A DNA stretch of 46,227 nt from Microcystis aeruginosa Ma_SC_T_19800800_S464. Lineage in GTDB: Bacteria > Cyanobacteriota > Cyanobacteriia > Cyanobacteriales > Microcystaceae. The DNA lies in contig SFBL01000078.1 in assembly GCA_007095785.1 (NCBI GenBank), forward strand, positions 1 to 46,227, read 5' to 3'. The position numbers were made by a program, and so were the translations under genes. Below, piece by piece: positions 1 through 46,227 of the stretch (its first letter is position 1; every line of letters begins with the position of its first letter). Under the pieces are notes generated by a model that was given only the letters and a program-made list of their open reading frames with translations, did not search any database and was not told the DNA's origin.

Positions 1-309
1 TTCCAGTCGTTTATCCATTGTTTCAAATTTCTGATCAAGAGTTTTAATATCTCCCTTGATTTCCGTGACTTCCACCTTTAAATCATTAACATCTTTTTGG
101 AGACTGTCAAATTTTTGATCCATATCTCTTTGGAGATTGTCGATTTTCTGATCCACATCTCTTTGGAGACTGTCAAATTTTTGATTAACATCTCTTTGGA
201 GAGAGTCAATTTTCTGATTAACATCTCTTTGGAGAGTGTCGATTTTACTCTCGATCCTTGTTAGGACAGATTCAAGAGAATAGGTAACGGTTTCGCTAGT
301 TTGTGTCAT
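1..309 (-). CDS. Coiled-coil repeat protein, C-terminus cut by window edge
   Basis: Partial gene: the frame opens at an ATG at 307-309 and stays open to base 1, giving the first 103 residues; the C-terminus lies outside the window. After a short N-terminus (MTQTSETVTY) the protein is almost entirely an 11-residue repeat of the form K-I/F-D-S-L-Q-R-D-V-N/D-Q, five near-identical copies over about residues 27-81, then a looser heptad-like stretch rich in K, E, D and L. This pattern predicts a long parallel coiled coil (hendecad phasing). There is no signal peptide, membrane segment or catalytic motif. The repeats are also near-identical in DNA (33-bp units), so copy number may vary between strains. 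Function is unknown; small coiled-coil proteins of this kind are common in cyanobacteria. Confidence 0.75.
   Translation of the reverse strand, partial: MTQTSETVTYSLESVLTRIESKIDTLQRDVNQKIDSLQRDVNQKFDSLQRDVDQKIDNLQRDMDQKFDSLQKDVNDLKVEVTEIKGDIKTLDQKFETMDKRLE
105..240. repeat. 33-bp tandem repeat coding for 11-residue coiled-coil units
   Basis: On the plus strand a block containing ATCTCTTTGGAGA recurs about every 33 bp (near 126, 159, 192 and 225), with a divergent copy upstream. Each unit encodes one LQRDVNQKIDS-like hendecad of the coiled-coil gene. Boundaries are approximate. Confidence 0.7.
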
Positions 310-682
310 AATTAACAACCTCTGGTCGATGGGGCCAAATACAATTAGGTTATACTAAAAAAGTTTTGCGTTGGTGTGGGGTGTGGGGTTTTACTCATGT
401 TCAGGAAAAAAGTCCCTGAATTTTCCCCCCGATTACTCCAATGGCCGGCACTGTTTGATTTGAAAAAGCCTAAAGATATTATCCAACAAAGTTTTTAGAT
501 TTATTCAGCCTGCCCTAATTATTCCCCTATTGCCTATTGCTAGGGACTAAGGACGATTATGCTACCGAAAAAATTCCATTGTGACCAGAGATCGATCATG
601 GTAATTTAAGAAAGCGATCGGGGAACTCTCACAGGGAAGATCCCGACCCTAACCAGGGAGTGACTGTTTAACCGTCTGTCCT
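310..682. other. Intergenic region with short cyanobacterial repeats
   Basis: This 373-bp gap lies between divergent genes and holds no credible gene. It contains a GT/GGGG-rich run (GTGTGGGGTGTGGGG, about 375-389) and CCCCTATTGCCTATTGC at 524-540, which recurs exactly at 2442-2458. Promoters for both flanking genes presumably lie here, but I could not pick convincing boxes. Confidence 0.5.
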
Positions 683-1198
683 ATGTACAAGTCTATTACT
701 GTTTTAACGCTGCTGACGGGAATTATCGCCGTTGATGTGGTTTTTGCTCAATCCACTGTTAATCTTCCCATCACAGTTAAAAGGGGAGAATCCTACGAAG
801 GATTATTGACTAGAGCATCGCAATTAGCAGAGAAAACTATCATCAGTCGTTTTAATCAACAACAGGGTCTTAATAAAATTGATTTATTAATAACGGCGGA
901 AAAATCAGGGGCGATCGCACCTTTGCTCGCGGTGAAGGTATCCCGTCAAGATTGGTTTGGCCATCCCAATATTCAACGCTGGAGAAATGTTTTTCCCTTT
1001 GGCAAAGATCTCCTCGGTTTTAGCTCTCCCGCACCCGTCGTCACCCCGAAAAGTCCCCCCGCTGCTGTTAATCCCACACCATCTCCCGGTGCTACCACTC
1101 CTCCTCCCCCCCCTGCTTTACCCTTCGAGGATGAACCGAATAATGCTCCCCCAATCCCTATTCCTAAGCAAAGATTAAACACTCCAGCTAATCGTTAA
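683..1198 (+). CDS. Secreted proline-rich hypothetical protein
   Basis: A 171-residue protein not assigned to a named family. Residues 1-22 form a typical signal peptide (MYKS, hydrophobic core TVLTLLTGIIAVDVV, then VFA-Q), so export to the periplasm or beyond is likely. The middle (about 23-110) is a compact globular region carrying VNLPITVKRGESYEGLLTRA and a W-rich segment (QDWFGHPNIQRWRN). From about residue 113 the tail is a low-complexity Pro/Ala/Thr-rich linker with a run of five prolines, as seen in envelope-spanning or cell-wall-associated proteins. The gene stands alone, with the pentapeptide gene converging on it 40 bp downstream. An overlapping reverse frame in the proline-rich end is a shadow. 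Confidence 0.7.
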   Translation: MYKSITVLTLLTGIIAVDVVFAQSTVNLPITVKRGESYEGLLTRASQLAEKTIISRFNQQQGLNKIDLLITAEKSGAIAPLLAVKVSRQDWFGHPNIQRWRNVFPFGKDLLGFSSPAPVVTPKSPPAAVNPTPSPGATTPPPPPALPFEDEPNNAPPIPIPKQRLNTPANR

Positions 1199-1238
1199 TC
1201 GCTCGGAAAAGGAGGGCTTTCGACAGATATATTGACTT

Positions 1239-2018
1239 TTAAGTGGCAAAACGAGGCTGAAACCAGTCTAGGGGAAAAATATCATCTTCTTGGACGATTT
1301 CTGTCCAACCAGTGACACTCTCAAAACAAGTCCCCGTCAAATTAGCACCCCTCAAGTCCGCTCCCTGTAGATTTACCTCTTGTAACCGCGCTCCCGCTAG
1401 ATTAGCACCCGCTAAATTGGCCCCGCGTAAATCACTACCCGTCAGACGTGCCTCGCTAAAATTAGCCCTTTCTAAATTGGCCCCCTGAAAGTCCACCTCT
1501 TTCAGAAAAGAGCCGCTAAAATTGGCTTCCCTTGCGGAAATCTGACGACATTTAGCGCCACTTAATCGCGCTTCTTGCAAATTAGCCCAATTGAGATTGA
1601 CTTTATCTAGGGTTGCCTCCAAGAGATTAACTAAGTATAAATTCGCCCCGCATAAATTCGCCCCGCATAAATTCGCTCCCCGGAGATTAGCATGGGAAAG
1701 ATCCGCCCCACTTAATCGCGAGTTACGCAGGTTTGCCTGTACCATAAAGGCCCCAGTGAGATTGGCTTTGGTTAAGTCCGCTTCCACTAATTGCGCTTGA
1801 CTTAATTTGGCATAGGTTAAATTCGCCCAATTCAAACTCGCTCCCCGCAGATTTGATTTAGTCAGAAAAGAGCGACTCAAATTAGTTCCGCGCAAATTGG
1901 CCGCAGCAAAATTGACAGCGATTAGAGTCACTTGTTGTAGATCTAGACTCATCAAGTCAATGGCTAAAAAATCCCGCTCTCCTTGTTCATAGAGTCTTAG
2001 TAACTGATTAACTTTCAT
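1239..2018 (-). CDS. Pentapeptide-repeat protein
   Basis: A 259-residue protein made almost wholly of tandem A(N/D)LXX pentapeptides (for example ANLRG, ANLAG, ADLRG, ANLCG) from about residue 28 to 235, with a short N-terminal helix (MKVNQLLRLYEQGERDF) and a C-terminal tail with WTEI and FPLDWFQP. This sequence folds as a right-handed quadrilateral beta-helix. Cyanobacteria encode dozens of such proteins, a few implicated in heterocyst patterning (HetL) or gyrase protection (Qnr-type); nothing here points to either role. No signal peptide, so probably cytoplasmic. It is transcribed alone and converges with the secreted proline-rich gene. Family call is firm; function unknown. Confidence 0.9.
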   Translation of the reverse strand: MKVNQLLRLYEQGERDFLAIDLMSLDLQQVTLIAVNFAAANLRGTNLSRSFLTKSNLRGASLNWANLTYAKLSQAQLVEADLTKANLTGAFMVQANLRNSRLSGADLSHANLRGANLCGANLCGANLYLVNLLEATLDKVNLNWANLQEARLSGAKCRQISAREANFSGSFLKEVDFQGANLERANFSEARLTGSDLRGANLAGANLAGARLQEVNLQGADLRGANLTGTCFESVTGWTEIVQEDDIFPLDWFQPRFAT

Positions 2019-2548
2019 CTCCCTTCTTTTACTTTAAGATGGTGGTTAAGAAGTAATCAACAAAAGCACCTAAAAACTTTGTCCGATAACTCACTCTGCT
2101 TTTAGATGAGCAATTTACGAGGCCCTCCTTTGAGTTTATGTAAAGTTTTTTTTCGATTTTTTAAGGGAAGATAACCCGAACAGCAAGTTAATTTTCATCA
2201 CAGTTAAGTAGCTTGGCTAAAACAGTTGCACTGGTTTTTCCAATTCTACCCCAGTCCATCGGCTAATTAGTATCTAACACTACTCTTGTTAAAAAACTTA
2301 TCTATTGTTTAAACTCGATTATATTTAACCCAGCTAATTCTCCGTATTTTCTCGGATCAGGGCGGTGGAGCCGAGAGGACTTTCAGGATATTTTTACCCA
2401 AATCATACTAAATCTGGTTATTAAAGACTGATTATCTATTGCCCCTATTGCCTATTGCCTGTCCTGATATGTAGCCTATACTCAACGGATTTAGTATCAA
2501 TAGAGACGTTGCTAGGCAACGTCTCTACAAAAGTGGTATTTAATCAAG
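2019..2548. other. Gene-free region between pentapeptide gene and RND gene
   Basis: A 530-bp AT-rich stretch with no credible reading frame. It holds the second copy of CCCCTATTGCCTATTGC (2442-2458) and a perfect palindrome at 2501-2527. The first part carries the upstream region of the pentapeptide gene; the last part is the 3' side of the biosynthetic cluster. Confidence 0.5.
2501..2527. repeat. Perfect 12-bp-stem palindrome (AGAGACGTTGC-type)
   Basis: TAGAGACGTTGC pairs perfectly with GCAACGTCTCTA around a TAG loop. It lies 22 bp beyond the stop of the RND pump gene. AGAGACGTTGC...GCAACGTCTCT palindromes recur as interspersed repeats in cyanobacterial genomes. It could act as a 3' stabilising hairpin for the cluster transcript, but no T-run follows on the minus strand, so it is not a classical intrinsic terminator. 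Confidence 0.7.
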
Positions 2549-5500
2549 CTACTCAGAAACAGACAGAGGGGAAACCTTTTGGGCTTGAGCGAGATAGTAC
2601 CATCCCGACGGGACAAATACCAGTGCGCTTAGGGTGGTTCCGATCACCCCGATGGAAATACAGATAGCGAGGGGTTCCCAAAAAGCGCCGCCGTAGAGAA
2701 ATAATGGCACAAATCCCGTCACGGTGGTTAAGGTAGTGGTGAGAATGTGACGGGTGGAAGCAATGACCACTTCCCGGATTGCCTTTCGTTGGCGTTGAAG
2801 ATGGGGGGGTAAAGCTTGTAAAGCCGCTACCACGACAATAGAATCATTAACGGAAACCCCAACTAAGCCGATAGTGCCTAAAATCGACATGAATCCTAGG
2901 GGATATTCAAATAACCAGAGGGAAAATAAGGCTAGTCCAATCGAACTAATACCGACGACAGTAACTAGGGCAGCAAGACGGAAGGAGTTAAAAGAAAGAA
3001 CAAGGGTTGATAGCATTAGAATCGCCAAGACTCCCACACTAGCAATTAGATTAGCCACAGCCGTATCTCTTTCTTCTTCCTCTCCGCCAAATTCGAGCCG
3101 ATACCCTGGCGGAAGGGAAAATTTGCCCGATTCTAAGTTTTGGCGAAATTCGTCTAAAACCGTTGCAGCGATCGCATCAGCTTGAACATAGGCCTTCACC
3201 GTATTAATTCGCTTGCCATTTCGTCGAGGAATCGTGGCTAATTCGGGGAGAAAATCAAATTCTGCCACGGAGGAAAGGGAAATATTCGCCCGTTCGGCAG
3301 TGGCGGAATTACCGAGAATATTTAAAGAGGCAATTTGTGGCAGTTGCTCGCGATCGCGATTACCGACTCGGACTCGTACGGGTAATTCTTCCGTTGCTTC
3401 TAAAATCGAGCCACCCACAGAACCTTCTAAAAGGTTATCCAATTGACTTGCGATCGCCGCATTATCCAAACCAATCAGTCGAGCTTTTTCTTCATTAATT
3501 TTTAAGGCTAATTTTGCTTGAATTTCACTTAAATCAGCAACAGAATAGGTTATTTCGGGTATTTTTGCCAGTTCTTCCCGTAAGGACTCGCCAATTTTCC
3601 TTAACATCTCCAATTCTGAGCCATAAACCCTAATTTCGATCGGAGCCCCCACCGGTGGACCCTGTTCTAGGGGGCTGACTAATACCCTAGCCATCGGTAG
3701 AGCTTGACTCAATTCTTTTTGTAAGGTTTCGATCAATTGGGGATCATCAGAAACTTGCCGAAGTTGAATCAATGCTTGGGCAAAATTAGGAGAGTCTTTG
3801 ACGCCATCGGAGAGATTATAGTAGAAGGGGGGAGCATTACGCCCTAAAAACCAGTGAACTTCTGCAATTTCTCGATGATCTAGCAGTATTTTTTCAGCTT
3901 GAGCCACTTTTACCTGAGTTACTTCTAGGGTTGTGGTGGGGGCCAGTTCGATTTCTAGGGTTAACTGATCTCGTTCTGCCGGCGGAAAGAATTCTTCCGG
4001 GAGAGTGCCGGCGACAACAAAGCCAGTAATTGGGATAATCAAGCCAATAACCAGACCTAATACGGGAAAATAGAGAATTAACTTCAAAATTTGGCGATAC
4101 AACCCCGTTAGGAGCGGTAAATTAATTCCCGTATCCCACCAATGGGTTTTTGTCTGGTGGGAGCGACGAGTCAGTTGATATAAACGTAAACTGAGGACAG
4201 GAATAATCGTTAGGCACAAAATTAGAGAACTAACCAAGGCTAAGATCACTGTTTGGGCGATAGTACGCACGAATTCGCCAGTGCCTCCTGGCAAAAGAGC
4301 GATCGGCATAAAAGACAAAATCGTGGTTAGGGTAGAAGCTAAGAGGGGAATCCCTAAATGTTTAACGGTTTCAGCAACAATATGTTGGTGAGCTATTCCG
4401 GTCCGTAGTCCTTTTTGCAGTTCATCGACAATCACAATAGCGTTATCGATCAAAAGTCCCAAAGCAATAACAATTCCTGTCACCGACATTTGATGTAGGG
4501 GAATTTGCCAGAGATTCATACCAGCAAAGACCATCAGGATCGATAAGGGCAAGGATACACTTACCACCAAGGCGGACTGCCATCCCATCATCACAAAAGC
4601 TGTCCCCATGACACAGAGTAACCCTAGGATCATGTTGCTGAATAATCCATCGAGTCGGTTAGCCACATAACGATTTTGGGCAAAAATTATCTTGAGGCTA
4701 ACACCTTGGGGGAGAGAGGGTCGAAACAGGTCTAACTTGGCCTGGGCTGCCGTTGTCCATTCGTCTATGCGTTGCCCCGATTCCATCATAGCCGCCACCA
4801 CAATAGCCGGTTTACCGTTAATAATAGTTAGTTCTGGCGGTGGTTCTTGAATTCCCTTGGTAACTAGGGCGATATCTCCTAAACGGGTAAATTTTCCCTC
4901 ATTACTGTAACGAATCGGAATTGCTCGAATCCGAGAGAGTGATTCTAAACTGGTATCGACTTCCAATAATAAATTATTGCGATTACTGCGAAGTTGTCCG
5001 GCGGCGACCTTGGCATCACTGGTTTGAATTTGTTGGGCAACTTCGACGGCAGTTAGGCCCAGGGAGGATAATTTCACCGGATCAATTTCGACTAAAATTT
5101 CCTCGGCCGGAACCCCGACTAACTCGACCCTTTCGGTTCCCCAAAGGGCTTCTAATTCATCGAACAGTTCTTGGCCAAGTCGGCGTAAAATAGCGTAATT
5201 AGGAGCGGTATCTAGATCCCAAAGGATGGCAGTCAATAAACTAAAGGCTTGACTATATCCTTCTTCGTATAAGGGTCTTTGGGCTTCTGGGGGTAGTTGC
5301 GGGATGACATCGGTAATCCGATCGCGAATGCGTGACCAGACGGGATCCACATCAGTCACTTCATCTTTAAGTTCAATATTGACCGTGGAACGCCCTAATT
5401 CTGAGGAGGACTCAATCAGGCTAATTTCTTTGATGCTAGAGAGAGATTGTTCAATTTTTTCGGTCACTAGGGATTCGACCCGATAAGGACTGGCACCGGG

Positions 5501-5647
5501 TAAATTGGTGGTAATGGTGGCACCTCGATTAATTGTTTCGGGATCTTCCATGCGCGGCAAAATTTGAAAGGAAGACAATCCCCAGACAATAATCAGAATT
5601 AAGGTAAGAATTAGTAATCTAGGTTTACGTTCAAATAAGTTATTCAT
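2549..5647 (-). CDS. RND-family efflux pump, inner-membrane permease
   Basis: A 1032-residue protein of full AcrB/HAE length. It has an N-terminal membrane anchor (about residues 12-30), a first large periplasmic loop carrying the porter signature ITTNLPGASPYRVESLVTEK, a bundle of membrane helices around residues 335-490 and 520-550, a second periplasmic loop, and C-terminal helices from about 870. The TM4 proton-relay motif reads GLLIDNAIVIVDE (near residue 400), so only the first of the two aspartates of AcrB is kept, a variation seen in related RND pumps. It should work with the periplasmic adaptor encoded 42 bp upstream; no TolC-like outer-membrane gene is in the window. As last gene of the biosynthetic run, export of the cluster product is a reasonable inference, but a general efflux system next door is possible. 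Confidence 0.9.
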   Translation of the reverse strand: MNNLFERKPRLLILTLILIIVWGLSSFQILPRMEDPETINRGATITTNLPGASPYRVESLVTEKIEQSLSSIKEISLIESSSELGRSTVNIELKDEVTDVDPVWSRIRDRITDVIPQLPPEAQRPLYEEGYSQAFSLLTAILWDLDTAPNYAILRRLGQELFDELEALWGTERVELVGVPAEEILVEIDPVKLSSLGLTAVEVAQQIQTSDAKVAAGQLRSNRNNLLLEVDTSLESLSRIRAIPIRYSNEGKFTRLGDIALVTKGIQEPPPELTIINGKPAIVVAAMMESGQRIDEWTTAAQAKLDLFRPSLPQGVSLKIIFAQNRYVANRLDGLFSNMILGLLCVMGTAFVMMGWQSALVVSVSLPLSILMVFAGMNLWQIPLHQMSVTGIVIALGLLIDNAIVIVDELQKGLRTGIAHQHIVAETVKHLGIPLLASTLTTILSFMPIALLPGGTGEFVRTIAQTVILALVSSLILCLTIIPVLSLRLYQLTRRSHQTKTHWWDTGINLPLLTGLYRQILKLILYFPVLGLVIGLIIPITGFVVAGTLPEEFFPPAERDQLTLEIELAPTTTLEVTQVKVAQAEKILLDHREIAEVHWFLGRNAPPFYYNLSDGVKDSPNFAQALIQLRQVSDDPQLIETLQKELSQALPMARVLVSPLEQGPPVGAPIEIRVYGSELEMLRKIGESLREELAKIPEITYSVADLSEIQAKLALKINEEKARLIGLDNAAIASQLDNLLEGSVGGSILEATEELPVRVRVGNRDREQLPQIASLNILGNSATAERANISLSSVAEFDFLPELATIPRRNGKRINTVKAYVQADAIAATVLDEFRQNLESGKFSLPPGYRLEFGGEEEERDTAVANLIASVGVLAILMLSTLVLSFNSFRLAALVTVVGISSIGLALFSLWLFEYPLGFMSILGTIGLVGVSVNDSIVVVAALQALPPHLQRQRKAIREVVIASTRHILTTTLTTVTGFVPLFLYGGAFWEPLAICISIGVIGTTLSALVFVPSGWYYLAQAQKVSPLSVSE

Positions 5648-5689
5648 TGGAGATTATTAGGGATAATAAAGCTGATTAATGACCACTGA

Positions 5690-7045
5690 CTACCAAATTT
5701 CCACCATTTGCCCGGGTACGATGCGATGAACCCCTTCGACGATCACTCGATCACCGGAGGTGAGCGTCCCGCGCACCAACAAGCGATCGCCTTGAATCGC
5801 TAGAACTTCTAAATCTTGGCGTTTGACGGTAAATTGTCGAGGATTATCGGGATTAGCTGCTCCTAGAACATAGGAAGACCATAATCCTCTCGTGCCTTGT
5901 ACTAAAGCTTCTGTGGGCAACCAATAGCCCGATTGTGGAACTGATTGAGATAGTTCTAGGCTGACCACTTGCCCCGGAATCAGGCCTTGAGTCTGATTTA
6001 AACTTAAAATAACCGTGGCGGTACGGGTAGTCGGATCAACTTGGGGTAGGGTTGAAGTGACTTGTCCTGTTACTATTTTGTCACCAATTTTTAAACGATG
6101 TTTACTCCCAATTGGTAATTTTTCGGACTGGTCAACGGGAACCCCTATACGCGCTTCCAGTTGATTACTTTCGACCAAACGAACGATCGGATTACTTGCA
6201 GAAACAACAGTGCCAATATTGACGTGAAGGAGGGCAATAGTGCCATCGTAGGGTGCTTTAAGTTGGCTTTTCTCAATCTCTAATTTAATATTCTTCAGTT
6301 GGGCATCGAATTGGTCAATAACGGCTTTTTGCAGAGAAATTAATTCGGGACGAGTACCGGCTTTGAGTTCATCTAATTCACTTTGGGCTTGATCAATTCT
6401 CGCTTGTTGGGCATTAACATCGGTTTGCACTTCTTCGAGTTGTTCTCTAGTAATTGCCCCTTCTTGATACAATCCTAGCCGTCTTTGGTATTTAGATTCG
6501 GCTAAAGCTAATTGTTCCCTGAGATCTCGGACTTTTGCTTGGGCTGCGGCGATACTTTCTTTCCTGGAACCGGCTTGTAATTCTTGCAGTTTAGCCGTGG
6601 CTTGCGCTCGCTGGGCGATGAGTTCTTGTTTTTGTGCTTCTAAATTGCCTGTATCTAGAGTAGCAATTAAAGTACCTCGACGTACCTCTTGACCCTCTTG
6701 AACCAATAAACTAATTAATTGTCCCGAACGCTCAAATCCTAGTTCACTTGTCCGTTTAGCCACAATATTACCCGTATAACGGCGCGGTTCTTGGTGATGG
6801 GTGACAGGAGTTAAAGTTAAGGTTCGCACCGGTAAGGCTGCCGTCTTGCCCTTATCGATTGCTAACGAAGCGGTTTCTTCTGAGGTGGTGGATTCAGAGG
6901 TGTCTTCTAAGAGGACATTACGCAGGGTAGGATAGGCAAAAACCGAGGTGGCTGCTAGGATACCAGCAATAATTAATCGCCAGGGCAATCGCAGTTTTTT
7001 GATGGCAGTTTCTTGATGTTTGGTGACGGGATTGGGGGAAGTCAT
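5690..7045 (-). CDS. RND efflux periplasmic adaptor (HlyD/MFP family)
   Basis: A 451-residue membrane-fusion protein. It has one N-terminal membrane anchor (about residues 22-42), a split biotinyl-lipoyl domain (GNIVAKRTSELGFERSGQL, then KAPYDGTIALLHVNIGTVV), a long alpha-helical coiled-coil hairpin between them (about 135-250, rich in Q, E, A, L), a beta-barrel domain and a C-terminal membrane-proximal domain ending RIVPGQMVEIW. This architecture bridges an RND permease to an outer-membrane channel. It lies 42 bp upstream of the RND permease and 60 bp downstream of the MFS gene on the same strand, so co-transcription with the pump is nearly certain and with the PKS genes likely. Confidence 0.9.
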   Translation of the reverse strand: MTSPNPVTKHQETAIKKLRLPWRLIIAGILAATSVFAYPTLRNVLLEDTSESTTSEETASLAIDKGKTAALPVRTLTLTPVTHHQEPRRYTGNIVAKRTSELGFERSGQLISLLVQEGQEVRRGTLIATLDTGNLEAQKQELIAQRAQATAKLQELQAGSRKESIAAAQAKVRDLREQLALAESKYQRRLGLYQEGAITREQLEEVQTDVNAQQARIDQAQSELDELKAGTRPELISLQKAVIDQFDAQLKNIKLEIEKSQLKAPYDGTIALLHVNIGTVVSASNPIVRLVESNQLEARIGVPVDQSEKLPIGSKHRLKIGDKIVTGQVTSTLPQVDPTTRTATVILSLNQTQGLIPGQVVSLELSQSVPQSGYWLPTEALVQGTRGLWSSYVLGAANPDNPRQFTVKRQDLEVLAIQGDRLLVRGTLTSGDRVIVEGVHRIVPGQMVEIW

Positions 7046-7105
7046 AATCTAGTTCCAAATGAATAGGGTTTAGTCAAGAGTAATAACAGATTAGCGAGGA
7101 AAGAA

Positions 7106-8407
7106 CTATTTTTTTATGGCATAAGACCGGAGGACAAAAGCCGCTGCTAGGGATAATATACCGGCGGACAAAAAGGCAATTTGTACCCCCCAGGGGTTAT
7201 CAGGAGTTTTCCCGAAAGAAAGGATTAATCCTGTTAGAAAAGACCCCGCACCTTGGCTAAATTGAATTAGAAGACCCCTGGTTCCAAAAAATATTGCTTC
7301 TCGGCCCATTCCTTGTTGCTCCGCATCTTGATCGATAATGTCCGATAACATGGCATTCGGCAGACTAAAAAAGCTGGCTAGGGCTAAATTAGCGATGATC
7401 GAAAGGATTAACCAAGGAATTAAAGAATCTTGCCACCAAAAGCGACCACAGGCCATGGCAATCATACCAAGGCCAACCCAGATTAAAGAACCTTGAAAAA
7501 CCAGTTTTTTGCCATATTTTTGCGCTAAGGGTAAAACTAGGGTAAATCCAGCCAAGGCACTCCCCACGATAATAGTATTAATCACGGCGGCAAAACTTAC
7601 CTCTCGTCTGAGGAGAGCAATTACTAAAAAAGTCGGAATCACCGAGATAATACTAATCACCATCCACGCCAAAATCATGGTGATCATATAGATACAAAAA
7701 GTCCGATTAGTAAAAGCCGCGGTTAAGGTGGTTTTAAAGTTAGGATATTTGCCCTTAGAAGGAGTATATTCTTCTTTTTCTAGCAAGGGCATAGCTAGAG
7801 TAATTACCCCAATAAGACTAATAGCAATCCCCATGCCCTGAAAGCCATAGCTATCAGTTAACCAAGGGGCAATAATCCCACCAATTGTGGCACCAACTAA
7901 ACCAAAAATTCCGATTTGAGTTGATAATTTAACCCTTCCTTCTGGGCTTTTAGCGAGAGTGGGCAACCAGGCTAAATAGGGAACATGGTAGGATGCCATA
8001 CCCACATAAAACAGCCAAAGCATGATGACTAAATAAATAAAGTAAGTGGTTTGATTTAAGTTATTAGGGGGATTAAACAACAGGATAAAACCACCAATTA
8101 AAGGGAGTAAACTGGCCAGTATAAATGGTCTTCTTTTGCCCCAAGGACTCCAAAAGCGATCGGAAAAATAACCGATCACTGGCTGCACAAAAGCCCCAGC
8201 AATACGGCTAATCATTATCGCTATCCCCACTAAAGCAGAGGGCAATAAAATGGATAAGTTATAGTCATTGGGAATGCCAGGGTCGTAGCGATAGATTAGC
8301 ATGGTTAGAAGGGCATTATTAACGATAAAGTTACCAAACCAACCAGTGATATACGGAAGATAATCTATTCGGAGATGTTGCCATTTGCTAGAAGTGCTAG
8401 AAGTCAT
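7106..8407 (-). CDS. MFS transporter, GPH/SLC45-like
   Basis: A 433-residue polytopic protein with about 12 hydrophobic helices. The loop-2 signature YFSDRFWSPWGKRRPFIL (about residues 80-97) is the form found in glycoside-pentoside-hexuronide and SLC45/sucrose-type members of the major facilitator superfamily. The loop after the sixth helix carries EKEEYTPSKGKYPNF. MFS members of this type are usually cation symporters, but substrate cannot be read from sequence. It sits 48 bp downstream of the flavoprotein oxidase gene and 60 bp upstream of the RND adaptor on the same strand, so I infer a role in moving a precursor or the product of the cluster across the inner membrane. Import of an unrelated solute is the alternative. 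Confidence 0.85.
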   Translation of the reverse strand: MTSSTSSKWQHLRIDYLPYITGWFGNFIVNNALLTMLIYRYDPGIPNDYNLSILLPSALVGIAIMISRIAGAFVQPVIGYFSDRFWSPWGKRRPFILASLLPLIGGFILLFNPPNNLNQTTYFIYLVIMLWLFYVGMASYHVPYLAWLPTLAKSPEGRVKLSTQIGIFGLVGATIGGIIAPWLTDSYGFQGMGIAISLIGVITLAMPLLEKEEYTPSKGKYPNFKTTLTAAFTNRTFCIYMITMILAWMVISIISVIPTFLVIALLRREVSFAAVINTIIVGSALAGFTLVLPLAQKYGKKLVFQGSLIWVGLGMIAMACGRFWWQDSLIPWLILSIIANLALASFFSLPNAMLSDIIDQDAEQQGMGREAIFFGTRGLLIQFSQGAGSFLTGLILSFGKTPDNPWGVQIAFLSAGILSLAAAFVLRSYAIKK

Positions 8408-8455
8408 TAGAATTGGGGTAGAGATGGGCAGTTAGCAGTAGATTGTTAGGCTTAT

Positions 8456-10087
8456 TTAAAGAAATTCGTAGCGACCGGGTGAGAGAATGTGATTGGGATC
8501 TAAGCTGTCTTTAATTTTCTGGATTAAGCAACTATAATCGTCTTTGGCTAGGGGTAAACTATTCATAGAGTGGGTACTAAGACGGTAGGGATAATAGCCT
8601 TGATTGATCAATTCTGCCAACATTTCATCGTGACAATTTAAGGCTTTTTGGTCTTCTCCCTCTAGCAATCGATCATAAAAAATGGCAGCATTGATGTTGA
8701 TATTGCGCTCGGTAATACAGTTAATGCCGATATTAGGTTCATAACCATATTTTTGAGCGATGCTGCTGATAATATTGAGAGCATTTCTGAGATGATTTCC
8801 CAGAAAAGGAACGGCGGGAACACACCAAATCATGCCACAGGCATCCAGATCTAAATCCAACTTATCAGTGGGAGGCGTTTTTTTGCGCCAATAGGCCATT
8901 TTCAGCACTTTTTCGGTAATCATTCCTCGTTGGGGATTTTTGTGATAAATTAAATCCACCTTGTCCTTAATTTCTACACCAGTAAATACTTTAAAAATTG
9001 GACTCATTTTGCTGGCCATTTTGAACTTATTTTCATCAAAAAACATAAGTTTATTGACAATTCCTTTCAAGGCTTTTTCAATTAGTTTTCTTTCGACTTT
9101 TCCCTGTTCTGGTGAAGCCGAATATAAAGCTCCTTCTCCTATCCAAACACCGCCGCCCCATTGATGACTTAATTGTTCTAACAAATCGGGGGGTAAAGGG
9201 GTTTTTTCTTGGCAGTCTTGCCAGGGATATTGTTGTTGAATGGACAACATTCGGTAGTTATTATTAATGTGGAAGGTCGTTTTAATTACCCCTGCCATTT
9301 TCAGTTGACGTAGTTTATCGATCAATAACTCTAATTTATTTTCTTGATCGATGCTATAGAAAAAAGCCTGAAAATATTCAGGATAGGGGGTTAACCAAAA
9401 AGTCATTTTGGTGACGATTCCCAGGTTAGATTGGGTAAAAATTCCATCAAAATAGGGACCGACTCCCCAACGATTGACCGCCCCTATTTGGGAGTTTTCA
9501 AAGCGATTAAATCCCGTATGAACACATTCACCGGTGGGCAAAACTACTTCCATTCCACAGACATGATTAAAGCGATCGCCTAAAGGTCCTTTGGCTTCAC
9601 CTCGTTCGAGAATATTGCCAATAATACTAGAATCAGGAGTCGAACCAGTGACACTCATTAATAATTTATTGCCATTTTTTTGCAAAAAATCGTAGAGTTG
9701 TCGCTGAGTAACACCCGCTTCAATAGTTACATAAGCTAGGGTTTCATTATAATCCAAAATCTGATTTAATCGACTCAAATCCATTAAAACCGAACTGGTG
9801 CGGCTAGGAACTCGCGAACCATAACCCCAATTTTTACCTGTACTAATAGGATAGACGGGGGTTTGATAGCGATTAGCAATTTTTAGACATTCTTGGACTT
9901 CTTGACGATTACCCGGGCGAATAATTGCTGGGATTTTAGCATGGGTTTCGTAGGTAGCGGTCTCGGCTTCTAGGCGTTTTTTGTTATCGGTGCTGACATA
10001 TTCGGAGCCTAATAAATTTTCCCATTCTTGTAGAGCGTCAGTTAAATTGTCGCTAATAATATTTTCGGAAACAATTAGAGAGTCCAT
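8456..10087 (-). CDS. FAD-dependent oxidase of the VAO/4-cresol dehydrogenase family
   Basis: A 543-residue flavoprotein. The N-terminal half is a PCMH-type FAD domain (about 55-235): the diphosphate-binding loop is PISTGKNWGYGSRVP (about 99-113), followed by AYVTIEAGVTQRQLYDFL. The C-terminal half (about 245-510) matches the vanillyl-alcohol oxidase/p-cresol methylhydroxylase substrate domain and ends SLDPNHILSPGRYEF, the usual closing motif of this family. Known members oxidise para-alkylphenols through a quinone methide, giving alcohols, aldehydes or alkenes, so such an enzyme fits a cluster expected to make an alkyl-phenol. A good ribosome-binding site (AAGGAG) precedes the ATG. A hairpin in the 80-bp gap upstream may separate it from the methyltransferase gene. 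Exact substrate and covalent flavin link are unknown; a berberine-bridge-type activity is less likely. Confidence 0.85.
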   Translation of the reverse strand: MDSLIVSENIISDNLTDALQEWENLLGSEYVSTDNKKRLEAETATYETHAKIPAIIRPGNRQEVQECLKIANRYQTPVYPISTGKNWGYGSRVPSRTSSVLMDLSRLNQILDYNETLAYVTIEAGVTQRQLYDFLQKNGNKLLMSVTGSTPDSSIIGNILERGEAKGPLGDRFNHVCGMEVVLPTGECVHTGFNRFENSQIGAVNRWGVGPYFDGIFTQSNLGIVTKMTFWLTPYPEYFQAFFYSIDQENKLELLIDKLRQLKMAGVIKTTFHINNNYRMLSIQQQYPWQDCQEKTPLPPDLLEQLSHQWGGGVWIGEGALYSASPEQGKVERKLIEKALKGIVNKLMFFDENKFKMASKMSPIFKVFTGVEIKDKVDLIYHKNPQRGMITEKVLKMAYWRKKTPPTDKLDLDLDACGMIWCVPAVPFLGNHLRNALNIISSIAQKYGYEPNIGINCITERNININAAIFYDRLLEGEDQKALNCHDEMLAELINQGYYPYRLSTHSMNSLPLAKDDYSCLIQKIKDSLDPNHILSPGRYEFL

Positions 10088-10131
10088 AGTATTTTTTTTC
10101 TCCTTGAAATTCAGGTATGAGAGGTAATTAA

Positions 10132-10153
10132 AGGGCCGTAGGGAACCGGCCCT
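10132..10153 (-). terminator. Hairpin between methyltransferase and flavoprotein genes
   Basis: AGGGCCG pairs with CGGCCCT (7-bp GC-rich stem, 8-nt loop), 14 nt after the methyltransferase stop. On the minus strand it is followed by TTTAATTA, a weak T-tract. It may be a partial terminator or an RNA-stabilising element lowering expression of downstream genes. Confidence 0.4.
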
Positions 10154-10167
10154 GCTATCCGTGGCAA

Positions 10168-10773
10168 TTAACTTTTAAGCGGTTGCTGTTTGCGAGAGAA
10201 AATTGCGCTAAAACTAGGAATAAAACGGGGAGTATTGGCGAAAACTGCTTGATAATTGGTGTCTTGACTCAAAGCTTCTTCTTCAGCGGGAATGCGTTGG
10301 ATTAATAACCAAGCATTCAGGAGACTAAAGACTATAGATGTCAGATAAGCGGTATGAAACAGGGGAACCACCGCTAATTCCGTGATCATGGCGCACCAGT
10401 TAGGATGACGGATATATTGATAAATGCCATTGTCGATCACGGGTGTCTGGGGAACCGTGACCACCTTATGAATCCAGCGATCGCCTAATGCTTCAATGGA
10501 GGCATAGCGGAGCTTTTGAGCTAAAAAGGTAGTAATTAGGGAAAATAAAGCCAATGCTGGAATAAAAGGTCTGTTGAGCAGATAAACTTCCCCGATCATG
10601 CAAAGCATCCAGCTAGATTGGAAAATCTTGACGAATCCCACATAATTAGAACTATGCAGTTTGCCACCTTCCGCTAAGACTTTGGCCATATTCTGTTTAC
10701 TCAGACGAGTAACGCGCACTCGTTGGACAATAATGTAACTAATCAGGGCAATGAAAACTATTTGGCTTAACAT
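10168..10773 (-). CDS. Isoprenylcysteine carboxyl methyltransferase-like membrane O-methyltransferase
   Basis: A 201-residue membrane protein with four to five hydrophobic helices and the ICMT/PEMT-family signature YIRHPNWCAMITE (about 121-133), plus the C-terminal EEEAL...Y..Y/F...PRFIP block that completes the S-adenosylmethionine site. In bacteria, small ICMT-like enzymes next to type III polyketide synthases O-methylate alkylpyrones or phenolic lipids (BpsB in Bacillus, SrsB in Streptomyces are the established cases). Here the gene starts 12 bp after the stop of a type III PKS gene, preceded by AAGGAT, so translational coupling and an O-methylation step on the type III product are strongly suggested. 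The hydrophobic setting fits a long-chain substrate. Confidence 0.85.
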   Translation of the reverse strand: MLSQIVFIALISYIIVQRVRVTRLSKQNMAKVLAEGGKLHSSNYVGFVKIFQSSWMLCMIGEVYLLNRPFIPALALFSLITTFLAQKLRYASIEALGDRWIHKVVTVPQTPVIDNGIYQYIRHPNWCAMITELAVVPLFHTAYLTSIVFSLLNAWLLIQRIPAEEEALSQDTNYQAVFANTPRFIPSFSAIFSRKQQPLKS

Positions 10774-10785
10774 CCTTAAATATCC

Positions 10786-11961
10786 TTAGAATTGAACTAA
10801 AATGGCTTCTTGAGCAAATCCAGGCCCCATGGAAATTATTAATCCGTAGGAACCCGTGGGAGGATGGGGACGGGAGAGGGTTTCATCGAGAATGCAGAGG
10901 ATAGTAGCAGAGGCAATATTGCCAATTTCTGCCAAAATATCCCAACTAACCTGTAAAACATCCGGTTCTAACTGGAATTCTTCAACTATTGCATCGAGAA
11001 TCTTTGGACCCCCCGGATGCACCATCCAACAGACAATTTCGTCGAGGGAAACTCCTGTTTTTTCCAGTAAAGATGTCACCGCTTTTCTCACCCCACCCTT
11101 GACGTAATCAGAGACTTCTGGGCGAAGAATTTGGCGAAAACCGTAGTCTGTTAAAGGCAATGCCATTAAATGCTCTGTATGGGGCATTAACAGCGATTGA
11201 GTGCCGATAATCTTCAGTTTTGCTTTACCTTGCTTGACTAAGGGATGTTCATCTCCCGCTAAGAGAACAGTACCGACTCCATCGCCAAATAAAGCCGCTA
11301 CCACAAGGGTCATAATGATATTGCTATATTGAGACGGATCTTCGGGTAATTGTCCCAATAATTCCGTTAAATCGCTATGAATTGACCCTTGCCAAAGGCC
11401 AGAGGAGGGATCGGTGGTAAACAAGATCGCTGCTTCGGTGGGATGTCCTTGCAGATAATCGTTTACTCTGGCTAATCCTTGGGCACCCCCCAAACAGCCG
11501 ACACCCGATAACGCTTGCCGCTTGATATCGAGGGAAAAATCTAGACGATTGAGGAGTAAACTTTCTAGGGAAGGAACGGAAGGAAGAACAGTAACGGAGG
11601 TAACTAGGGAGATTTCTTTAGGAGAAAGAGCGGCTTTTTTCAGCAAATTAGTTACTGTCGATGTTACTAAATCCATAGTTAGATCGACCATTTGACGAAA
11701 GGGTTGGGCGATTCCGGGAGGATTATCGGCATCGAATTCATCTAGGGGAATGGTGAAGTATCGCCCTTGAATTTTGACATTACTGAAAAAACGATGAATT
11801 TGTTCTAAATCAAAAAAGGTTTGTTCCTGGAAGTCGAGTTGATTTCTGAGGCAATAATCTTGAAGAAGATTAGCACAATGATTTCTGATATTGACTTCTA
11901 GAACTTCTTGGGGATAGTAATGTTCTGGAAAACCGGTAGCTGTCTCAATAATGTAGGGCAT
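10786..11961 (-). CDS. Type III polyketide synthase (chalcone/stilbene synthase-like)
   Basis: A 391-residue homodimeric-type ketosynthase of normal family length. The complete catalytic triad is visible: Cys156 in SGVGCLGGAQGL, His315 in MVHPGGPKILD and Asn348 in IGNIASATIL. The family Gly-rich closing motif SYGLIISMGPGFAQE lies near the C-terminus. Such enzymes extend an acyl thioester with malonyl-CoA and cyclise it to a resorcinol, phloroglucinol or alpha-pyrone. Because two modular PKSs and a fatty-acyl-AMP ligase lie upstream on the same strand, the starter is probably a long beta-keto or unsaturated acyl chain delivered by a carrier protein, as established for the cylindrocyclophane type III enzyme. 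Ring type cannot be told from sequence. It lies 47 bp after the flavin monooxygenase gene and 12 bp before the methyltransferase gene. Confidence 0.93.
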   Translation of the reverse strand: MPYIIETATGFPEHYYPQEVLEVNIRNHCANLLQDYCLRNQLDFQEQTFFDLEQIHRFFSNVKIQGRYFTIPLDEFDADNPPGIAQPFRQMVDLTMDLVTSTVTNLLKKAALSPKEISLVTSVTVLPSVPSLESLLLNRLDFSLDIKRQALSGVGCLGGAQGLARVNDYLQGHPTEAAILFTTDPSSGLWQGSIHSDLTELLGQLPEDPSQYSNIIMTLVVAALFGDGVGTVLLAGDEHPLVKQGKAKLKIIGTQSLLMPHTEHLMALPLTDYGFRQILRPEVSDYVKGGVRKAVTSLLEKTGVSLDEIVCWMVHPGGPKILDAIVEEFQLEPDVLQVSWDILAEIGNIASATILCILDETLSRPHPPTGSYGLIISMGPGFAQEAILVQF

Positions 11962-12008
11962 TGGAGTTAAGATAGAGGGATTTCAGGGGGTGAATTATGG
12001 TGGGAGAT

Positions 12009-13328
12009 TTAAGCCAGTAATCGGCGAGCTAATCCTTGGGCTTGGCGTATATAACCCAATTTGTCAATCACTAAGGAGTGAGTACCGCTATGGTGTTTAT
12101 TGTCGGCGCTTAAATTGGAACTAATTTGACGTTTTAGCTTTTCAAATTTATAGACAAACCGGGATTTTTTATCCTGAGCTTGTAGATAAGCTGCCACTAA
12201 ATTACTTTGTTCTTCAAATACTCGCCAGTGGGTGCCAGTGGGATGAACCATTCCGATGACAAACAGGTTATTTTCCTCTGGGTGAAAAACATTCATATAG
12301 AGGTTAGGCTGGGTGGTTCCTTCTTGCCAATTTAAATCAGATTTGTCAATAAAAGAAAATTCAATTTTGTAACCAGTGGCGTAGATAATCAGATCAATTT
12401 CTTCTGTACTGCCATCGGCAAAAATAACTTTCTTTCCGTCTAATTCTTGGATATTAGGCTTATGGGTGACATCTCCATGCACATAATAACGATAGATTTG
12501 TTGGTCACTATTGGGAATAATTAGACCGTTACTTTTACAGTCTGTAGGAATATTGAGTTTTTTGAGATTAACTCCTTGTAAGAATAGAGCTATTGGTGAT
12601 AATAAAGCCATCATTTTCATGTGTTCTTGGGCTGGAATTAGATTCATGATTGGCGTGTTAATCATCACCCATTCTGGGGGCAAACCGAACAAAAATTTCG
12701 GCATACAGAGAAAGCCACGGCGGGTACTATGGAAAGTTTTACTACCATTAATAGCCGCTTCGACGACTAAATCCATGGCTGATTGTCCCGCTCCAACTAC
12801 TAGGACTTTTTTAGCATTTAGTTGAGCAGGATTATCATAATCTTTTGAATGGATAATTTCCCCGTCAAAATGCCCAGAAAATTGAGGAATATTCGGTTTA
12901 CTATGATAACCACTAGCGATTAAAACCCCTCGGTATCGTCTGGTTTCTTGGTTGCTAAGGGTGACATCCCAAAAGTTACCCACCTTTTTTACTTTCTCCA
13001 CGCTGAGATTAAATTCCATGAAATCATAGAGATTGAAATGAGCGGCATAATTGCGAAGATATTCATAGACTAACCGATGATTGGGATAATCTGGGTAATC
13101 TTTTGGCATGGGAAAATCGGAAAAAGGTTGTGTGGTTTTATGGCCAATTAGATGTGTATTTTTATACATTGGACTATCGGGACGGTCATAAATCCAAATA
13201 CCCCCAACATCCTGAGCAGATTCGATAACATTAAAGGGAATTTTGGCTTTGCTTAAGGCTCTAGCCGCCGCTAATCCTGCGGCACCAGCCCCAATAATAC
13301 AGTATTGCTCTTTGTAATCTAAAGTCAT
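12009..13328 (-). CDS. Flavin-containing monooxygenase (FMO-like)
   Basis: A 439-residue class B flavoprotein monooxygenase. FAD fingerprint CIIGAGAAGLAAARAL is at about 10-25, the FMO/BVMO-type fingerprint appears as FSGHFDGEIIHSKDY (about 160-174), and the NADPH-binding fold as VLVVGAGQSAMDLV (about 179-192). The ATGYKIEF motif near residue 332 also matches the family. FMOs insert one oxygen at N, S or activated carbon; in a phenolic-lipid pathway ring hydroxylation or Baeyer-Villiger oxidation are possible, and I cannot choose. The start is backed by AAGGGAG 8 nt upstream. It lies 28 bp after the terminal type I PKS gene and 47 bp before the type III PKS gene. Confidence 0.88.
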   Translation of the reverse strand: MTLDYKEQYCIIGAGAAGLAAARALSKAKIPFNVIESAQDVGGIWIYDRPDSPMYKNTHLIGHKTTQPFSDFPMPKDYPDYPNHRLVYEYLRNYAAHFNLYDFMEFNLSVEKVKKVGNFWDVTLSNQETRRYRGVLIASGYHSKPNIPQFSGHFDGEIIHSKDYDNPAQLNAKKVLVVGAGQSAMDLVVEAAINGSKTFHSTRRGFLCMPKFLFGLPPEWVMINTPIMNLIPAQEHMKMMALLSPIALFLQGVNLKKLNIPTDCKSNGLIIPNSDQQIYRYYVHGDVTHKPNIQELDGKKVIFADGSTEEIDLIIYATGYKIEFSFIDKSDLNWQEGTTQPNLYMNVFHPEENNLFVIGMVHPTGTHWRVFEEQSNLVAAYLQAQDKKSRFVYKFEKLKRQISSNLSADNKHHSGTHSLVIDKLGYIRQAQGLARRLLA

Positions 13329-13356
13329 GATTTTTCTCCCTTGAATAATTGGTTAA

Positions 13357-16300
13357 TTAGGCAGTCATTTGTTCAGGAAACTCTCGTAAACTTTGGCAAA
13401 CTATTTTCATAATTTTCTCCGTATGTTGATTGATAAAGAAATGTCCTCCCGGTAAGGTATGCAGGACAAAATCTTGATTGGTTTGCAGTTGCCATTGTTG
13501 TAATTGATCGGCAGAAACCTTGGCATCGTTGTCGCCTCCAAAAACGGTAATAGGACAATTTAAGGGTTGACCTTGTTGATAAGAATAGGTCTCTAGGAGT
13601 TTGAAATCTGCCCGTAAAATTGGCAAAAAAGCCGCCATTAAATCGGGATTTTTGAGGAGAGTTTCTGGGGTTCCTTGAAAATGAGCTAAAGCTGTTAAAA
13701 ATTGCTCATCTCCCAGACGATGAATGGGTAAATCAGGATTGACAATGTGAGGCGCTCGAAATCCAGACATAAATAAATGTTGGGGTAGATTTTGCCGAGT
13801 TTTAGCTAATTCTCTGGTTAATTCAAAACTGATTAAAGAACCCATGCTATGACCAAAAAAAGCATAAGGTTGGTCTAAATAGGGAGTCAGAATCGGAATG
13901 AGACGATTAATCAGGGATTTTAGCGATGTAATCGCAGTTTCCTGAAGACGCGTTTCGCGTCCGGGTAGTTGAATCGCCCAAAATTCCACTTGCTTGGGGC
14001 AGTAATTCAGCCAATTTTGGAATACGGAGGCACCCCCACCAGCGTAGGGAAAACAAAATAGACGAATGCGGGCGTTAGGATTAGCTTGTTTGCGAATTAG
14101 CCAAAGTTGCGGATCATTAGAGATATTTTCGGCTTTAGTCGTCCTGATTGGTTTTTTCGGTTTTGAGGGGAGAGGAGTTTTGTTGCTAGTTGCAGGTTGG
14201 GAGTTTTGGGTGATTAAGTTGAATATTTGCGGTAAAAACTGCTCAATACTCAATCCCGTTAGGTATTCCACGGGAACAATAATTTTTAAATCCTCCTCTA
14301 GTTGACGTCGTAATTGACTGGACATAAGAGAATCTAAGCCTAAACTAGAGAGCGGTTGCTTGGTATGTAGCTTGACCATGGATAAACCAGTAATCTGTTC
14401 TAAAACACCGATAATGTAGGTTTCTAGTTGTTTAAGCTGTTTCTCGGCGGGTGTGGCCAACAGAGAGTCAAGGGTAATGAGATGACCAGAAGATGATGCG
14501 GTGGTGGTTTTGACAACTTCTGGCGGTTGCGGCGGTGTTTCTAGAAGATATTTCGACAATTTAGGCAATAATTGCGCTTCTTCTGGGGTCAAGTCGCCTG
14601 TTTTTAGCCAATAACTACTTCTTTCAAAGCTGTAAGTCGGTAAGATACAGGGTTTACTGTCTTGATTGGCCGTTATCTCTTGCCAATTCAGGGCGAATCC
14701 CCGCAGATAAAGCTGACTGACACTCTCGAGGATTTGTTGTCGGTCAGAGGTTTGACGACGCAAACTGGGCAACCAAAGACAAGAATAATTTTTATCCAGT
14801 AGGCTGCCCATGGCCGATAAAACGGGATGAGAGCCGCATTCGACAAATAGCTCATAACCGTTGTCCAGTAAGGTTTTTATCCCATCGGCAAAGCGAACAG
14901 AAGACCGGAGATGACGACACCAATAATCGGCAGTAGTGACCTCAAAATTGACTAAGTTGCCATTAAGGTTAGAAATTAAGGCTCGTTGGGGGGGATGATA
15001 GGTGATGGTTTCAGCAATTTGCCGGAACTCGTCTAAAATTTCCTCCATCAGAGGGGAATGAAAAGCTTGAGAGACATTTAACGGGGTAATCTTCAGATTT
15101 TTGACCTGAAGCTGTTTTACCAGGGTTTCTATGGTCTCTGCAGCACCGGAGAGGACAATATTATCCTGACCATTAATAGCGGCAATAGCTACCTGAGATT
15201 GATAGGGGACAATTAAGGGACTAATTTCAGCTTCACTAGCGGAGATAACGACCATTGAGCCACTTTTTCCCACAGAATCCATCAATTTAGCCCGATAGAA
15301 GACTAATTTTAAGGCATCTTCTAAACTAAAGACTCCAGCAACACAGGCGGCCACATATTCCCCTAAACTATGACCCATGACCCCATGGGGGGTAATTCCC
15401 CAGGATTCCCAGAGTTTAAAAAGGGCGTATTCGAGAGCAAATAGGGCAGGTTGGCTGTAAAAAGTTTGATTGAGATGATTTTCTTGGTCAATAATCTCCG
15501 TTAGGCAATAGTCGCCATATTGACGGAGAATCTCAGCACAGCGATCGAGTGTTTGACGAAATAGAGGATAGGATTGGTATAGTTCCCTTCCCATACCTGG
15601 GTATTGAGAACCCTGTCCCGGAAAGAGAAAGGCAATTTTTGCCCGATTTTTGCCACTAAATTCACTTTTTTGGCGAAAAGAACTCGGTTCACCCTGAACG
15701 AAAGCGGTTAATTTTTCTTGAAGTTGGCAGTGACTAGAGACAATACAGGTGAAACGATGGGGTAATTGGGAGCGACTGCGATTGCTAGTAGCACAAATAG
15801 AGCTTAAAGCAATATTGTTGGCATTTTCTAGGTAATTTGCGTATTTTTGGGCTAGTTTGATTAAAGCCGATTCTGTCTTGGCTGAGAGGGTGAACAGATA
15901 GGGCGATAAATCAGCTGCCGCAGTCGTTTGAGCTTCGTAAGAGTATTCTTCGAGAATAATATGGGCATTAGTGCCATTTAACCCAAAAGAACTAACTCCA
16001 GCTAAACGAGAAGAATTTTCACTAACCCATTCACGGTTTTTAGTCGGAACTTTCAGCGGTTGATTTTCCCAGTCTAGATGGGGTGTCGGTTGCTGGAAGT
16101 GGAGATGGGGGGCAATTTGTCGATGTTGCAAGCATAAAATAACTTTCATCAGTCCGGCAATACCAGCGGCCGCTTCTAGATGGCCGATATTAGTTTTGAC
16201 GGAACCCACCCAAACAGGTTGAGGATTTTTAGCAAAAACCGTCGATAATGCACCTAATTCAATGGGATCGCCCAAAGAAGTGCCAGTTCCGTGAGCTTCA

Positions 16301-17319
16301 ATATAGCTAATGTCCTCTGGCTTTACCTGAGCATTTTTTAAAGCTTGACGAATCAATTGTTCTTGACTAAGTTGATTGGGAACTGTTAAACCGCTACTCA
16401 TACCGCCATGGTTAACGGCCGAACCTTTAATTAGTCCTAAAATCAAGTTATTATCCCGAATAGCCGCAGATAAAGACTTTAAAACTATAATACCGCCGCC
16501 TTCTCCCCGCACATAGCCATTTGCTGTTTTATCAAAGGTTTTACAACGACCGTCAGGAGACAACATCTGGGCGCGGGATTCCATGATAGTAACGAAGGGA
16601 GTTAACATTAGGTTGACTCCCCCAGCTAGGGCAACTTCACACTCGTTATTGCGTAAACTTTGGCAAGCTAAATGAACAGCGACTAAAGAGGAGGCACAAG
16701 CAGTATCAACCGTTAAAGTTGGGCCATGAAATCCAAAAAGATAGGATAAACGTCCCGAAGCTACACTTTTAGCATTTCCCGTTCCCGTATAGGCATCAAT
16801 CAGATCGGGATGATGGCTAAAATGGGAGTAATCTTGAGTCATCATGCCGATAAATACCCCCGTTTGACTTCCTCGCCGATTTAAGGGTGATATTCCCGCA
16901 TTTTCCAGAGCTTCCCAGGCTAGTTCCAGCAGTAATCGCTGTTGCGGATCCATTTGTGCCACCTCCCGGGGAGAAAGACCAAAAAAATCAGCGTCAAATT
17001 GATCTATCGGTTGATTTAAGAAGCCACCGTGACGGGTATAGACTTTTCCCCTTGCATCGGGCTTAGGATCGTAATAATTGTCAATATTCCAGCGTTGCGG
17101 CGGAATTTCGCTGATGGCATCGGTTCCTGATTGCAATAATTCCCAAAAAGTTTCCGGGGAATTAGCTCCCTGGGGAAAGCGACAGGACATACCAATAATT
17201 GCAATTGGTTCATTCTTAGCTTTTTCTAGGGTATGTAGCTTAGTTTTTAAGACCTTAATTTGATTTAAGGCATCTTTTATTAAGCTCATTTGATCAGTTT
17301 TGGCAGGTATTTGTGTCAT
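13357..17319 (-). CDS. Type I PKS module KS-AT-ACP-thioesterase
   Basis: A 1320-residue modular polyketide synthase. An N-terminal docking-type helix (residues 1-33) precedes KS (37-460) with Cys208 (DTACASS), His343 (EAHGTGT) and His380 (NIGHLE). The AT (560-850) has Ser651 in GHSLGEY and a QAFH motif, indicating malonyl-CoA. No reductive domain is present, so it leaves a beta-ketone. ACP (about 960-1035) carries Ser997 in LGLDSLMS. The thioesterase (about 1083-1310) has Ser1158 in GHSMG, Asp in GGDNDAKV and His1293 in PGGHFF; its opening LFCFPYAGGGASVF resembles free-standing type II (editing) thioesterases more than cyclising ones. It starts 40 bp after the KS-AT-DH-KR-ACP gene and presumably receives its chain. 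The beta-keto product would suit the type III PKS, or be hydrolysed by the TE. Confidence 0.95.
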   Translation of the reverse strand: MTQIPAKTDQMSLIKDALNQIKVLKTKLHTLEKAKNEPIAIIGMSCRFPQGANSPETFWELLQSGTDAISEIPPQRWNIDNYYDPKPDARGKVYTRHGGFLNQPIDQFDADFFGLSPREVAQMDPQQRLLLELAWEALENAGISPLNRRGSQTGVFIGMMTQDYSHFSHHPDLIDAYTGTGNAKSVASGRLSYLFGFHGPTLTVDTACASSLVAVHLACQSLRNNECEVALAGGVNLMLTPFVTIMESRAQMLSPDGRCKTFDKTANGYVRGEGGGIIVLKSLSAAIRDNNLILGLIKGSAVNHGGMSSGLTVPNQLSQEQLIRQALKNAQVKPEDISYIEAHGTGTSLGDPIELGALSTVFAKNPQPVWVGSVKTNIGHLEAAAGIAGLMKVILCLQHRQIAPHLHFQQPTPHLDWENQPLKVPTKNREWVSENSSRLAGVSSFGLNGTNAHIILEEYSYEAQTTAAADLSPYLFTLSAKTESALIKLAQKYANYLENANNIALSSICATSNRSRSQLPHRFTCIVSSHCQLQEKLTAFVQGEPSSFRQKSEFSGKNRAKIAFLFPGQGSQYPGMGRELYQSYPLFRQTLDRCAEILRQYGDYCLTEIIDQENHLNQTFYSQPALFALEYALFKLWESWGITPHGVMGHSLGEYVAACVAGVFSLEDALKLVFYRAKLMDSVGKSGSMVVISASEAEISPLIVPYQSQVAIAAINGQDNIVLSGAAETIETLVKQLQVKNLKITPLNVSQAFHSPLMEEILDEFRQIAETITYHPPQRALISNLNGNLVNFEVTTADYWCRHLRSSVRFADGIKTLLDNGYELFVECGSHPVLSAMGSLLDKNYSCLWLPSLRRQTSDRQQILESVSQLYLRGFALNWQEITANQDSKPCILPTYSFERSSYWLKTGDLTPEEAQLLPKLSKYLLETPPQPPEVVKTTTASSSGHLITLDSLLATPAEKQLKQLETYIIGVLEQITGLSMVKLHTKQPLSSLGLDSLMSSQLRRQLEEDLKIIVPVEYLTGLSIEQFLPQIFNLITQNSQPATSNKTPLPSKPKKPIRTTKAENISNDPQLWLIRKQANPNARIRLFCFPYAGGGASVFQNWLNYCPKQVEFWAIQLPGRETRLQETAITSLKSLINRLIPILTPYLDQPYAFFGHSMGSLISFELTRELAKTRQNLPQHLFMSGFRAPHIVNPDLPIHRLGDEQFLTALAHFQGTPETLLKNPDLMAAFLPILRADFKLLETYSYQQGQPLNCPITVFGGDNDAKVSADQLQQWQLQTNQDFVLHTLPGGHFFINQHTEKIMKIVCQSLREFPEQMTA

Positions 17320-17359
17320 GGTAAACAGGTTATTTAGATAGGGTTTGAGGTCTGCTTTT

Positions 17360-20300
17360 CTAGCTTAAGGAATTTAACTCCTGTAGCAGTAAATCGGACA
17401 ATTCTTCTAGGGATAAATCTTCTTCGTTGAGGGGATCAAGATTGTTATCTTGATTTGCTCCTATTGCTAAGGGTTTTAAACTAAAGTCAAGGTCAATAAC
17501 TTCAGCTACCAGATAATCGACCAAACTGGTCACTGTTGGGTATTTAAAAGTAATAGTTGCCGCCAGAGATTTACCTAAATCCTTGGCTAAACGATTGCGT
17601 AATTCCACCGTCATTAAAGAATCCATTCCCAACTCAAAAAAACCTTGGTCAACTTGGGTAAATTCTCTAGCTGGAATACCGATAATTTCCGCTACAATCC
17701 CTTGAACATGAGCAGTCAAAGCCGCAAAACGCTCCTCAATTTGTACTGTCCTTAAGACATCAATAAAATTATTGTCTGGGGTTAATTTTGGGGCTGAAAA
17801 ACTCTGGAAATCTTGTAATAGAGGTGGAATTTTTTGATTCTCGAAACTGTTAAAAAAGCTATTCCAATTGAGAGAAGCGACAGTTACCTGTGTCCGAGAA
17901 GTCTTCAGCAATGTTTCGAGGAGATGCAAACATTTTTGGGGCTCAAGAGGGGTAAAACCCTGTTTAATTAGCCTTTTTTTCGCTTTTTCGCCTAAATTTT
18001 CGGCCATACCACCCTCTGCCCAGGGTCCCCAATTAATAGTCAGGGCCGGCAGTCCTTGCGCTTGACGATAATGGGCTAGACTATCTAAAAAGGCATTAGC
18101 ACTAGCATAATTACTCTGTCCAGAAGACCCTAACACCGAGGCCATCGAGGAAAAATTAATAAACCAGTCTAAATCCACTTCTTGACTGAGGAGATGCAAA
18201 TTCCAAGCGCCGAGTATTTTGGGGGAAAAGACGCGCTCAAATTTCTCCCAAGTCTGTTTGGATAAGCTGGCATCCTCTAACACCCCGGCCGTGTGAATAA
18301 TGCCTTTTAAGGGGGGTAACTGTTGCTCGATTATCTCAAAAGCCCGACGCATTTGGCCAAAGTCGCTAACGTCGGCGGCAAAAACTTCTACATTGGTTCC
18401 CTCTTGTCGCCATTGGTCTATAATTGGTTGGGTTTCTGGAGTTATTCCCCGGCGACTTAGTAAGACGAGGGATGTTGCTCCTTTTTTCCTTAACCAATTA
18501 GCCACTTGCTGCCCTAAAGCGCCTAGACCACCACTAATAAGATAGGTGGCATTTTCGGCAATTTCTCGGTTTTTTAGCGACGATTTCGGGATAAATCGCC
18601 CTAAACGAGCCACATAGCTCCGGCCTTGCCGCCAAGCGATTTGATTTTCCTCCTCCGAACTTTGTAAAGATTGGAACACCTCTAGGGCTAAGGTGTGGCT
18701 ATCCTGAAATTTATCTCCATCTAGACACAGACAGCGCAATTCTGGGTGTTCTAGGGCAATAGTCCGTCCTAATCCCCAGAGGGAACTTTGGGCAAGGGCA
18801 ATCACTGTGGGCTGAGAAGGAATGTATTGAGCCGATTGGGTGACAATATAGAGGCGAGGAGAGTAATTAACCTCTATTTTGCCTAGTTCTTGCACTATTT
18901 CCAGCAAAGTTCCACAAATTCGCTCTTGAGTGGCGGCCAGGTTTTGATTATTTTCTAAAGCTTGGTCGTCATCGATTCCCCAGAGATAAATTAGACCTTG
19001 ATAGGGTTTTTTGAGGAAATATTGCCAAGTCTGGCGATTGTTTTCGGTGATAAGTTGGCATCTATGCCCTTGTTGCACCAATTTTTCGGCTAATTGTTGC
19101 CCCACTCCCTTTTTGTCAGCAAAAATTAACCAATCTCCTGTTTCTGTCCAATCAATTCCCCTCAAGTCCGTGGCTTGCCAAGTAATTTCGTATAAACTAT
19201 CATTGAGGTCGTTGGTCTGGGAAAAGAGGGTTTCTGGCCGGGCCTGTTGAAAGGTTAATCCGTCAATTTGGCTAATTAATTGACCTGATTCGCTGAAAAT
19301 AGTCAAATCAGCGATTAAGATGCCGTTTTGCAAATTGCTATGGCTGAAGCGACCATGACAGTATATAGAGGTGTCCTTAACTCCCGAAAAGGTCAATCGG
19401 TCAATATTAGTGGGAAGATAGGTGCTATTCCCCGCGGGAAATAGTGCCGACATAGCGTGAAAGCAACCATCAAGTAAGACAGGATGTAGCTGGTAATCCA
19501 CCGCTTGCGAGAGTAGATGGGAAGAAAGTTGAATTTTTGCGACAATTTCGGACTGATTGCGGTAAAGTTCATGGATAACTCGAAAACTTTCCCCGTAGTT
19601 CACTCCTTTACTTGAACAGTCCTGATAATGCTGTGCAATTTCGATTTTTTGGTGACAACGGTTGCGGATATCTGTCCAATTGCAGCTGGGTAAGTCCTGG
19701 TTTTCATTGGTTAAATTACCCGATAGATGCAGTAGGGAAACTTCCCCTTCCCCAAGACTGAGAATCTGAAATTGTCCCCCCGCTAGTAAGCTTAACTGTA
19801 CCTTTTTACTCTGGTTTTCTGAGAAAATTAAGGGTCGATTCAGACTCAATTGACCAATAGTGAACTGCTGATTGGGATATTGTTGACCAGCTGCTACTAT
19901 AATCATCTCTAGATAGGCCGCAGCCGGGAAAACTACCTGGCCAAAAACTTGATGTTCTTGCAGATAGCTGGGATAGCACGGAGAAAGAGAGGATTGATAG
20001 TGAACATCCTTTGACCCCAATAGATGCAGCGGTTGCTGTAGGAGAGGGTGGAAAGCTGCTACTGTCGGGGTTTTTAGCTGAGAATCAATGTAATCTAACC
20101 AATAGCGTTTTCTTTGGAAGGGATAGGTCGGTAAGGTGATTTTTTCGCGTAAATAATCCAGGTCGAATCCATTCCAGTCAATTTTGACCCCTTTTACATA
20201 AAGGGTCGCTAAACTTTGGAGCAGGGTTTCCCAATTCGACTGTTTTGGCGATAAACTAGCTAACCAGAGACCTCGCTCAGGGAGATTTTGCTGACCTAGG

Positions 20301-22801
20301 CTAATTAAGGTGGTTTTTGCGCCAATTTCTAGGAATATTTCCGTATTTAACTCTCCTAATCTTTCTATACCCCGGGCAAACTCTACGGGAGAAAGTAGAT
20401 GATTGACCCAATATTGGGAAGTTGCTATCTCTGCATCGATAACATCCCCAGTCAGATTAGAAATAAGGGGAAGATGCGGAGAATGATAGGTGATAGTTTC
20501 GGCAATCTTGGCAAATTCCCCCACCATACCCGTCATTAAGGGAGAATGGAAAGCATGGGAAACCGCTAAAGTCTGACTTTCAATGCCTCTCTGATTAAAG
20601 TTAGTGATTAAATGGTTAATAGCCTCAGTTTCGCCAGAAATGACCGTATTTTCTCGACTATTGACCGCAGCAATGGTACAGATACCCCTAATCTTCCTCA
20701 GATGATTGGTGACGGTGTCGGAATCGGTAAAAATTGCCGCCATTATGCCGTTTTTCGGTAATGTCTGCATTAAGCGTCCCCGATGGGCAATTAACTTCAA
20801 ACCGTCTTCTAAGCTAAAGACTCCCGCTAAACAAGCGGCCACATATTCCCCTAAACTATGACCGATGAGAGCATCGGGTTTCACCCCCCAAGATAACCAG
20901 AGTTGGGCGAGGGCATATTCCAGAGAAAATAGGGTAATTTGACTGTAAAAAGTCTGATTAATCAACTGACTGGTTTTTTCGTCCCCATATAACACTTGCA
21001 GTAAGGATTTCACCCCATAGCTCCGTAAAATTTCGTCACATTTCTCTAAAGTTTGGCGAAAAGTCGGTTGCGTTTCGTAGAGTTCCCTAGCCATTCCGGG
21101 ATACTGTGAACCCTGTCCCGTACACATAAAAGCCAGTTTAGGGGCTTTTTTCGAGGTTAAAAGACTTTTTTGACCTGAAAAGCGATTTTCACCCCTAATA
21201 AAGTCTTTTAAAGCTTGCTCAAGCTGTTTTTGAGCCACAAAGGGAATAGCTAAACGATGCTCAAAATGCGATCGCCCAGTATTAGCGGTATAGGCCACAT
21301 TTGCCATAACCGTCTGGGAATTTTGACCTAAAAAATCGTAGTAGCGTTGAGCTAATTCCCGTAAGGCCGGCTCACTTTTCGCCGAAAGGGTAATTAAATG
21401 ACAAGGACGTTCTAAATGAGGTTTTTCGTCACCAAGCCGCTCAAAATTGCTTTCCTCAACGATTAAATGGACGTTAGTACCACTCATCCCAAAAGCGCTC
21501 ACCCCAGCCCGTCGGACTCCTTCTCTGACCAACCAAGGGGTAAGAGTGGTGGGGATTTTGACCGGCAGCTTTTCCCAGGGAATATAGGGATTAGGGTTCT
21601 TAAAATGAAGATTAGGGGCGATTTGCTGATTTTGTAACTGTAAAACTGTCTTAATTAACGCCGCAATCCCCGCGGCTCCTTCCAGATGCCCCATATTAGT
21701 TTTCACGGTTCCCAAAATCAGGGGGTTATCTTGACTATGACCCTGGCCATAAATTTTCCCTAAGGATAAAACCTCGATGGGATCTCCTAAAGATGTACCT
21801 GTACCGTGAACTTCGACGTATTGCAGATCTTTAGGTTGAATTTTCGCTCTTTCGAGGGCTTGTCTGAGTAAAGCTTCCTGTGCCTGACCATTGGGGGCGG
21901 TTAAGCCATTACTTTTTCCATCGTGATTGACAGCCGAACCGCGAATTTGGGCGAAAATGAGATTGCCATCTCGGAGAGCATCACTGAGACGTTTTAAGAC
22001 CACGACACCGCAACCTTCGCCCCGACCATAACCATCGGCCGAAGCATCAAAGGTTTTACTGCGACCCTGGGGAGAAACGGCTTTTAACTTACAATTACTA
22101 ATCGCAGTGGCCGGGGTTAACATCAGATTTACCCCCCCCGCTAAAGCGAGATTACATTCTTGGCCGCGCAGACTTTGACAGGCCAAATGTACTGCCAAGA
22201 GGGAGGAGGAACAGGCCGTATCAATTTGCAGAGTCGGACCGTGAAACCCAAATAGATAAGAGATTCTGCCGACGGCAATAGCGCGACTGGTTCCTAAACT
22301 GTTGTAAGCATCAATGTGATTGACTACGCCTTGATGAAAACACAATTGGGCATAATCATCGCGAAAAATGCCCATAAATACGCCAGTTTGACTATTAATC
22401 AAACTTTCTGGCGCAATAGCCGCATTTTCTAGGGATTCCCAACAGACTTCTAACAGTAACCGTTGTTGCGGATCCATGGCGGCGGCTTCCCGAGGTGAGA
22501 TACCGAAGAAAGCTGGGTCAAATTCGTCAACTTTGTCTAAAAATGCCCCGTCCCGACTATACATTTTCCCCGGAACATCGGCATCTTGGTGATAATAATC
22601 GGCAATATTCCAACGTTCTAGAGGAATTTCTGTTACTGCATCGATGCCATTAACCAATAACTGCCAATAACTTTCGGAATCATTGACTCCTGCGGGAAAA
22701 CGACAGCCCATACCCACAATAGCGATGGGTTCGGTTTGCGCTTTGACCATTGCATCGAGGTGTTTGTATTGTTCTAAAAAAGCTTGTTTTTGTTGATTCA
22801 T
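17360..22801 (-). CDS. Type I PKS module KS-AT-DH-KR-ACP
   Basis: A 1813-residue polyketide synthase. KS (about 24-450): Cys197 (DTACSSS), His332 (EVHGTGT), His372 (NMGHLE). AT (555-850): Ser649 in GHSLGEY with HAFH, the malonyl-type motif. DH (about 918-1190): His950 in the HxxxGxxxxP motif (HQVFGQVVFP) and Asp1111 in LLDGCFH. KR (structural part from about 1210, catalytic 1418-1600): GGLGALG nucleotide site, Tyr1565 in GQSNYASANAF, and LED in the LDD position, with the Asp of B-type ketoreductases. ACP: Ser1728 in LGMDSLM. There is no enoylreductase between DH and KR, so the extension unit should stay as a double bond. It lies 195 bp after the FAAL fusion gene and 40 bp before the next PKS. 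Confidence 0.95.
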   Translation of the reverse strand: MNQQKQAFLEQYKHLDAMVKAQTEPIAIVGMGCRFPAGVNDSESYWQLLVNGIDAVTEIPLERWNIADYYHQDADVPGKMYSRDGAFLDKVDEFDPAFFGISPREAAAMDPQQRLLLEVCWESLENAAIAPESLINSQTGVFMGIFRDDYAQLCFHQGVVNHIDAYNSLGTSRAIAVGRISYLFGFHGPTLQIDTACSSSLLAVHLACQSLRGQECNLALAGGVNLMLTPATAISNCKLKAVSPQGRSKTFDASADGYGRGEGCGVVVLKRLSDALRDGNLIFAQIRGSAVNHDGKSNGLTAPNGQAQEALLRQALERAKIQPKDLQYVEVHGTGTSLGDPIEVLSLGKIYGQGHSQDNPLILGTVKTNMGHLEGAAGIAALIKTVLQLQNQQIAPNLHFKNPNPYIPWEKLPVKIPTTLTPWLVREGVRRAGVSAFGMSGTNVHLIVEESNFERLGDEKPHLERPCHLITLSAKSEPALRELAQRYYDFLGQNSQTVMANVAYTANTGRSHFEHRLAIPFVAQKQLEQALKDFIRGENRFSGQKSLLTSKKAPKLAFMCTGQGSQYPGMARELYETQPTFRQTLEKCDEILRSYGVKSLLQVLYGDEKTSQLINQTFYSQITLFSLEYALAQLWLSWGVKPDALIGHSLGEYVAACLAGVFSLEDGLKLIAHRGRLMQTLPKNGIMAAIFTDSDTVTNHLRKIRGICTIAAVNSRENTVISGETEAINHLITNFNQRGIESQTLAVSHAFHSPLMTGMVGEFAKIAETITYHSPHLPLISNLTGDVIDAEIATSQYWVNHLLSPVEFARGIERLGELNTEIFLEIGAKTTLISLGQQNLPERGLWLASLSPKQSNWETLLQSLATLYVKGVKIDWNGFDLDYLREKITLPTYPFQRKRYWLDYIDSQLKTPTVAAFHPLLQQPLHLLGSKDVHYQSSLSPCYPSYLQEHQVFGQVVFPAAAYLEMIIVAAGQQYPNQQFTIGQLSLNRPLIFSENQSKKVQLSLLAGGQFQILSLGEGEVSLLHLSGNLTNENQDLPSCNWTDIRNRCHQKIEIAQHYQDCSSKGVNYGESFRVIHELYRNQSEIVAKIQLSSHLLSQAVDYQLHPVLLDGCFHAMSALFPAGNSTYLPTNIDRLTFSGVKDTSIYCHGRFSHSNLQNGILIADLTIFSESGQLISQIDGLTFQQARPETLFSQTNDLNDSLYEITWQATDLRGIDWTETGDWLIFADKKGVGQQLAEKLVQQGHRCQLITENNRQTWQYFLKKPYQGLIYLWGIDDDQALENNQNLAATQERICGTLLEIVQELGKIEVNYSPRLYIVTQSAQYIPSQPTVIALAQSSLWGLGRTIALEHPELRCLCLDGDKFQDSHTLALEVFQSLQSSEEENQIAWRQGRSYVARLGRFIPKSSLKNREIAENATYLISGGLGALGQQVANWLRKKGATSLVLLSRRGITPETQPIIDQWRQEGTNVEVFAADVSDFGQMRRAFEIIEQQLPPLKGIIHTAGVLEDASLSKQTWEKFERVFSPKILGAWNLHLLSQEVDLDWFINFSSMASVLGSSGQSNYASANAFLDSLAHYRQAQGLPALTINWGPWAEGGMAENLGEKAKKRLIKQGFTPLEPQKCLHLLETLLKTSRTQVTVASLNWNSFFNSFENQKIPPLLQDFQSFSAPKLTPDNNFIDVLRTVQIEERFAALTAHVQGIVAEIIGIPAREFTQVDQGFFELGMDSLMTVELRNRLAKDLGKSLAATITFKYPTVTSLVDYLVAEVIDLDFSLKPLAIGANQDNNLDPLNEEDLSLEELSDLLLQELNSLS

Positions 22802-22952
22802 CTTCCTAACAACTCTTGTCTTGTTATGTCACGTCACTTTCATCTCAGGTTATGCTTAGGAAAAAGTCGCAGATAAGCAGGAAAAACCTTTATACTGTCG
22901 GGATGGGAAAATTTAGTGGCATAGTCACAATTGTCCCCGTGACTCCGAGGTG

Positions 22953-22988
22953 GGGGATAGGACAAGGGAAATTAGCTATCCTATCCCC
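22953..22988 (-). terminator. Hairpin after the FAAL-ACAD-ACP gene
   Basis: GGGGATAGGA pairs perfectly with TCCTATCCCC (10-bp stem, 16-nt loop), starting 8 nt past the stop. A second hairpin (AGTCAC/GTGACT, 22923-22944) follows. No T-run is seen, so these may be processing or attenuation signals in the 195-bp gap before the PKS genes, not full terminators. A promoter for the PKS genes could also lie in this gap. Confidence 0.4.
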
Positions 22989-22996
22989 ACCAGCGA

Positions 22997-25900
22997 TTAA
23001 CTAAAGAAGGCAGAGATTTCTTCTTCGGATATTTGGGGTAAAACTGCTAAAATTTCGCTTTTTTCGGGATTATTTGCCGATTCAGCCCCAGTATTGCTTT
23101 GATTAATCTGGTTAGCTAAATATTCTGCCAAACTATCAATAGTGGGATAATTCCAAACAATGGTGGCTTCGACGGGAATTCCCGACCAATCGGCAAGATC
23201 TTGGGCTAATTCCACGGCAAAAATTGAATCTAAGCCAAAATCAGCAAAAGACTGGCTGGTTTGGATAGTGGCTGGATTGACCTTTAATTTCTGGTGTAAC
23301 CAATTACCTAACCACATTTCCACCTTTTCGGGAGTTTGTTGGCTAAGAAGGGACTTTTTCGGACTAGAGGGGATATTTACTCGGTCTTGCGGCGGTTGAC
23401 TAGCAATTTCGACCAGAGAAGTTTCAGCTTGAGGATGAGTCTGTTTAGCTTCTGGTTCCAACATCAATAACTCGTCGAGTTGATAATCGGAACCGTCTAG
23501 ACGTTGTTCGATATCATCAATAGATTGAGTATAATCGAGGATACGATCGCGGATAGTCGCCACCGAAGAAGCAAAGTTTTCTTCGGGTGTTCCCCGGAGA
23601 GCTTTCTGCACACATAAATCAAACTGCAATTGACTCCAAGCTAGGGCATGACTGTACTTTTCCCCGGGGTGAATTTGGGCCATTTTCGCCGTTGTTGCTA
23701 CTAAAGCGGCGTAACAACCCAATTCTCCGATTAAAGAATAAGCCCAAGCTAAGGCGGCAGAACGATCACCCCAGAGATTAGACTGGAGACAACGCTGATT
23801 AATAGATTGGGCAGTGCTGTGGAGTTGCAGGGCAATTTCGGGCGCTTCCAGAACTTTTGTCAGAAATTCGCCTAATTTGTCCGTATGGGTGATACTTTTG
23901 CCCAAAAAGATTTTCAAACTCTCGTTAGGACCTTCGCCAATTCGTAAAACTCTGGCATCCCGGAGAATTTGCGGGGCAAGATTAGTTTCCATGTAACCTC
24001 TACCCCCGAGCATCTGAACAAGACTATCGGCCGCTTCCCAGAGGTAATCAGCCCCCGTAATCTTGGCAATAACGGCCATTTCCCTGGGAACGGCAACTTT
24101 TTGGTCTAAGGCGGTGGTGATACACTTTAAGAGACTGGACAAGGCCACAGTAGCCCCAGTTAAATGGTCAAAACGGGCTAAAGTAATCGGACTTTCTAGC
24201 AATTTACCGGTAGCGATCGAACGACGGCTGGCATAACGTAACATTAATTGTAGACAGCGTTTCATGCCGCCAACTCCAATCATGCCAATACCTAAACGGG
24301 CATAAAGTAAAGCATCGTCGGCGGGTTCAGTGCCATTGCCCAATTCTCCCAGCAATTGCTCTTTAGTGACTAAAACATCCTCAAAATAGATGGCATTTTG
24401 CATAATTCCCCGTAATCCCATAGTTAGGGATTCAGGTCCCAAACGCAGACCGGGGGTACCTTGACGGACAAGAAAACCTGTCAAACCGTTATTCCCCGGT
24501 TCTTCCGAATCAAGCAAACGGACAAAAACATTAATCATTCCGGCCCAAGCGGAACCATTCCAACGCTTAAGGCCGCGAATTCGCCATTTATCTCGGCCAT
24601 CCGGCACTGCAACGGTACTAATTGCCCCGATATTCGATCCTGCTTCCGGTTCCGTCATGCCAAAGGAGGATAATTGTCTTCCTGTCGCTAAAAGAGGTAA
24701 TAACTCTTGCTTGAGGGAAATAGTCCCGTAGTTGAGCAGCGGACGGATACCTAAGCTGTTATTGAGACTGACCATCGTCGCCAGAGTTAAATCAATGGCG
24801 GCTAATTGTTCCATCACCTGCAAAAAATTGCGATTATTAAGGGCTATTCCCCCGTATTCCTCAGGAATCTGCATTCCCATCAGTCCTTGATTGCCAAAAT
24901 CCATGACAATATAGGGCGGCACACAACGACGGTCATCAATCAGATGGGAATTAATGCGAGTTTTGGCGTAATCTCGCAACCAAGTCAAGATTTGCTCGGT
25001 TTTTTCTTGACTAGCGGTTGTGGGGTCAGCTGGGTGACTGCTGAGGGGGGGGGTTAGCGTCGGCATAGGGGATGAAATTAGTGGAAGTTGCTGGTTTAAA
25101 TACTGTTGACGGCAAGCGTGGCGTTGAATTTTGCCGCTAGAAGTTTTGGACAGAGATGCGGGTTTGATAAAAGCGATATCATAAACTTGCAATTCGTGTT
25201 CTTGAAAAACCGCTCGACGAACTGCTTCTAGGGCTTTTTGCTGGTTAAAACGGCGAATTGCCGTTCTTTCCACCTCTTGAACTAGGACTAACTTTTCTTC
25301 TGCCTCGATTTCTACGGTAAAGGCGGCAGTTCCACTGGGGCAAAAGTCGGGATAGCATTGTTCTACGGTCTGTTCGATATCCTGGGGATAGTAGTTACCA
25401 CCGCGAATAATCATCAGGTCTTTCAAGCGTCCGGTGATGTATAGTTGACCCTGATGAATAAAACCTAAATCCCCTGTACGCAAATAAAAACCCTGTCCGG
25501 TATCGGCGATAACTGCTTGAAAAGTTTTTTCTGTCGCTTCGGGATGTTGCCAATAGCCTTGGGCAACGGTTTTGCCTTTCACCCAAATTTCTCCCACCTG
25601 CTGGGAGGTACACCGGTGACAGGTTTCAGGATTAACAATGGCAATTTCTGTGTCGATTTCTGTTTGTCCACAACTGACTAAGGATTGAGAATTTGGGCTT
25701 TTTTCCGTAAAAACGATTTGATGACGGTTTAACGCGGCTTTTTCAACCCAGCAGATTTGAGGAACTTGATTTTTCCTGACAGCAGCAACTTTTAAGGTGG
25801 CCTCGGCTAAACCATAACCCGGACAAAAAGCGGCAAACTCAAAACCACAGGGGGCAAATTTACGAGCAAATTCGCTTAAAATTTCTATTCTGACGGTTTC

Positions 25901-26806
25901 TGCGCCATTTATAGCCACTTTCCAACTGCTTAAGTCTAAATCCGCCAGCTGTTCCTCTTTAATCTTGTCAAGACAACGTTTATAGGCAAAATTAGGGGCG
26001 GCAGTGTGGGTGGCCCTGTATTTGCTGATGGCATTTAACCAACCCAAGGGACGTTGTAAAAAGGAAACCGGGGACATTAGATAACAGGGAAATCCTCGAT
26101 AAAAGGGCAGTAAAACGCCATAAATTAGCCCCATATCATGAAAAGTTGGCAACCATGTCACCATAACACTCTTTTCATCCTGTTCCCCGTCTAAATCTAA
26201 TATTCCAGAAGCAATATCTCGGAGGTTATTCAAAAGATTCTCGTGATTGACCATCACTCCTTTGGGAGTCCCCGTGGAACCAGAGGTGTATTGTAAAAAG
26301 GCTAAGGTCTCTGCTTTTATCTGAGTGGGGTGGTCTTCGGCTAAACTTTTGCCGATTAAGCTATCCGTAGCTAGAAAGGGAATATCTCTATCTAGTTGTG
26401 TTTTTAATTGGGCTAATTCCGATTGTGTGCTTAAAAGTAAGCTTGCTTGCGAATTGTTAAGAATAGAAGTTAAGCGAGCCATCTTTTGGTTTTTCTTGGG
26501 CAAATTAACTGGAATTGCCACTACTCCTGCTAATAAACAGCCGAAAAACCCAGTAATAAACTCTAATCCCGAAGGGTATGCTAATAAAACTCGTTCTCCC
26601 GGTAATAGAATCGATTGTAGAATATTCGCGATCGCTTGAGCTTCTCGAAATAATTCCCCGTAGGTAAGGCGTTTTCCTTCGGTTTCCCCATCGACCAAAA
26701 AGGTATAAGCAGTTTTTTGGGGTTGGTATTGGGCGCGATAACGAATAACATCGACTAAATTGCTTATTTCTGACAAATTAAGCTTATTATCTAAACAAAG
26801 AGTCAT
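22997..26806 (-). CDS. Fatty-acyl-AMP ligase / acyl-CoA dehydrogenase / ACP fusion
   Basis: A three-part loading enzyme of 1269 residues. FAAL (about 1-575): AMP-binding loop YTSGSTGTPKG near 173-183, WLPTFHDMGLI, and Lys560 in SSGKIQRH; this type activates free fatty acids and passes them to a carrier protein. Acyl-CoA dehydrogenase fold (about 600-975): FGMTEPEAGSN, MLGGRGYM, and the catalytic Glu959 in RIGEGPNE is kept, so alpha,beta-desaturation of the bound acyl chain is plausible. A helical linker leads to an ACP (about 1160-1240) with Ser1195 in FGLDSIFA. I chose the ATG at 26806 because GAGGAG lies 7-8 nt before it; the in-frame ATG at 26821 would sit upstream of that site. It follows the nitroreductase and precedes the PKS genes. 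Similar FAAL-ACAD-carrier fusions occur in cyanobacterial lipopeptide and polyketide clusters. Confidence 0.93.
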   Translation of the reverse strand: MTLCLDNKLNLSEISNLVDVIRYRAQYQPQKTAYTFLVDGETEGKRLTYGELFREAQAIANILQSILLPGERVLLAYPSGLEFITGFFGCLLAGVVAIPVNLPKKNQKMARLTSILNNSQASLLLSTQSELAQLKTQLDRDIPFLATDSLIGKSLAEDHPTQIKAETLAFLQYTSGSTGTPKGVMVNHENLLNNLRDIASGILDLDGEQDEKSVMVTWLPTFHDMGLIYGVLLPFYRGFPCYLMSPVSFLQRPLGWLNAISKYRATHTAAPNFAYKRCLDKIKEEQLADLDLSSWKVAINGAETVRIEILSEFARKFAPCGFEFAAFCPGYGLAEATLKVAAVRKNQVPQICWVEKAALNRHQIVFTEKSPNSQSLVSCGQTEIDTEIAIVNPETCHRCTSQQVGEIWVKGKTVAQGYWQHPEATEKTFQAVIADTGQGFYLRTGDLGFIHQGQLYITGRLKDLMIIRGGNYYPQDIEQTVEQCYPDFCPSGTAAFTVEIEAEEKLVLVQEVERTAIRRFNQQKALEAVRRAVFQEHELQVYDIAFIKPASLSKTSSGKIQRHACRQQYLNQQLPLISSPMPTLTPPLSSHPADPTTASQEKTEQILTWLRDYAKTRINSHLIDDRRCVPPYIVMDFGNQGLMGMQIPEEYGGIALNNRNFLQVMEQLAAIDLTLATMVSLNNSLGIRPLLNYGTISLKQELLPLLATGRQLSSFGMTEPEAGSNIGAISTVAVPDGRDKWRIRGLKRWNGSAWAGMINVFVRLLDSEEPGNNGLTGFLVRQGTPGLRLGPESLTMGLRGIMQNAIYFEDVLVTKEQLLGELGNGTEPADDALLYARLGIGMIGVGGMKRCLQLMLRYASRRSIATGKLLESPITLARFDHLTGATVALSSLLKCITTALDQKVAVPREMAVIAKITGADYLWEAADSLVQMLGGRGYMETNLAPQILRDARVLRIGEGPNESLKIFLGKSITHTDKLGEFLTKVLEAPEIALQLHSTAQSINQRCLQSNLWGDRSAALAWAYSLIGELGCYAALVATTAKMAQIHPGEKYSHALAWSQLQFDLCVQKALRGTPEENFASSVATIRDRILDYTQSIDDIEQRLDGSDYQLDELLMLEPEAKQTHPQAETSLVEIASQPPQDRVNIPSSPKKSLLSQQTPEKVEMWLGNWLHQKLKVNPATIQTSQSFADFGLDSIFAVELAQDLADWSGIPVEATIVWNYPTIDSLAEYLANQINQSNTGAESANNPEKSEILAVLPQISEEEISAFFS

Positions 26807-26899
26807 ATTTTCACTCCTCATTATTAAAGGAAATCGAAGACAAAGATTTAATCCTCTCGCACCTGGAAAAGTTTCTGGTGACGGGGGGCGAATGGAATT

Positions 26900-27562
26900 C
26901 TAGGGGTGATTTAGGCTTAAATTAAAGGTTTCTCCGTAAATTTCGCCATAGCAGAGCTTCTGAGTCCCAAAACGGCCCCCATACTCGCTCAAGGGTTCAT
27001 CAGCGTAGCCCAGGGCCAACAGACAACAGACATCGACCGTATCGGGAATTTGGAAATACTCGCGCAAGGGTTTAGCCACAAATCCTTCTAGGGGACAACT
27101 ATCCACCCCCAAGCTTTGCGCCGCTATCATGAGATAAGTAACCGCAATCATAACTTGTCGGTTGCTCCAAGCTTCTGGAGACTGATAACAGGGTTTAAAT
27201 TGGAAAAAAGGCGGAATAGCCATGTGCATGAACTTGGCCCGTTTTTCGGAAATCGTCCCCTCTTGCTTTCCTAACTCAATCACTTGATTAATGTAACCAC
27301 GATGGTTAACTTGGCGATCGCCACAACAGATTAAAACCACGGGTGCATCGACCAATTTATCTTGTTCAAAGCCGAATTCTCGCAATTTTGCCTTATTTTC
27401 TGGTTCTCTAACCACAATAAATCGCCATGGTTGCAAATTATAACTAGAGGGTGCTTGGAATCCTAAACGAAAAATTTCGGCTAAAATTTCTTCGGGAATG
27501 GCATCGGTGCGAAATTTACGAGTAGAGCGTCTTTTTTGAAATATTTCAGCAATATTCATCAT
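26900..27562 (-). CDS. Nitroreductase-family flavoprotein
   Basis: A 220-residue FMN-dependent oxidoreductase. The FMN phosphate motif KRRSTRKF is at about 11-18, QAPSSYNLQPWRFIVV (about 36-51) matches the family flavin-binding loop, and LGVDSCPLEGF plus LALGYADEP near the C-terminus complete the fold. Members reduce nitro groups or quinones, or dehydrogenate substrates such as thiazolines; reduction of a quinone or redox tailoring is the most natural role in an aromatic-lipid pathway, but this is inference. It lies 31 bp after the extradiol-dioxygenase-like gene and about 93 bp before the FAAL fusion start, same strand. Two ATGs (27562 and 27559) are possible; AAGGGG lies at normal distance. 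Confidence 0.85.
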   Translation of the reverse strand: MMNIAEIFQKRRSTRKFRTDAIPEEILAEIFRLGFQAPSSYNLQPWRFIVVREPENKAKLREFGFEQDKLVDAPVVLICCGDRQVNHRGYINQVIELGKQEGTISEKRAKFMHMAIPPFFQFKPCYQSPEAWSNRQVMIAVTYLMIAAQSLGVDSCPLEGFVAKPLREYFQIPDTVDVCCLLALGYADEPLSEYGGRFGTQKLCYGEIYGETFNLSLNHP

Positions 27563-27593
27563 CTAACCCCTTTTATAAGACGTTTTCAACGGT

Positions 27594-28523
27594 TTAACCT
27601 AAAAAACTTTCGGGAATCGCTGGTCCCCATTGATAGAGAATATCTAACCCACCTGCGTGCAGTTCTGGCTCGGTGGTTTGCTCGAAAAGGTCTCCATCGG
27701 TAAAATGTTCAATTAGGCTACCGAAAGGATCTTGCCAATAGTCAAACACTTGACTTCCCAACAAATGGCGACCAATTCCCCACACAGGAGTCCATCCTTT
27801 TTCTCGTAACCAATCGTGGCCGATTTTAATAGAGTCAAAATCTTGCACCTCGAAGGCAGTATGATGGACTTTGGGGTGAGAACCTTGTAACATGGCGATG
27901 GTGTGATGATCAACCCATTCCTCTCCCCGTTGACAACGAAGAAAACCCCCGACTCGTAAACTGGGATGGCCGTAATAAATTAAATCTGTTGCTTTTAAGC
28001 CAAAAGTCTGCTGATACCAGTGATAGCTTTCCTCAAAGTCTTTGACATCAATAGCTAGATGACCTAGACGTAAAATAGGTGCGGGTTCTTTTTTCGGCCT
28101 TTGGGTGCGACCTAAACGGGTTTTCCGACTAGCGTGATTCCATTGCAAGGGTTCGGGAATCGGCAAAGGTTCCACTTCCTCGATACCATAGACCAATTCT
28201 AGGTTAAAACCGTTGGGGTCAATAATTTTGATGCGCTGACCACCGCCAGGGGTGAACAGGGTTTCCACGGTCGAAGCGGAGGCTAAAGTGGCTAGTTCAT
28301 GTAAAACGGATTCTGATGTCGCTTCTAGGGCAAAACTGACAAATTTAGCTTCTTTTCCCCATTCTACGACATAGACAAACTGTTTTTTGCCTCTACCTCG
28401 CATATACAAGGCTGTATCGGTTTTAACCGCGGTAATCAGGCCAAAATCCCTCAAAAAACGTTCACACAGGTCTAAATCCGGATGTTGATAGGTAACGTAG
28501 GCAATATCAGCAATTTTAGTCAT
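27594..28523 (-). CDS. Two-domain VOC protein, extradiol ring-cleaving dioxygenase-like
   Basis: A 309-residue protein with two vicinal-oxygen-chelate domains (about 5-120 and 150-280), the layout of class I extradiol dioxygenases such as 2,3-dihydroxybiphenyl dioxygenase. In the second domain the metal ligands seem intact: His155 in LGHLAIDV, a His of the HH pair at 220-221 in KVHHTAFEV, and Glu272 in SLIEHFTDGD. A further HH in VDHHTIAM (206-207) and Tyr262 in FDYWQDPFG occupy places of known acid-base residues. These enzymes cleave catechols next to the hydroxyl pair using Fe(II) or Mn(II). It is the first gene of the minus-strand run, 31 bp before the nitroreductase, suggesting ring cleavage or modification of an aromatic intermediate; a detoxifying or unrelated role remains possible. 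Confidence 0.85.
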   Translation of the reverse strand: MTKIADIAYVTYQHPDLDLCERFLRDFGLITAVKTDTALYMRGRGKKQFVYVVEWGKEAKFVSFALEATSESVLHELATLASASTVETLFTPGGGQRIKIIDPNGFNLELVYGIEEVEPLPIPEPLQWNHASRKTRLGRTQRPKKEPAPILRLGHLAIDVKDFEESYHWYQQTFGLKATDLIYYGHPSLRVGGFLRCQRGEEWVDHHTIAMLQGSHPKVHHTAFEVQDFDSIKIGHDWLREKGWTPVWGIGRHLLGSQVFDYWQDPFGSLIEHFTDGDLFEQTTEPELHAGGLDILYQWGPAIPESFLG

Positions 28524-29365
28524 ACTCGGTCATCCAGTGGAATTGTCTAATTCGGCACAAAATAGCCAGGCAGATAGCGGTCAAAGTGCTGCCATAGCAA
28601 GGGTAAAAAGACTATTAAGAAAATCTGAACCTTGTTGTGGTTGATTATTCCATTGTGGGTACACCCACAGTCAACGGCTAATTTTTCTTGCTCTCAATTG
28701 CTATCCCAGACTGGAGTTTGAGTAACTTGGGGGTGGAGAAAAACCTTGGGGAACTTCGGGGTTTTGCGGAAAATTTTTTTGAGAGATGTGGTCAAGGTTG
28801 TCCCGAAAAATCCGCTATCGTTGCCATAACGGGAAATTCATGTTACCACTTGGAAATACTTGGACTGTCAACAGCCACAACCACTGGGCCTGCCAAATAG
28901 GTCCAAGTGGGTAAGTAAAAAAACTCATAAAATAGCAGAGAACCCGTTGTGGAGAATGAATCAAACCTTGCCAGACCCCCTAAAAATCGATTCGGATTGA
29001 GCATCACCGCTAAACAAGAGATCAAAGCTTGCACTCAAAAAGGAGGAGAGGAAACTCACTGTTTTAAGTTTAATTCTGCCTAGCTAATCAACTAAGACTC
29101 AAAAGGGTTGTGATCAGAAGTGTTGAATCCTGCAATAAAACTTCACAAAACCAGTATTTTACTGATGCTCAATTATATTCACTATTGAGAATGGAGTCAA
29201 TAAGCAGTCCTTTTTGGTATCATCAGAGCGAATACATAACTTGGTCATGGTCTTCAATATCTTAACATTCAACACTTCTGGGTTGTGATGATTTTATTCC
29301 CTAACCAAATCATTACTTAAATTTCTCAATTACCAACAAAGTCCTTAATTACTAAACTTGAGATC
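28524..29365. other. 842-bp gene-free boundary region
   Basis: This stretch lies upstream of both the polyketide cluster and the divergent AAA gene, so it should hold both promoters. Short frames exist (e.g. 28688-28900 plus, 28843-29034 minus) but none looks like a conserved protein. It contains a 7-bp hairpin TGTGGGT-AC-ACCCACA (28654-28669), an imperfect inverted repeat TTACCACTTGGA/TCCAAGTGGGTAA (28843-28914), and a MITE (29115-29280). Confidence 0.6.
29115..29280. mobile_element. 166-bp MITE with 14-bp terminal inverted repeats
   Basis: The element begins CAGAAGTGTTGAAT and ends ATTCAACACTTCTG, exact reverse complements. It is flanked by a 9-bp direct repeat GGTTGTGAT at 29106-29114 and 29281-29289, as expected of a target-site duplication. 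It is too short to code for a transposase, so it is non-autonomous. Intact repeats and duplication suggest fairly recent insertion. It sits 76 bp before the AAA gene start and may affect its promoter. Confidence 0.85.
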
Positions 29366-30808
29366 ATGTCTAGAAAAGTTACTTATGGGGATATTCCCAG
29401 GCAAAGAACCAAATATCTGCTTAATGCTCTGTTAAAGTTTGCTAACTACGAGGTGGATAATTGTGAAAATCTGGCTATTAAATTTAGCTGGATTAATGAG
29501 AAAAAATTGAAAATTCAAGCCGAACTTAATGCTTTAGAAATGCTGACAGAAAAATGTGGTCAAAGGCTGGAGTTATGGCAAATTCGGGATGCTTTGACGG
29601 AATATCTTAACGAAAAATTTTTAGGTATTTTGGAAGATCATCGTCTCAATAATCAAGGAAAAATTCGTACTTTTCAAATTACTTTTTGGCAACGCGGTCA
29701 TGATATTTTAACTAACCTAAGGAGCTTTGATCAAGAGTGGGCAAACAAAAGTAAACATCAATCTCCCGCAATTGCTGCTATTTTCTCCTCTTTAGATGAG
29801 GAAAAACAACAGGATTACCAGACCTATATTAAAGATTATGTGAAACGTCCACCTCTGGAGGAAAATTGTCTCAAAGTTCTTCAGCAAGAACAATCGTTGC
29901 TAAGAATTCGCGCACCTCATAATAGTGGCAAAACCCGTTTAGTTAATTGGTTAGTCCATCATCTCAAACAAGATAATTATCAACCAGTTATCATTGATTG
30001 TGAGGAGGAAAAAGCCACTATTGACCTTAGTTGTGAAGACTTGCTGCTGTCGATTTGTCGTACCATTACCCAAGAATTAAAGATTAACGAATCTCTTCTC
30101 GATAAATTTTGGTCTCGTCCCGGAACTCCTGCCCAGAAAACTCGACGATATTTAGAGGAATATGTTCTCCAACCCAGTGCTAATCCTCTGGTTTTTGTCT
30201 TTGAAAAATTTGATACAATTTTGGAAACTGAAACCCTCGGTAATGAAATTTGTGGTATTCTCAGAAGTTGGCATGAAAGACGTTCCCCACCTTGGCGGAA
30301 ACTACGCTTAATTATTATTCATTCAACGGAATTTTATAGCAACTACGATTTTTATGCCTCTCCCTTAATTGGTGTAGGTTATGTGGCTAGTTTATCGGAT
30401 TTTAATGCGGAACAAGTTCTCACTTTCGCTCAAGTTAATGGCATTAATTGGACGTTATCAGATGTTAACAAGGTCATGAACTTAGTGGGAGGTAATCCTT
30501 ATTTAATTAAGTTAATCTTGGTAAAATTGCAAGAAGGAAATTCTCTAGAAAAGGTTCTAGATGATGCCTTGCAGGGACGAGAGCTATTTCAAAGTCATTT
30601 TTTCCTACTGATGAGATATCTGAAAAGTAATGCTAACCTACGGAATATTTTTAGGCAAATTCTTCAGAAAAAAGCTCTGACTCCGGCTCAAATGAAAGGA
30701 GAATCTGTCCAATTTTTGGAACGATTGGGACTGATCGACAAAAATTATGATACCCTAGAGGTGCGTTGCAATTTGTATCAAGTATATTTTGATGACTTGC
30801 TTGATTAG
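29366..30808 (+). CDS. AAA_35-type ATPase with vWA-MoxR-associated N-terminal domain
   Basis: A 480-residue soluble protein. Residues about 13-125 match the N-terminal domain shared by cyanobacterial STAND and vWA-MoxR-associated proteins (LLNALLKFANYEVDNCENL, then DALTEYL...LGILEDHR, then FQITFWQRGHD...LRSFDQEW). Residues about 140-440 form an AAA-like (AAA_35) ATPase. Its Walker A is RAPHNSGKTR (first Gly replaced by Ala, GKT kept), but the Walker B reads LVFVFEKFD where relatives have FLDEVD, so hydrolysis may be weak or lost. Late motifs VGGNPYLIKL and GRELFQSHF fit the helical lid. It is convergent with, and overlaps by 4 bp, the receptor-like AAA gene. Likely a signalling or conflict-system adaptor; no effector domain is evident. 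Confidence 0.8.
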   Translation: MSRKVTYGDIPRQRTKYLLNALLKFANYEVDNCENLAIKFSWINEKKLKIQAELNALEMLTEKCGQRLELWQIRDALTEYLNEKFLGILEDHRLNNQGKIRTFQITFWQRGHDILTNLRSFDQEWANKSKHQSPAIAAIFSSLDEEKQQDYQTYIKDYVKRPPLEENCLKVLQQEQSLLRIRAPHNSGKTRLVNWLVHHLKQDNYQPVIIDCEEEKATIDLSCEDLLLSICRTITQELKINESLLDKFWSRPGTPAQKTRRYLEEYVLQPSANPLVFVFEKFDTILETETLGNEICGILRSWHERRSPPWRKLRLIIIHSTEFYSNYDFYASPLIGVGYVASLSDFNAEQVLTFAQVNGINWTLSDVNKVMNLVGGNPYLIKLILVKLQEGNSLEKVLDDALQGRELFQSHFFLLMRYLKSNANLRNIFRQILQKKALTPAQMKGESVQFLERLGLIDKNYDTLEVRCNLYQVYFDDLLD

Positions 30809-33522
30809 TCTCGTTGAGATTCCAAGTGAAACTGAATTGAGTTTTCAAGTTTTTCTTCTAACTTACTCTCAACCCTCACAGTAATTGGTTCTCGATTAGA
30901 TTCGGATTCATTATCTACAAACCTGAGAGAATTGCCTGATGTCAAACTGGCCGAAAGATTGAGGTTTTCTAAATATTCTTGTATCAAGTCTGAAGAAATT
31001 TTATTCTGGGATTGCAAGGCTCTAATAGCAGCTATAAATGATTGGGCCGCATCATAACTGGTAGCGGTTCGCCAGCTAATATCTTCTTTCCATAAAGCTT
31101 GAGCATCTCTGACAAAATTTTGGGACTTAATTAGATGGGAAAACCAAGGCACAGCCAAAACTAAATTATCAATAAATTTACCGCTATCAACCAACATTTC
31201 ATGTTCATACATGGAATGACTCCCTAAAAGAACTAGCTTATTTTTCAGATCTAGAGTGGTGCTGGTGTTCAACTGTTCAAGAGTATGGGATAATTCTACT
31301 AGCACAGAAGCTGATTCCAAACTGGGAAATAAGACAATTCCTCTAACTTGATCTTGGGAGAATGCTTTTAAAACTTCTGCGTCAATATCTAGGGAAGATG
31401 ATAAATCAATTACTTTAGTGATTTTACCGCCTTTTTTTTGGAAAGCTTGACGAAACTCTTGAGTAAGTTCTTGGCTATCAATCTGGTTAGAATTATTAAA
31501 AATAATTACCTTATCTAGATCATGTTGGCTGGCATAATTAGCTAAAGTTTCACCAATTTTTTCATTGGTGATAACGGTTCTAAAAAAGTATTCACTCTCA
31601 ATTACACCCGATGAACTTGTAGAAGAAATTAAAGTAATTTTGGCTCTTTCATAGATAGGTAAAGCTGCTAAGGTGGCTTCACTAGAATAATGTCCAATTA
31701 CTCCAATAACTTTGGGGTCTTTAACGATTTCCTTAGCGACTATCTTAGCAACTTTTTCATCATTATTATCATTGGCAATAACGATATTTAAAAATAAATT
31801 ATTCGCACTTGTCGGTAATTGGCTATTAAATAAATATTGTGCTTGAGCAATCCCTTTAAGGATTTCTTGGGAAATTTCATTTTTTTTGCCACTGGGAATA
31901 ACCACCGCCAAAGTCACATAATTATTACTTAAATAAGCGATAGCATTATTATAATAAATCAAGGTTTCTGCATCTTCAGGATGAGCAAGATAGGCTTTTT
32001 TGAATAACTGTTTAGCTTCCAAATAATTAGCATCTTGAAAAGCCAAAATACCCCGATCTTTATAAAAATTTTCCTGTTTGATAAGTAGCTTTTTTTCGCC
32101 TTGGCTAAATAGTTGAGGCTCCTTAGTATAGGGGATTTTATAAAAGTAAGGTAGCAGCCATACTTGGTAGAATCCCAACCCAAGTAACCCTGTAACAATG
32201 CTAGTAAATATTCCCGCTGCCAACATAAATAAACGAGATTGTTTTTGACGAGTCATGCTTTCAGAGGCTGCTAAAAAACGATAATCGATACTATCTAATT
32301 CTTTATCTTCTTGCCATTTTTTAGATTCCTCTAACTTTTTCCCTGTCAGCAAACAATTTGTATCGGTAAAATTTGAGTCTTCCCACTTAGCAATTTCCGA
32401 TTGATAAGGACGACTAGCTGCTAATACATTATATAACCATTTTTGATTAAAAATTGCCTGATAAATAGCATTAGCCACTCTAAGATAGCCCTCATTATCG
32501 ACGATAACTAATCCAGATAGTAATAATTCATCATGTTCTGGTGTGTTACTCGCTTTCACCAATTTACCTTTTAAAACATTAGCATAAACCCTTAGTAAAT
32601 ATCCTTGATCAGGATGATAAATAAGTCGATCTCTTATACTTGATAAAAAAGCAGGTTCATCTTTTTTTTCCCAGTTATCAATAATGTGTTTATAAACAAA
32701 ATCTCGCATCCAAGCTGATAAGAGAGACTGAGGTATTTTAACTTTAAACTTGGCGATTAAATAACACAATTTTTGAGTTATAAAAGGTTGACCATTAGTC
32801 CAGCTAAAAATTTCTTGTAGAATTTCTTGAGGGGAAACACCCAACCCTTCTAGTCCTTGCATCAAGGGTTGACAGTTATCTTCTAACGACAGTCCATTTA
32901 ACTCAATTGCTTTACCAATATTGAAAGGAGTTCTTTGACTATCCTGAATTAATTGATTGGGGGTAGCTGTGCCAATTAAAACAAATGAAATACGATTAAA
33001 ATCCCAATTAATAACTCGCTTTTCATGACAAGACCTAATGTAAGCAAAAAAGTCATCAGTAGCAAAAGGGAGTTTTCTAACCACATCAATTTCATCAATA
33101 AAAATAACAATGCTGGTTGAAATTTTTCTCAATAAAATTTCTTTAATAAATTGTCTAAGTAACCCAACATTAGAAACAGATTGACTGGCGATCCAAGATT
33201 CTAAATCAGTCATGTTTAGTTTTAATTGTTCGGCAATTTCAAGAATTAAGGACTGATACCAGCTAGATTGATCTACTGATGTCCCTAATTCATTTAAGTC
33301 TATACGGGAACAGACAACTCCTTGGGCTTCAATTTGAGTTTGGATGCGTACTGTCAAACTCGACTTGCCCATTTTGCGAGAATTGAAAATATAACAATAC
33401 TGACTGTTCATCAGAGCTTGGTACAATTCCAGATCAGCCCTTCTATCCACATAGCTTGGATCGGAAGGAGATAGGGTACTAGAAAACTGATAAACATTCT
33501 CGGCGGTTCCGTTTTCTTGCAT
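30805..33522 (-). CDS. Membrane receptor: AAA_35 ATPase fused to periplasmic ligand-binding domain
   Basis: A 905-residue protein. Cytoplasmic AAA_35 ATPase (about 20-365) with intact Walker A (NSRKMGKSSL, 47-56), Walker B (IVIFIDEID, 138-146) and a WTNGQPFITQKLCYLI sensor region. A single membrane span lies at about 431-456. Residues about 475-530 resemble a TPR-like helical pair (FQDANYLEAKQLFKKAYLAHPEDAE). From about 535 to 865 there is a branched-chain-amino-acid-type periplasmic binding fold (Peripla_BP_6: VTLAVVIPSG, VIGVIGHYSSEATLAALPIYERAKITLISSTSS shortened here, RTVITNEKIGETLANYA). This inside ATPase/outside sensor layout suggests ligand-gated signalling, not transport, as no permease is nearby. 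Tail-to-tail with the soluble AAA_35 gene; stop codons share bases. Ligand unknown. Confidence 0.85.
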   Translation of the reverse strand: MQENGTAENVYQFSSTLSPSDPSYVDRRADLELYQALMNSQYCYIFNSRKMGKSSLTVRIQTQIEAQGVVCSRIDLNELGTSVDQSSWYQSLILEIAEQLKLNMTDLESWIASQSVSNVGLLRQFIKEILLRKISTSIVIFIDEIDVVRKLPFATDDFFAYIRSCHEKRVINWDFNRISFVLIGTATPNQLIQDSQRTPFNIGKAIELNGLSLEDNCQPLMQGLEGLGVSPQEILQEIFSWTNGQPFITQKLCYLIAKFKVKIPQSLLSAWMRDFVYKHIIDNWEKKDEPAFLSSIRDRLIYHPDQGYLLRVYANVLKGKLVKASNTPEHDELLLSGLVIVDNEGYLRVANAIYQAIFNQKWLYNVLAASRPYQSEIAKWEDSNFTDTNCLLTGKKLEESKKWQEDKELDSIDYRFLAASESMTRQKQSRLFMLAAGIFTSIVTGLLGLGFYQVWLLPYFYKIPYTKEPQLFSQGEKKLLIKQENFYKDRGILAFQDANYLEAKQLFKKAYLAHPEDAETLIYYNNAIAYLSNNYVTLAVVIPSGKKNEISQEILKGIAQAQYLFNSQLPTSANNLFLNIVIANDNNDEKVAKIVAKEIVKDPKVIGVIGHYSSEATLAALPIYERAKITLISSTSSSGVIESEYFFRTVITNEKIGETLANYASQHDLDKVIIFNNSNQIDSQELTQEFRQAFQKKGGKITKVIDLSSSLDIDAEVLKAFSQDQVRGIVLFPSLESASVLVELSHTLEQLNTSTTLDLKNKLVLLGSHSMYEHEMLVDSGKFIDNLVLAVPWFSHLIKSQNFVRDAQALWKEDISWRTATSYDAAQSFIAAIRALQSQNKISSDLIQEYLENLNLSASLTSGNSLRFVDNESESNREPITVRVESKLEEKLENSIQFHLESQRD

Positions 33523-33784
33523 ATTTCGCTATTTTATTGATCAGATAACCAAAACTTGGGTAAGTAATACCAGTTTGAACTACACTAACCCCGGTGATAA
33601 ATCCAGAAAAAAACCGCGCTCACTCATAGCCAATTATTGGTAAGCTAGTTCTACTCTGAATGAGATTAAAATATTTTCTTAGGGTAAACTCATCTAAGCT
33701 GAATTCTCTCAACGAACCCGCGCGAGTCTCCACCCTCAGCAACGAGTTCGGGGGAGACTGAAAAGTCTCCTATCCCCTAATTCC
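33523..33784. other. Intergenic region with competing AGTCTCC hairpins
   Basis: The stretch holds the promoter side of the receptor gene and the 3' side of the acidic HTH gene. GGAGACT (33753-33759), a GAAA tetraloop and AGTCTCC (33764-33770) form a perfect hairpin; an earlier AGTCTCC copy (33725-33731) could pair with the same GGAGACT instead. No T-run follows. It may stabilise the 3' end of the HTH gene transcript. Confidence 0.45.
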
Positions 33785-34672
33785 CTACTCTAAAGCGTAG
33801 ATACGACCATCCATGAGCAGACGGGTGATCCCCTTAGCTTCCAGTTGAGCGTGAGCTTTTTCGATTAGGCGACCGTCGGGAACTTTAATCACTTTTTCCT
33901 TGCGCTTGGAGAAACGACGAGCGATGCGATGACTTTCAAAGATGGGGAGAGTGCGCTGCTGGATTTCCTGAGGGGGAACCTTACCCAATTCGGCAAAATC
34001 CTTGAGGGGACGGGTGATTAATTCGGCAGCACGATCGATGACCAAGTAACAGGTTTTGGGAAAAGCCGCCGCCGAGAGGGGTAATATCTGTAATTGGGCG
34101 GTTTTAACGATAGTCGGGCCTAAATAGCTGTCCGCTAGTTCCTCCTCCTCCTCATCTTCATCTTCATCTTCATCCTCCTCTTCATCCCAATCCTCGTCAA
34201 GCTCATCTTCCTCCTCCTCTTCCTCGATAGCTTCGACGAAAAACTCGGTTAAATTAGCAGTTTCTAGGGTCTTATCGCCATTAATTGCTGCATCTTCCGA
34301 ATTATCTGCTTCTGGCGGGTAAGCGGTATCCATTAACAGGGTTAATTGTTCCACAGAAGCGATCGGTTGCTCAAAAGCCTGCTCATCCTTAGCTGCGATT
34401 TGGGCTGCTCGAACACTAATCACCTCGATGGCTTTTTCCGGTAAATCGGCTGCTGCTTCCTCCTCCTCGAGGCCACGGGGACTACGGGCCAAGCGTTTTT
34501 TCTGGATTAACTGCTCGTATTCCTCGCCAGAAAAAGAATTTTTGAGAAAACGACTGACCGTAGAACTACTCACTCCATAACGCTCGGCTAACGTGGAAGT
34601 GGTGGCCTCCGTTTCCCGATAAAGCTTAAGAATTTCTTTTTTCGTGGCATCAGTCAGTTTTCTTGGACTCAT
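33785..34672 (-). CDS. HTH-domain protein with long acidic tract
   Basis: A 295-residue protein. Residues 1-48 form a transposase/Trp-repressor-like helix-turn-helix (TDATKKEILKLYRETEATTSTLAERYGVSSSTVSRFLK), with recognition helix around SSSTVSRFL. The middle is low-complexity, with a nearly pure Glu/Asp run at about 150-179. The C-terminal about 100 residues (185-295) look folded (TCYLVIDRAAELITRPLKDFAELGKV, then HRIARRFSKRKEKVIKVPDGRLIEKAHAQL) and end in TRLLMDGRIYALE. Despite the HTH it is not an insertion-sequence transposase: no DDE catalytic core or flanking repeats. The gene is divergent from carA across a 197-bp shared upstream region, so a DNA-binding regulator is plausible. Function unknown. 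Confidence 0.7.
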   Translation of the reverse strand: MSPRKLTDATKKEILKLYRETEATTSTLAERYGVSSSTVSRFLKNSFSGEEYEQLIQKKRLARSPRGLEEEEAAADLPEKAIEVISVRAAQIAAKDEQAFEQPIASVEQLTLLMDTAYPPEADNSEDAAINGDKTLETANLTEFFVEAIEEEEEEDELDEDWDEEEDEDEDEDEEEEELADSYLGPTIVKTAQLQILPLSAAAFPKTCYLVIDRAAELITRPLKDFAELGKVPPQEIQQRTLPIFESHRIARRFSKRKEKVIKVPDGRLIEKAHAQLEAKGITRLLMDGRIYALE

Positions 34673-34869
34673 ATTACTTATATAGTTATTTTTTAAGCGA
34701 TAGGATCTTGCCGATGGCTAGTCAGGGGAAGTTGTTGTCTTTGAGCGGACGTACTCTTAATCATAAAACGCTCTAGCCAATTAAAACTAAGCAATTCGTT
34801 TTCTAGTCACTGTTCTAGTCTATCCTTGACTTCTGTTTCTCACCACTACTCAAGATTAAAAAATTGACA

Positions 34870-36018
34870 ATGATATCAAGTGCTGCTAGTCAAAAAGCCT
34901 TATTAGTTCTAGCCGATGGTACGGCCTACGAGGGTTATTCCTTCGGAGCTAAGGGAACCACCGTCGGCGAAGTTGTCTTTAACACGGGAATGACTGGTTA
35001 TCAGGAAGTCCTCACCGATCCCAGTTATGCTGGTCAAATCGTCACTTTTACCTATCCAGAATTGGGAAATACGGGGGTTAATCCCGAGGATGAGGAGTCA
35101 ATTCGTCCCCAGGTGAAAGGAGCGATCGCCAAAAACATCTGCCACCGGCCCAGTAATTGGCGTTCTAGCCAATCCCTACCGGATTATCTGGCCGCTCATC
35201 ATGTTATTGGCATCTATGGCATCGATACCCGGTCTCTGACCCGCAAAATTCGCTCGGTTGGGGCGATGAATGGGGCAATTTCGACGGAAATACTCGATTA
35301 TCATGATTTACTGCGGCTGGTGCAGGCGGCCCCCAGTATGGCTGGGTTAAATTTAGTTAAGGAAGTAACCACCAAGGAAGTGTACGAATGGACGACTCCC
35401 ACCCCGTCCGCCTGGGAATTTGCGCCAATTGATAGTGATCAAGAACCGTTAACGGTGGTGGCGATCGATTTTGGCATCAAACGCAATATTCTCCGGCGTT
35501 TAGCCAGCTACGGTTGTCGGGTGATCGTGGTTCCCGCTGACACTCCCCCGGAACAAATCGCCGAATATAATCCCGATGGTATTTTCTTTTCTAACGGACC
35601 GGGAGATCCGGCGGCTGTCACCGAAGGTATTGCCCTAGCCAAGGAACTTTTGCAAGGGGAAAAACCGACTTTTGGCATCTGTATGGGTCATCAAATTTTA
35701 GGCCTATCCCTAGGAGCAGAAACCTTTAAACTGAAATTTGGCCATCGCGGGTTAAATCAACCCTGTGGACTGCAGCAACAGGTGGAAATTACCAGTCAGA
35801 ATCACGGTTTTGCCGTGCAGGAGGCCTCTTTAAACCCGGAAGTGGAGATTACCCATCTCAACCTCAATGATCGCACCGTAGCCGGTTTAAAACACAAGTC
35901 TTTGCCCTTTTTCTCGGTACAATACCACCCTGAGGCCAGTCCCGGCCCCCACGATGCCGATTATCTATTTGGCAAATTTGTCGATTTAATGCGGGAAGCA
36001 AAAAAGGATCGGTCGTAA
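34870..36018 (+). CDS. carA: Carbamoyl-phosphate synthase small subunit
   Basis: A 382-residue glutaminase subunit, normal length. It hydrolyses glutamine and channels ammonia to CarB for carbamoyl phosphate, feeding arginine and pyrimidine synthesis. N-terminal CPSase_sm domain: [20 protein letters not shown] and [20 protein letters not shown]. Class I glutamine amidotransferase domain (about 190-375): nucleophile Cys in [15 protein letters not shown] and His/Glu in [12 protein letters not shown] start at the ATG at 34870; a TTG two codons upstream (34864) is possible but less likely. carB is not in the window, as usual in cyanobacteria where the two are unlinked. It is divergent from the HTH gene and 74 bp upstream of the STAS gene. 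Confidence 0.97.
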
Positions 36019-36063
36019 ATTTTTAGGATATACTAGGGTTTTGATTTTTACGGCTCTAGAGCT

Positions 36064-36069
36064 AGGAGG
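36064..36069 (+). promoter_or_regulatory. Consensus Shine-Dalgarno AGGAGG with unusual start geometry
   Basis: AGGAGG is a full consensus ribosome-binding site, rare in this window. The nearest in-frame codons for the STAS gene are ATT at 36072 (2 nt) and 36075 (5 nt); the TTG at 36093 is too far. It supports an ATT start, or is coincidental. Confidence 0.45.
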
Positions 36070-36092
36070 CGATTATTCCAGAAGCAATTAAC

Positions 36093-36443
36093 TTGACCGT
36101 CAGCTTGCGAGGCACGCGTGAGGTCAGAGATAAGTACCAAATTTTCCGTTTGACGGGTCTTTTAGATGCCTTTTCCGAACCGACTTTTTGTAAGGTGATC
36201 GAAGGCTATGTGGAGCAAGGGCCCAAGGATGTGATTATTAGCCTCGCTCAGATTGATTTTATCGATAGCTCCGGTTTAGGGGCCCTAGTAAAATTGGTGA
36301 AAAAGGCCAAAACCGAAGGGGGCAGTTTACAAATTGTTACCAATCCCCGGGTAACTCAAACCGTAAAACTGGTGCGATTGGAGAAGTTTTTTTCCCTGCA
36401 ACCCACCCTGGAAGCGGCGATCGAATATCTAGAAAAAGCGTAA
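36093..36443 (+). CDS. STAS-domain anti-sigma factor antagonist
   Basis: A 116-residue protein consisting of one STAS domain, the fold of SpoIIAA-type antagonists. The phosphorylatable serine site is IDFIDSSGLGALVKLVKKA. Members bind an anti-sigma kinase when unphosphorylated, releasing its partner. The start is doubtful: there is no in-frame ATG or GTG upstream of the fold. The TTG at 36093 is the first ordinary start, but a strong AGGAGG (36064-36069) lies 23 nt before it, and 5 nt before an in-frame ATT at 36075, which would add six residues. It is 74 bp after carA and 3 bp before the mini-RNase III gene, so it likely heads a small operon. Confidence 0.85.
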   Translation: MTVSLRGTREVRDKYQIFRLTGLLDAFSEPTFCKVIEGYVEQGPKDVIISLAQIDFIDSSGLGALVKLVKKAKTEGGSLQIVTNPRVTQTVKLVRLEKFFSLQPTLEAAIEYLEKA

Positions 36444-36446
36444 ATC

Positions 36447-36863
36447 GTGGAATCTCCTCTCGAAAAAATTCGCTTACAGGTCAATGGCGAGGGTTCACCA
36501 ATCCTAGAGGGTCTTGACCGATTATCGCCCGCTTCCCTGGCCTATCTGGGGGATGCTGTTTATGAATTATACATCCGCACCTATTATTTACTGCCGCCCC
36601 AGCGTCTGGGAGACTATCACGCTCAGGTGGTGGGCAAAGTCAGGGCCGAACAACAGGCTTTAGATTTAGCACAACTGCAGCCTTATCTGACAGACCAAGA
36701 AAAAGAAATTCTGCGCCGGGGACGCAATGCGGTCACGGGAAAACGCCGTCGTCTGACAGCCCAAGTCTATCAGCAGGCCAGCAGTTTAGAAACCCTGTTC
36801 GGCTATCTTTATCTGCAAGACCCCTCAAGATTACATCAACTATTAGAAAAACTAGAATTATAG
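36447..36863 (+). CDS. mrnC: Mini-ribonuclease III
   Basis: A 138-residue RNase III-like protein lacking a double-stranded-RNA-binding domain, the layout of Mini-III. The catalytic core is visible: [19 protein letters not shown] (the E/D-bearing helix) and the C-terminal YRRGRNA-like [24 protein letters not shown] shortened by me to GRNAVT plus [13 protein letters not shown], which carries the second acidic residue. In Bacillus and cyanobacteria it trims 23S rRNA ends. The start is GTG at 36447, only 3 bp after the STAS stop, and it is followed 43 bp later by an rRNA methyltransferase gene, a common cyanobacterial pairing. Confidence 0.92.
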
Positions 36864-36906
36864 CCCTCAGGGACGATTCCCGACTTTACTCTTAATCCAT
36901 GCAACC

Positions 36907-37773
36907 ATGAGCGATCGACCATTTCGTGACAAGTCCGATAATCGTAATTCTCGCAGGCCCTCGCGGCCAAAAACTGGACCAATTCTGGCCAAATCTCCGG
37001 CAGTAACTCCAGAAAACCAAGAAGCTGATGATCTGCTCTACGGTCGCCGGGTGGTTTTAACGGCCATGGAGGAGGAGCGCCAACTGAATCGGATTTGGGT
37101 GGTCAATCGACTCCGTTACGATCCCCGTTATCATACCCTCTTAGAAAAAGCCAAGGCCAACGGCACAGTAATTGATGAGGTAGATGATCTGCGTCTCGAT
37201 CAGATTACCAATAAGGCCAATCATCAGGGGATTGCCGCCCAGATGTCTCCCTATGAGTATATCGAATTAGCCGATCTGATCGAGAAAGCTAAGGGCAAAA
37301 GTCGCCACCCCGTCATCGTCATCGCTGAAGGTATTACGGATCCCCATAACCTTGGGGCAATTATTCGCACCGCCGAAGCCATGGGTTGTCAGGGGGTAGT
37401 TATTCCCCAACGTCGCGCCGCTGGGGTGACATCGACGGTGATGAAAGTGGCGGCGGGGGCCCTGGAATATTTACCCGTCGCTAGGGTGGTTAATCTCAAT
37501 CGTGCTTTAGAGGAATTAAAAGCGGCCGGTTTTTGGCTCTACGGCACGGCGGCAAAAACTGGTAAATCTTTACACACAATCAATTTAACGGGTGCGATAG
37601 GATTGGTGGTAGGTTCGGAGGGAGAGGGTTTGAGTCTGTTGGCCCAAAAGTCCTGCGATGAGTTGGTATCTATCCCCTTGGCAGGCAAAACCCCCAGTCT
37701 CAATGCTTCGGTGGCGGCGGCTATGGCTCTTTACGAGGTTTACCGGCAACGCTGGCAAAATTCCCCCGATTGA
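36907..37773 (+). CDS. rlmB: TrmH/RlmB-type 23S rRNA 2'-O-ribose methyltransferase
   Basis: A 288-residue SPOUT methyltransferase. Residues 1-40 are a basic, disordered extension. An N-terminal substrate-binding domain (about 43-115: [18 protein letters not shown]) precedes the SpoU catalytic domain with motif 1 [17 protein letters not shown], motif 2 [11 protein letters not shown] and motif 3 [17 protein letters not shown], which form the trefoil-knot S-adenosylmethionine site. RlmB methylates G2251 in E. coli 23S rRNA; the cyanobacterial target is presumed similar. It follows the Mini-III gene by 43 bp and shares its direction, pointing to an rRNA-maturation operon. Confidence 0.92.
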
Positions 37774-37896
37774 AAATCTGTATTTTTCGACACCCCAATA
37801 GCCAAAAGGAGAAAGTATAAATAGAATAGGAAGGAAGTTTGCGAAATGTAAACGGACGTAACAAAACCACCAGAGTAGATTGAGACGGGGAACAAA

Positions 37897-38181
37897 ATGA
37901 AAGAATTTTTGATTAGCTTACTCGAAAGGTTCGGATTAGCCTACTGGGTCGAGATTAAAACCGACTATCCCAGATGTACTTATTATTTTGGCCCTTTTCT
38001 CGCTAAAGACGAGGCTGAAGTCGCTCAAGCTGGTTACGAAGAAGATTTGAAAACAGAAGGAGCGCAGGGGATTAAATTGCATATAAAACGTTGTAAACCG
38101 AAAGATTTAACTATTTTTGAGGAAAAGGAAGAAGGTAAGCTTCTCAATCCCTTAAAGGTCTTACGCAGTCAAGTTTCTTAA
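37897..38181 (+). CDS. DUF1816 domain protein
   Basis: A 94-residue cyanobacterial protein matching DUF1816. It begins MKEFLISLLERFGLAYWVEIKTDYP and carries TYYFGPFLAKDEAEVAQAGYEEDL and GIKLHIKRCKP. The small fold somewhat resembles phycobilisome CpcD-type linkers, but the family has no fixed function that I know. The start is an ATG 14 nt after GACGGGGA. It is 123 bp after rlmB with its own probable promoter region (a TATAAAT at about 37816), and is followed by a short-repeat block. Confidence 0.85.
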   Translation: MKEFLISLLERFGLAYWVEIKTDYPRCTYYFGPFLAKDEAEVAQAGYEEDLKTEGAQGIKLHIKRCKPKDLTIFEEKEEGKLLNPLKVLRSQVS

Positions 38182-38188
38182 CAATTTC

Positions 38189-38263
38189 CAGTGATCGGTA
38201 ATCAGTGATCAGTGATCAGTCATCAGTAAACAGTGATCAGTAAACAGTAATCAGTGATCAGTG
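38189..38263. repeat. Short tandem CAGTGATCAGT/CAGTAAACAGT repeats
   Basis: About eight imperfect units of 7-11 bp alternating CAGTGAT, CAGTAAT and CAGTAAA lie between the DUF1816 gene and pyrFE, downstream of both. GGTAACTGA also occurs twice just beyond (about 38309-38331). A related block is at 43935-43969. Such blocks are frequent in intergenic cyanobacterial DNA. Confidence 0.8.
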
Positions 38264-38352
38264 AAAAGACAGCGGAAAGCTGCCATTTAATAATGCACAC
38301 TTAATACCGGTAACTGACCACTGGTAACTGATTCAAGGCTGATGGCTAAATA

Positions 38353-39786
38353 TCAATGGGAGCGATTTAAAAAACAGCTATATTCTGCTTCTGTCAGTCT
38401 TCCCGCTTCGTAGAGAGTATCGGTAATTTCTGCTAGGGTTAAAACCGAATAAGGTTGATAACCATGGCTACGAAGTTTATCTTTAACAGGGCCACCATGG
38501 TCGATAAAAACCACGATATCATTAACTAATAATCCCGCTGATTTAATCTTTGCTGCTCCCTCGATCGCACTTTTACCAGAAATTAAAATATCGTCCACCA
38601 CCACCACAGTTTCCCCCACTTGAAAATTACCTTCAATTACTCTTCTTGTGCCGTGGGCTTTTACTTCTTTGCGGGGGAAAATCATGGGATGATTTAATAA
38701 TAAAGATAAACCCGTAGCTGTAGGTAAAGAACCGTAGGGGATACCAGAAATGCGGTCAAATGTCAAGGTTTTTAATATTTCTCCATAGGCTTCAATTACC
38801 TGCTGAAAAATATTAGGATTAGAGATAATTTTTCTCAGATCGATATAATAGGAAAAAGTTTCTCCCGATGCTTGCACATAATCGCCAAACATCAAGCAAC
38901 CAATATCAAATAATTGTAGAATTAAATCCTGATGAGGATGTTGTTTTAAAAGACAAACATTAGCAGTCCAAGTATCATCTTGGCTCGATTCTTGCTGGTG
39001 ATTTTGTTTAATTTTGTTGACTTCCTCTCGTAAATCCTTGACTTTTGCCCCCAAATCGGGTTGAGATAAAAAATCTTGGGGTACAGGAATTAATAAACCC
39101 TCGCCATGACTATTTAAACCCACAGTAATTAACTCGGAGAATTTACTTTTGTCTTCCCAAATACTGCGTAATAAAATCAATCTTTCGGGAGCAAAATTGC
39201 GAATCTTTTTCAAAATCTCCGGTTGAGTGGTTCCCACTTCTAAAAACACCTGTTCGGGAGTTCCCCAAGTACAAGCTTCTTTGACAACTTGCAGATAAAA
39301 AGGATTGTCGCGACTGGGAAATTCTTGCAGATTAATCGCGCCTTGATTGGAAGTATGACAGAGGATAAAAGCGCCATGCTCGGGGTAAACTAAAAAAGGA
39401 GCAACGTGATCCTGTCCGGAGTAGGGATTGAGAGTAACCGCGTCCACCTGCCAAGTTTTAAAGATAGTCTCGGCTAAAATACTGCTAGTATTAATATCAC
39501 CATGTTTAGCATCCAAAATTACCGGGATATGAGGGGGAATTGCCTTTAAAATTCGCTGTAATAATTCTAACCCGGCTGCTCCCAAAGCTTGATAAAAACC
39601 TAAAGTTGGTTTGTAGGCACAGACAAAAGGGGCAGTTTCATCGATAATAAACTTGAGCCACCGTTCTAAATTAACGATTAATTCTCCCGGGGTGGAGGGC
39701 ATCATTTCGGGGTTAGCATCTAAACCGAGGACAAGCAGACTCTGGTTTTGACTAATGGCGTGGTTTAACTTTTGAAAAAAATTCAT
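38353..39786 (-). CDS. pyrFE: Bifunctional orotidine-5'-phosphate decarboxylase / orotate phosphoribosyltransferase
   Basis: A 477-residue fusion catalysing the last two steps of UMP synthesis. N-terminal OMP decarboxylase (about 1-270), family-2 type: LVLGLDANPEMMP, catalytic Lys/Asp in VILDAKHGDINTS and CHTSNQGA. C-terminal OPRT (about 280-470): RISGIPYGSLPTATGLSLLL and PRPP loop VVVVDDILISGKSA. The order PyrF-PyrE is the reverse of eukaryotic UMP synthase and is the form known in cyanobacteria. It starts 12 bp after the CHAD gene on the same strand, so the two are probably co-transcribed. Confidence 0.95.
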   Translation of the reverse strand: MNFFQKLNHAISQNQSLLVLGLDANPEMMPSTPGELIVNLERWLKFIIDETAPFVCAYKPTLGFYQALGAAGLELLQRILKAIPPHIPVILDAKHGDINTSSILAETIFKTWQVDAVTLNPYSGQDHVAPFLVYPEHGAFILCHTSNQGAINLQEFPSRDNPFYLQVVKEACTWGTPEQVFLEVGTTQPEILKKIRNFAPERLILLRSIWEDKSKFSELITVGLNSHGEGLLIPVPQDFLSQPDLGAKVKDLREEVNKIKQNHQQESSQDDTWTANVCLLKQHPHQDLILQLFDIGCLMFGDYVQASGETFSYYIDLRKIISNPNIFQQVIEAYGEILKTLTFDRISGIPYGSLPTATGLSLLLNHPMIFPRKEVKAHGTRRVIEGNFQVGETVVVVDDILISGKSAIEGAAKIKSAGLLVNDIVVFIDHGGPVKDKLRSHGYQPYSVLTLAEITDTLYEAGRLTEAEYSCFLNRSH

Positions 39787-39798
39787 CGGTTTCTAATC

Positions 39799-40803
39799 TC
39801 AGGATTCTGGATTAGTTTCTAATTCTACACTATTTGTCCGAAAAATAGGCTGTAAAATTGTCTGGTGCAGACTTTTTCTGGTGTCAGCGTCAAGGAATTT
39901 CTTTTGTAGGGGTTGCCATTCTTGCCATTTTTGGTGACGGATATTTTGGAAAATTTCTAGTAAGGTGGGCATTTCCTTGGCAAGACAATTAGGGAAAATT
40001 TGGCTAAGAAAATCCGAGAGAACACAACAATCCTGCATTTCTCCGAGAATACCTTGAAGGTTTTTAATATCTTCTAGATACTCTTGATATTTGTCGCCAT
40101 AAAACTGAGTGAATAACTCCATATTATAGCGGGACCGCTTGGCTTCTTTGCGGAGATCATGCAGTAATAATCCTTCTTTTTCCAATAAGTCATCAATTTC
40201 TTGACTAGACAACTCTCTTACTTTTTGATCTTCCTCTAAATTTACTCCAACTAACCAGCCTTCGTGCAGTAAAAAACGACTTGCTTGGGGTAATAATAAG
40301 TCTGGTAAAACAGTGGCAATATCTAATTTTCCCATCGGTTGATAGGTGGGATTATCCAACCAACTGGCAAAATCTGCCTTAAAATTGAGAAATTTGTCGG
40401 ACTTTAACAGCTTTTCTACCTTAGCAAAAGCCTTCTTTCTTTGTTGTTCAAGAACTTGTAAAACTTTCTTAAGTAAATCCTGTTCTTGCGGGGGTAAAAT
40501 TGGCTGATAATGACCGATAAAAGCCTCTTTTAACACATCTAAATCCCGCAATTCTCCTAAAATTCTGCCCAGATTACCCACCCGTTTTTGATCGGCAGAT
40601 TTCGGCATAGTTAAAGCGGGGTCAAAACCAGTTAAGGTACTGCGAAGACGACGCATTCCCACCCGAATTTGATGTAATTCTTCCGTATCCTGATCGAGTA
40701 AAACCCCAGCTTCGTGTTTAAGAACTTTATGAAAATGTTTATCAATACCGATATAGGCCCAATCGGCAACAGTTTTAGCCCGAGGATTAAATTTGTTAGT
40801 CAT
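39799..40803 (-). CDS. CHAD domain protein
   Basis: A 334-residue all-helical protein consisting of a CHAD domain (conserved histidine alpha-helical domain). Signatures: HKVLKHEAGVL, ELHQIRVGMRRLRSTL and HDLRKEAKRSRYNMELF, whose conserved His, Arg and Lys make a positive channel. CHAD domains bind inorganic polyphosphate, and some are found on polyphosphate granules. No CYTH triphosphatase domain is attached and no ppk/ppx gene is nearby. Its stop lies 12 bp before pyrFE. It diverges from the osmoprotectant transporter gene across 118 bp. Confidence 0.88.
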   Translation of the reverse strand: MTNKFNPRAKTVADWAYIGIDKHFHKVLKHEAGVLLDQDTEELHQIRVGMRRLRSTLTGFDPALTMPKSADQKRVGNLGRILGELRDLDVLKEAFIGHYQPILPPQEQDLLKKVLQVLEQQRKKAFAKVEKLLKSDKFLNFKADFASWLDNPTYQPMGKLDIATVLPDLLLPQASRFLLHEGWLVGVNLEEDQKVRELSSQEIDDLLEKEGLLLHDLRKEAKRSRYNMELFTQFYGDKYQEYLEDIKNLQGILGEMQDCCVLSDFLSQIFPNCLAKEMPTLLEIFQNIRHQKWQEWQPLQKKFLDADTRKSLHQTILQPIFRTNSVELETNPES

Positions 40804-40921
40804 TTGTCTTTAGGGAGGAAATAATGTCAAGATGGTGATAGAATCTTTAAATCAAGACTAGAACTAATAGATACTATTTATTCTATACAATAGGATGAAC
40901 CAGCCGCTTTAAGAGAAGTTT

Positions 40922-42451
40922 ATGGATAGTTTTTGGCTAGATTATGGGGGGGAAATCGCTTTTCGCACAGGAGAGCATCTTTTCTTGACGGGAATAGCCA
41001 TGGCTATGGGTAGCTTAATCGGGATTCCTCTAGGTATTTTAATTAGTCGTCAAGCTATTCTCGCTCAACCGATTATAGCGATCGTTAACACCCTACAGAC
41101 TATCCCCAGTTTAGCCCTATTTGGTTTTTTAATTTCCGTGCCTTTTTTGGGAGGAATCGGCAAAATTCCCGCTATTGTTGCCCTAACTCTCTATACCTTA
41201 CTGCCAATTGTTTTAAATACCTATCTGGGCATCAAAAAAGTTGATCCCGAACTAAAATTAGCCGGGTTATCCCTAGGTATGACCGACGGTCAAATCCTGC
41301 GCTATATCGAATTACCTCTGGCCAGGGCGACAATTTTGACAGGAGTGAGAATTGCCACGGTGATTGCTATCGGTGTGGCTACGATCGCAGCTGCCATTGG
41401 TGGCGGTGGTTTGGGAGTGTTTATTTTTCGCGGTATTGCCACGGTAAATAATCAGTTAATTTTGGCGGGGGCAATTCCTGCCGCTTTTTTAGCCCTTGTT
41501 GCCGATTGGAGTCTTGGTCGGCTAGAAAAGACTTTTTCCCCTTCGCCACGTCCGAAAAAGCCCTCTAAATGGCAATGGGGCTTAGGTTTAATCGGGTTGG
41601 CCCTGCTATCTTTCCTCTTGACTCAAATTTTCCATTCATCCCCCGGCACAGTGGTGATCGGTTCCAAAAATTTTACCGAACAGGTGATTTTAGGGGAAAT
41701 TTTGGCACAGGAAATCGAAAAAGAGACGAATTTACGGGTTGAGCGTCAATTTAATCTCGGTGGTACTTTGATCTGTCATGAAGCGGTGAAAGCGGGTAAA
41801 ATCGATGGTTATGTGGAGTATTCTGGCACGGCTTTCACGGGAATTTTGCGGGAAAAACCCCTTAACGATGCCCGATTAGTCTCTGAAAAACTGCAAGAGA
41901 TTTATCCAGAAAAATTTAACCTAGAAGTGTTTCCCAGTTTAGGATTTGAGAATACTTTCGCCATTGTTATCCGGGGAGAAACCGCCCGTCAATACAATCT
42001 TAAAACTCTCTCGCAAGCGGCTAAATATACCCCCAATTGGCAAGCGGGTTTTGGTTATGAATTTTTGGAAAGGGAAGACGGTTACAAGGGATTAGCGAAG
42101 ACCTATGGCCTAACTTTTGCCCAACCCCCGAAAGTGATGGATTTAGGGTTAATGTACCGCGCTTTAGCCGCCAAACAAGTGGATTTAGTGGCGGGAAATT
42201 CCACCGATGGCTTAATTCCCGTGCTAGATTTAGTCATCCTAGAAGATGATCGACGCTATTTTCCTCCCTACGAAGCGGTACCGATTTTTAACCGGGATAG
42301 TTTGCAAAAATATCCGCAATTGCGACAGGTTTTAGCGAAACTCACCGGCAAAATTACCTCCAGCACTATGCAGAAATTAAACTATCAGGTGGATGGACGC
42401 GATCGCAAAGTAGAGGAAGTGGTCAAAGAATTTCTAGTCTCCCTCTCTTAA
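40922..42451 (+). CDS. Osmoprotectant (glycine betaine/choline) ABC transporter permease fused to substrate-binding domain
   Basis: A 509-residue fusion. Residues about 20-205 are a BPD_transp_1 permease with five to six helices and the EAA-loop-like AGLSLGMTDGQILRYIELPLA. A linker helix (about 217-236) leads to a class-F binding domain (about 245-505) of the OpuAC/OpuCC type: IGSKNFTEQVILGEILAQ, GYVEYSGTAFTGIL and AAKQVDLVAGNSTDGLIP. Such single-chain permease/receptors import glycine betaine or related osmolytes with a separate ATPase; none is in the window, so it must be encoded elsewhere. Its 3' end overlaps the convergent cysS by 18 bp. Confidence 0.92.
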   Translation: MDSFWLDYGGEIAFRTGEHLFLTGIAMAMGSLIGIPLGILISRQAILAQPIIAIVNTLQTIPSLALFGFLISVPFLGGIGKIPAIVALTLYTLLPIVLNTYLGIKKVDPELKLAGLSLGMTDGQILRYIELPLARATILTGVRIATVIAIGVATIAAAIGGGGLGVFIFRGIATVNNQLILAGAIPAAFLALVADWSLGRLEKTFSPSPRPKKPSKWQWGLGLIGLALLSFLLTQIFHSSPGTVVIGSKNFTEQVILGEILAQEIEKETNLRVERQFNLGGTLICHEAVKAGKIDGYVEYSGTAFTGILREKPLNDARLVSEKLQEIYPEKFNLEVFPSLGFENTFAIVIRGETARQYNLKTLSQAAKYTPNWQAGFGYEFLEREDGYKGLAKTYGLTFAQPPKVMDLGLMYRALAAKQVDLVAGNSTDGLIPVLDLVILEDDRRYFPPYEAVPIFNRDSLQKYPQLRQVLAKLTGKITSSTMQKLNYQVDGRDRKVEEVVKEFLVSLS

Positions 42452-43876
42452 CCATTTAGTCACTCCCCCGGGTTGGTCGATTAAACTAATCCCTTGCGCT
42501 TTTAATTCTGCGCGAATGCGATCGCTTTCGGCGTAATTTTTCGCTTTTTTCGCCTCTGTCCGTTGTTGGATCAGATTTTCGATATCCGCTGCACTAATTC
42601 CCTCAGAAACAGGGGTTTCTCCCTGGTCGGCGGCAATTTCTAAGCCCAAAACCCTAGACAATTTCACCAAAGTATGCCATTTTACCGCTAATTCGGCCAG
42701 ATTGCTGTCCGTCTTACCCGCATGGGTTAAATTATTACCCTCCTTGCGTAATTCCTTAGCGATTTCAAATAACACCGCTAAACCACCGGCAAAGTTAAAA
42801 TCGTGATTTACCGCCTCTTGAAAGCGATTTTCTAGTTCTTGGTCAGTAATTGCGGGATTATCGGGCTGAAGATGCTTATAACCAAAGGATAAACCCTCTT
42901 GTAAAGTATGCCAGCCATTAGTGGCCGCCTGCAATCCCTCATCGGAAAAATCAATCGGTTTGCGGTATTGGGCGCCTAAAATTAATAATCTCACGGCTAA
43001 GGGGTCATATTTTGCCAATAACTCGCGAATAGTGATGAAATTACCGAGGGATTTCGACATTTTTTCCCCGGCCACCTTAACCATGCCATTATGTAACCAA
43101 TAGTGGGCCAGGGGTTTACCCGTAGCCGCTTCACTTTGGGCAATTTCGTTTTCGTGGTGGGGAAAAATCAGATCACTTCCCCCCACATGAATATCGATAG
43201 TTTCTCCCAATTGTTCTTTGACCATGGCCGAACATTCAATATGCCACCCCGGACGACCTTGGCCCCAGGGAGAATCCCAACTAGGTTCCCCCGGTTTTGC
43301 CCCCTTCCAGAGGGCAAAATCAAAGGGGTCTTGTTTTTTAATTGCTTCCGGGTCGTCGGTTTCTACCCGGCCGCTTGCTCCCGCTTGCAAATCATCCAGT
43401 TTTCGCCCCGATAGTTTGCCATAATCGGAAAAACGACGGACGGAATAGTAAACATCGCCATCGCTGGGGTAAGCGTAGCCTTTTTGTTCTAATTCATAGA
43501 CTAGGCGCTTGATACCGTCGAGGGTATGAGTGGCCCGGGGATAAGCGTCCGCCGGTCTGACTCCTAATTTTGCCATATCCTCAAAGTAGGCCTCGATAAA
43601 TTTCTCGGCCACGGCTGCCATAGTGGTGTGTTCATTTTTAGCCCGATTGAGAATTTTATCGTCAATATCGGTGAAATTCTGAATATAGCGCACTTTGTAA
43701 CCGAGATACTCCAAATAACGCCGCACCACATCCCAAACCACACAGGTACGCGCATGACCCAAATGGCAATAATCATAGACGGTAATGCCGCAGCAATACA
43801 TGGAGACCATGCCGGGGATGAGGGGGGTAAAGGGTTCTTCGCGACGACTGAGGGTGTTGTAGAGGATTAAGGTCAT
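42434..43876 (-). CDS. cysS: Cysteine--tRNA ligase
   Basis: A 480-residue class I aminoacyl-tRNA synthetase of standard length. HIGH-type motif CHLGHART (near residue 37), zinc ligands including Cys28-Cys29 region (MYCCGITVYDY) and WHIECSAM plus HHENEIAQSE, and KMSKS in GEKMSKSLGNF (about 270-275). The C-terminal domain ends WKAQGI-like RAELKAQGISLIDQP. It charges tRNA-Cys. Monocistronic; the last 18 bp overlap the convergent transporter gene. An in-frame ATG at 43876 agrees with family starts (MTLILYNTLSRREEPF). Confidence 0.97.
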   Translation of the reverse strand: MTLILYNTLSRREEPFTPLIPGMVSMYCCGITVYDYCHLGHARTCVVWDVVRRYLEYLGYKVRYIQNFTDIDDKILNRAKNEHTTMAAVAEKFIEAYFEDMAKLGVRPADAYPRATHTLDGIKRLVYELEQKGYAYPSDGDVYYSVRRFSDYGKLSGRKLDDLQAGASGRVETDDPEAIKKQDPFDFALWKGAKPGEPSWDSPWGQGRPGWHIECSAMVKEQLGETIDIHVGGSDLIFPHHENEIAQSEAATGKPLAHYWLHNGMVKVAGEKMSKSLGNFITIRELLAKYDPLAVRLLILGAQYRKPIDFSDEGLQAATNGWHTLQEGLSFGYKHLQPDNPAITDQELENRFQEAVNHDFNFAGGLAVLFEIAKELRKEGNNLTHAGKTDSNLAELAVKWHTLVKLSRVLGLEIAADQGETPVSEGISAADIENLIQQRTEAKKAKNYAESDRIRAELKAQGISLIDQPGGVTKWLREGD

Positions 43877-44187
43877 GGATGGGGAAATTTTTTTCTGGGG
43901 AAAAAGGCTAGTCCAATTTTATAGCAGTTATTTTCAGTTATCAGTAATCAGTGATCAGTTATCAGTGACCGCTAACCACTTTCCCTGATTTCCTTACTAT
44001 ATTTTGTGTTTTTTGTCAAGGGGTTTTTAGGTTTTTAGTAAAGATGTGACGGTAAGATTCGAGAAGATAGGACTGTTTTGATGGGGACTATTATTGATGA
44101 AATCGATAGAATAACGATAGGGGAAGCTTGCTTGTTTGCCTCAACCGACAATTTTTATTGTTAATCAACTTTGACCAGACCATCACC
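43877..44187. other. Intergenic region with CAGT repeats
   Basis: 311 bp between divergent cysS and the small conserved gene. It holds a CAGTTATCAGTAATCAGTGA-type block (43935-43969) and AT-rich DNA that should include both promoters; no gene is seen. A TTG-initiated upstream extension of the next frame (from 44128) looks non-coding. Confidence 0.5.
43935..43969. repeat. CAGTNATCAGT short tandem repeat
   Basis: Four to five imperfect units (CAGTTAT, CAGTAAT, CAGTGAT, CAGTTAT, CAGTGAC), the same family as the block at 38189-38263. Confidence 0.75.
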
Positions 44188-44463
44188 ATGAATGAACCAC
44201 CTAATAGCGCTGGCGATGAAATCCAATTACCCCGGGGAGAAAGAGTTGACCAGCTAAGAAATCTCATCGAAACCCTACGCATTGCCGATGAAGTGGCCAA
44301 TCGCGGTTATTTGATTACCAGCGCCGAAGTGGCGGATTTAATGGATATTAATCCAGGGGCCGTTACCAGTCGAGGCGACCATTGGCCGTGGCGAAATTGG
44401 GTAATCTCCCGGGTCAGACGGGAGGGAAACCAAATTCTTTGGCAGTTGGAAAAAGTCGATTAG
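44188..44463 (+). CDS. Small conserved cyanobacterial-type protein, HTH-like
   Basis: A 91-residue protein that I do not assign to a named family. From the ATG at 44188 it reads MNEPPNSAGDEIQLPRG, then a helical region (VDQLRNLIETLRIADEVANRG) and YLITSAEVADLMDINPGAVTSRG, which looks like a helix-turn-helix, and ends WPWRNWVISRVRREGNQILWQLEKVD. The frame is open upstream to a TTG at 44128, but that extension is hydrophobic and unlike a folded N-terminus, so I use the ATG. Possible small DNA-binding regulator. It converges with the FAD oxidoreductase gene, 15 bp apart. Confidence 0.7.
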   Translation: MNEPPNSAGDEIQLPRGERVDQLRNLIETLRIADEVANRGYLITSAEVADLMDINPGAVTSRGDHWPWRNWVISRVRREGNQILWQLEKVD

Positions 44464-44478
44464 GATTAATGGCAACCA

Positions 44479-45651
44479 TCAGTTAATTTCTCTCTTGACT
44501 TTTGTAATTATTTCGTCATTTTCCCCCAGCAGGTGACGCGCAAAACGTCGGGCCAGGGGCGGAGCCGATACAAGTGTACTGGTAAAACCAGAAAATACCT
44601 GCAATCCCACTTTATCGGCGATCGCCCCCACTAGGGGCCGTCCCGAGGGGGCAAAGGCCACTAGGCAATGATGACAGCTGCCGGGGAGAGAGGCTAAAGA
44701 GGGCAGCAATGTCCCCACGGCGGTGCGGATTGCTTTTTCCCCGGCCAGAGGGTTTAAAATCGCATCTGGATCGGTGATAATGGCACTAATTTGCCCTAGA
44801 TAAAGGCTTTGATCCCGGAATTGTACCGCTCCCGTTTCTAAAACACTGGCAATTATTTCTGGGGTTTCTCTCTGCCAAATGCCCTGACTTTCTAGTTGGG
44901 TGATTTTTTGCTCTAATAGCAATCTAGCAGGAATTGCGGGCATAACTAGGGTGTTTAATTTGATCTCAGTCGGGGGAATTTTGATCACCTGGGCATGGGT
45001 AAAATAGACGAGAGCAGCAATACCGGATTTTTGCAGTAAAGACCGGGTTAATCCCCCCGCACAGACGATAGTTTCCCCGGCAGAATAATTATTTTTAGGG
45101 GTTTTTACGCCGGTAATTCTCGATGCAGTTTCAATCAACTCGATGACAGCTTCCCGAATAATCGTGCCTCCCAGACGCAGAAAAGCTTGTTGATAGGCAA
45201 GATTAGTTTTTTCGGGGTTAATGTGACCGTGGGGCAGTCGTAAAACTCCGGAGATAGCTGCGGGATTTAATAGGGGTTCTAAAGCGATCGCTGCTTGCGG
45301 ATCAAGAATTTCGGGAGTAATAGCAAAGATAGCAAATTTTTCGGCCACAGCGGCTGGATCATCTTCGGGGTTAACGGTGAGAATTAGCTCTAGGTCCCGG
45401 TATTCGTTATCTATGCCTAATTCTTGGGATAAATTGCGCTGAATTTCTCGACCTTCTTGGTATAATTTTCTCTGGATTTCTGTGGTGGCTGACCAATAGG
45501 CTAAACCTCCGTAACTGTAGAAAGTGGCGTTGAGGGGATGGGTTTCTTTTTCTAATAAGAGGACTCGACTGCCTAGGTTAGCTAGTTCATAACTTAAGGC
45601 GGAACCGGTGATACCACCACCGATAATTATATAATCATAAGTTGTGTCCAT
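44479..45651 (-). CDS. FAD-dependent oxidoreductase, DAO family
   Basis: A 390-residue flavoprotein with an N-terminal Rossmann FAD site (YIIIGGGITGSALSYELANLG, dinucleotide motif GGGITG at about 11-16, acidic end LLLEKE), and the C-terminal family closing region VAFAPSGRPLVGAIADKVGLQVFSGFTSTLVSAPPLARRFARHLL, of which GLQVFSGFTSTLVSAP binds FAD. The family covers D-amino-acid, glycine and sarcosine oxidases and L-2-hydroxyglutarate oxidase; the HGHINPEK segment (about 141-148) is typical of amine oxidases of this fold, but substrate is not determinable. Transcribed alone from an ATG at 45651, divergent from the Uma2 gene. Confidence 0.85.
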   Translation of the reverse strand: MDTTYDYIIIGGGITGSALSYELANLGSRVLLLEKETHPLNATFYSYGGLAYWSATTEIQRKLYQEGREIQRNLSQELGIDNEYRDLELILTVNPEDDPAAVAEKFAIFAITPEILDPQAAIALEPLLNPAAISGVLRLPHGHINPEKTNLAYQQAFLRLGGTIIREAVIELIETASRITGVKTPKNNYSAGETIVCAGGLTRSLLQKSGIAALVYFTHAQVIKIPPTEIKLNTLVMPAIPARLLLEQKITQLESQGIWQRETPEIIASVLETGAVQFRDQSLYLGQISAIITDPDAILNPLAGEKAIRTAVGTLLPSLASLPGSCHHCLVAFAPSGRPLVGAIADKVGLQVFSGFTSTLVSAPPLARRFARHLLGENDEIITKVKREIN

Positions 45652-45730
45652 AATTGGGCTAATTTTTCCTCAATTAATCTATTCTATCATTATACTTGCT
45701 CAGTTCCCTGGTTCTGATTTGAGCAATAGT

Positions 45731-45739
45731 TGCTATAAT
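45731..45739 (+). promoter_or_regulatory. Extended -10 promoter for the Uma2 gene
   Basis: TGCTATAAT is a perfect extended -10 (TGnTATAAT), 34 bp before the ATG at 45773. The -35 region is poor (TTCTGA at 45712-45717, 16-bp spacing), as is usual for extended -10 promoters. Confidence 0.55.
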
Positions 45740-45772
45740 TACAGAAAAAGTTCAAAGCGGGATCGGATAACT

Positions 45773-46227
45773 ATGCAACAGCTAGAAACTAGGGGGATAA
45801 CTGACCGATGGATTAAAGCTAGTTGGGAAGAATACTTAGAAGCAATTAAAAACTTACCAGAAAATCAAGGAAAAAGTTATTACAACAATGGCTATTATCG
45901 ATTAGAAATGACTCCTATTGGATTTGAACACGCTAGAGATCATCACGTTGTTTTTTTGGGGGTGAGTCTCTACGCTATCCTCCAAGAAATTCCTTTTCAA
46001 GGACTCCCCACTTGTTCCTATCGCAAAAGAGGAATTAGAGAAGTGCAGCCAGATATATCTTACTATCTAGGAGAGAAAGCGAATCTGATACCAAATGGGA
46101 CTTCGATTATTGATTTAAATCAGTATCCCCCACCAGATTTAGTCATTGAAATCTCAAAATCTACCCTCAATGATGACTTAGGCAATAAACGCTTACTCTA
46201 CGAAGAATTAGGAGTTAGTGAATACTG
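45773..46227 (+). CDS. Uma2-family (DUF820) putative nuclease, C-terminus cut by window edge
   Basis: The frame opens at ATG 45773 and runs off the right edge after 151 residues. The protein begins MQQLETRGITDRWIKASWEEYLEA and shows the Uma2/DUF820 features: YYNNGYYRLEMTPIGFEHARDHH, REVQPDISYYLG (PD of a PD-(D/E)XK fold), PPPDLVIEISKST (the E-x-S/K-type catalytic strand) and LGNKRLLYEELGVSEYW-like end. The family has a restriction-endonuclease fold, is hugely expanded in cyanobacteria and has no settled role. An extended -10 lies 34 bp upstream. Family call is firm. Confidence 0.88.
   Translation, partial: MQQLETRGITDRWIKASWEEYLEAIKNLPENQGKSYYNNGYYRLEMTPIGFEHARDHHVVFLGVSLYAILQEIPFQGLPTCSYRKRGIREVQPDISYYLGEKANLIPNGTSIIDLNQYPPPDLVIEISKSTLNDDLGNKRLLYEELGVSEY

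Follow-up and report, generated by a model that had tools for sequence, protein, structure and literature searches.

A twelve-gene type I/type III polyketide cluster of the bloom-forming cyanobacterium Microcystis aeruginosa has had no assigned product since it was described in 2008. What does it make, and what part does its extradiol dioxygenase play? We addressed these questions in a 46,227-nucleotide stretch of M. aeruginosa DNA (the window).

Cluster organization and identity

A preliminary description of this DNA had placed thirteen co-directional genes in about 26 kb of one strand. We found the features it named on the minus strand at positions 2549–28523, but this interval holds 12 genes. 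The thirteenth co-directional gene, for a pentapeptide-repeat protein (1239–2018), lies outside it, in a stretch matched in all 12 Microcystis genomes searched, cluster-bearing or not. The 12 genes are spaced by 12 to 195 nt, the widest gap separating the FAAL and PKS genes. Terminator-like sites (both strands pooled) were not commoner than in shuffled sequences and none of those listed separates any two of the 12 genes, which would fit a single transcript. Separate transcripts found no support; the promoter and terminator scans were indistinguishable from shuffles, so these scans do not decide the point. An Rfam search gave no match.

Together with two AAA_35 ATPase genes, the cluster sits on a 31-kb genomic island (2328–33766). 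Alignment to cluster-free Microcystis genomes breaks at 2313–2327 and restarts at 33767–33774 in seven of eight; the eighth (G003) has a contig end at the island site, and the site is empty in all seven that are readable there.

Judged by printed gene order and domains, this is almost certainly the published orphan MKS/PmNT3/PKSImod-PKSIII cluster. The preliminary description had taken the cluster to be undescribed, a view contradicted by literature reaching back to 2008 (PMC2442094, PMC3741299, PMC8086630, PMC11264947; excerpts). In these excerpts, the cluster of M. aeruginosa PCC 7806 and others has 12 genes in 25–26 kb with RND and MFS transporters. The window, from the same genus, has 12 adjacent genes in 25.98 kb, including two modular PKSs and a type III PKS, with a flavin monooxygenase and an ICMT-type methyltransferase between PKS and transporters; its gene order equals PmNT3 6–11 and mksC/E/G/H as far as these are printed. 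The available part of Yancey's table (row merD/PmNT3 9) gives the second PKS DH and KR domains, whereas the window's 1320-aa protein has neither by Pfam. Two other named Microcystis have a type III PKS 98–99% identical to the window's, with all 12 proteins at 96–99.7%.

We found no product for the cluster in the literature. As relayed in excerpts of PMC8086630 and PMC11264947, it is highly transcribed in a bloom and inversely related to the microcystin genes; in a later study, added microcystin changed its expression by log2 1.1 at most. That a cluster without cylC and cylK should give a linear product was already printed for MKS in 2021 (Larsen 2021, PMC8086630, excerpt), and the preliminary reading (linear, oxidised, no cyclophane) is in essence that one.

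Polyketide core enzymes

The gene mksC (22997–26821) encodes a 1274-aa FAAL–acyl-CoA dehydrogenase (ACAD)–ACP protein, in which a motif search found the FAAL P-loop and ACAD Glu963. The type I PKSs are a KS-AT-DH-KR-ACP protein of 1813 aa (mksD, 17360–22801) and a KS-AT-ACP-TE protein of 1320 aa (mksE, 13357–17319). Both have the KS Cys/His/His, AT Ser, and ACP Ser, the first also the DH His/Asp and KR Tyr, and the second TE Ser1158/His1293. The 391-aa type III PKS (mksG, 10786–11961) has Cys156/His315/Asn348. Every motif sought was present, in keeping with the earlier claim that the PKS catalytic residues and the Cys-His-Asn triad are intact. Pfam found no enoylreductase (ER) in either type I PKS, a difference from merC, which has one.

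Among solved structures, the type III PKS comes closest to CylI (8ysp, E 5e-115, 388 bits), a resorcinol former, which bears out the CylI-like type I/type III hybrid logic proposed in the preliminary description. Pks11, labelled alpha-pyrone synthesis, is second with 188 bits. We conclude that the core is probably an alkylresorcinol. A DpgA-type starter synthase was rejected: its NCBIfam match lies below cut-off with the best stretch C-terminal, and CylI is far closer.

The extradiol dioxygenase and its association with the cluster

The first gene (27594–28523), which would be mksA, encodes a 309-aa VOC-fold type I extradiol dioxygenase (PF00903). Enzymes of this type have two VOC modules and 2-His-1-Glu metal ligands. 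Pfam finds only the second module, and the first aligns weakly to 3b59; H155, H221, and E272 align with the His, His, and Glu of 3b59. These residues, together with H206/H207, H253, and Y262, are invariant in 6/6 aligned sequences (the window's included) and are the presumed metal-ligand and acid–base positions. NCBIfam models for HpaD and catechol 2,3-dioxygenase match, all below cut-offs. Solved dioxygenases match the protein weakly (3b59, E 9e-14; BphC 1han, E 4.5e-5), which we count against the pathway proposed below.

Six of 388 genomes carry the dioxygenase at E ≤ 1e-40: five have the type III PKS as well, and the sixth has a ruined copy of the cluster. These six represent only three independent lineages and include four Microcystis. 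The type III PKS (E ≤ 1e-60) occurs in 19 of the 388 genomes, 14 of them lacking the dioxygenase, a further point against that pathway. On the type III PKS tree the dioxygenase association needs two changes, with 32% of bootstrap trees needing one and G482 forming a long branch; whether the dioxygenase-bearing enzymes would form a single clade is undecided.

In all three neighbourhoods viewed, genes for an MhpA-type hydroxylase and for a hydrolase of the FAH family lie no more than 8 kb from the dioxygenase's kin (39–42%). These neighbourhoods look catabolic; the orcinol pathway is a comparable aromatic-degradation system. They share with our cluster the pairing of a phenol hydroxylase with a homologous two-domain extradiol dioxygenase, but the cluster has an FMO-type monooxygenase and no FAH hydrolase, and its dioxygenase would act on a substrate made by the same operon. 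The absence of an FAH-type hydrolase among the cluster genes weighs against the proposed pathway.

We conclude that the dioxygenase very likely acts in the cluster's pathway. That it truly opens the product's ring has somewhat less than even chances, and it could instead serve self-protection or turnover. Because the dioxygenase is tied to this cluster type in the genomes searched and could open the ring, the end product may be no phenolic lipid. In the preliminary interpretation the methyltransferase, the redox enzymes, and the CylI-like logic are supported, but the consequence of the dioxygenase had not been drawn.

Relatives outside Microcystis

In G284, a genome from outside the family, nine genes from the dioxygenase to the VAO-type FAD oxidase keep their order and strand at 55–79% identity, the nitroreductase again adjoining the dioxygenase. 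G482 has a compact cluster of nitroreductase, FAAL, an ACP::type III PKS fusion, a methyltransferase::FMO fusion, dioxygenase, HlyD, and RND genes, each fusion coming from this one genome only; no type I PKS match was found within the 50 kb fetched. The stretches fetched around the two clusters gave no homologue of the MFS transporter.

Other tailoring enzymes and transporters

As the preliminary description had noted, a methyltransferase and several redox enzymes are present. The methyltransferase is ICMT-type (mksH, 10168–10773, 201 aa; PF04140, E 1e-24). A 220-aa nitroreductase-family flavoenzyme (mksB, 26900–27562; PF00881) is unlikely to serve the type I PKSs as a trans-acting enoylreductase, since G482 retains it with no type I PKS nearby. 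The 439-aa flavin monooxygenase (mksF, 12009–13328; PF00743, E 6e-54) has an FxGxxxHxxxY stretch that we take to be the FMO-type class B signature; aromatic hydroxylation is not the usual activity of class B FMOs, and this too counts against the proposed pathway.

The 543-aa GlcD-like oxidase (mksI, 8456–10087) is of the VAO/4-cresol-dehydrogenase type and also matches eugenol and vanillyl-alcohol oxidases. Its best match is 8s7r (labelled only oxidoreductase, E 6e-72), and two stretches align with 4-cresol dehydrogenase 1wve (E 2e-63). GYG and PYR motifs, presumably the phenolate-binding Tyr and Tyr-Arg positions, are present in the window and in G284. A glycolate-oxidase-like role was rejected, TIGR00387 being below cut-off and VAO/4-cresol dehydrogenases scoring far higher. 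Two points count against the place we give this enzyme: VAO-type enzymes expect a hydroxyl para to the chain, which a plain 5-alkylresorcinol does not have, and they occur in 36 of 388 genomes and thus are not tied to the cluster. There was no substrate clue around six VAO-type homologues in genomes or at loci without the cluster, nor around those of Megaera and Sulfuricurvum.

Transport genes complete the set: an MFS transporter (mksJ, 7106–8407, 433 aa; PF13347), a HlyD-type periplasmic adaptor (mksK, 5690–7045, 451 aa; TIGR01730 above cut-off), and an RND permease (mksL, 2549–5647, 1032 aa; PF00873, E 2e-147).

Proposed pathway and alternatives

In our best reading, the cluster makes an alkylresorcinol that is O-methylated and hydroxylated, may be ring-opened, and is then exported. 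We infer each reaction, and the order, from the observed gene content, motifs, conservation, co-occurrence, and fusions. A fatty acid, loaded by the FAAL onto the protein's own ACP, would be desaturated by the ACAD domain. The KS-AT-DH-KR-ACP module would add two carbons and, having no ER, leave a double bond; the KS-AT-ACP-TE module would add two more and leave a beta-keto group. The TE could release the chain ahead of the type III PKS, which we count against the scheme. The CylI-like type III PKS would then add malonyl units and close a 5-alk(en)ylresorcinol, whose ring the FMO would hydroxylate and the ICMT-type enzyme O-methylate. On the resulting catechol-type ring the extradiol dioxygenase would act, perhaps opening it. 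Reduction of an oxidised intermediate would fall to the nitroreductase-family enzyme, and oxidation of the chain adjoining the ring to the VAO-type oxidase. The RND/HlyD pump would export the product. We hold the combination of an alkylresorcinol core with a dioxygenase in the pathway to be somewhat better than an even bet.

The ring might instead be kept, giving a linear, O-methylated, oxidised alkylresorcinol (cylindrofridin- or hierridin-like), with the dioxygenase serving self-protection or turnover rather than biosynthesis. The absence of CylC and CylK from the cluster and of the dioxygenase from 14 of the 19 related genomes is in line with this, as is the linear product proposed in the excerpt of PMC8086630; yet the dioxygenase (E ≤ 1e-40), barring the one ruined copy, never occurs apart from the cluster among the 388 genomes, is the first of twelve genes in an order kept in G284, and recurs in the compact cluster of G482. 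We regard a retained ring as unlikely, if the most serious alternative. An alkylpyrone core, formed by lactonisation on the type III PKS, is improbable: the second rank of Pks11 favours it and ICMT-type enzymes methylate pyrones too, but the enzyme is much closer to CylI, and a pyrone offers no phenol to the extradiol dioxygenase or the VAO-type enzyme. Among phenolic-lipid clusters, srsABC and hid (hierridin) share a type III PKS with a methyltransferase and an oxidising enzyme, and the available parts of their sources name no dioxygenase. Unlike the product predicted here, hierridins are made by a type III PKS alone.

The [7.7]paracyclophane clusters (cyl, cab, mer) share with the window a FAAL/ACP start, two type I PKSs, a CylI-type type III PKS, and an ICMT-type methyltransferase, and merD shares the TE on the second PKS. 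The window differs in having no CylC or CylK, in joining FAAL, ACAD, and ACP in one protein, and in its FMO, VAO-type oxidase, nitroreductase, and extradiol dioxygenase. Pfam found no halogenase or alkylating enzyme among the 12 genes, and there are no dimerisation genes in the cluster, in agreement with the preliminary description. A CylK-type query that matches solved CylK at 1e-105 gave one weak partial match across all 240 contigs of the assembly (98% complete; residues 62–152 of 648, E 6e-6); the best matches in the three Microcystis carriers were E 6e-6, E 1e-6, and none. Outside the cluster, contig C95 of the window's assembly (G000) encodes a protein that shares 47% identity with a probable halogenase of the CylC type, the label of this probe being inferred, with no match for it in a PDB search. 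On the cluster contig of G284, about 60–90 kb off, are two matches, one of CylC type at 50% and one, partial, of CylK type (E 1.5e-55). These matches and the homology of the core enzymes to mer/cyl are what favours a paracyclophane by a new route, such as the FMO-mediated ring closure considered in the available discussion of PMC11264947. Against it stand the weakness of the CylK-type matches in Microcystis and the fusion of the FMO homologue to a methyltransferase in a G482 cluster without type I PKS. We know of no place for dioxygenase and VAO-type enzymes in cyclophane assembly. With CylK absent from the Microcystis carriers and tailoring genes that do not fit, we rejected a cyclophane as the main reading and consider it highly improbable.

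Returning to the alkylresorcinol pathway, we tentatively propose, at clearly less than even odds, that the alkylresorcinol is hydroxylated and cut by a catabolism-derived dioxygenase, and that the lipid so formed, ring-opened or re-lactonised to a pyrone or furanone type, is exported. The nitroreductase, FMO, ICMT, and dioxygenase would be a portable unit behind both type I-PKS-fed and ACP-fused type III PKSs and would define, alongside the cyclophanes, a second branch within the CylI clade. To the published picture we add the nine-gene conservation in G284, the compact version in G482, the co-occurrence of the dioxygenase, its degradation-linked kin, the VAO-type assignment, and the 31-kb island. 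With the compact relative and the tight dioxygenase link, what was a vague "phenolic lipid" prediction becomes testable gene by gene, and the relatives outside Microcystis offer alternative producers. Chemists should seek a ring-opened product besides an alkylresorcinol, as the dioxygenase link suggests a pathway in which an aromatic ring may first be assembled and later cleaved.

Results

The cluster outlined in the preliminary description is real, although the interval 2549-28523 of the window contains twelve genes rather than the thirteen it had counted. All twelve lie on the minus strand, separated by intergenic gaps of 12-195 nt, and encode an extradiol-dioxygenase-like VOC protein (gene 1), a nitroreductase-family protein (gene 2), a FAAL-ACAD-ACP protein (gene 3), two type I PKSs with the architectures KS-AT-DH-KR-ACP (gene 4) and KS-AT-ACP-TE (gene 5), an FMO-type monooxygenase (gene 6), a type III PKS (gene 7), an ICMT-type methyltransferase (gene 8), a FAD-dependent oxidase (gene 9), and MFS, HlyD, and RND proteins (genes 10, 11, and 12). 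Every catalytic motif sought in these enzymes was present.

This is an already known orphan cluster. In the passages of the literature drawn on here, Frangeul 2008 (PMC2442094) describes a modular PKS I and PKS III cluster in PCC 7806, Humbert 2013 (PMC3741299) gives it 25.3 kb and 12 adjacent genes, and Larsen 2021 (PMC8086630) names it MKS and remarks on its RND and MFS transporters. Yancey 2024 (PMC11264947) uses the name PmNT3, counts 14 carrier strains plus one partial carrier, and ties candidate mass features to the cluster without a structure; the table in that paper assigns DH and KR domains to the second PKS, whereas Pfam finds neither in that of the window. Passages of a 2026 review (PMC12838216) describe Microcystis PKS compounds as largely uncharacterized still, and the literature searched contained, among the matches listed, neither a product nor a follow-up study. 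Neither PMC8086630 nor PMC11264947 uses the terms dioxygenase, glyoxalase, nitroreductase, or vanillyl in its main text, and a literature search found no paper joining at least three of type III PKS, extradiol dioxygenase, alkylresorcinol, and ring cleavage.

Within Microcystis, the type III PKSs of Microcystis sp. LSC13-02 and M. aeruginosa LEGE 91341 share 98-99% identity with that of the window, and the sole further match in that search was from Leifsonia (33%). At E <= 0.001 the type III PKS matched in 4 of 12 genomes of the genus, the window's own included: three contain the full-length gene at 98-100% identity, and one (G002) a partial match at 27%. The remaining two full-length carriers have the whole set of 12 proteins, which align at 96-99.7% and in unchanged order. 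The cluster is present in three of the 12 genomes, wrecked in one, and not found in eight. Alignment of the window with the cluster-free genomes ends at 2313-2327 and restarts at 33767-33774 in seven of the eight (in the eighth, G003, the contig ends at the island site), which places the cluster and two AAA_35 genes on an island of ~31.4 kb. What survives at the wrecked copy (L087, C1:4454289-4456328 of the two-contig Microcystis genome G009) is two parts of the dioxygenase gene and the end of the RND gene (its final 60 residues), together with the flanks; the counterpart of window 2732-27573 is missing, and in its place are ~1.1 kb with open segments that we read as transposase-like, a reading rather than a search result.

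The AAA_35 genes of the island adjoin one another: an EAD4-AAA_35 gene (29366-30808) and a gene for a 905-aa protein (30805-33522, minus strand) in which an AAA_35 ATPase domain is joined to a periplasmic-binding/receptor-type ligand domain. Short dispersed repeats flank the cluster on both sides, at 2387-2507, just inside the left island end, and at 28905-29280. The former is the source of most of the secondary matches listed among the 34-43 matches per genome in all 12 Microcystis genomes.

Beyond the genus, the searches covered 386 genomes at phylum level and 388 at order level; we treat the type III PKS and dioxygenase searches of the order as covering one 388-genome sample because they were set up alike and are equal in size, although the genomes lacking a match are for the most part unlisted. 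The type III PKS was found at E <= 1e-60 in 19 of the 388 genomes (own genome counted), and neighborhoods were compared at all 16 non-Microcystis loci. One genome from outside the family, G284, carries nine genes, from the dioxygenase to the FAD oxidase, at 55-79% identity and with order and strand preserved; the 35 kb fetched contained no MFS or RND homologue and one distant HlyD-like match (23%). Another, G482, has a compact cluster (contig 80, 55009-67544; L078/L085) in which an ACP (Pfam, E 3e-13) is fused to the type III PKS (536 aa) and the methyltransferase to the FMO (640 aa), together with nitroreductase, FAAL, dioxygenase, HlyD, and RND genes and a 264-aa gene with no Pfam match. No type I PKS or VAO-type oxidase occurs in the 50 kb fetched. 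The other 14 loci show no dioxygenase or nitroreductase homologue nearby, several of their contigs being short (e.g. G132, G571, and G574), and their whole genomes gave no dioxygenase match at E <= 0.001 (14/14). At E <= 1e-40 the dioxygenase occurs in six of the 388 genomes (three Microcystis, G284, G482, and G009), representing three independent lineages. The type III PKS tree is compatible with the dioxygenase-bearing branch being one clade or more than one.

In the VOC protein the presumed ligand positions are occupied by H155, H221, and E272, and these as well as H206/H207, H253, and Y262 are kept in 6/6 aligned sequences; solved dioxygenases match the protein weakly (3b59 best, at E 9e-14; BphC, 4.5e-5). 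Plasmid-borne relatives number 186 records, and we viewed three, picked among 15 listed for being annotated. In all three, an MhpA-type hydroxylase and a FAH-family hydrolase are found at most 8 kb away, without always being neighbors or sharing a strand; the Streptomyces neighborhood additionally has a malonic-semialdehyde-reductase gene, a family that the cluster nitroreductase resembles below the model's cut-off. The FAD oxidase, a weak NCBIfam match to GlcD, falls in the VAO/4-cresol dehydrogenase family, which is not tied to the cluster (E <= 1e-30 in 36/388 genomes). A 35% homologue of this oxidase lies among abundant transposase genes on a plasmid of Candidatus Megaera (Rickettsiales; L079, 14989-16599).

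Discussion

The closest solved relative of the type III PKS is CylI, and on that paradigm loading would be followed by two rounds of type I extension and then by ring closure through the type III enzyme. Since there is no ER, a double bond is expected in the chain beside the ring, unless reduced in trans. The G482 fusions, each known from one genome, link methylation and oxidation by the FMO to what the type III PKS makes, and suggest that neither the nitroreductase nor the dioxygenase acts for the type I PKSs. Extradiol dioxygenases require vicinal hydroxyls, which a single hydroxylation would give an alkylresorcinol, and in orcinol breakdown the same kind of ring is hydroxylated before extradiol cleavage; together these lead us to propose that the dioxygenase could open the hydroxylated alkylresorcinol ring. 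The earlier expectation of a methylated, oxidized phenolic lipid or alkylpyrone largely repeats the published interpretation, and this ring-cleavage hypothesis is the sharpening it needs.

Two properties of the enzyme classes count against the scheme: VAO-type enzymes expect a para-hydroxyl, and the FMO class seldom hydroxylates rings. The dioxygenase may instead have a protective role. A rival product is a cyclophane, for which a probable CylC-type gene elsewhere in the window's assembly speaks (contig 95, 3394-4722; 47% identity to a halogenase that is probably of CylC type), as do two matches on the contig that bears the G284 cluster, ~60-90 kb from that cluster (contig 165, 26464-27777 and 48934-50619; one of CylC type at 50% and a partial one of CylK type). 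Larsen 2021 (PMC8086630), in the passages cited, describes MKS as without cylC and cylK and proposes a linear product. Opening of the ring by the dioxygenase is a step we infer tentatively, leaning slightly against it, while the scheme as a whole, with the dioxygenase in the pathway and ring opening as such not covered, seems to us somewhat probable.
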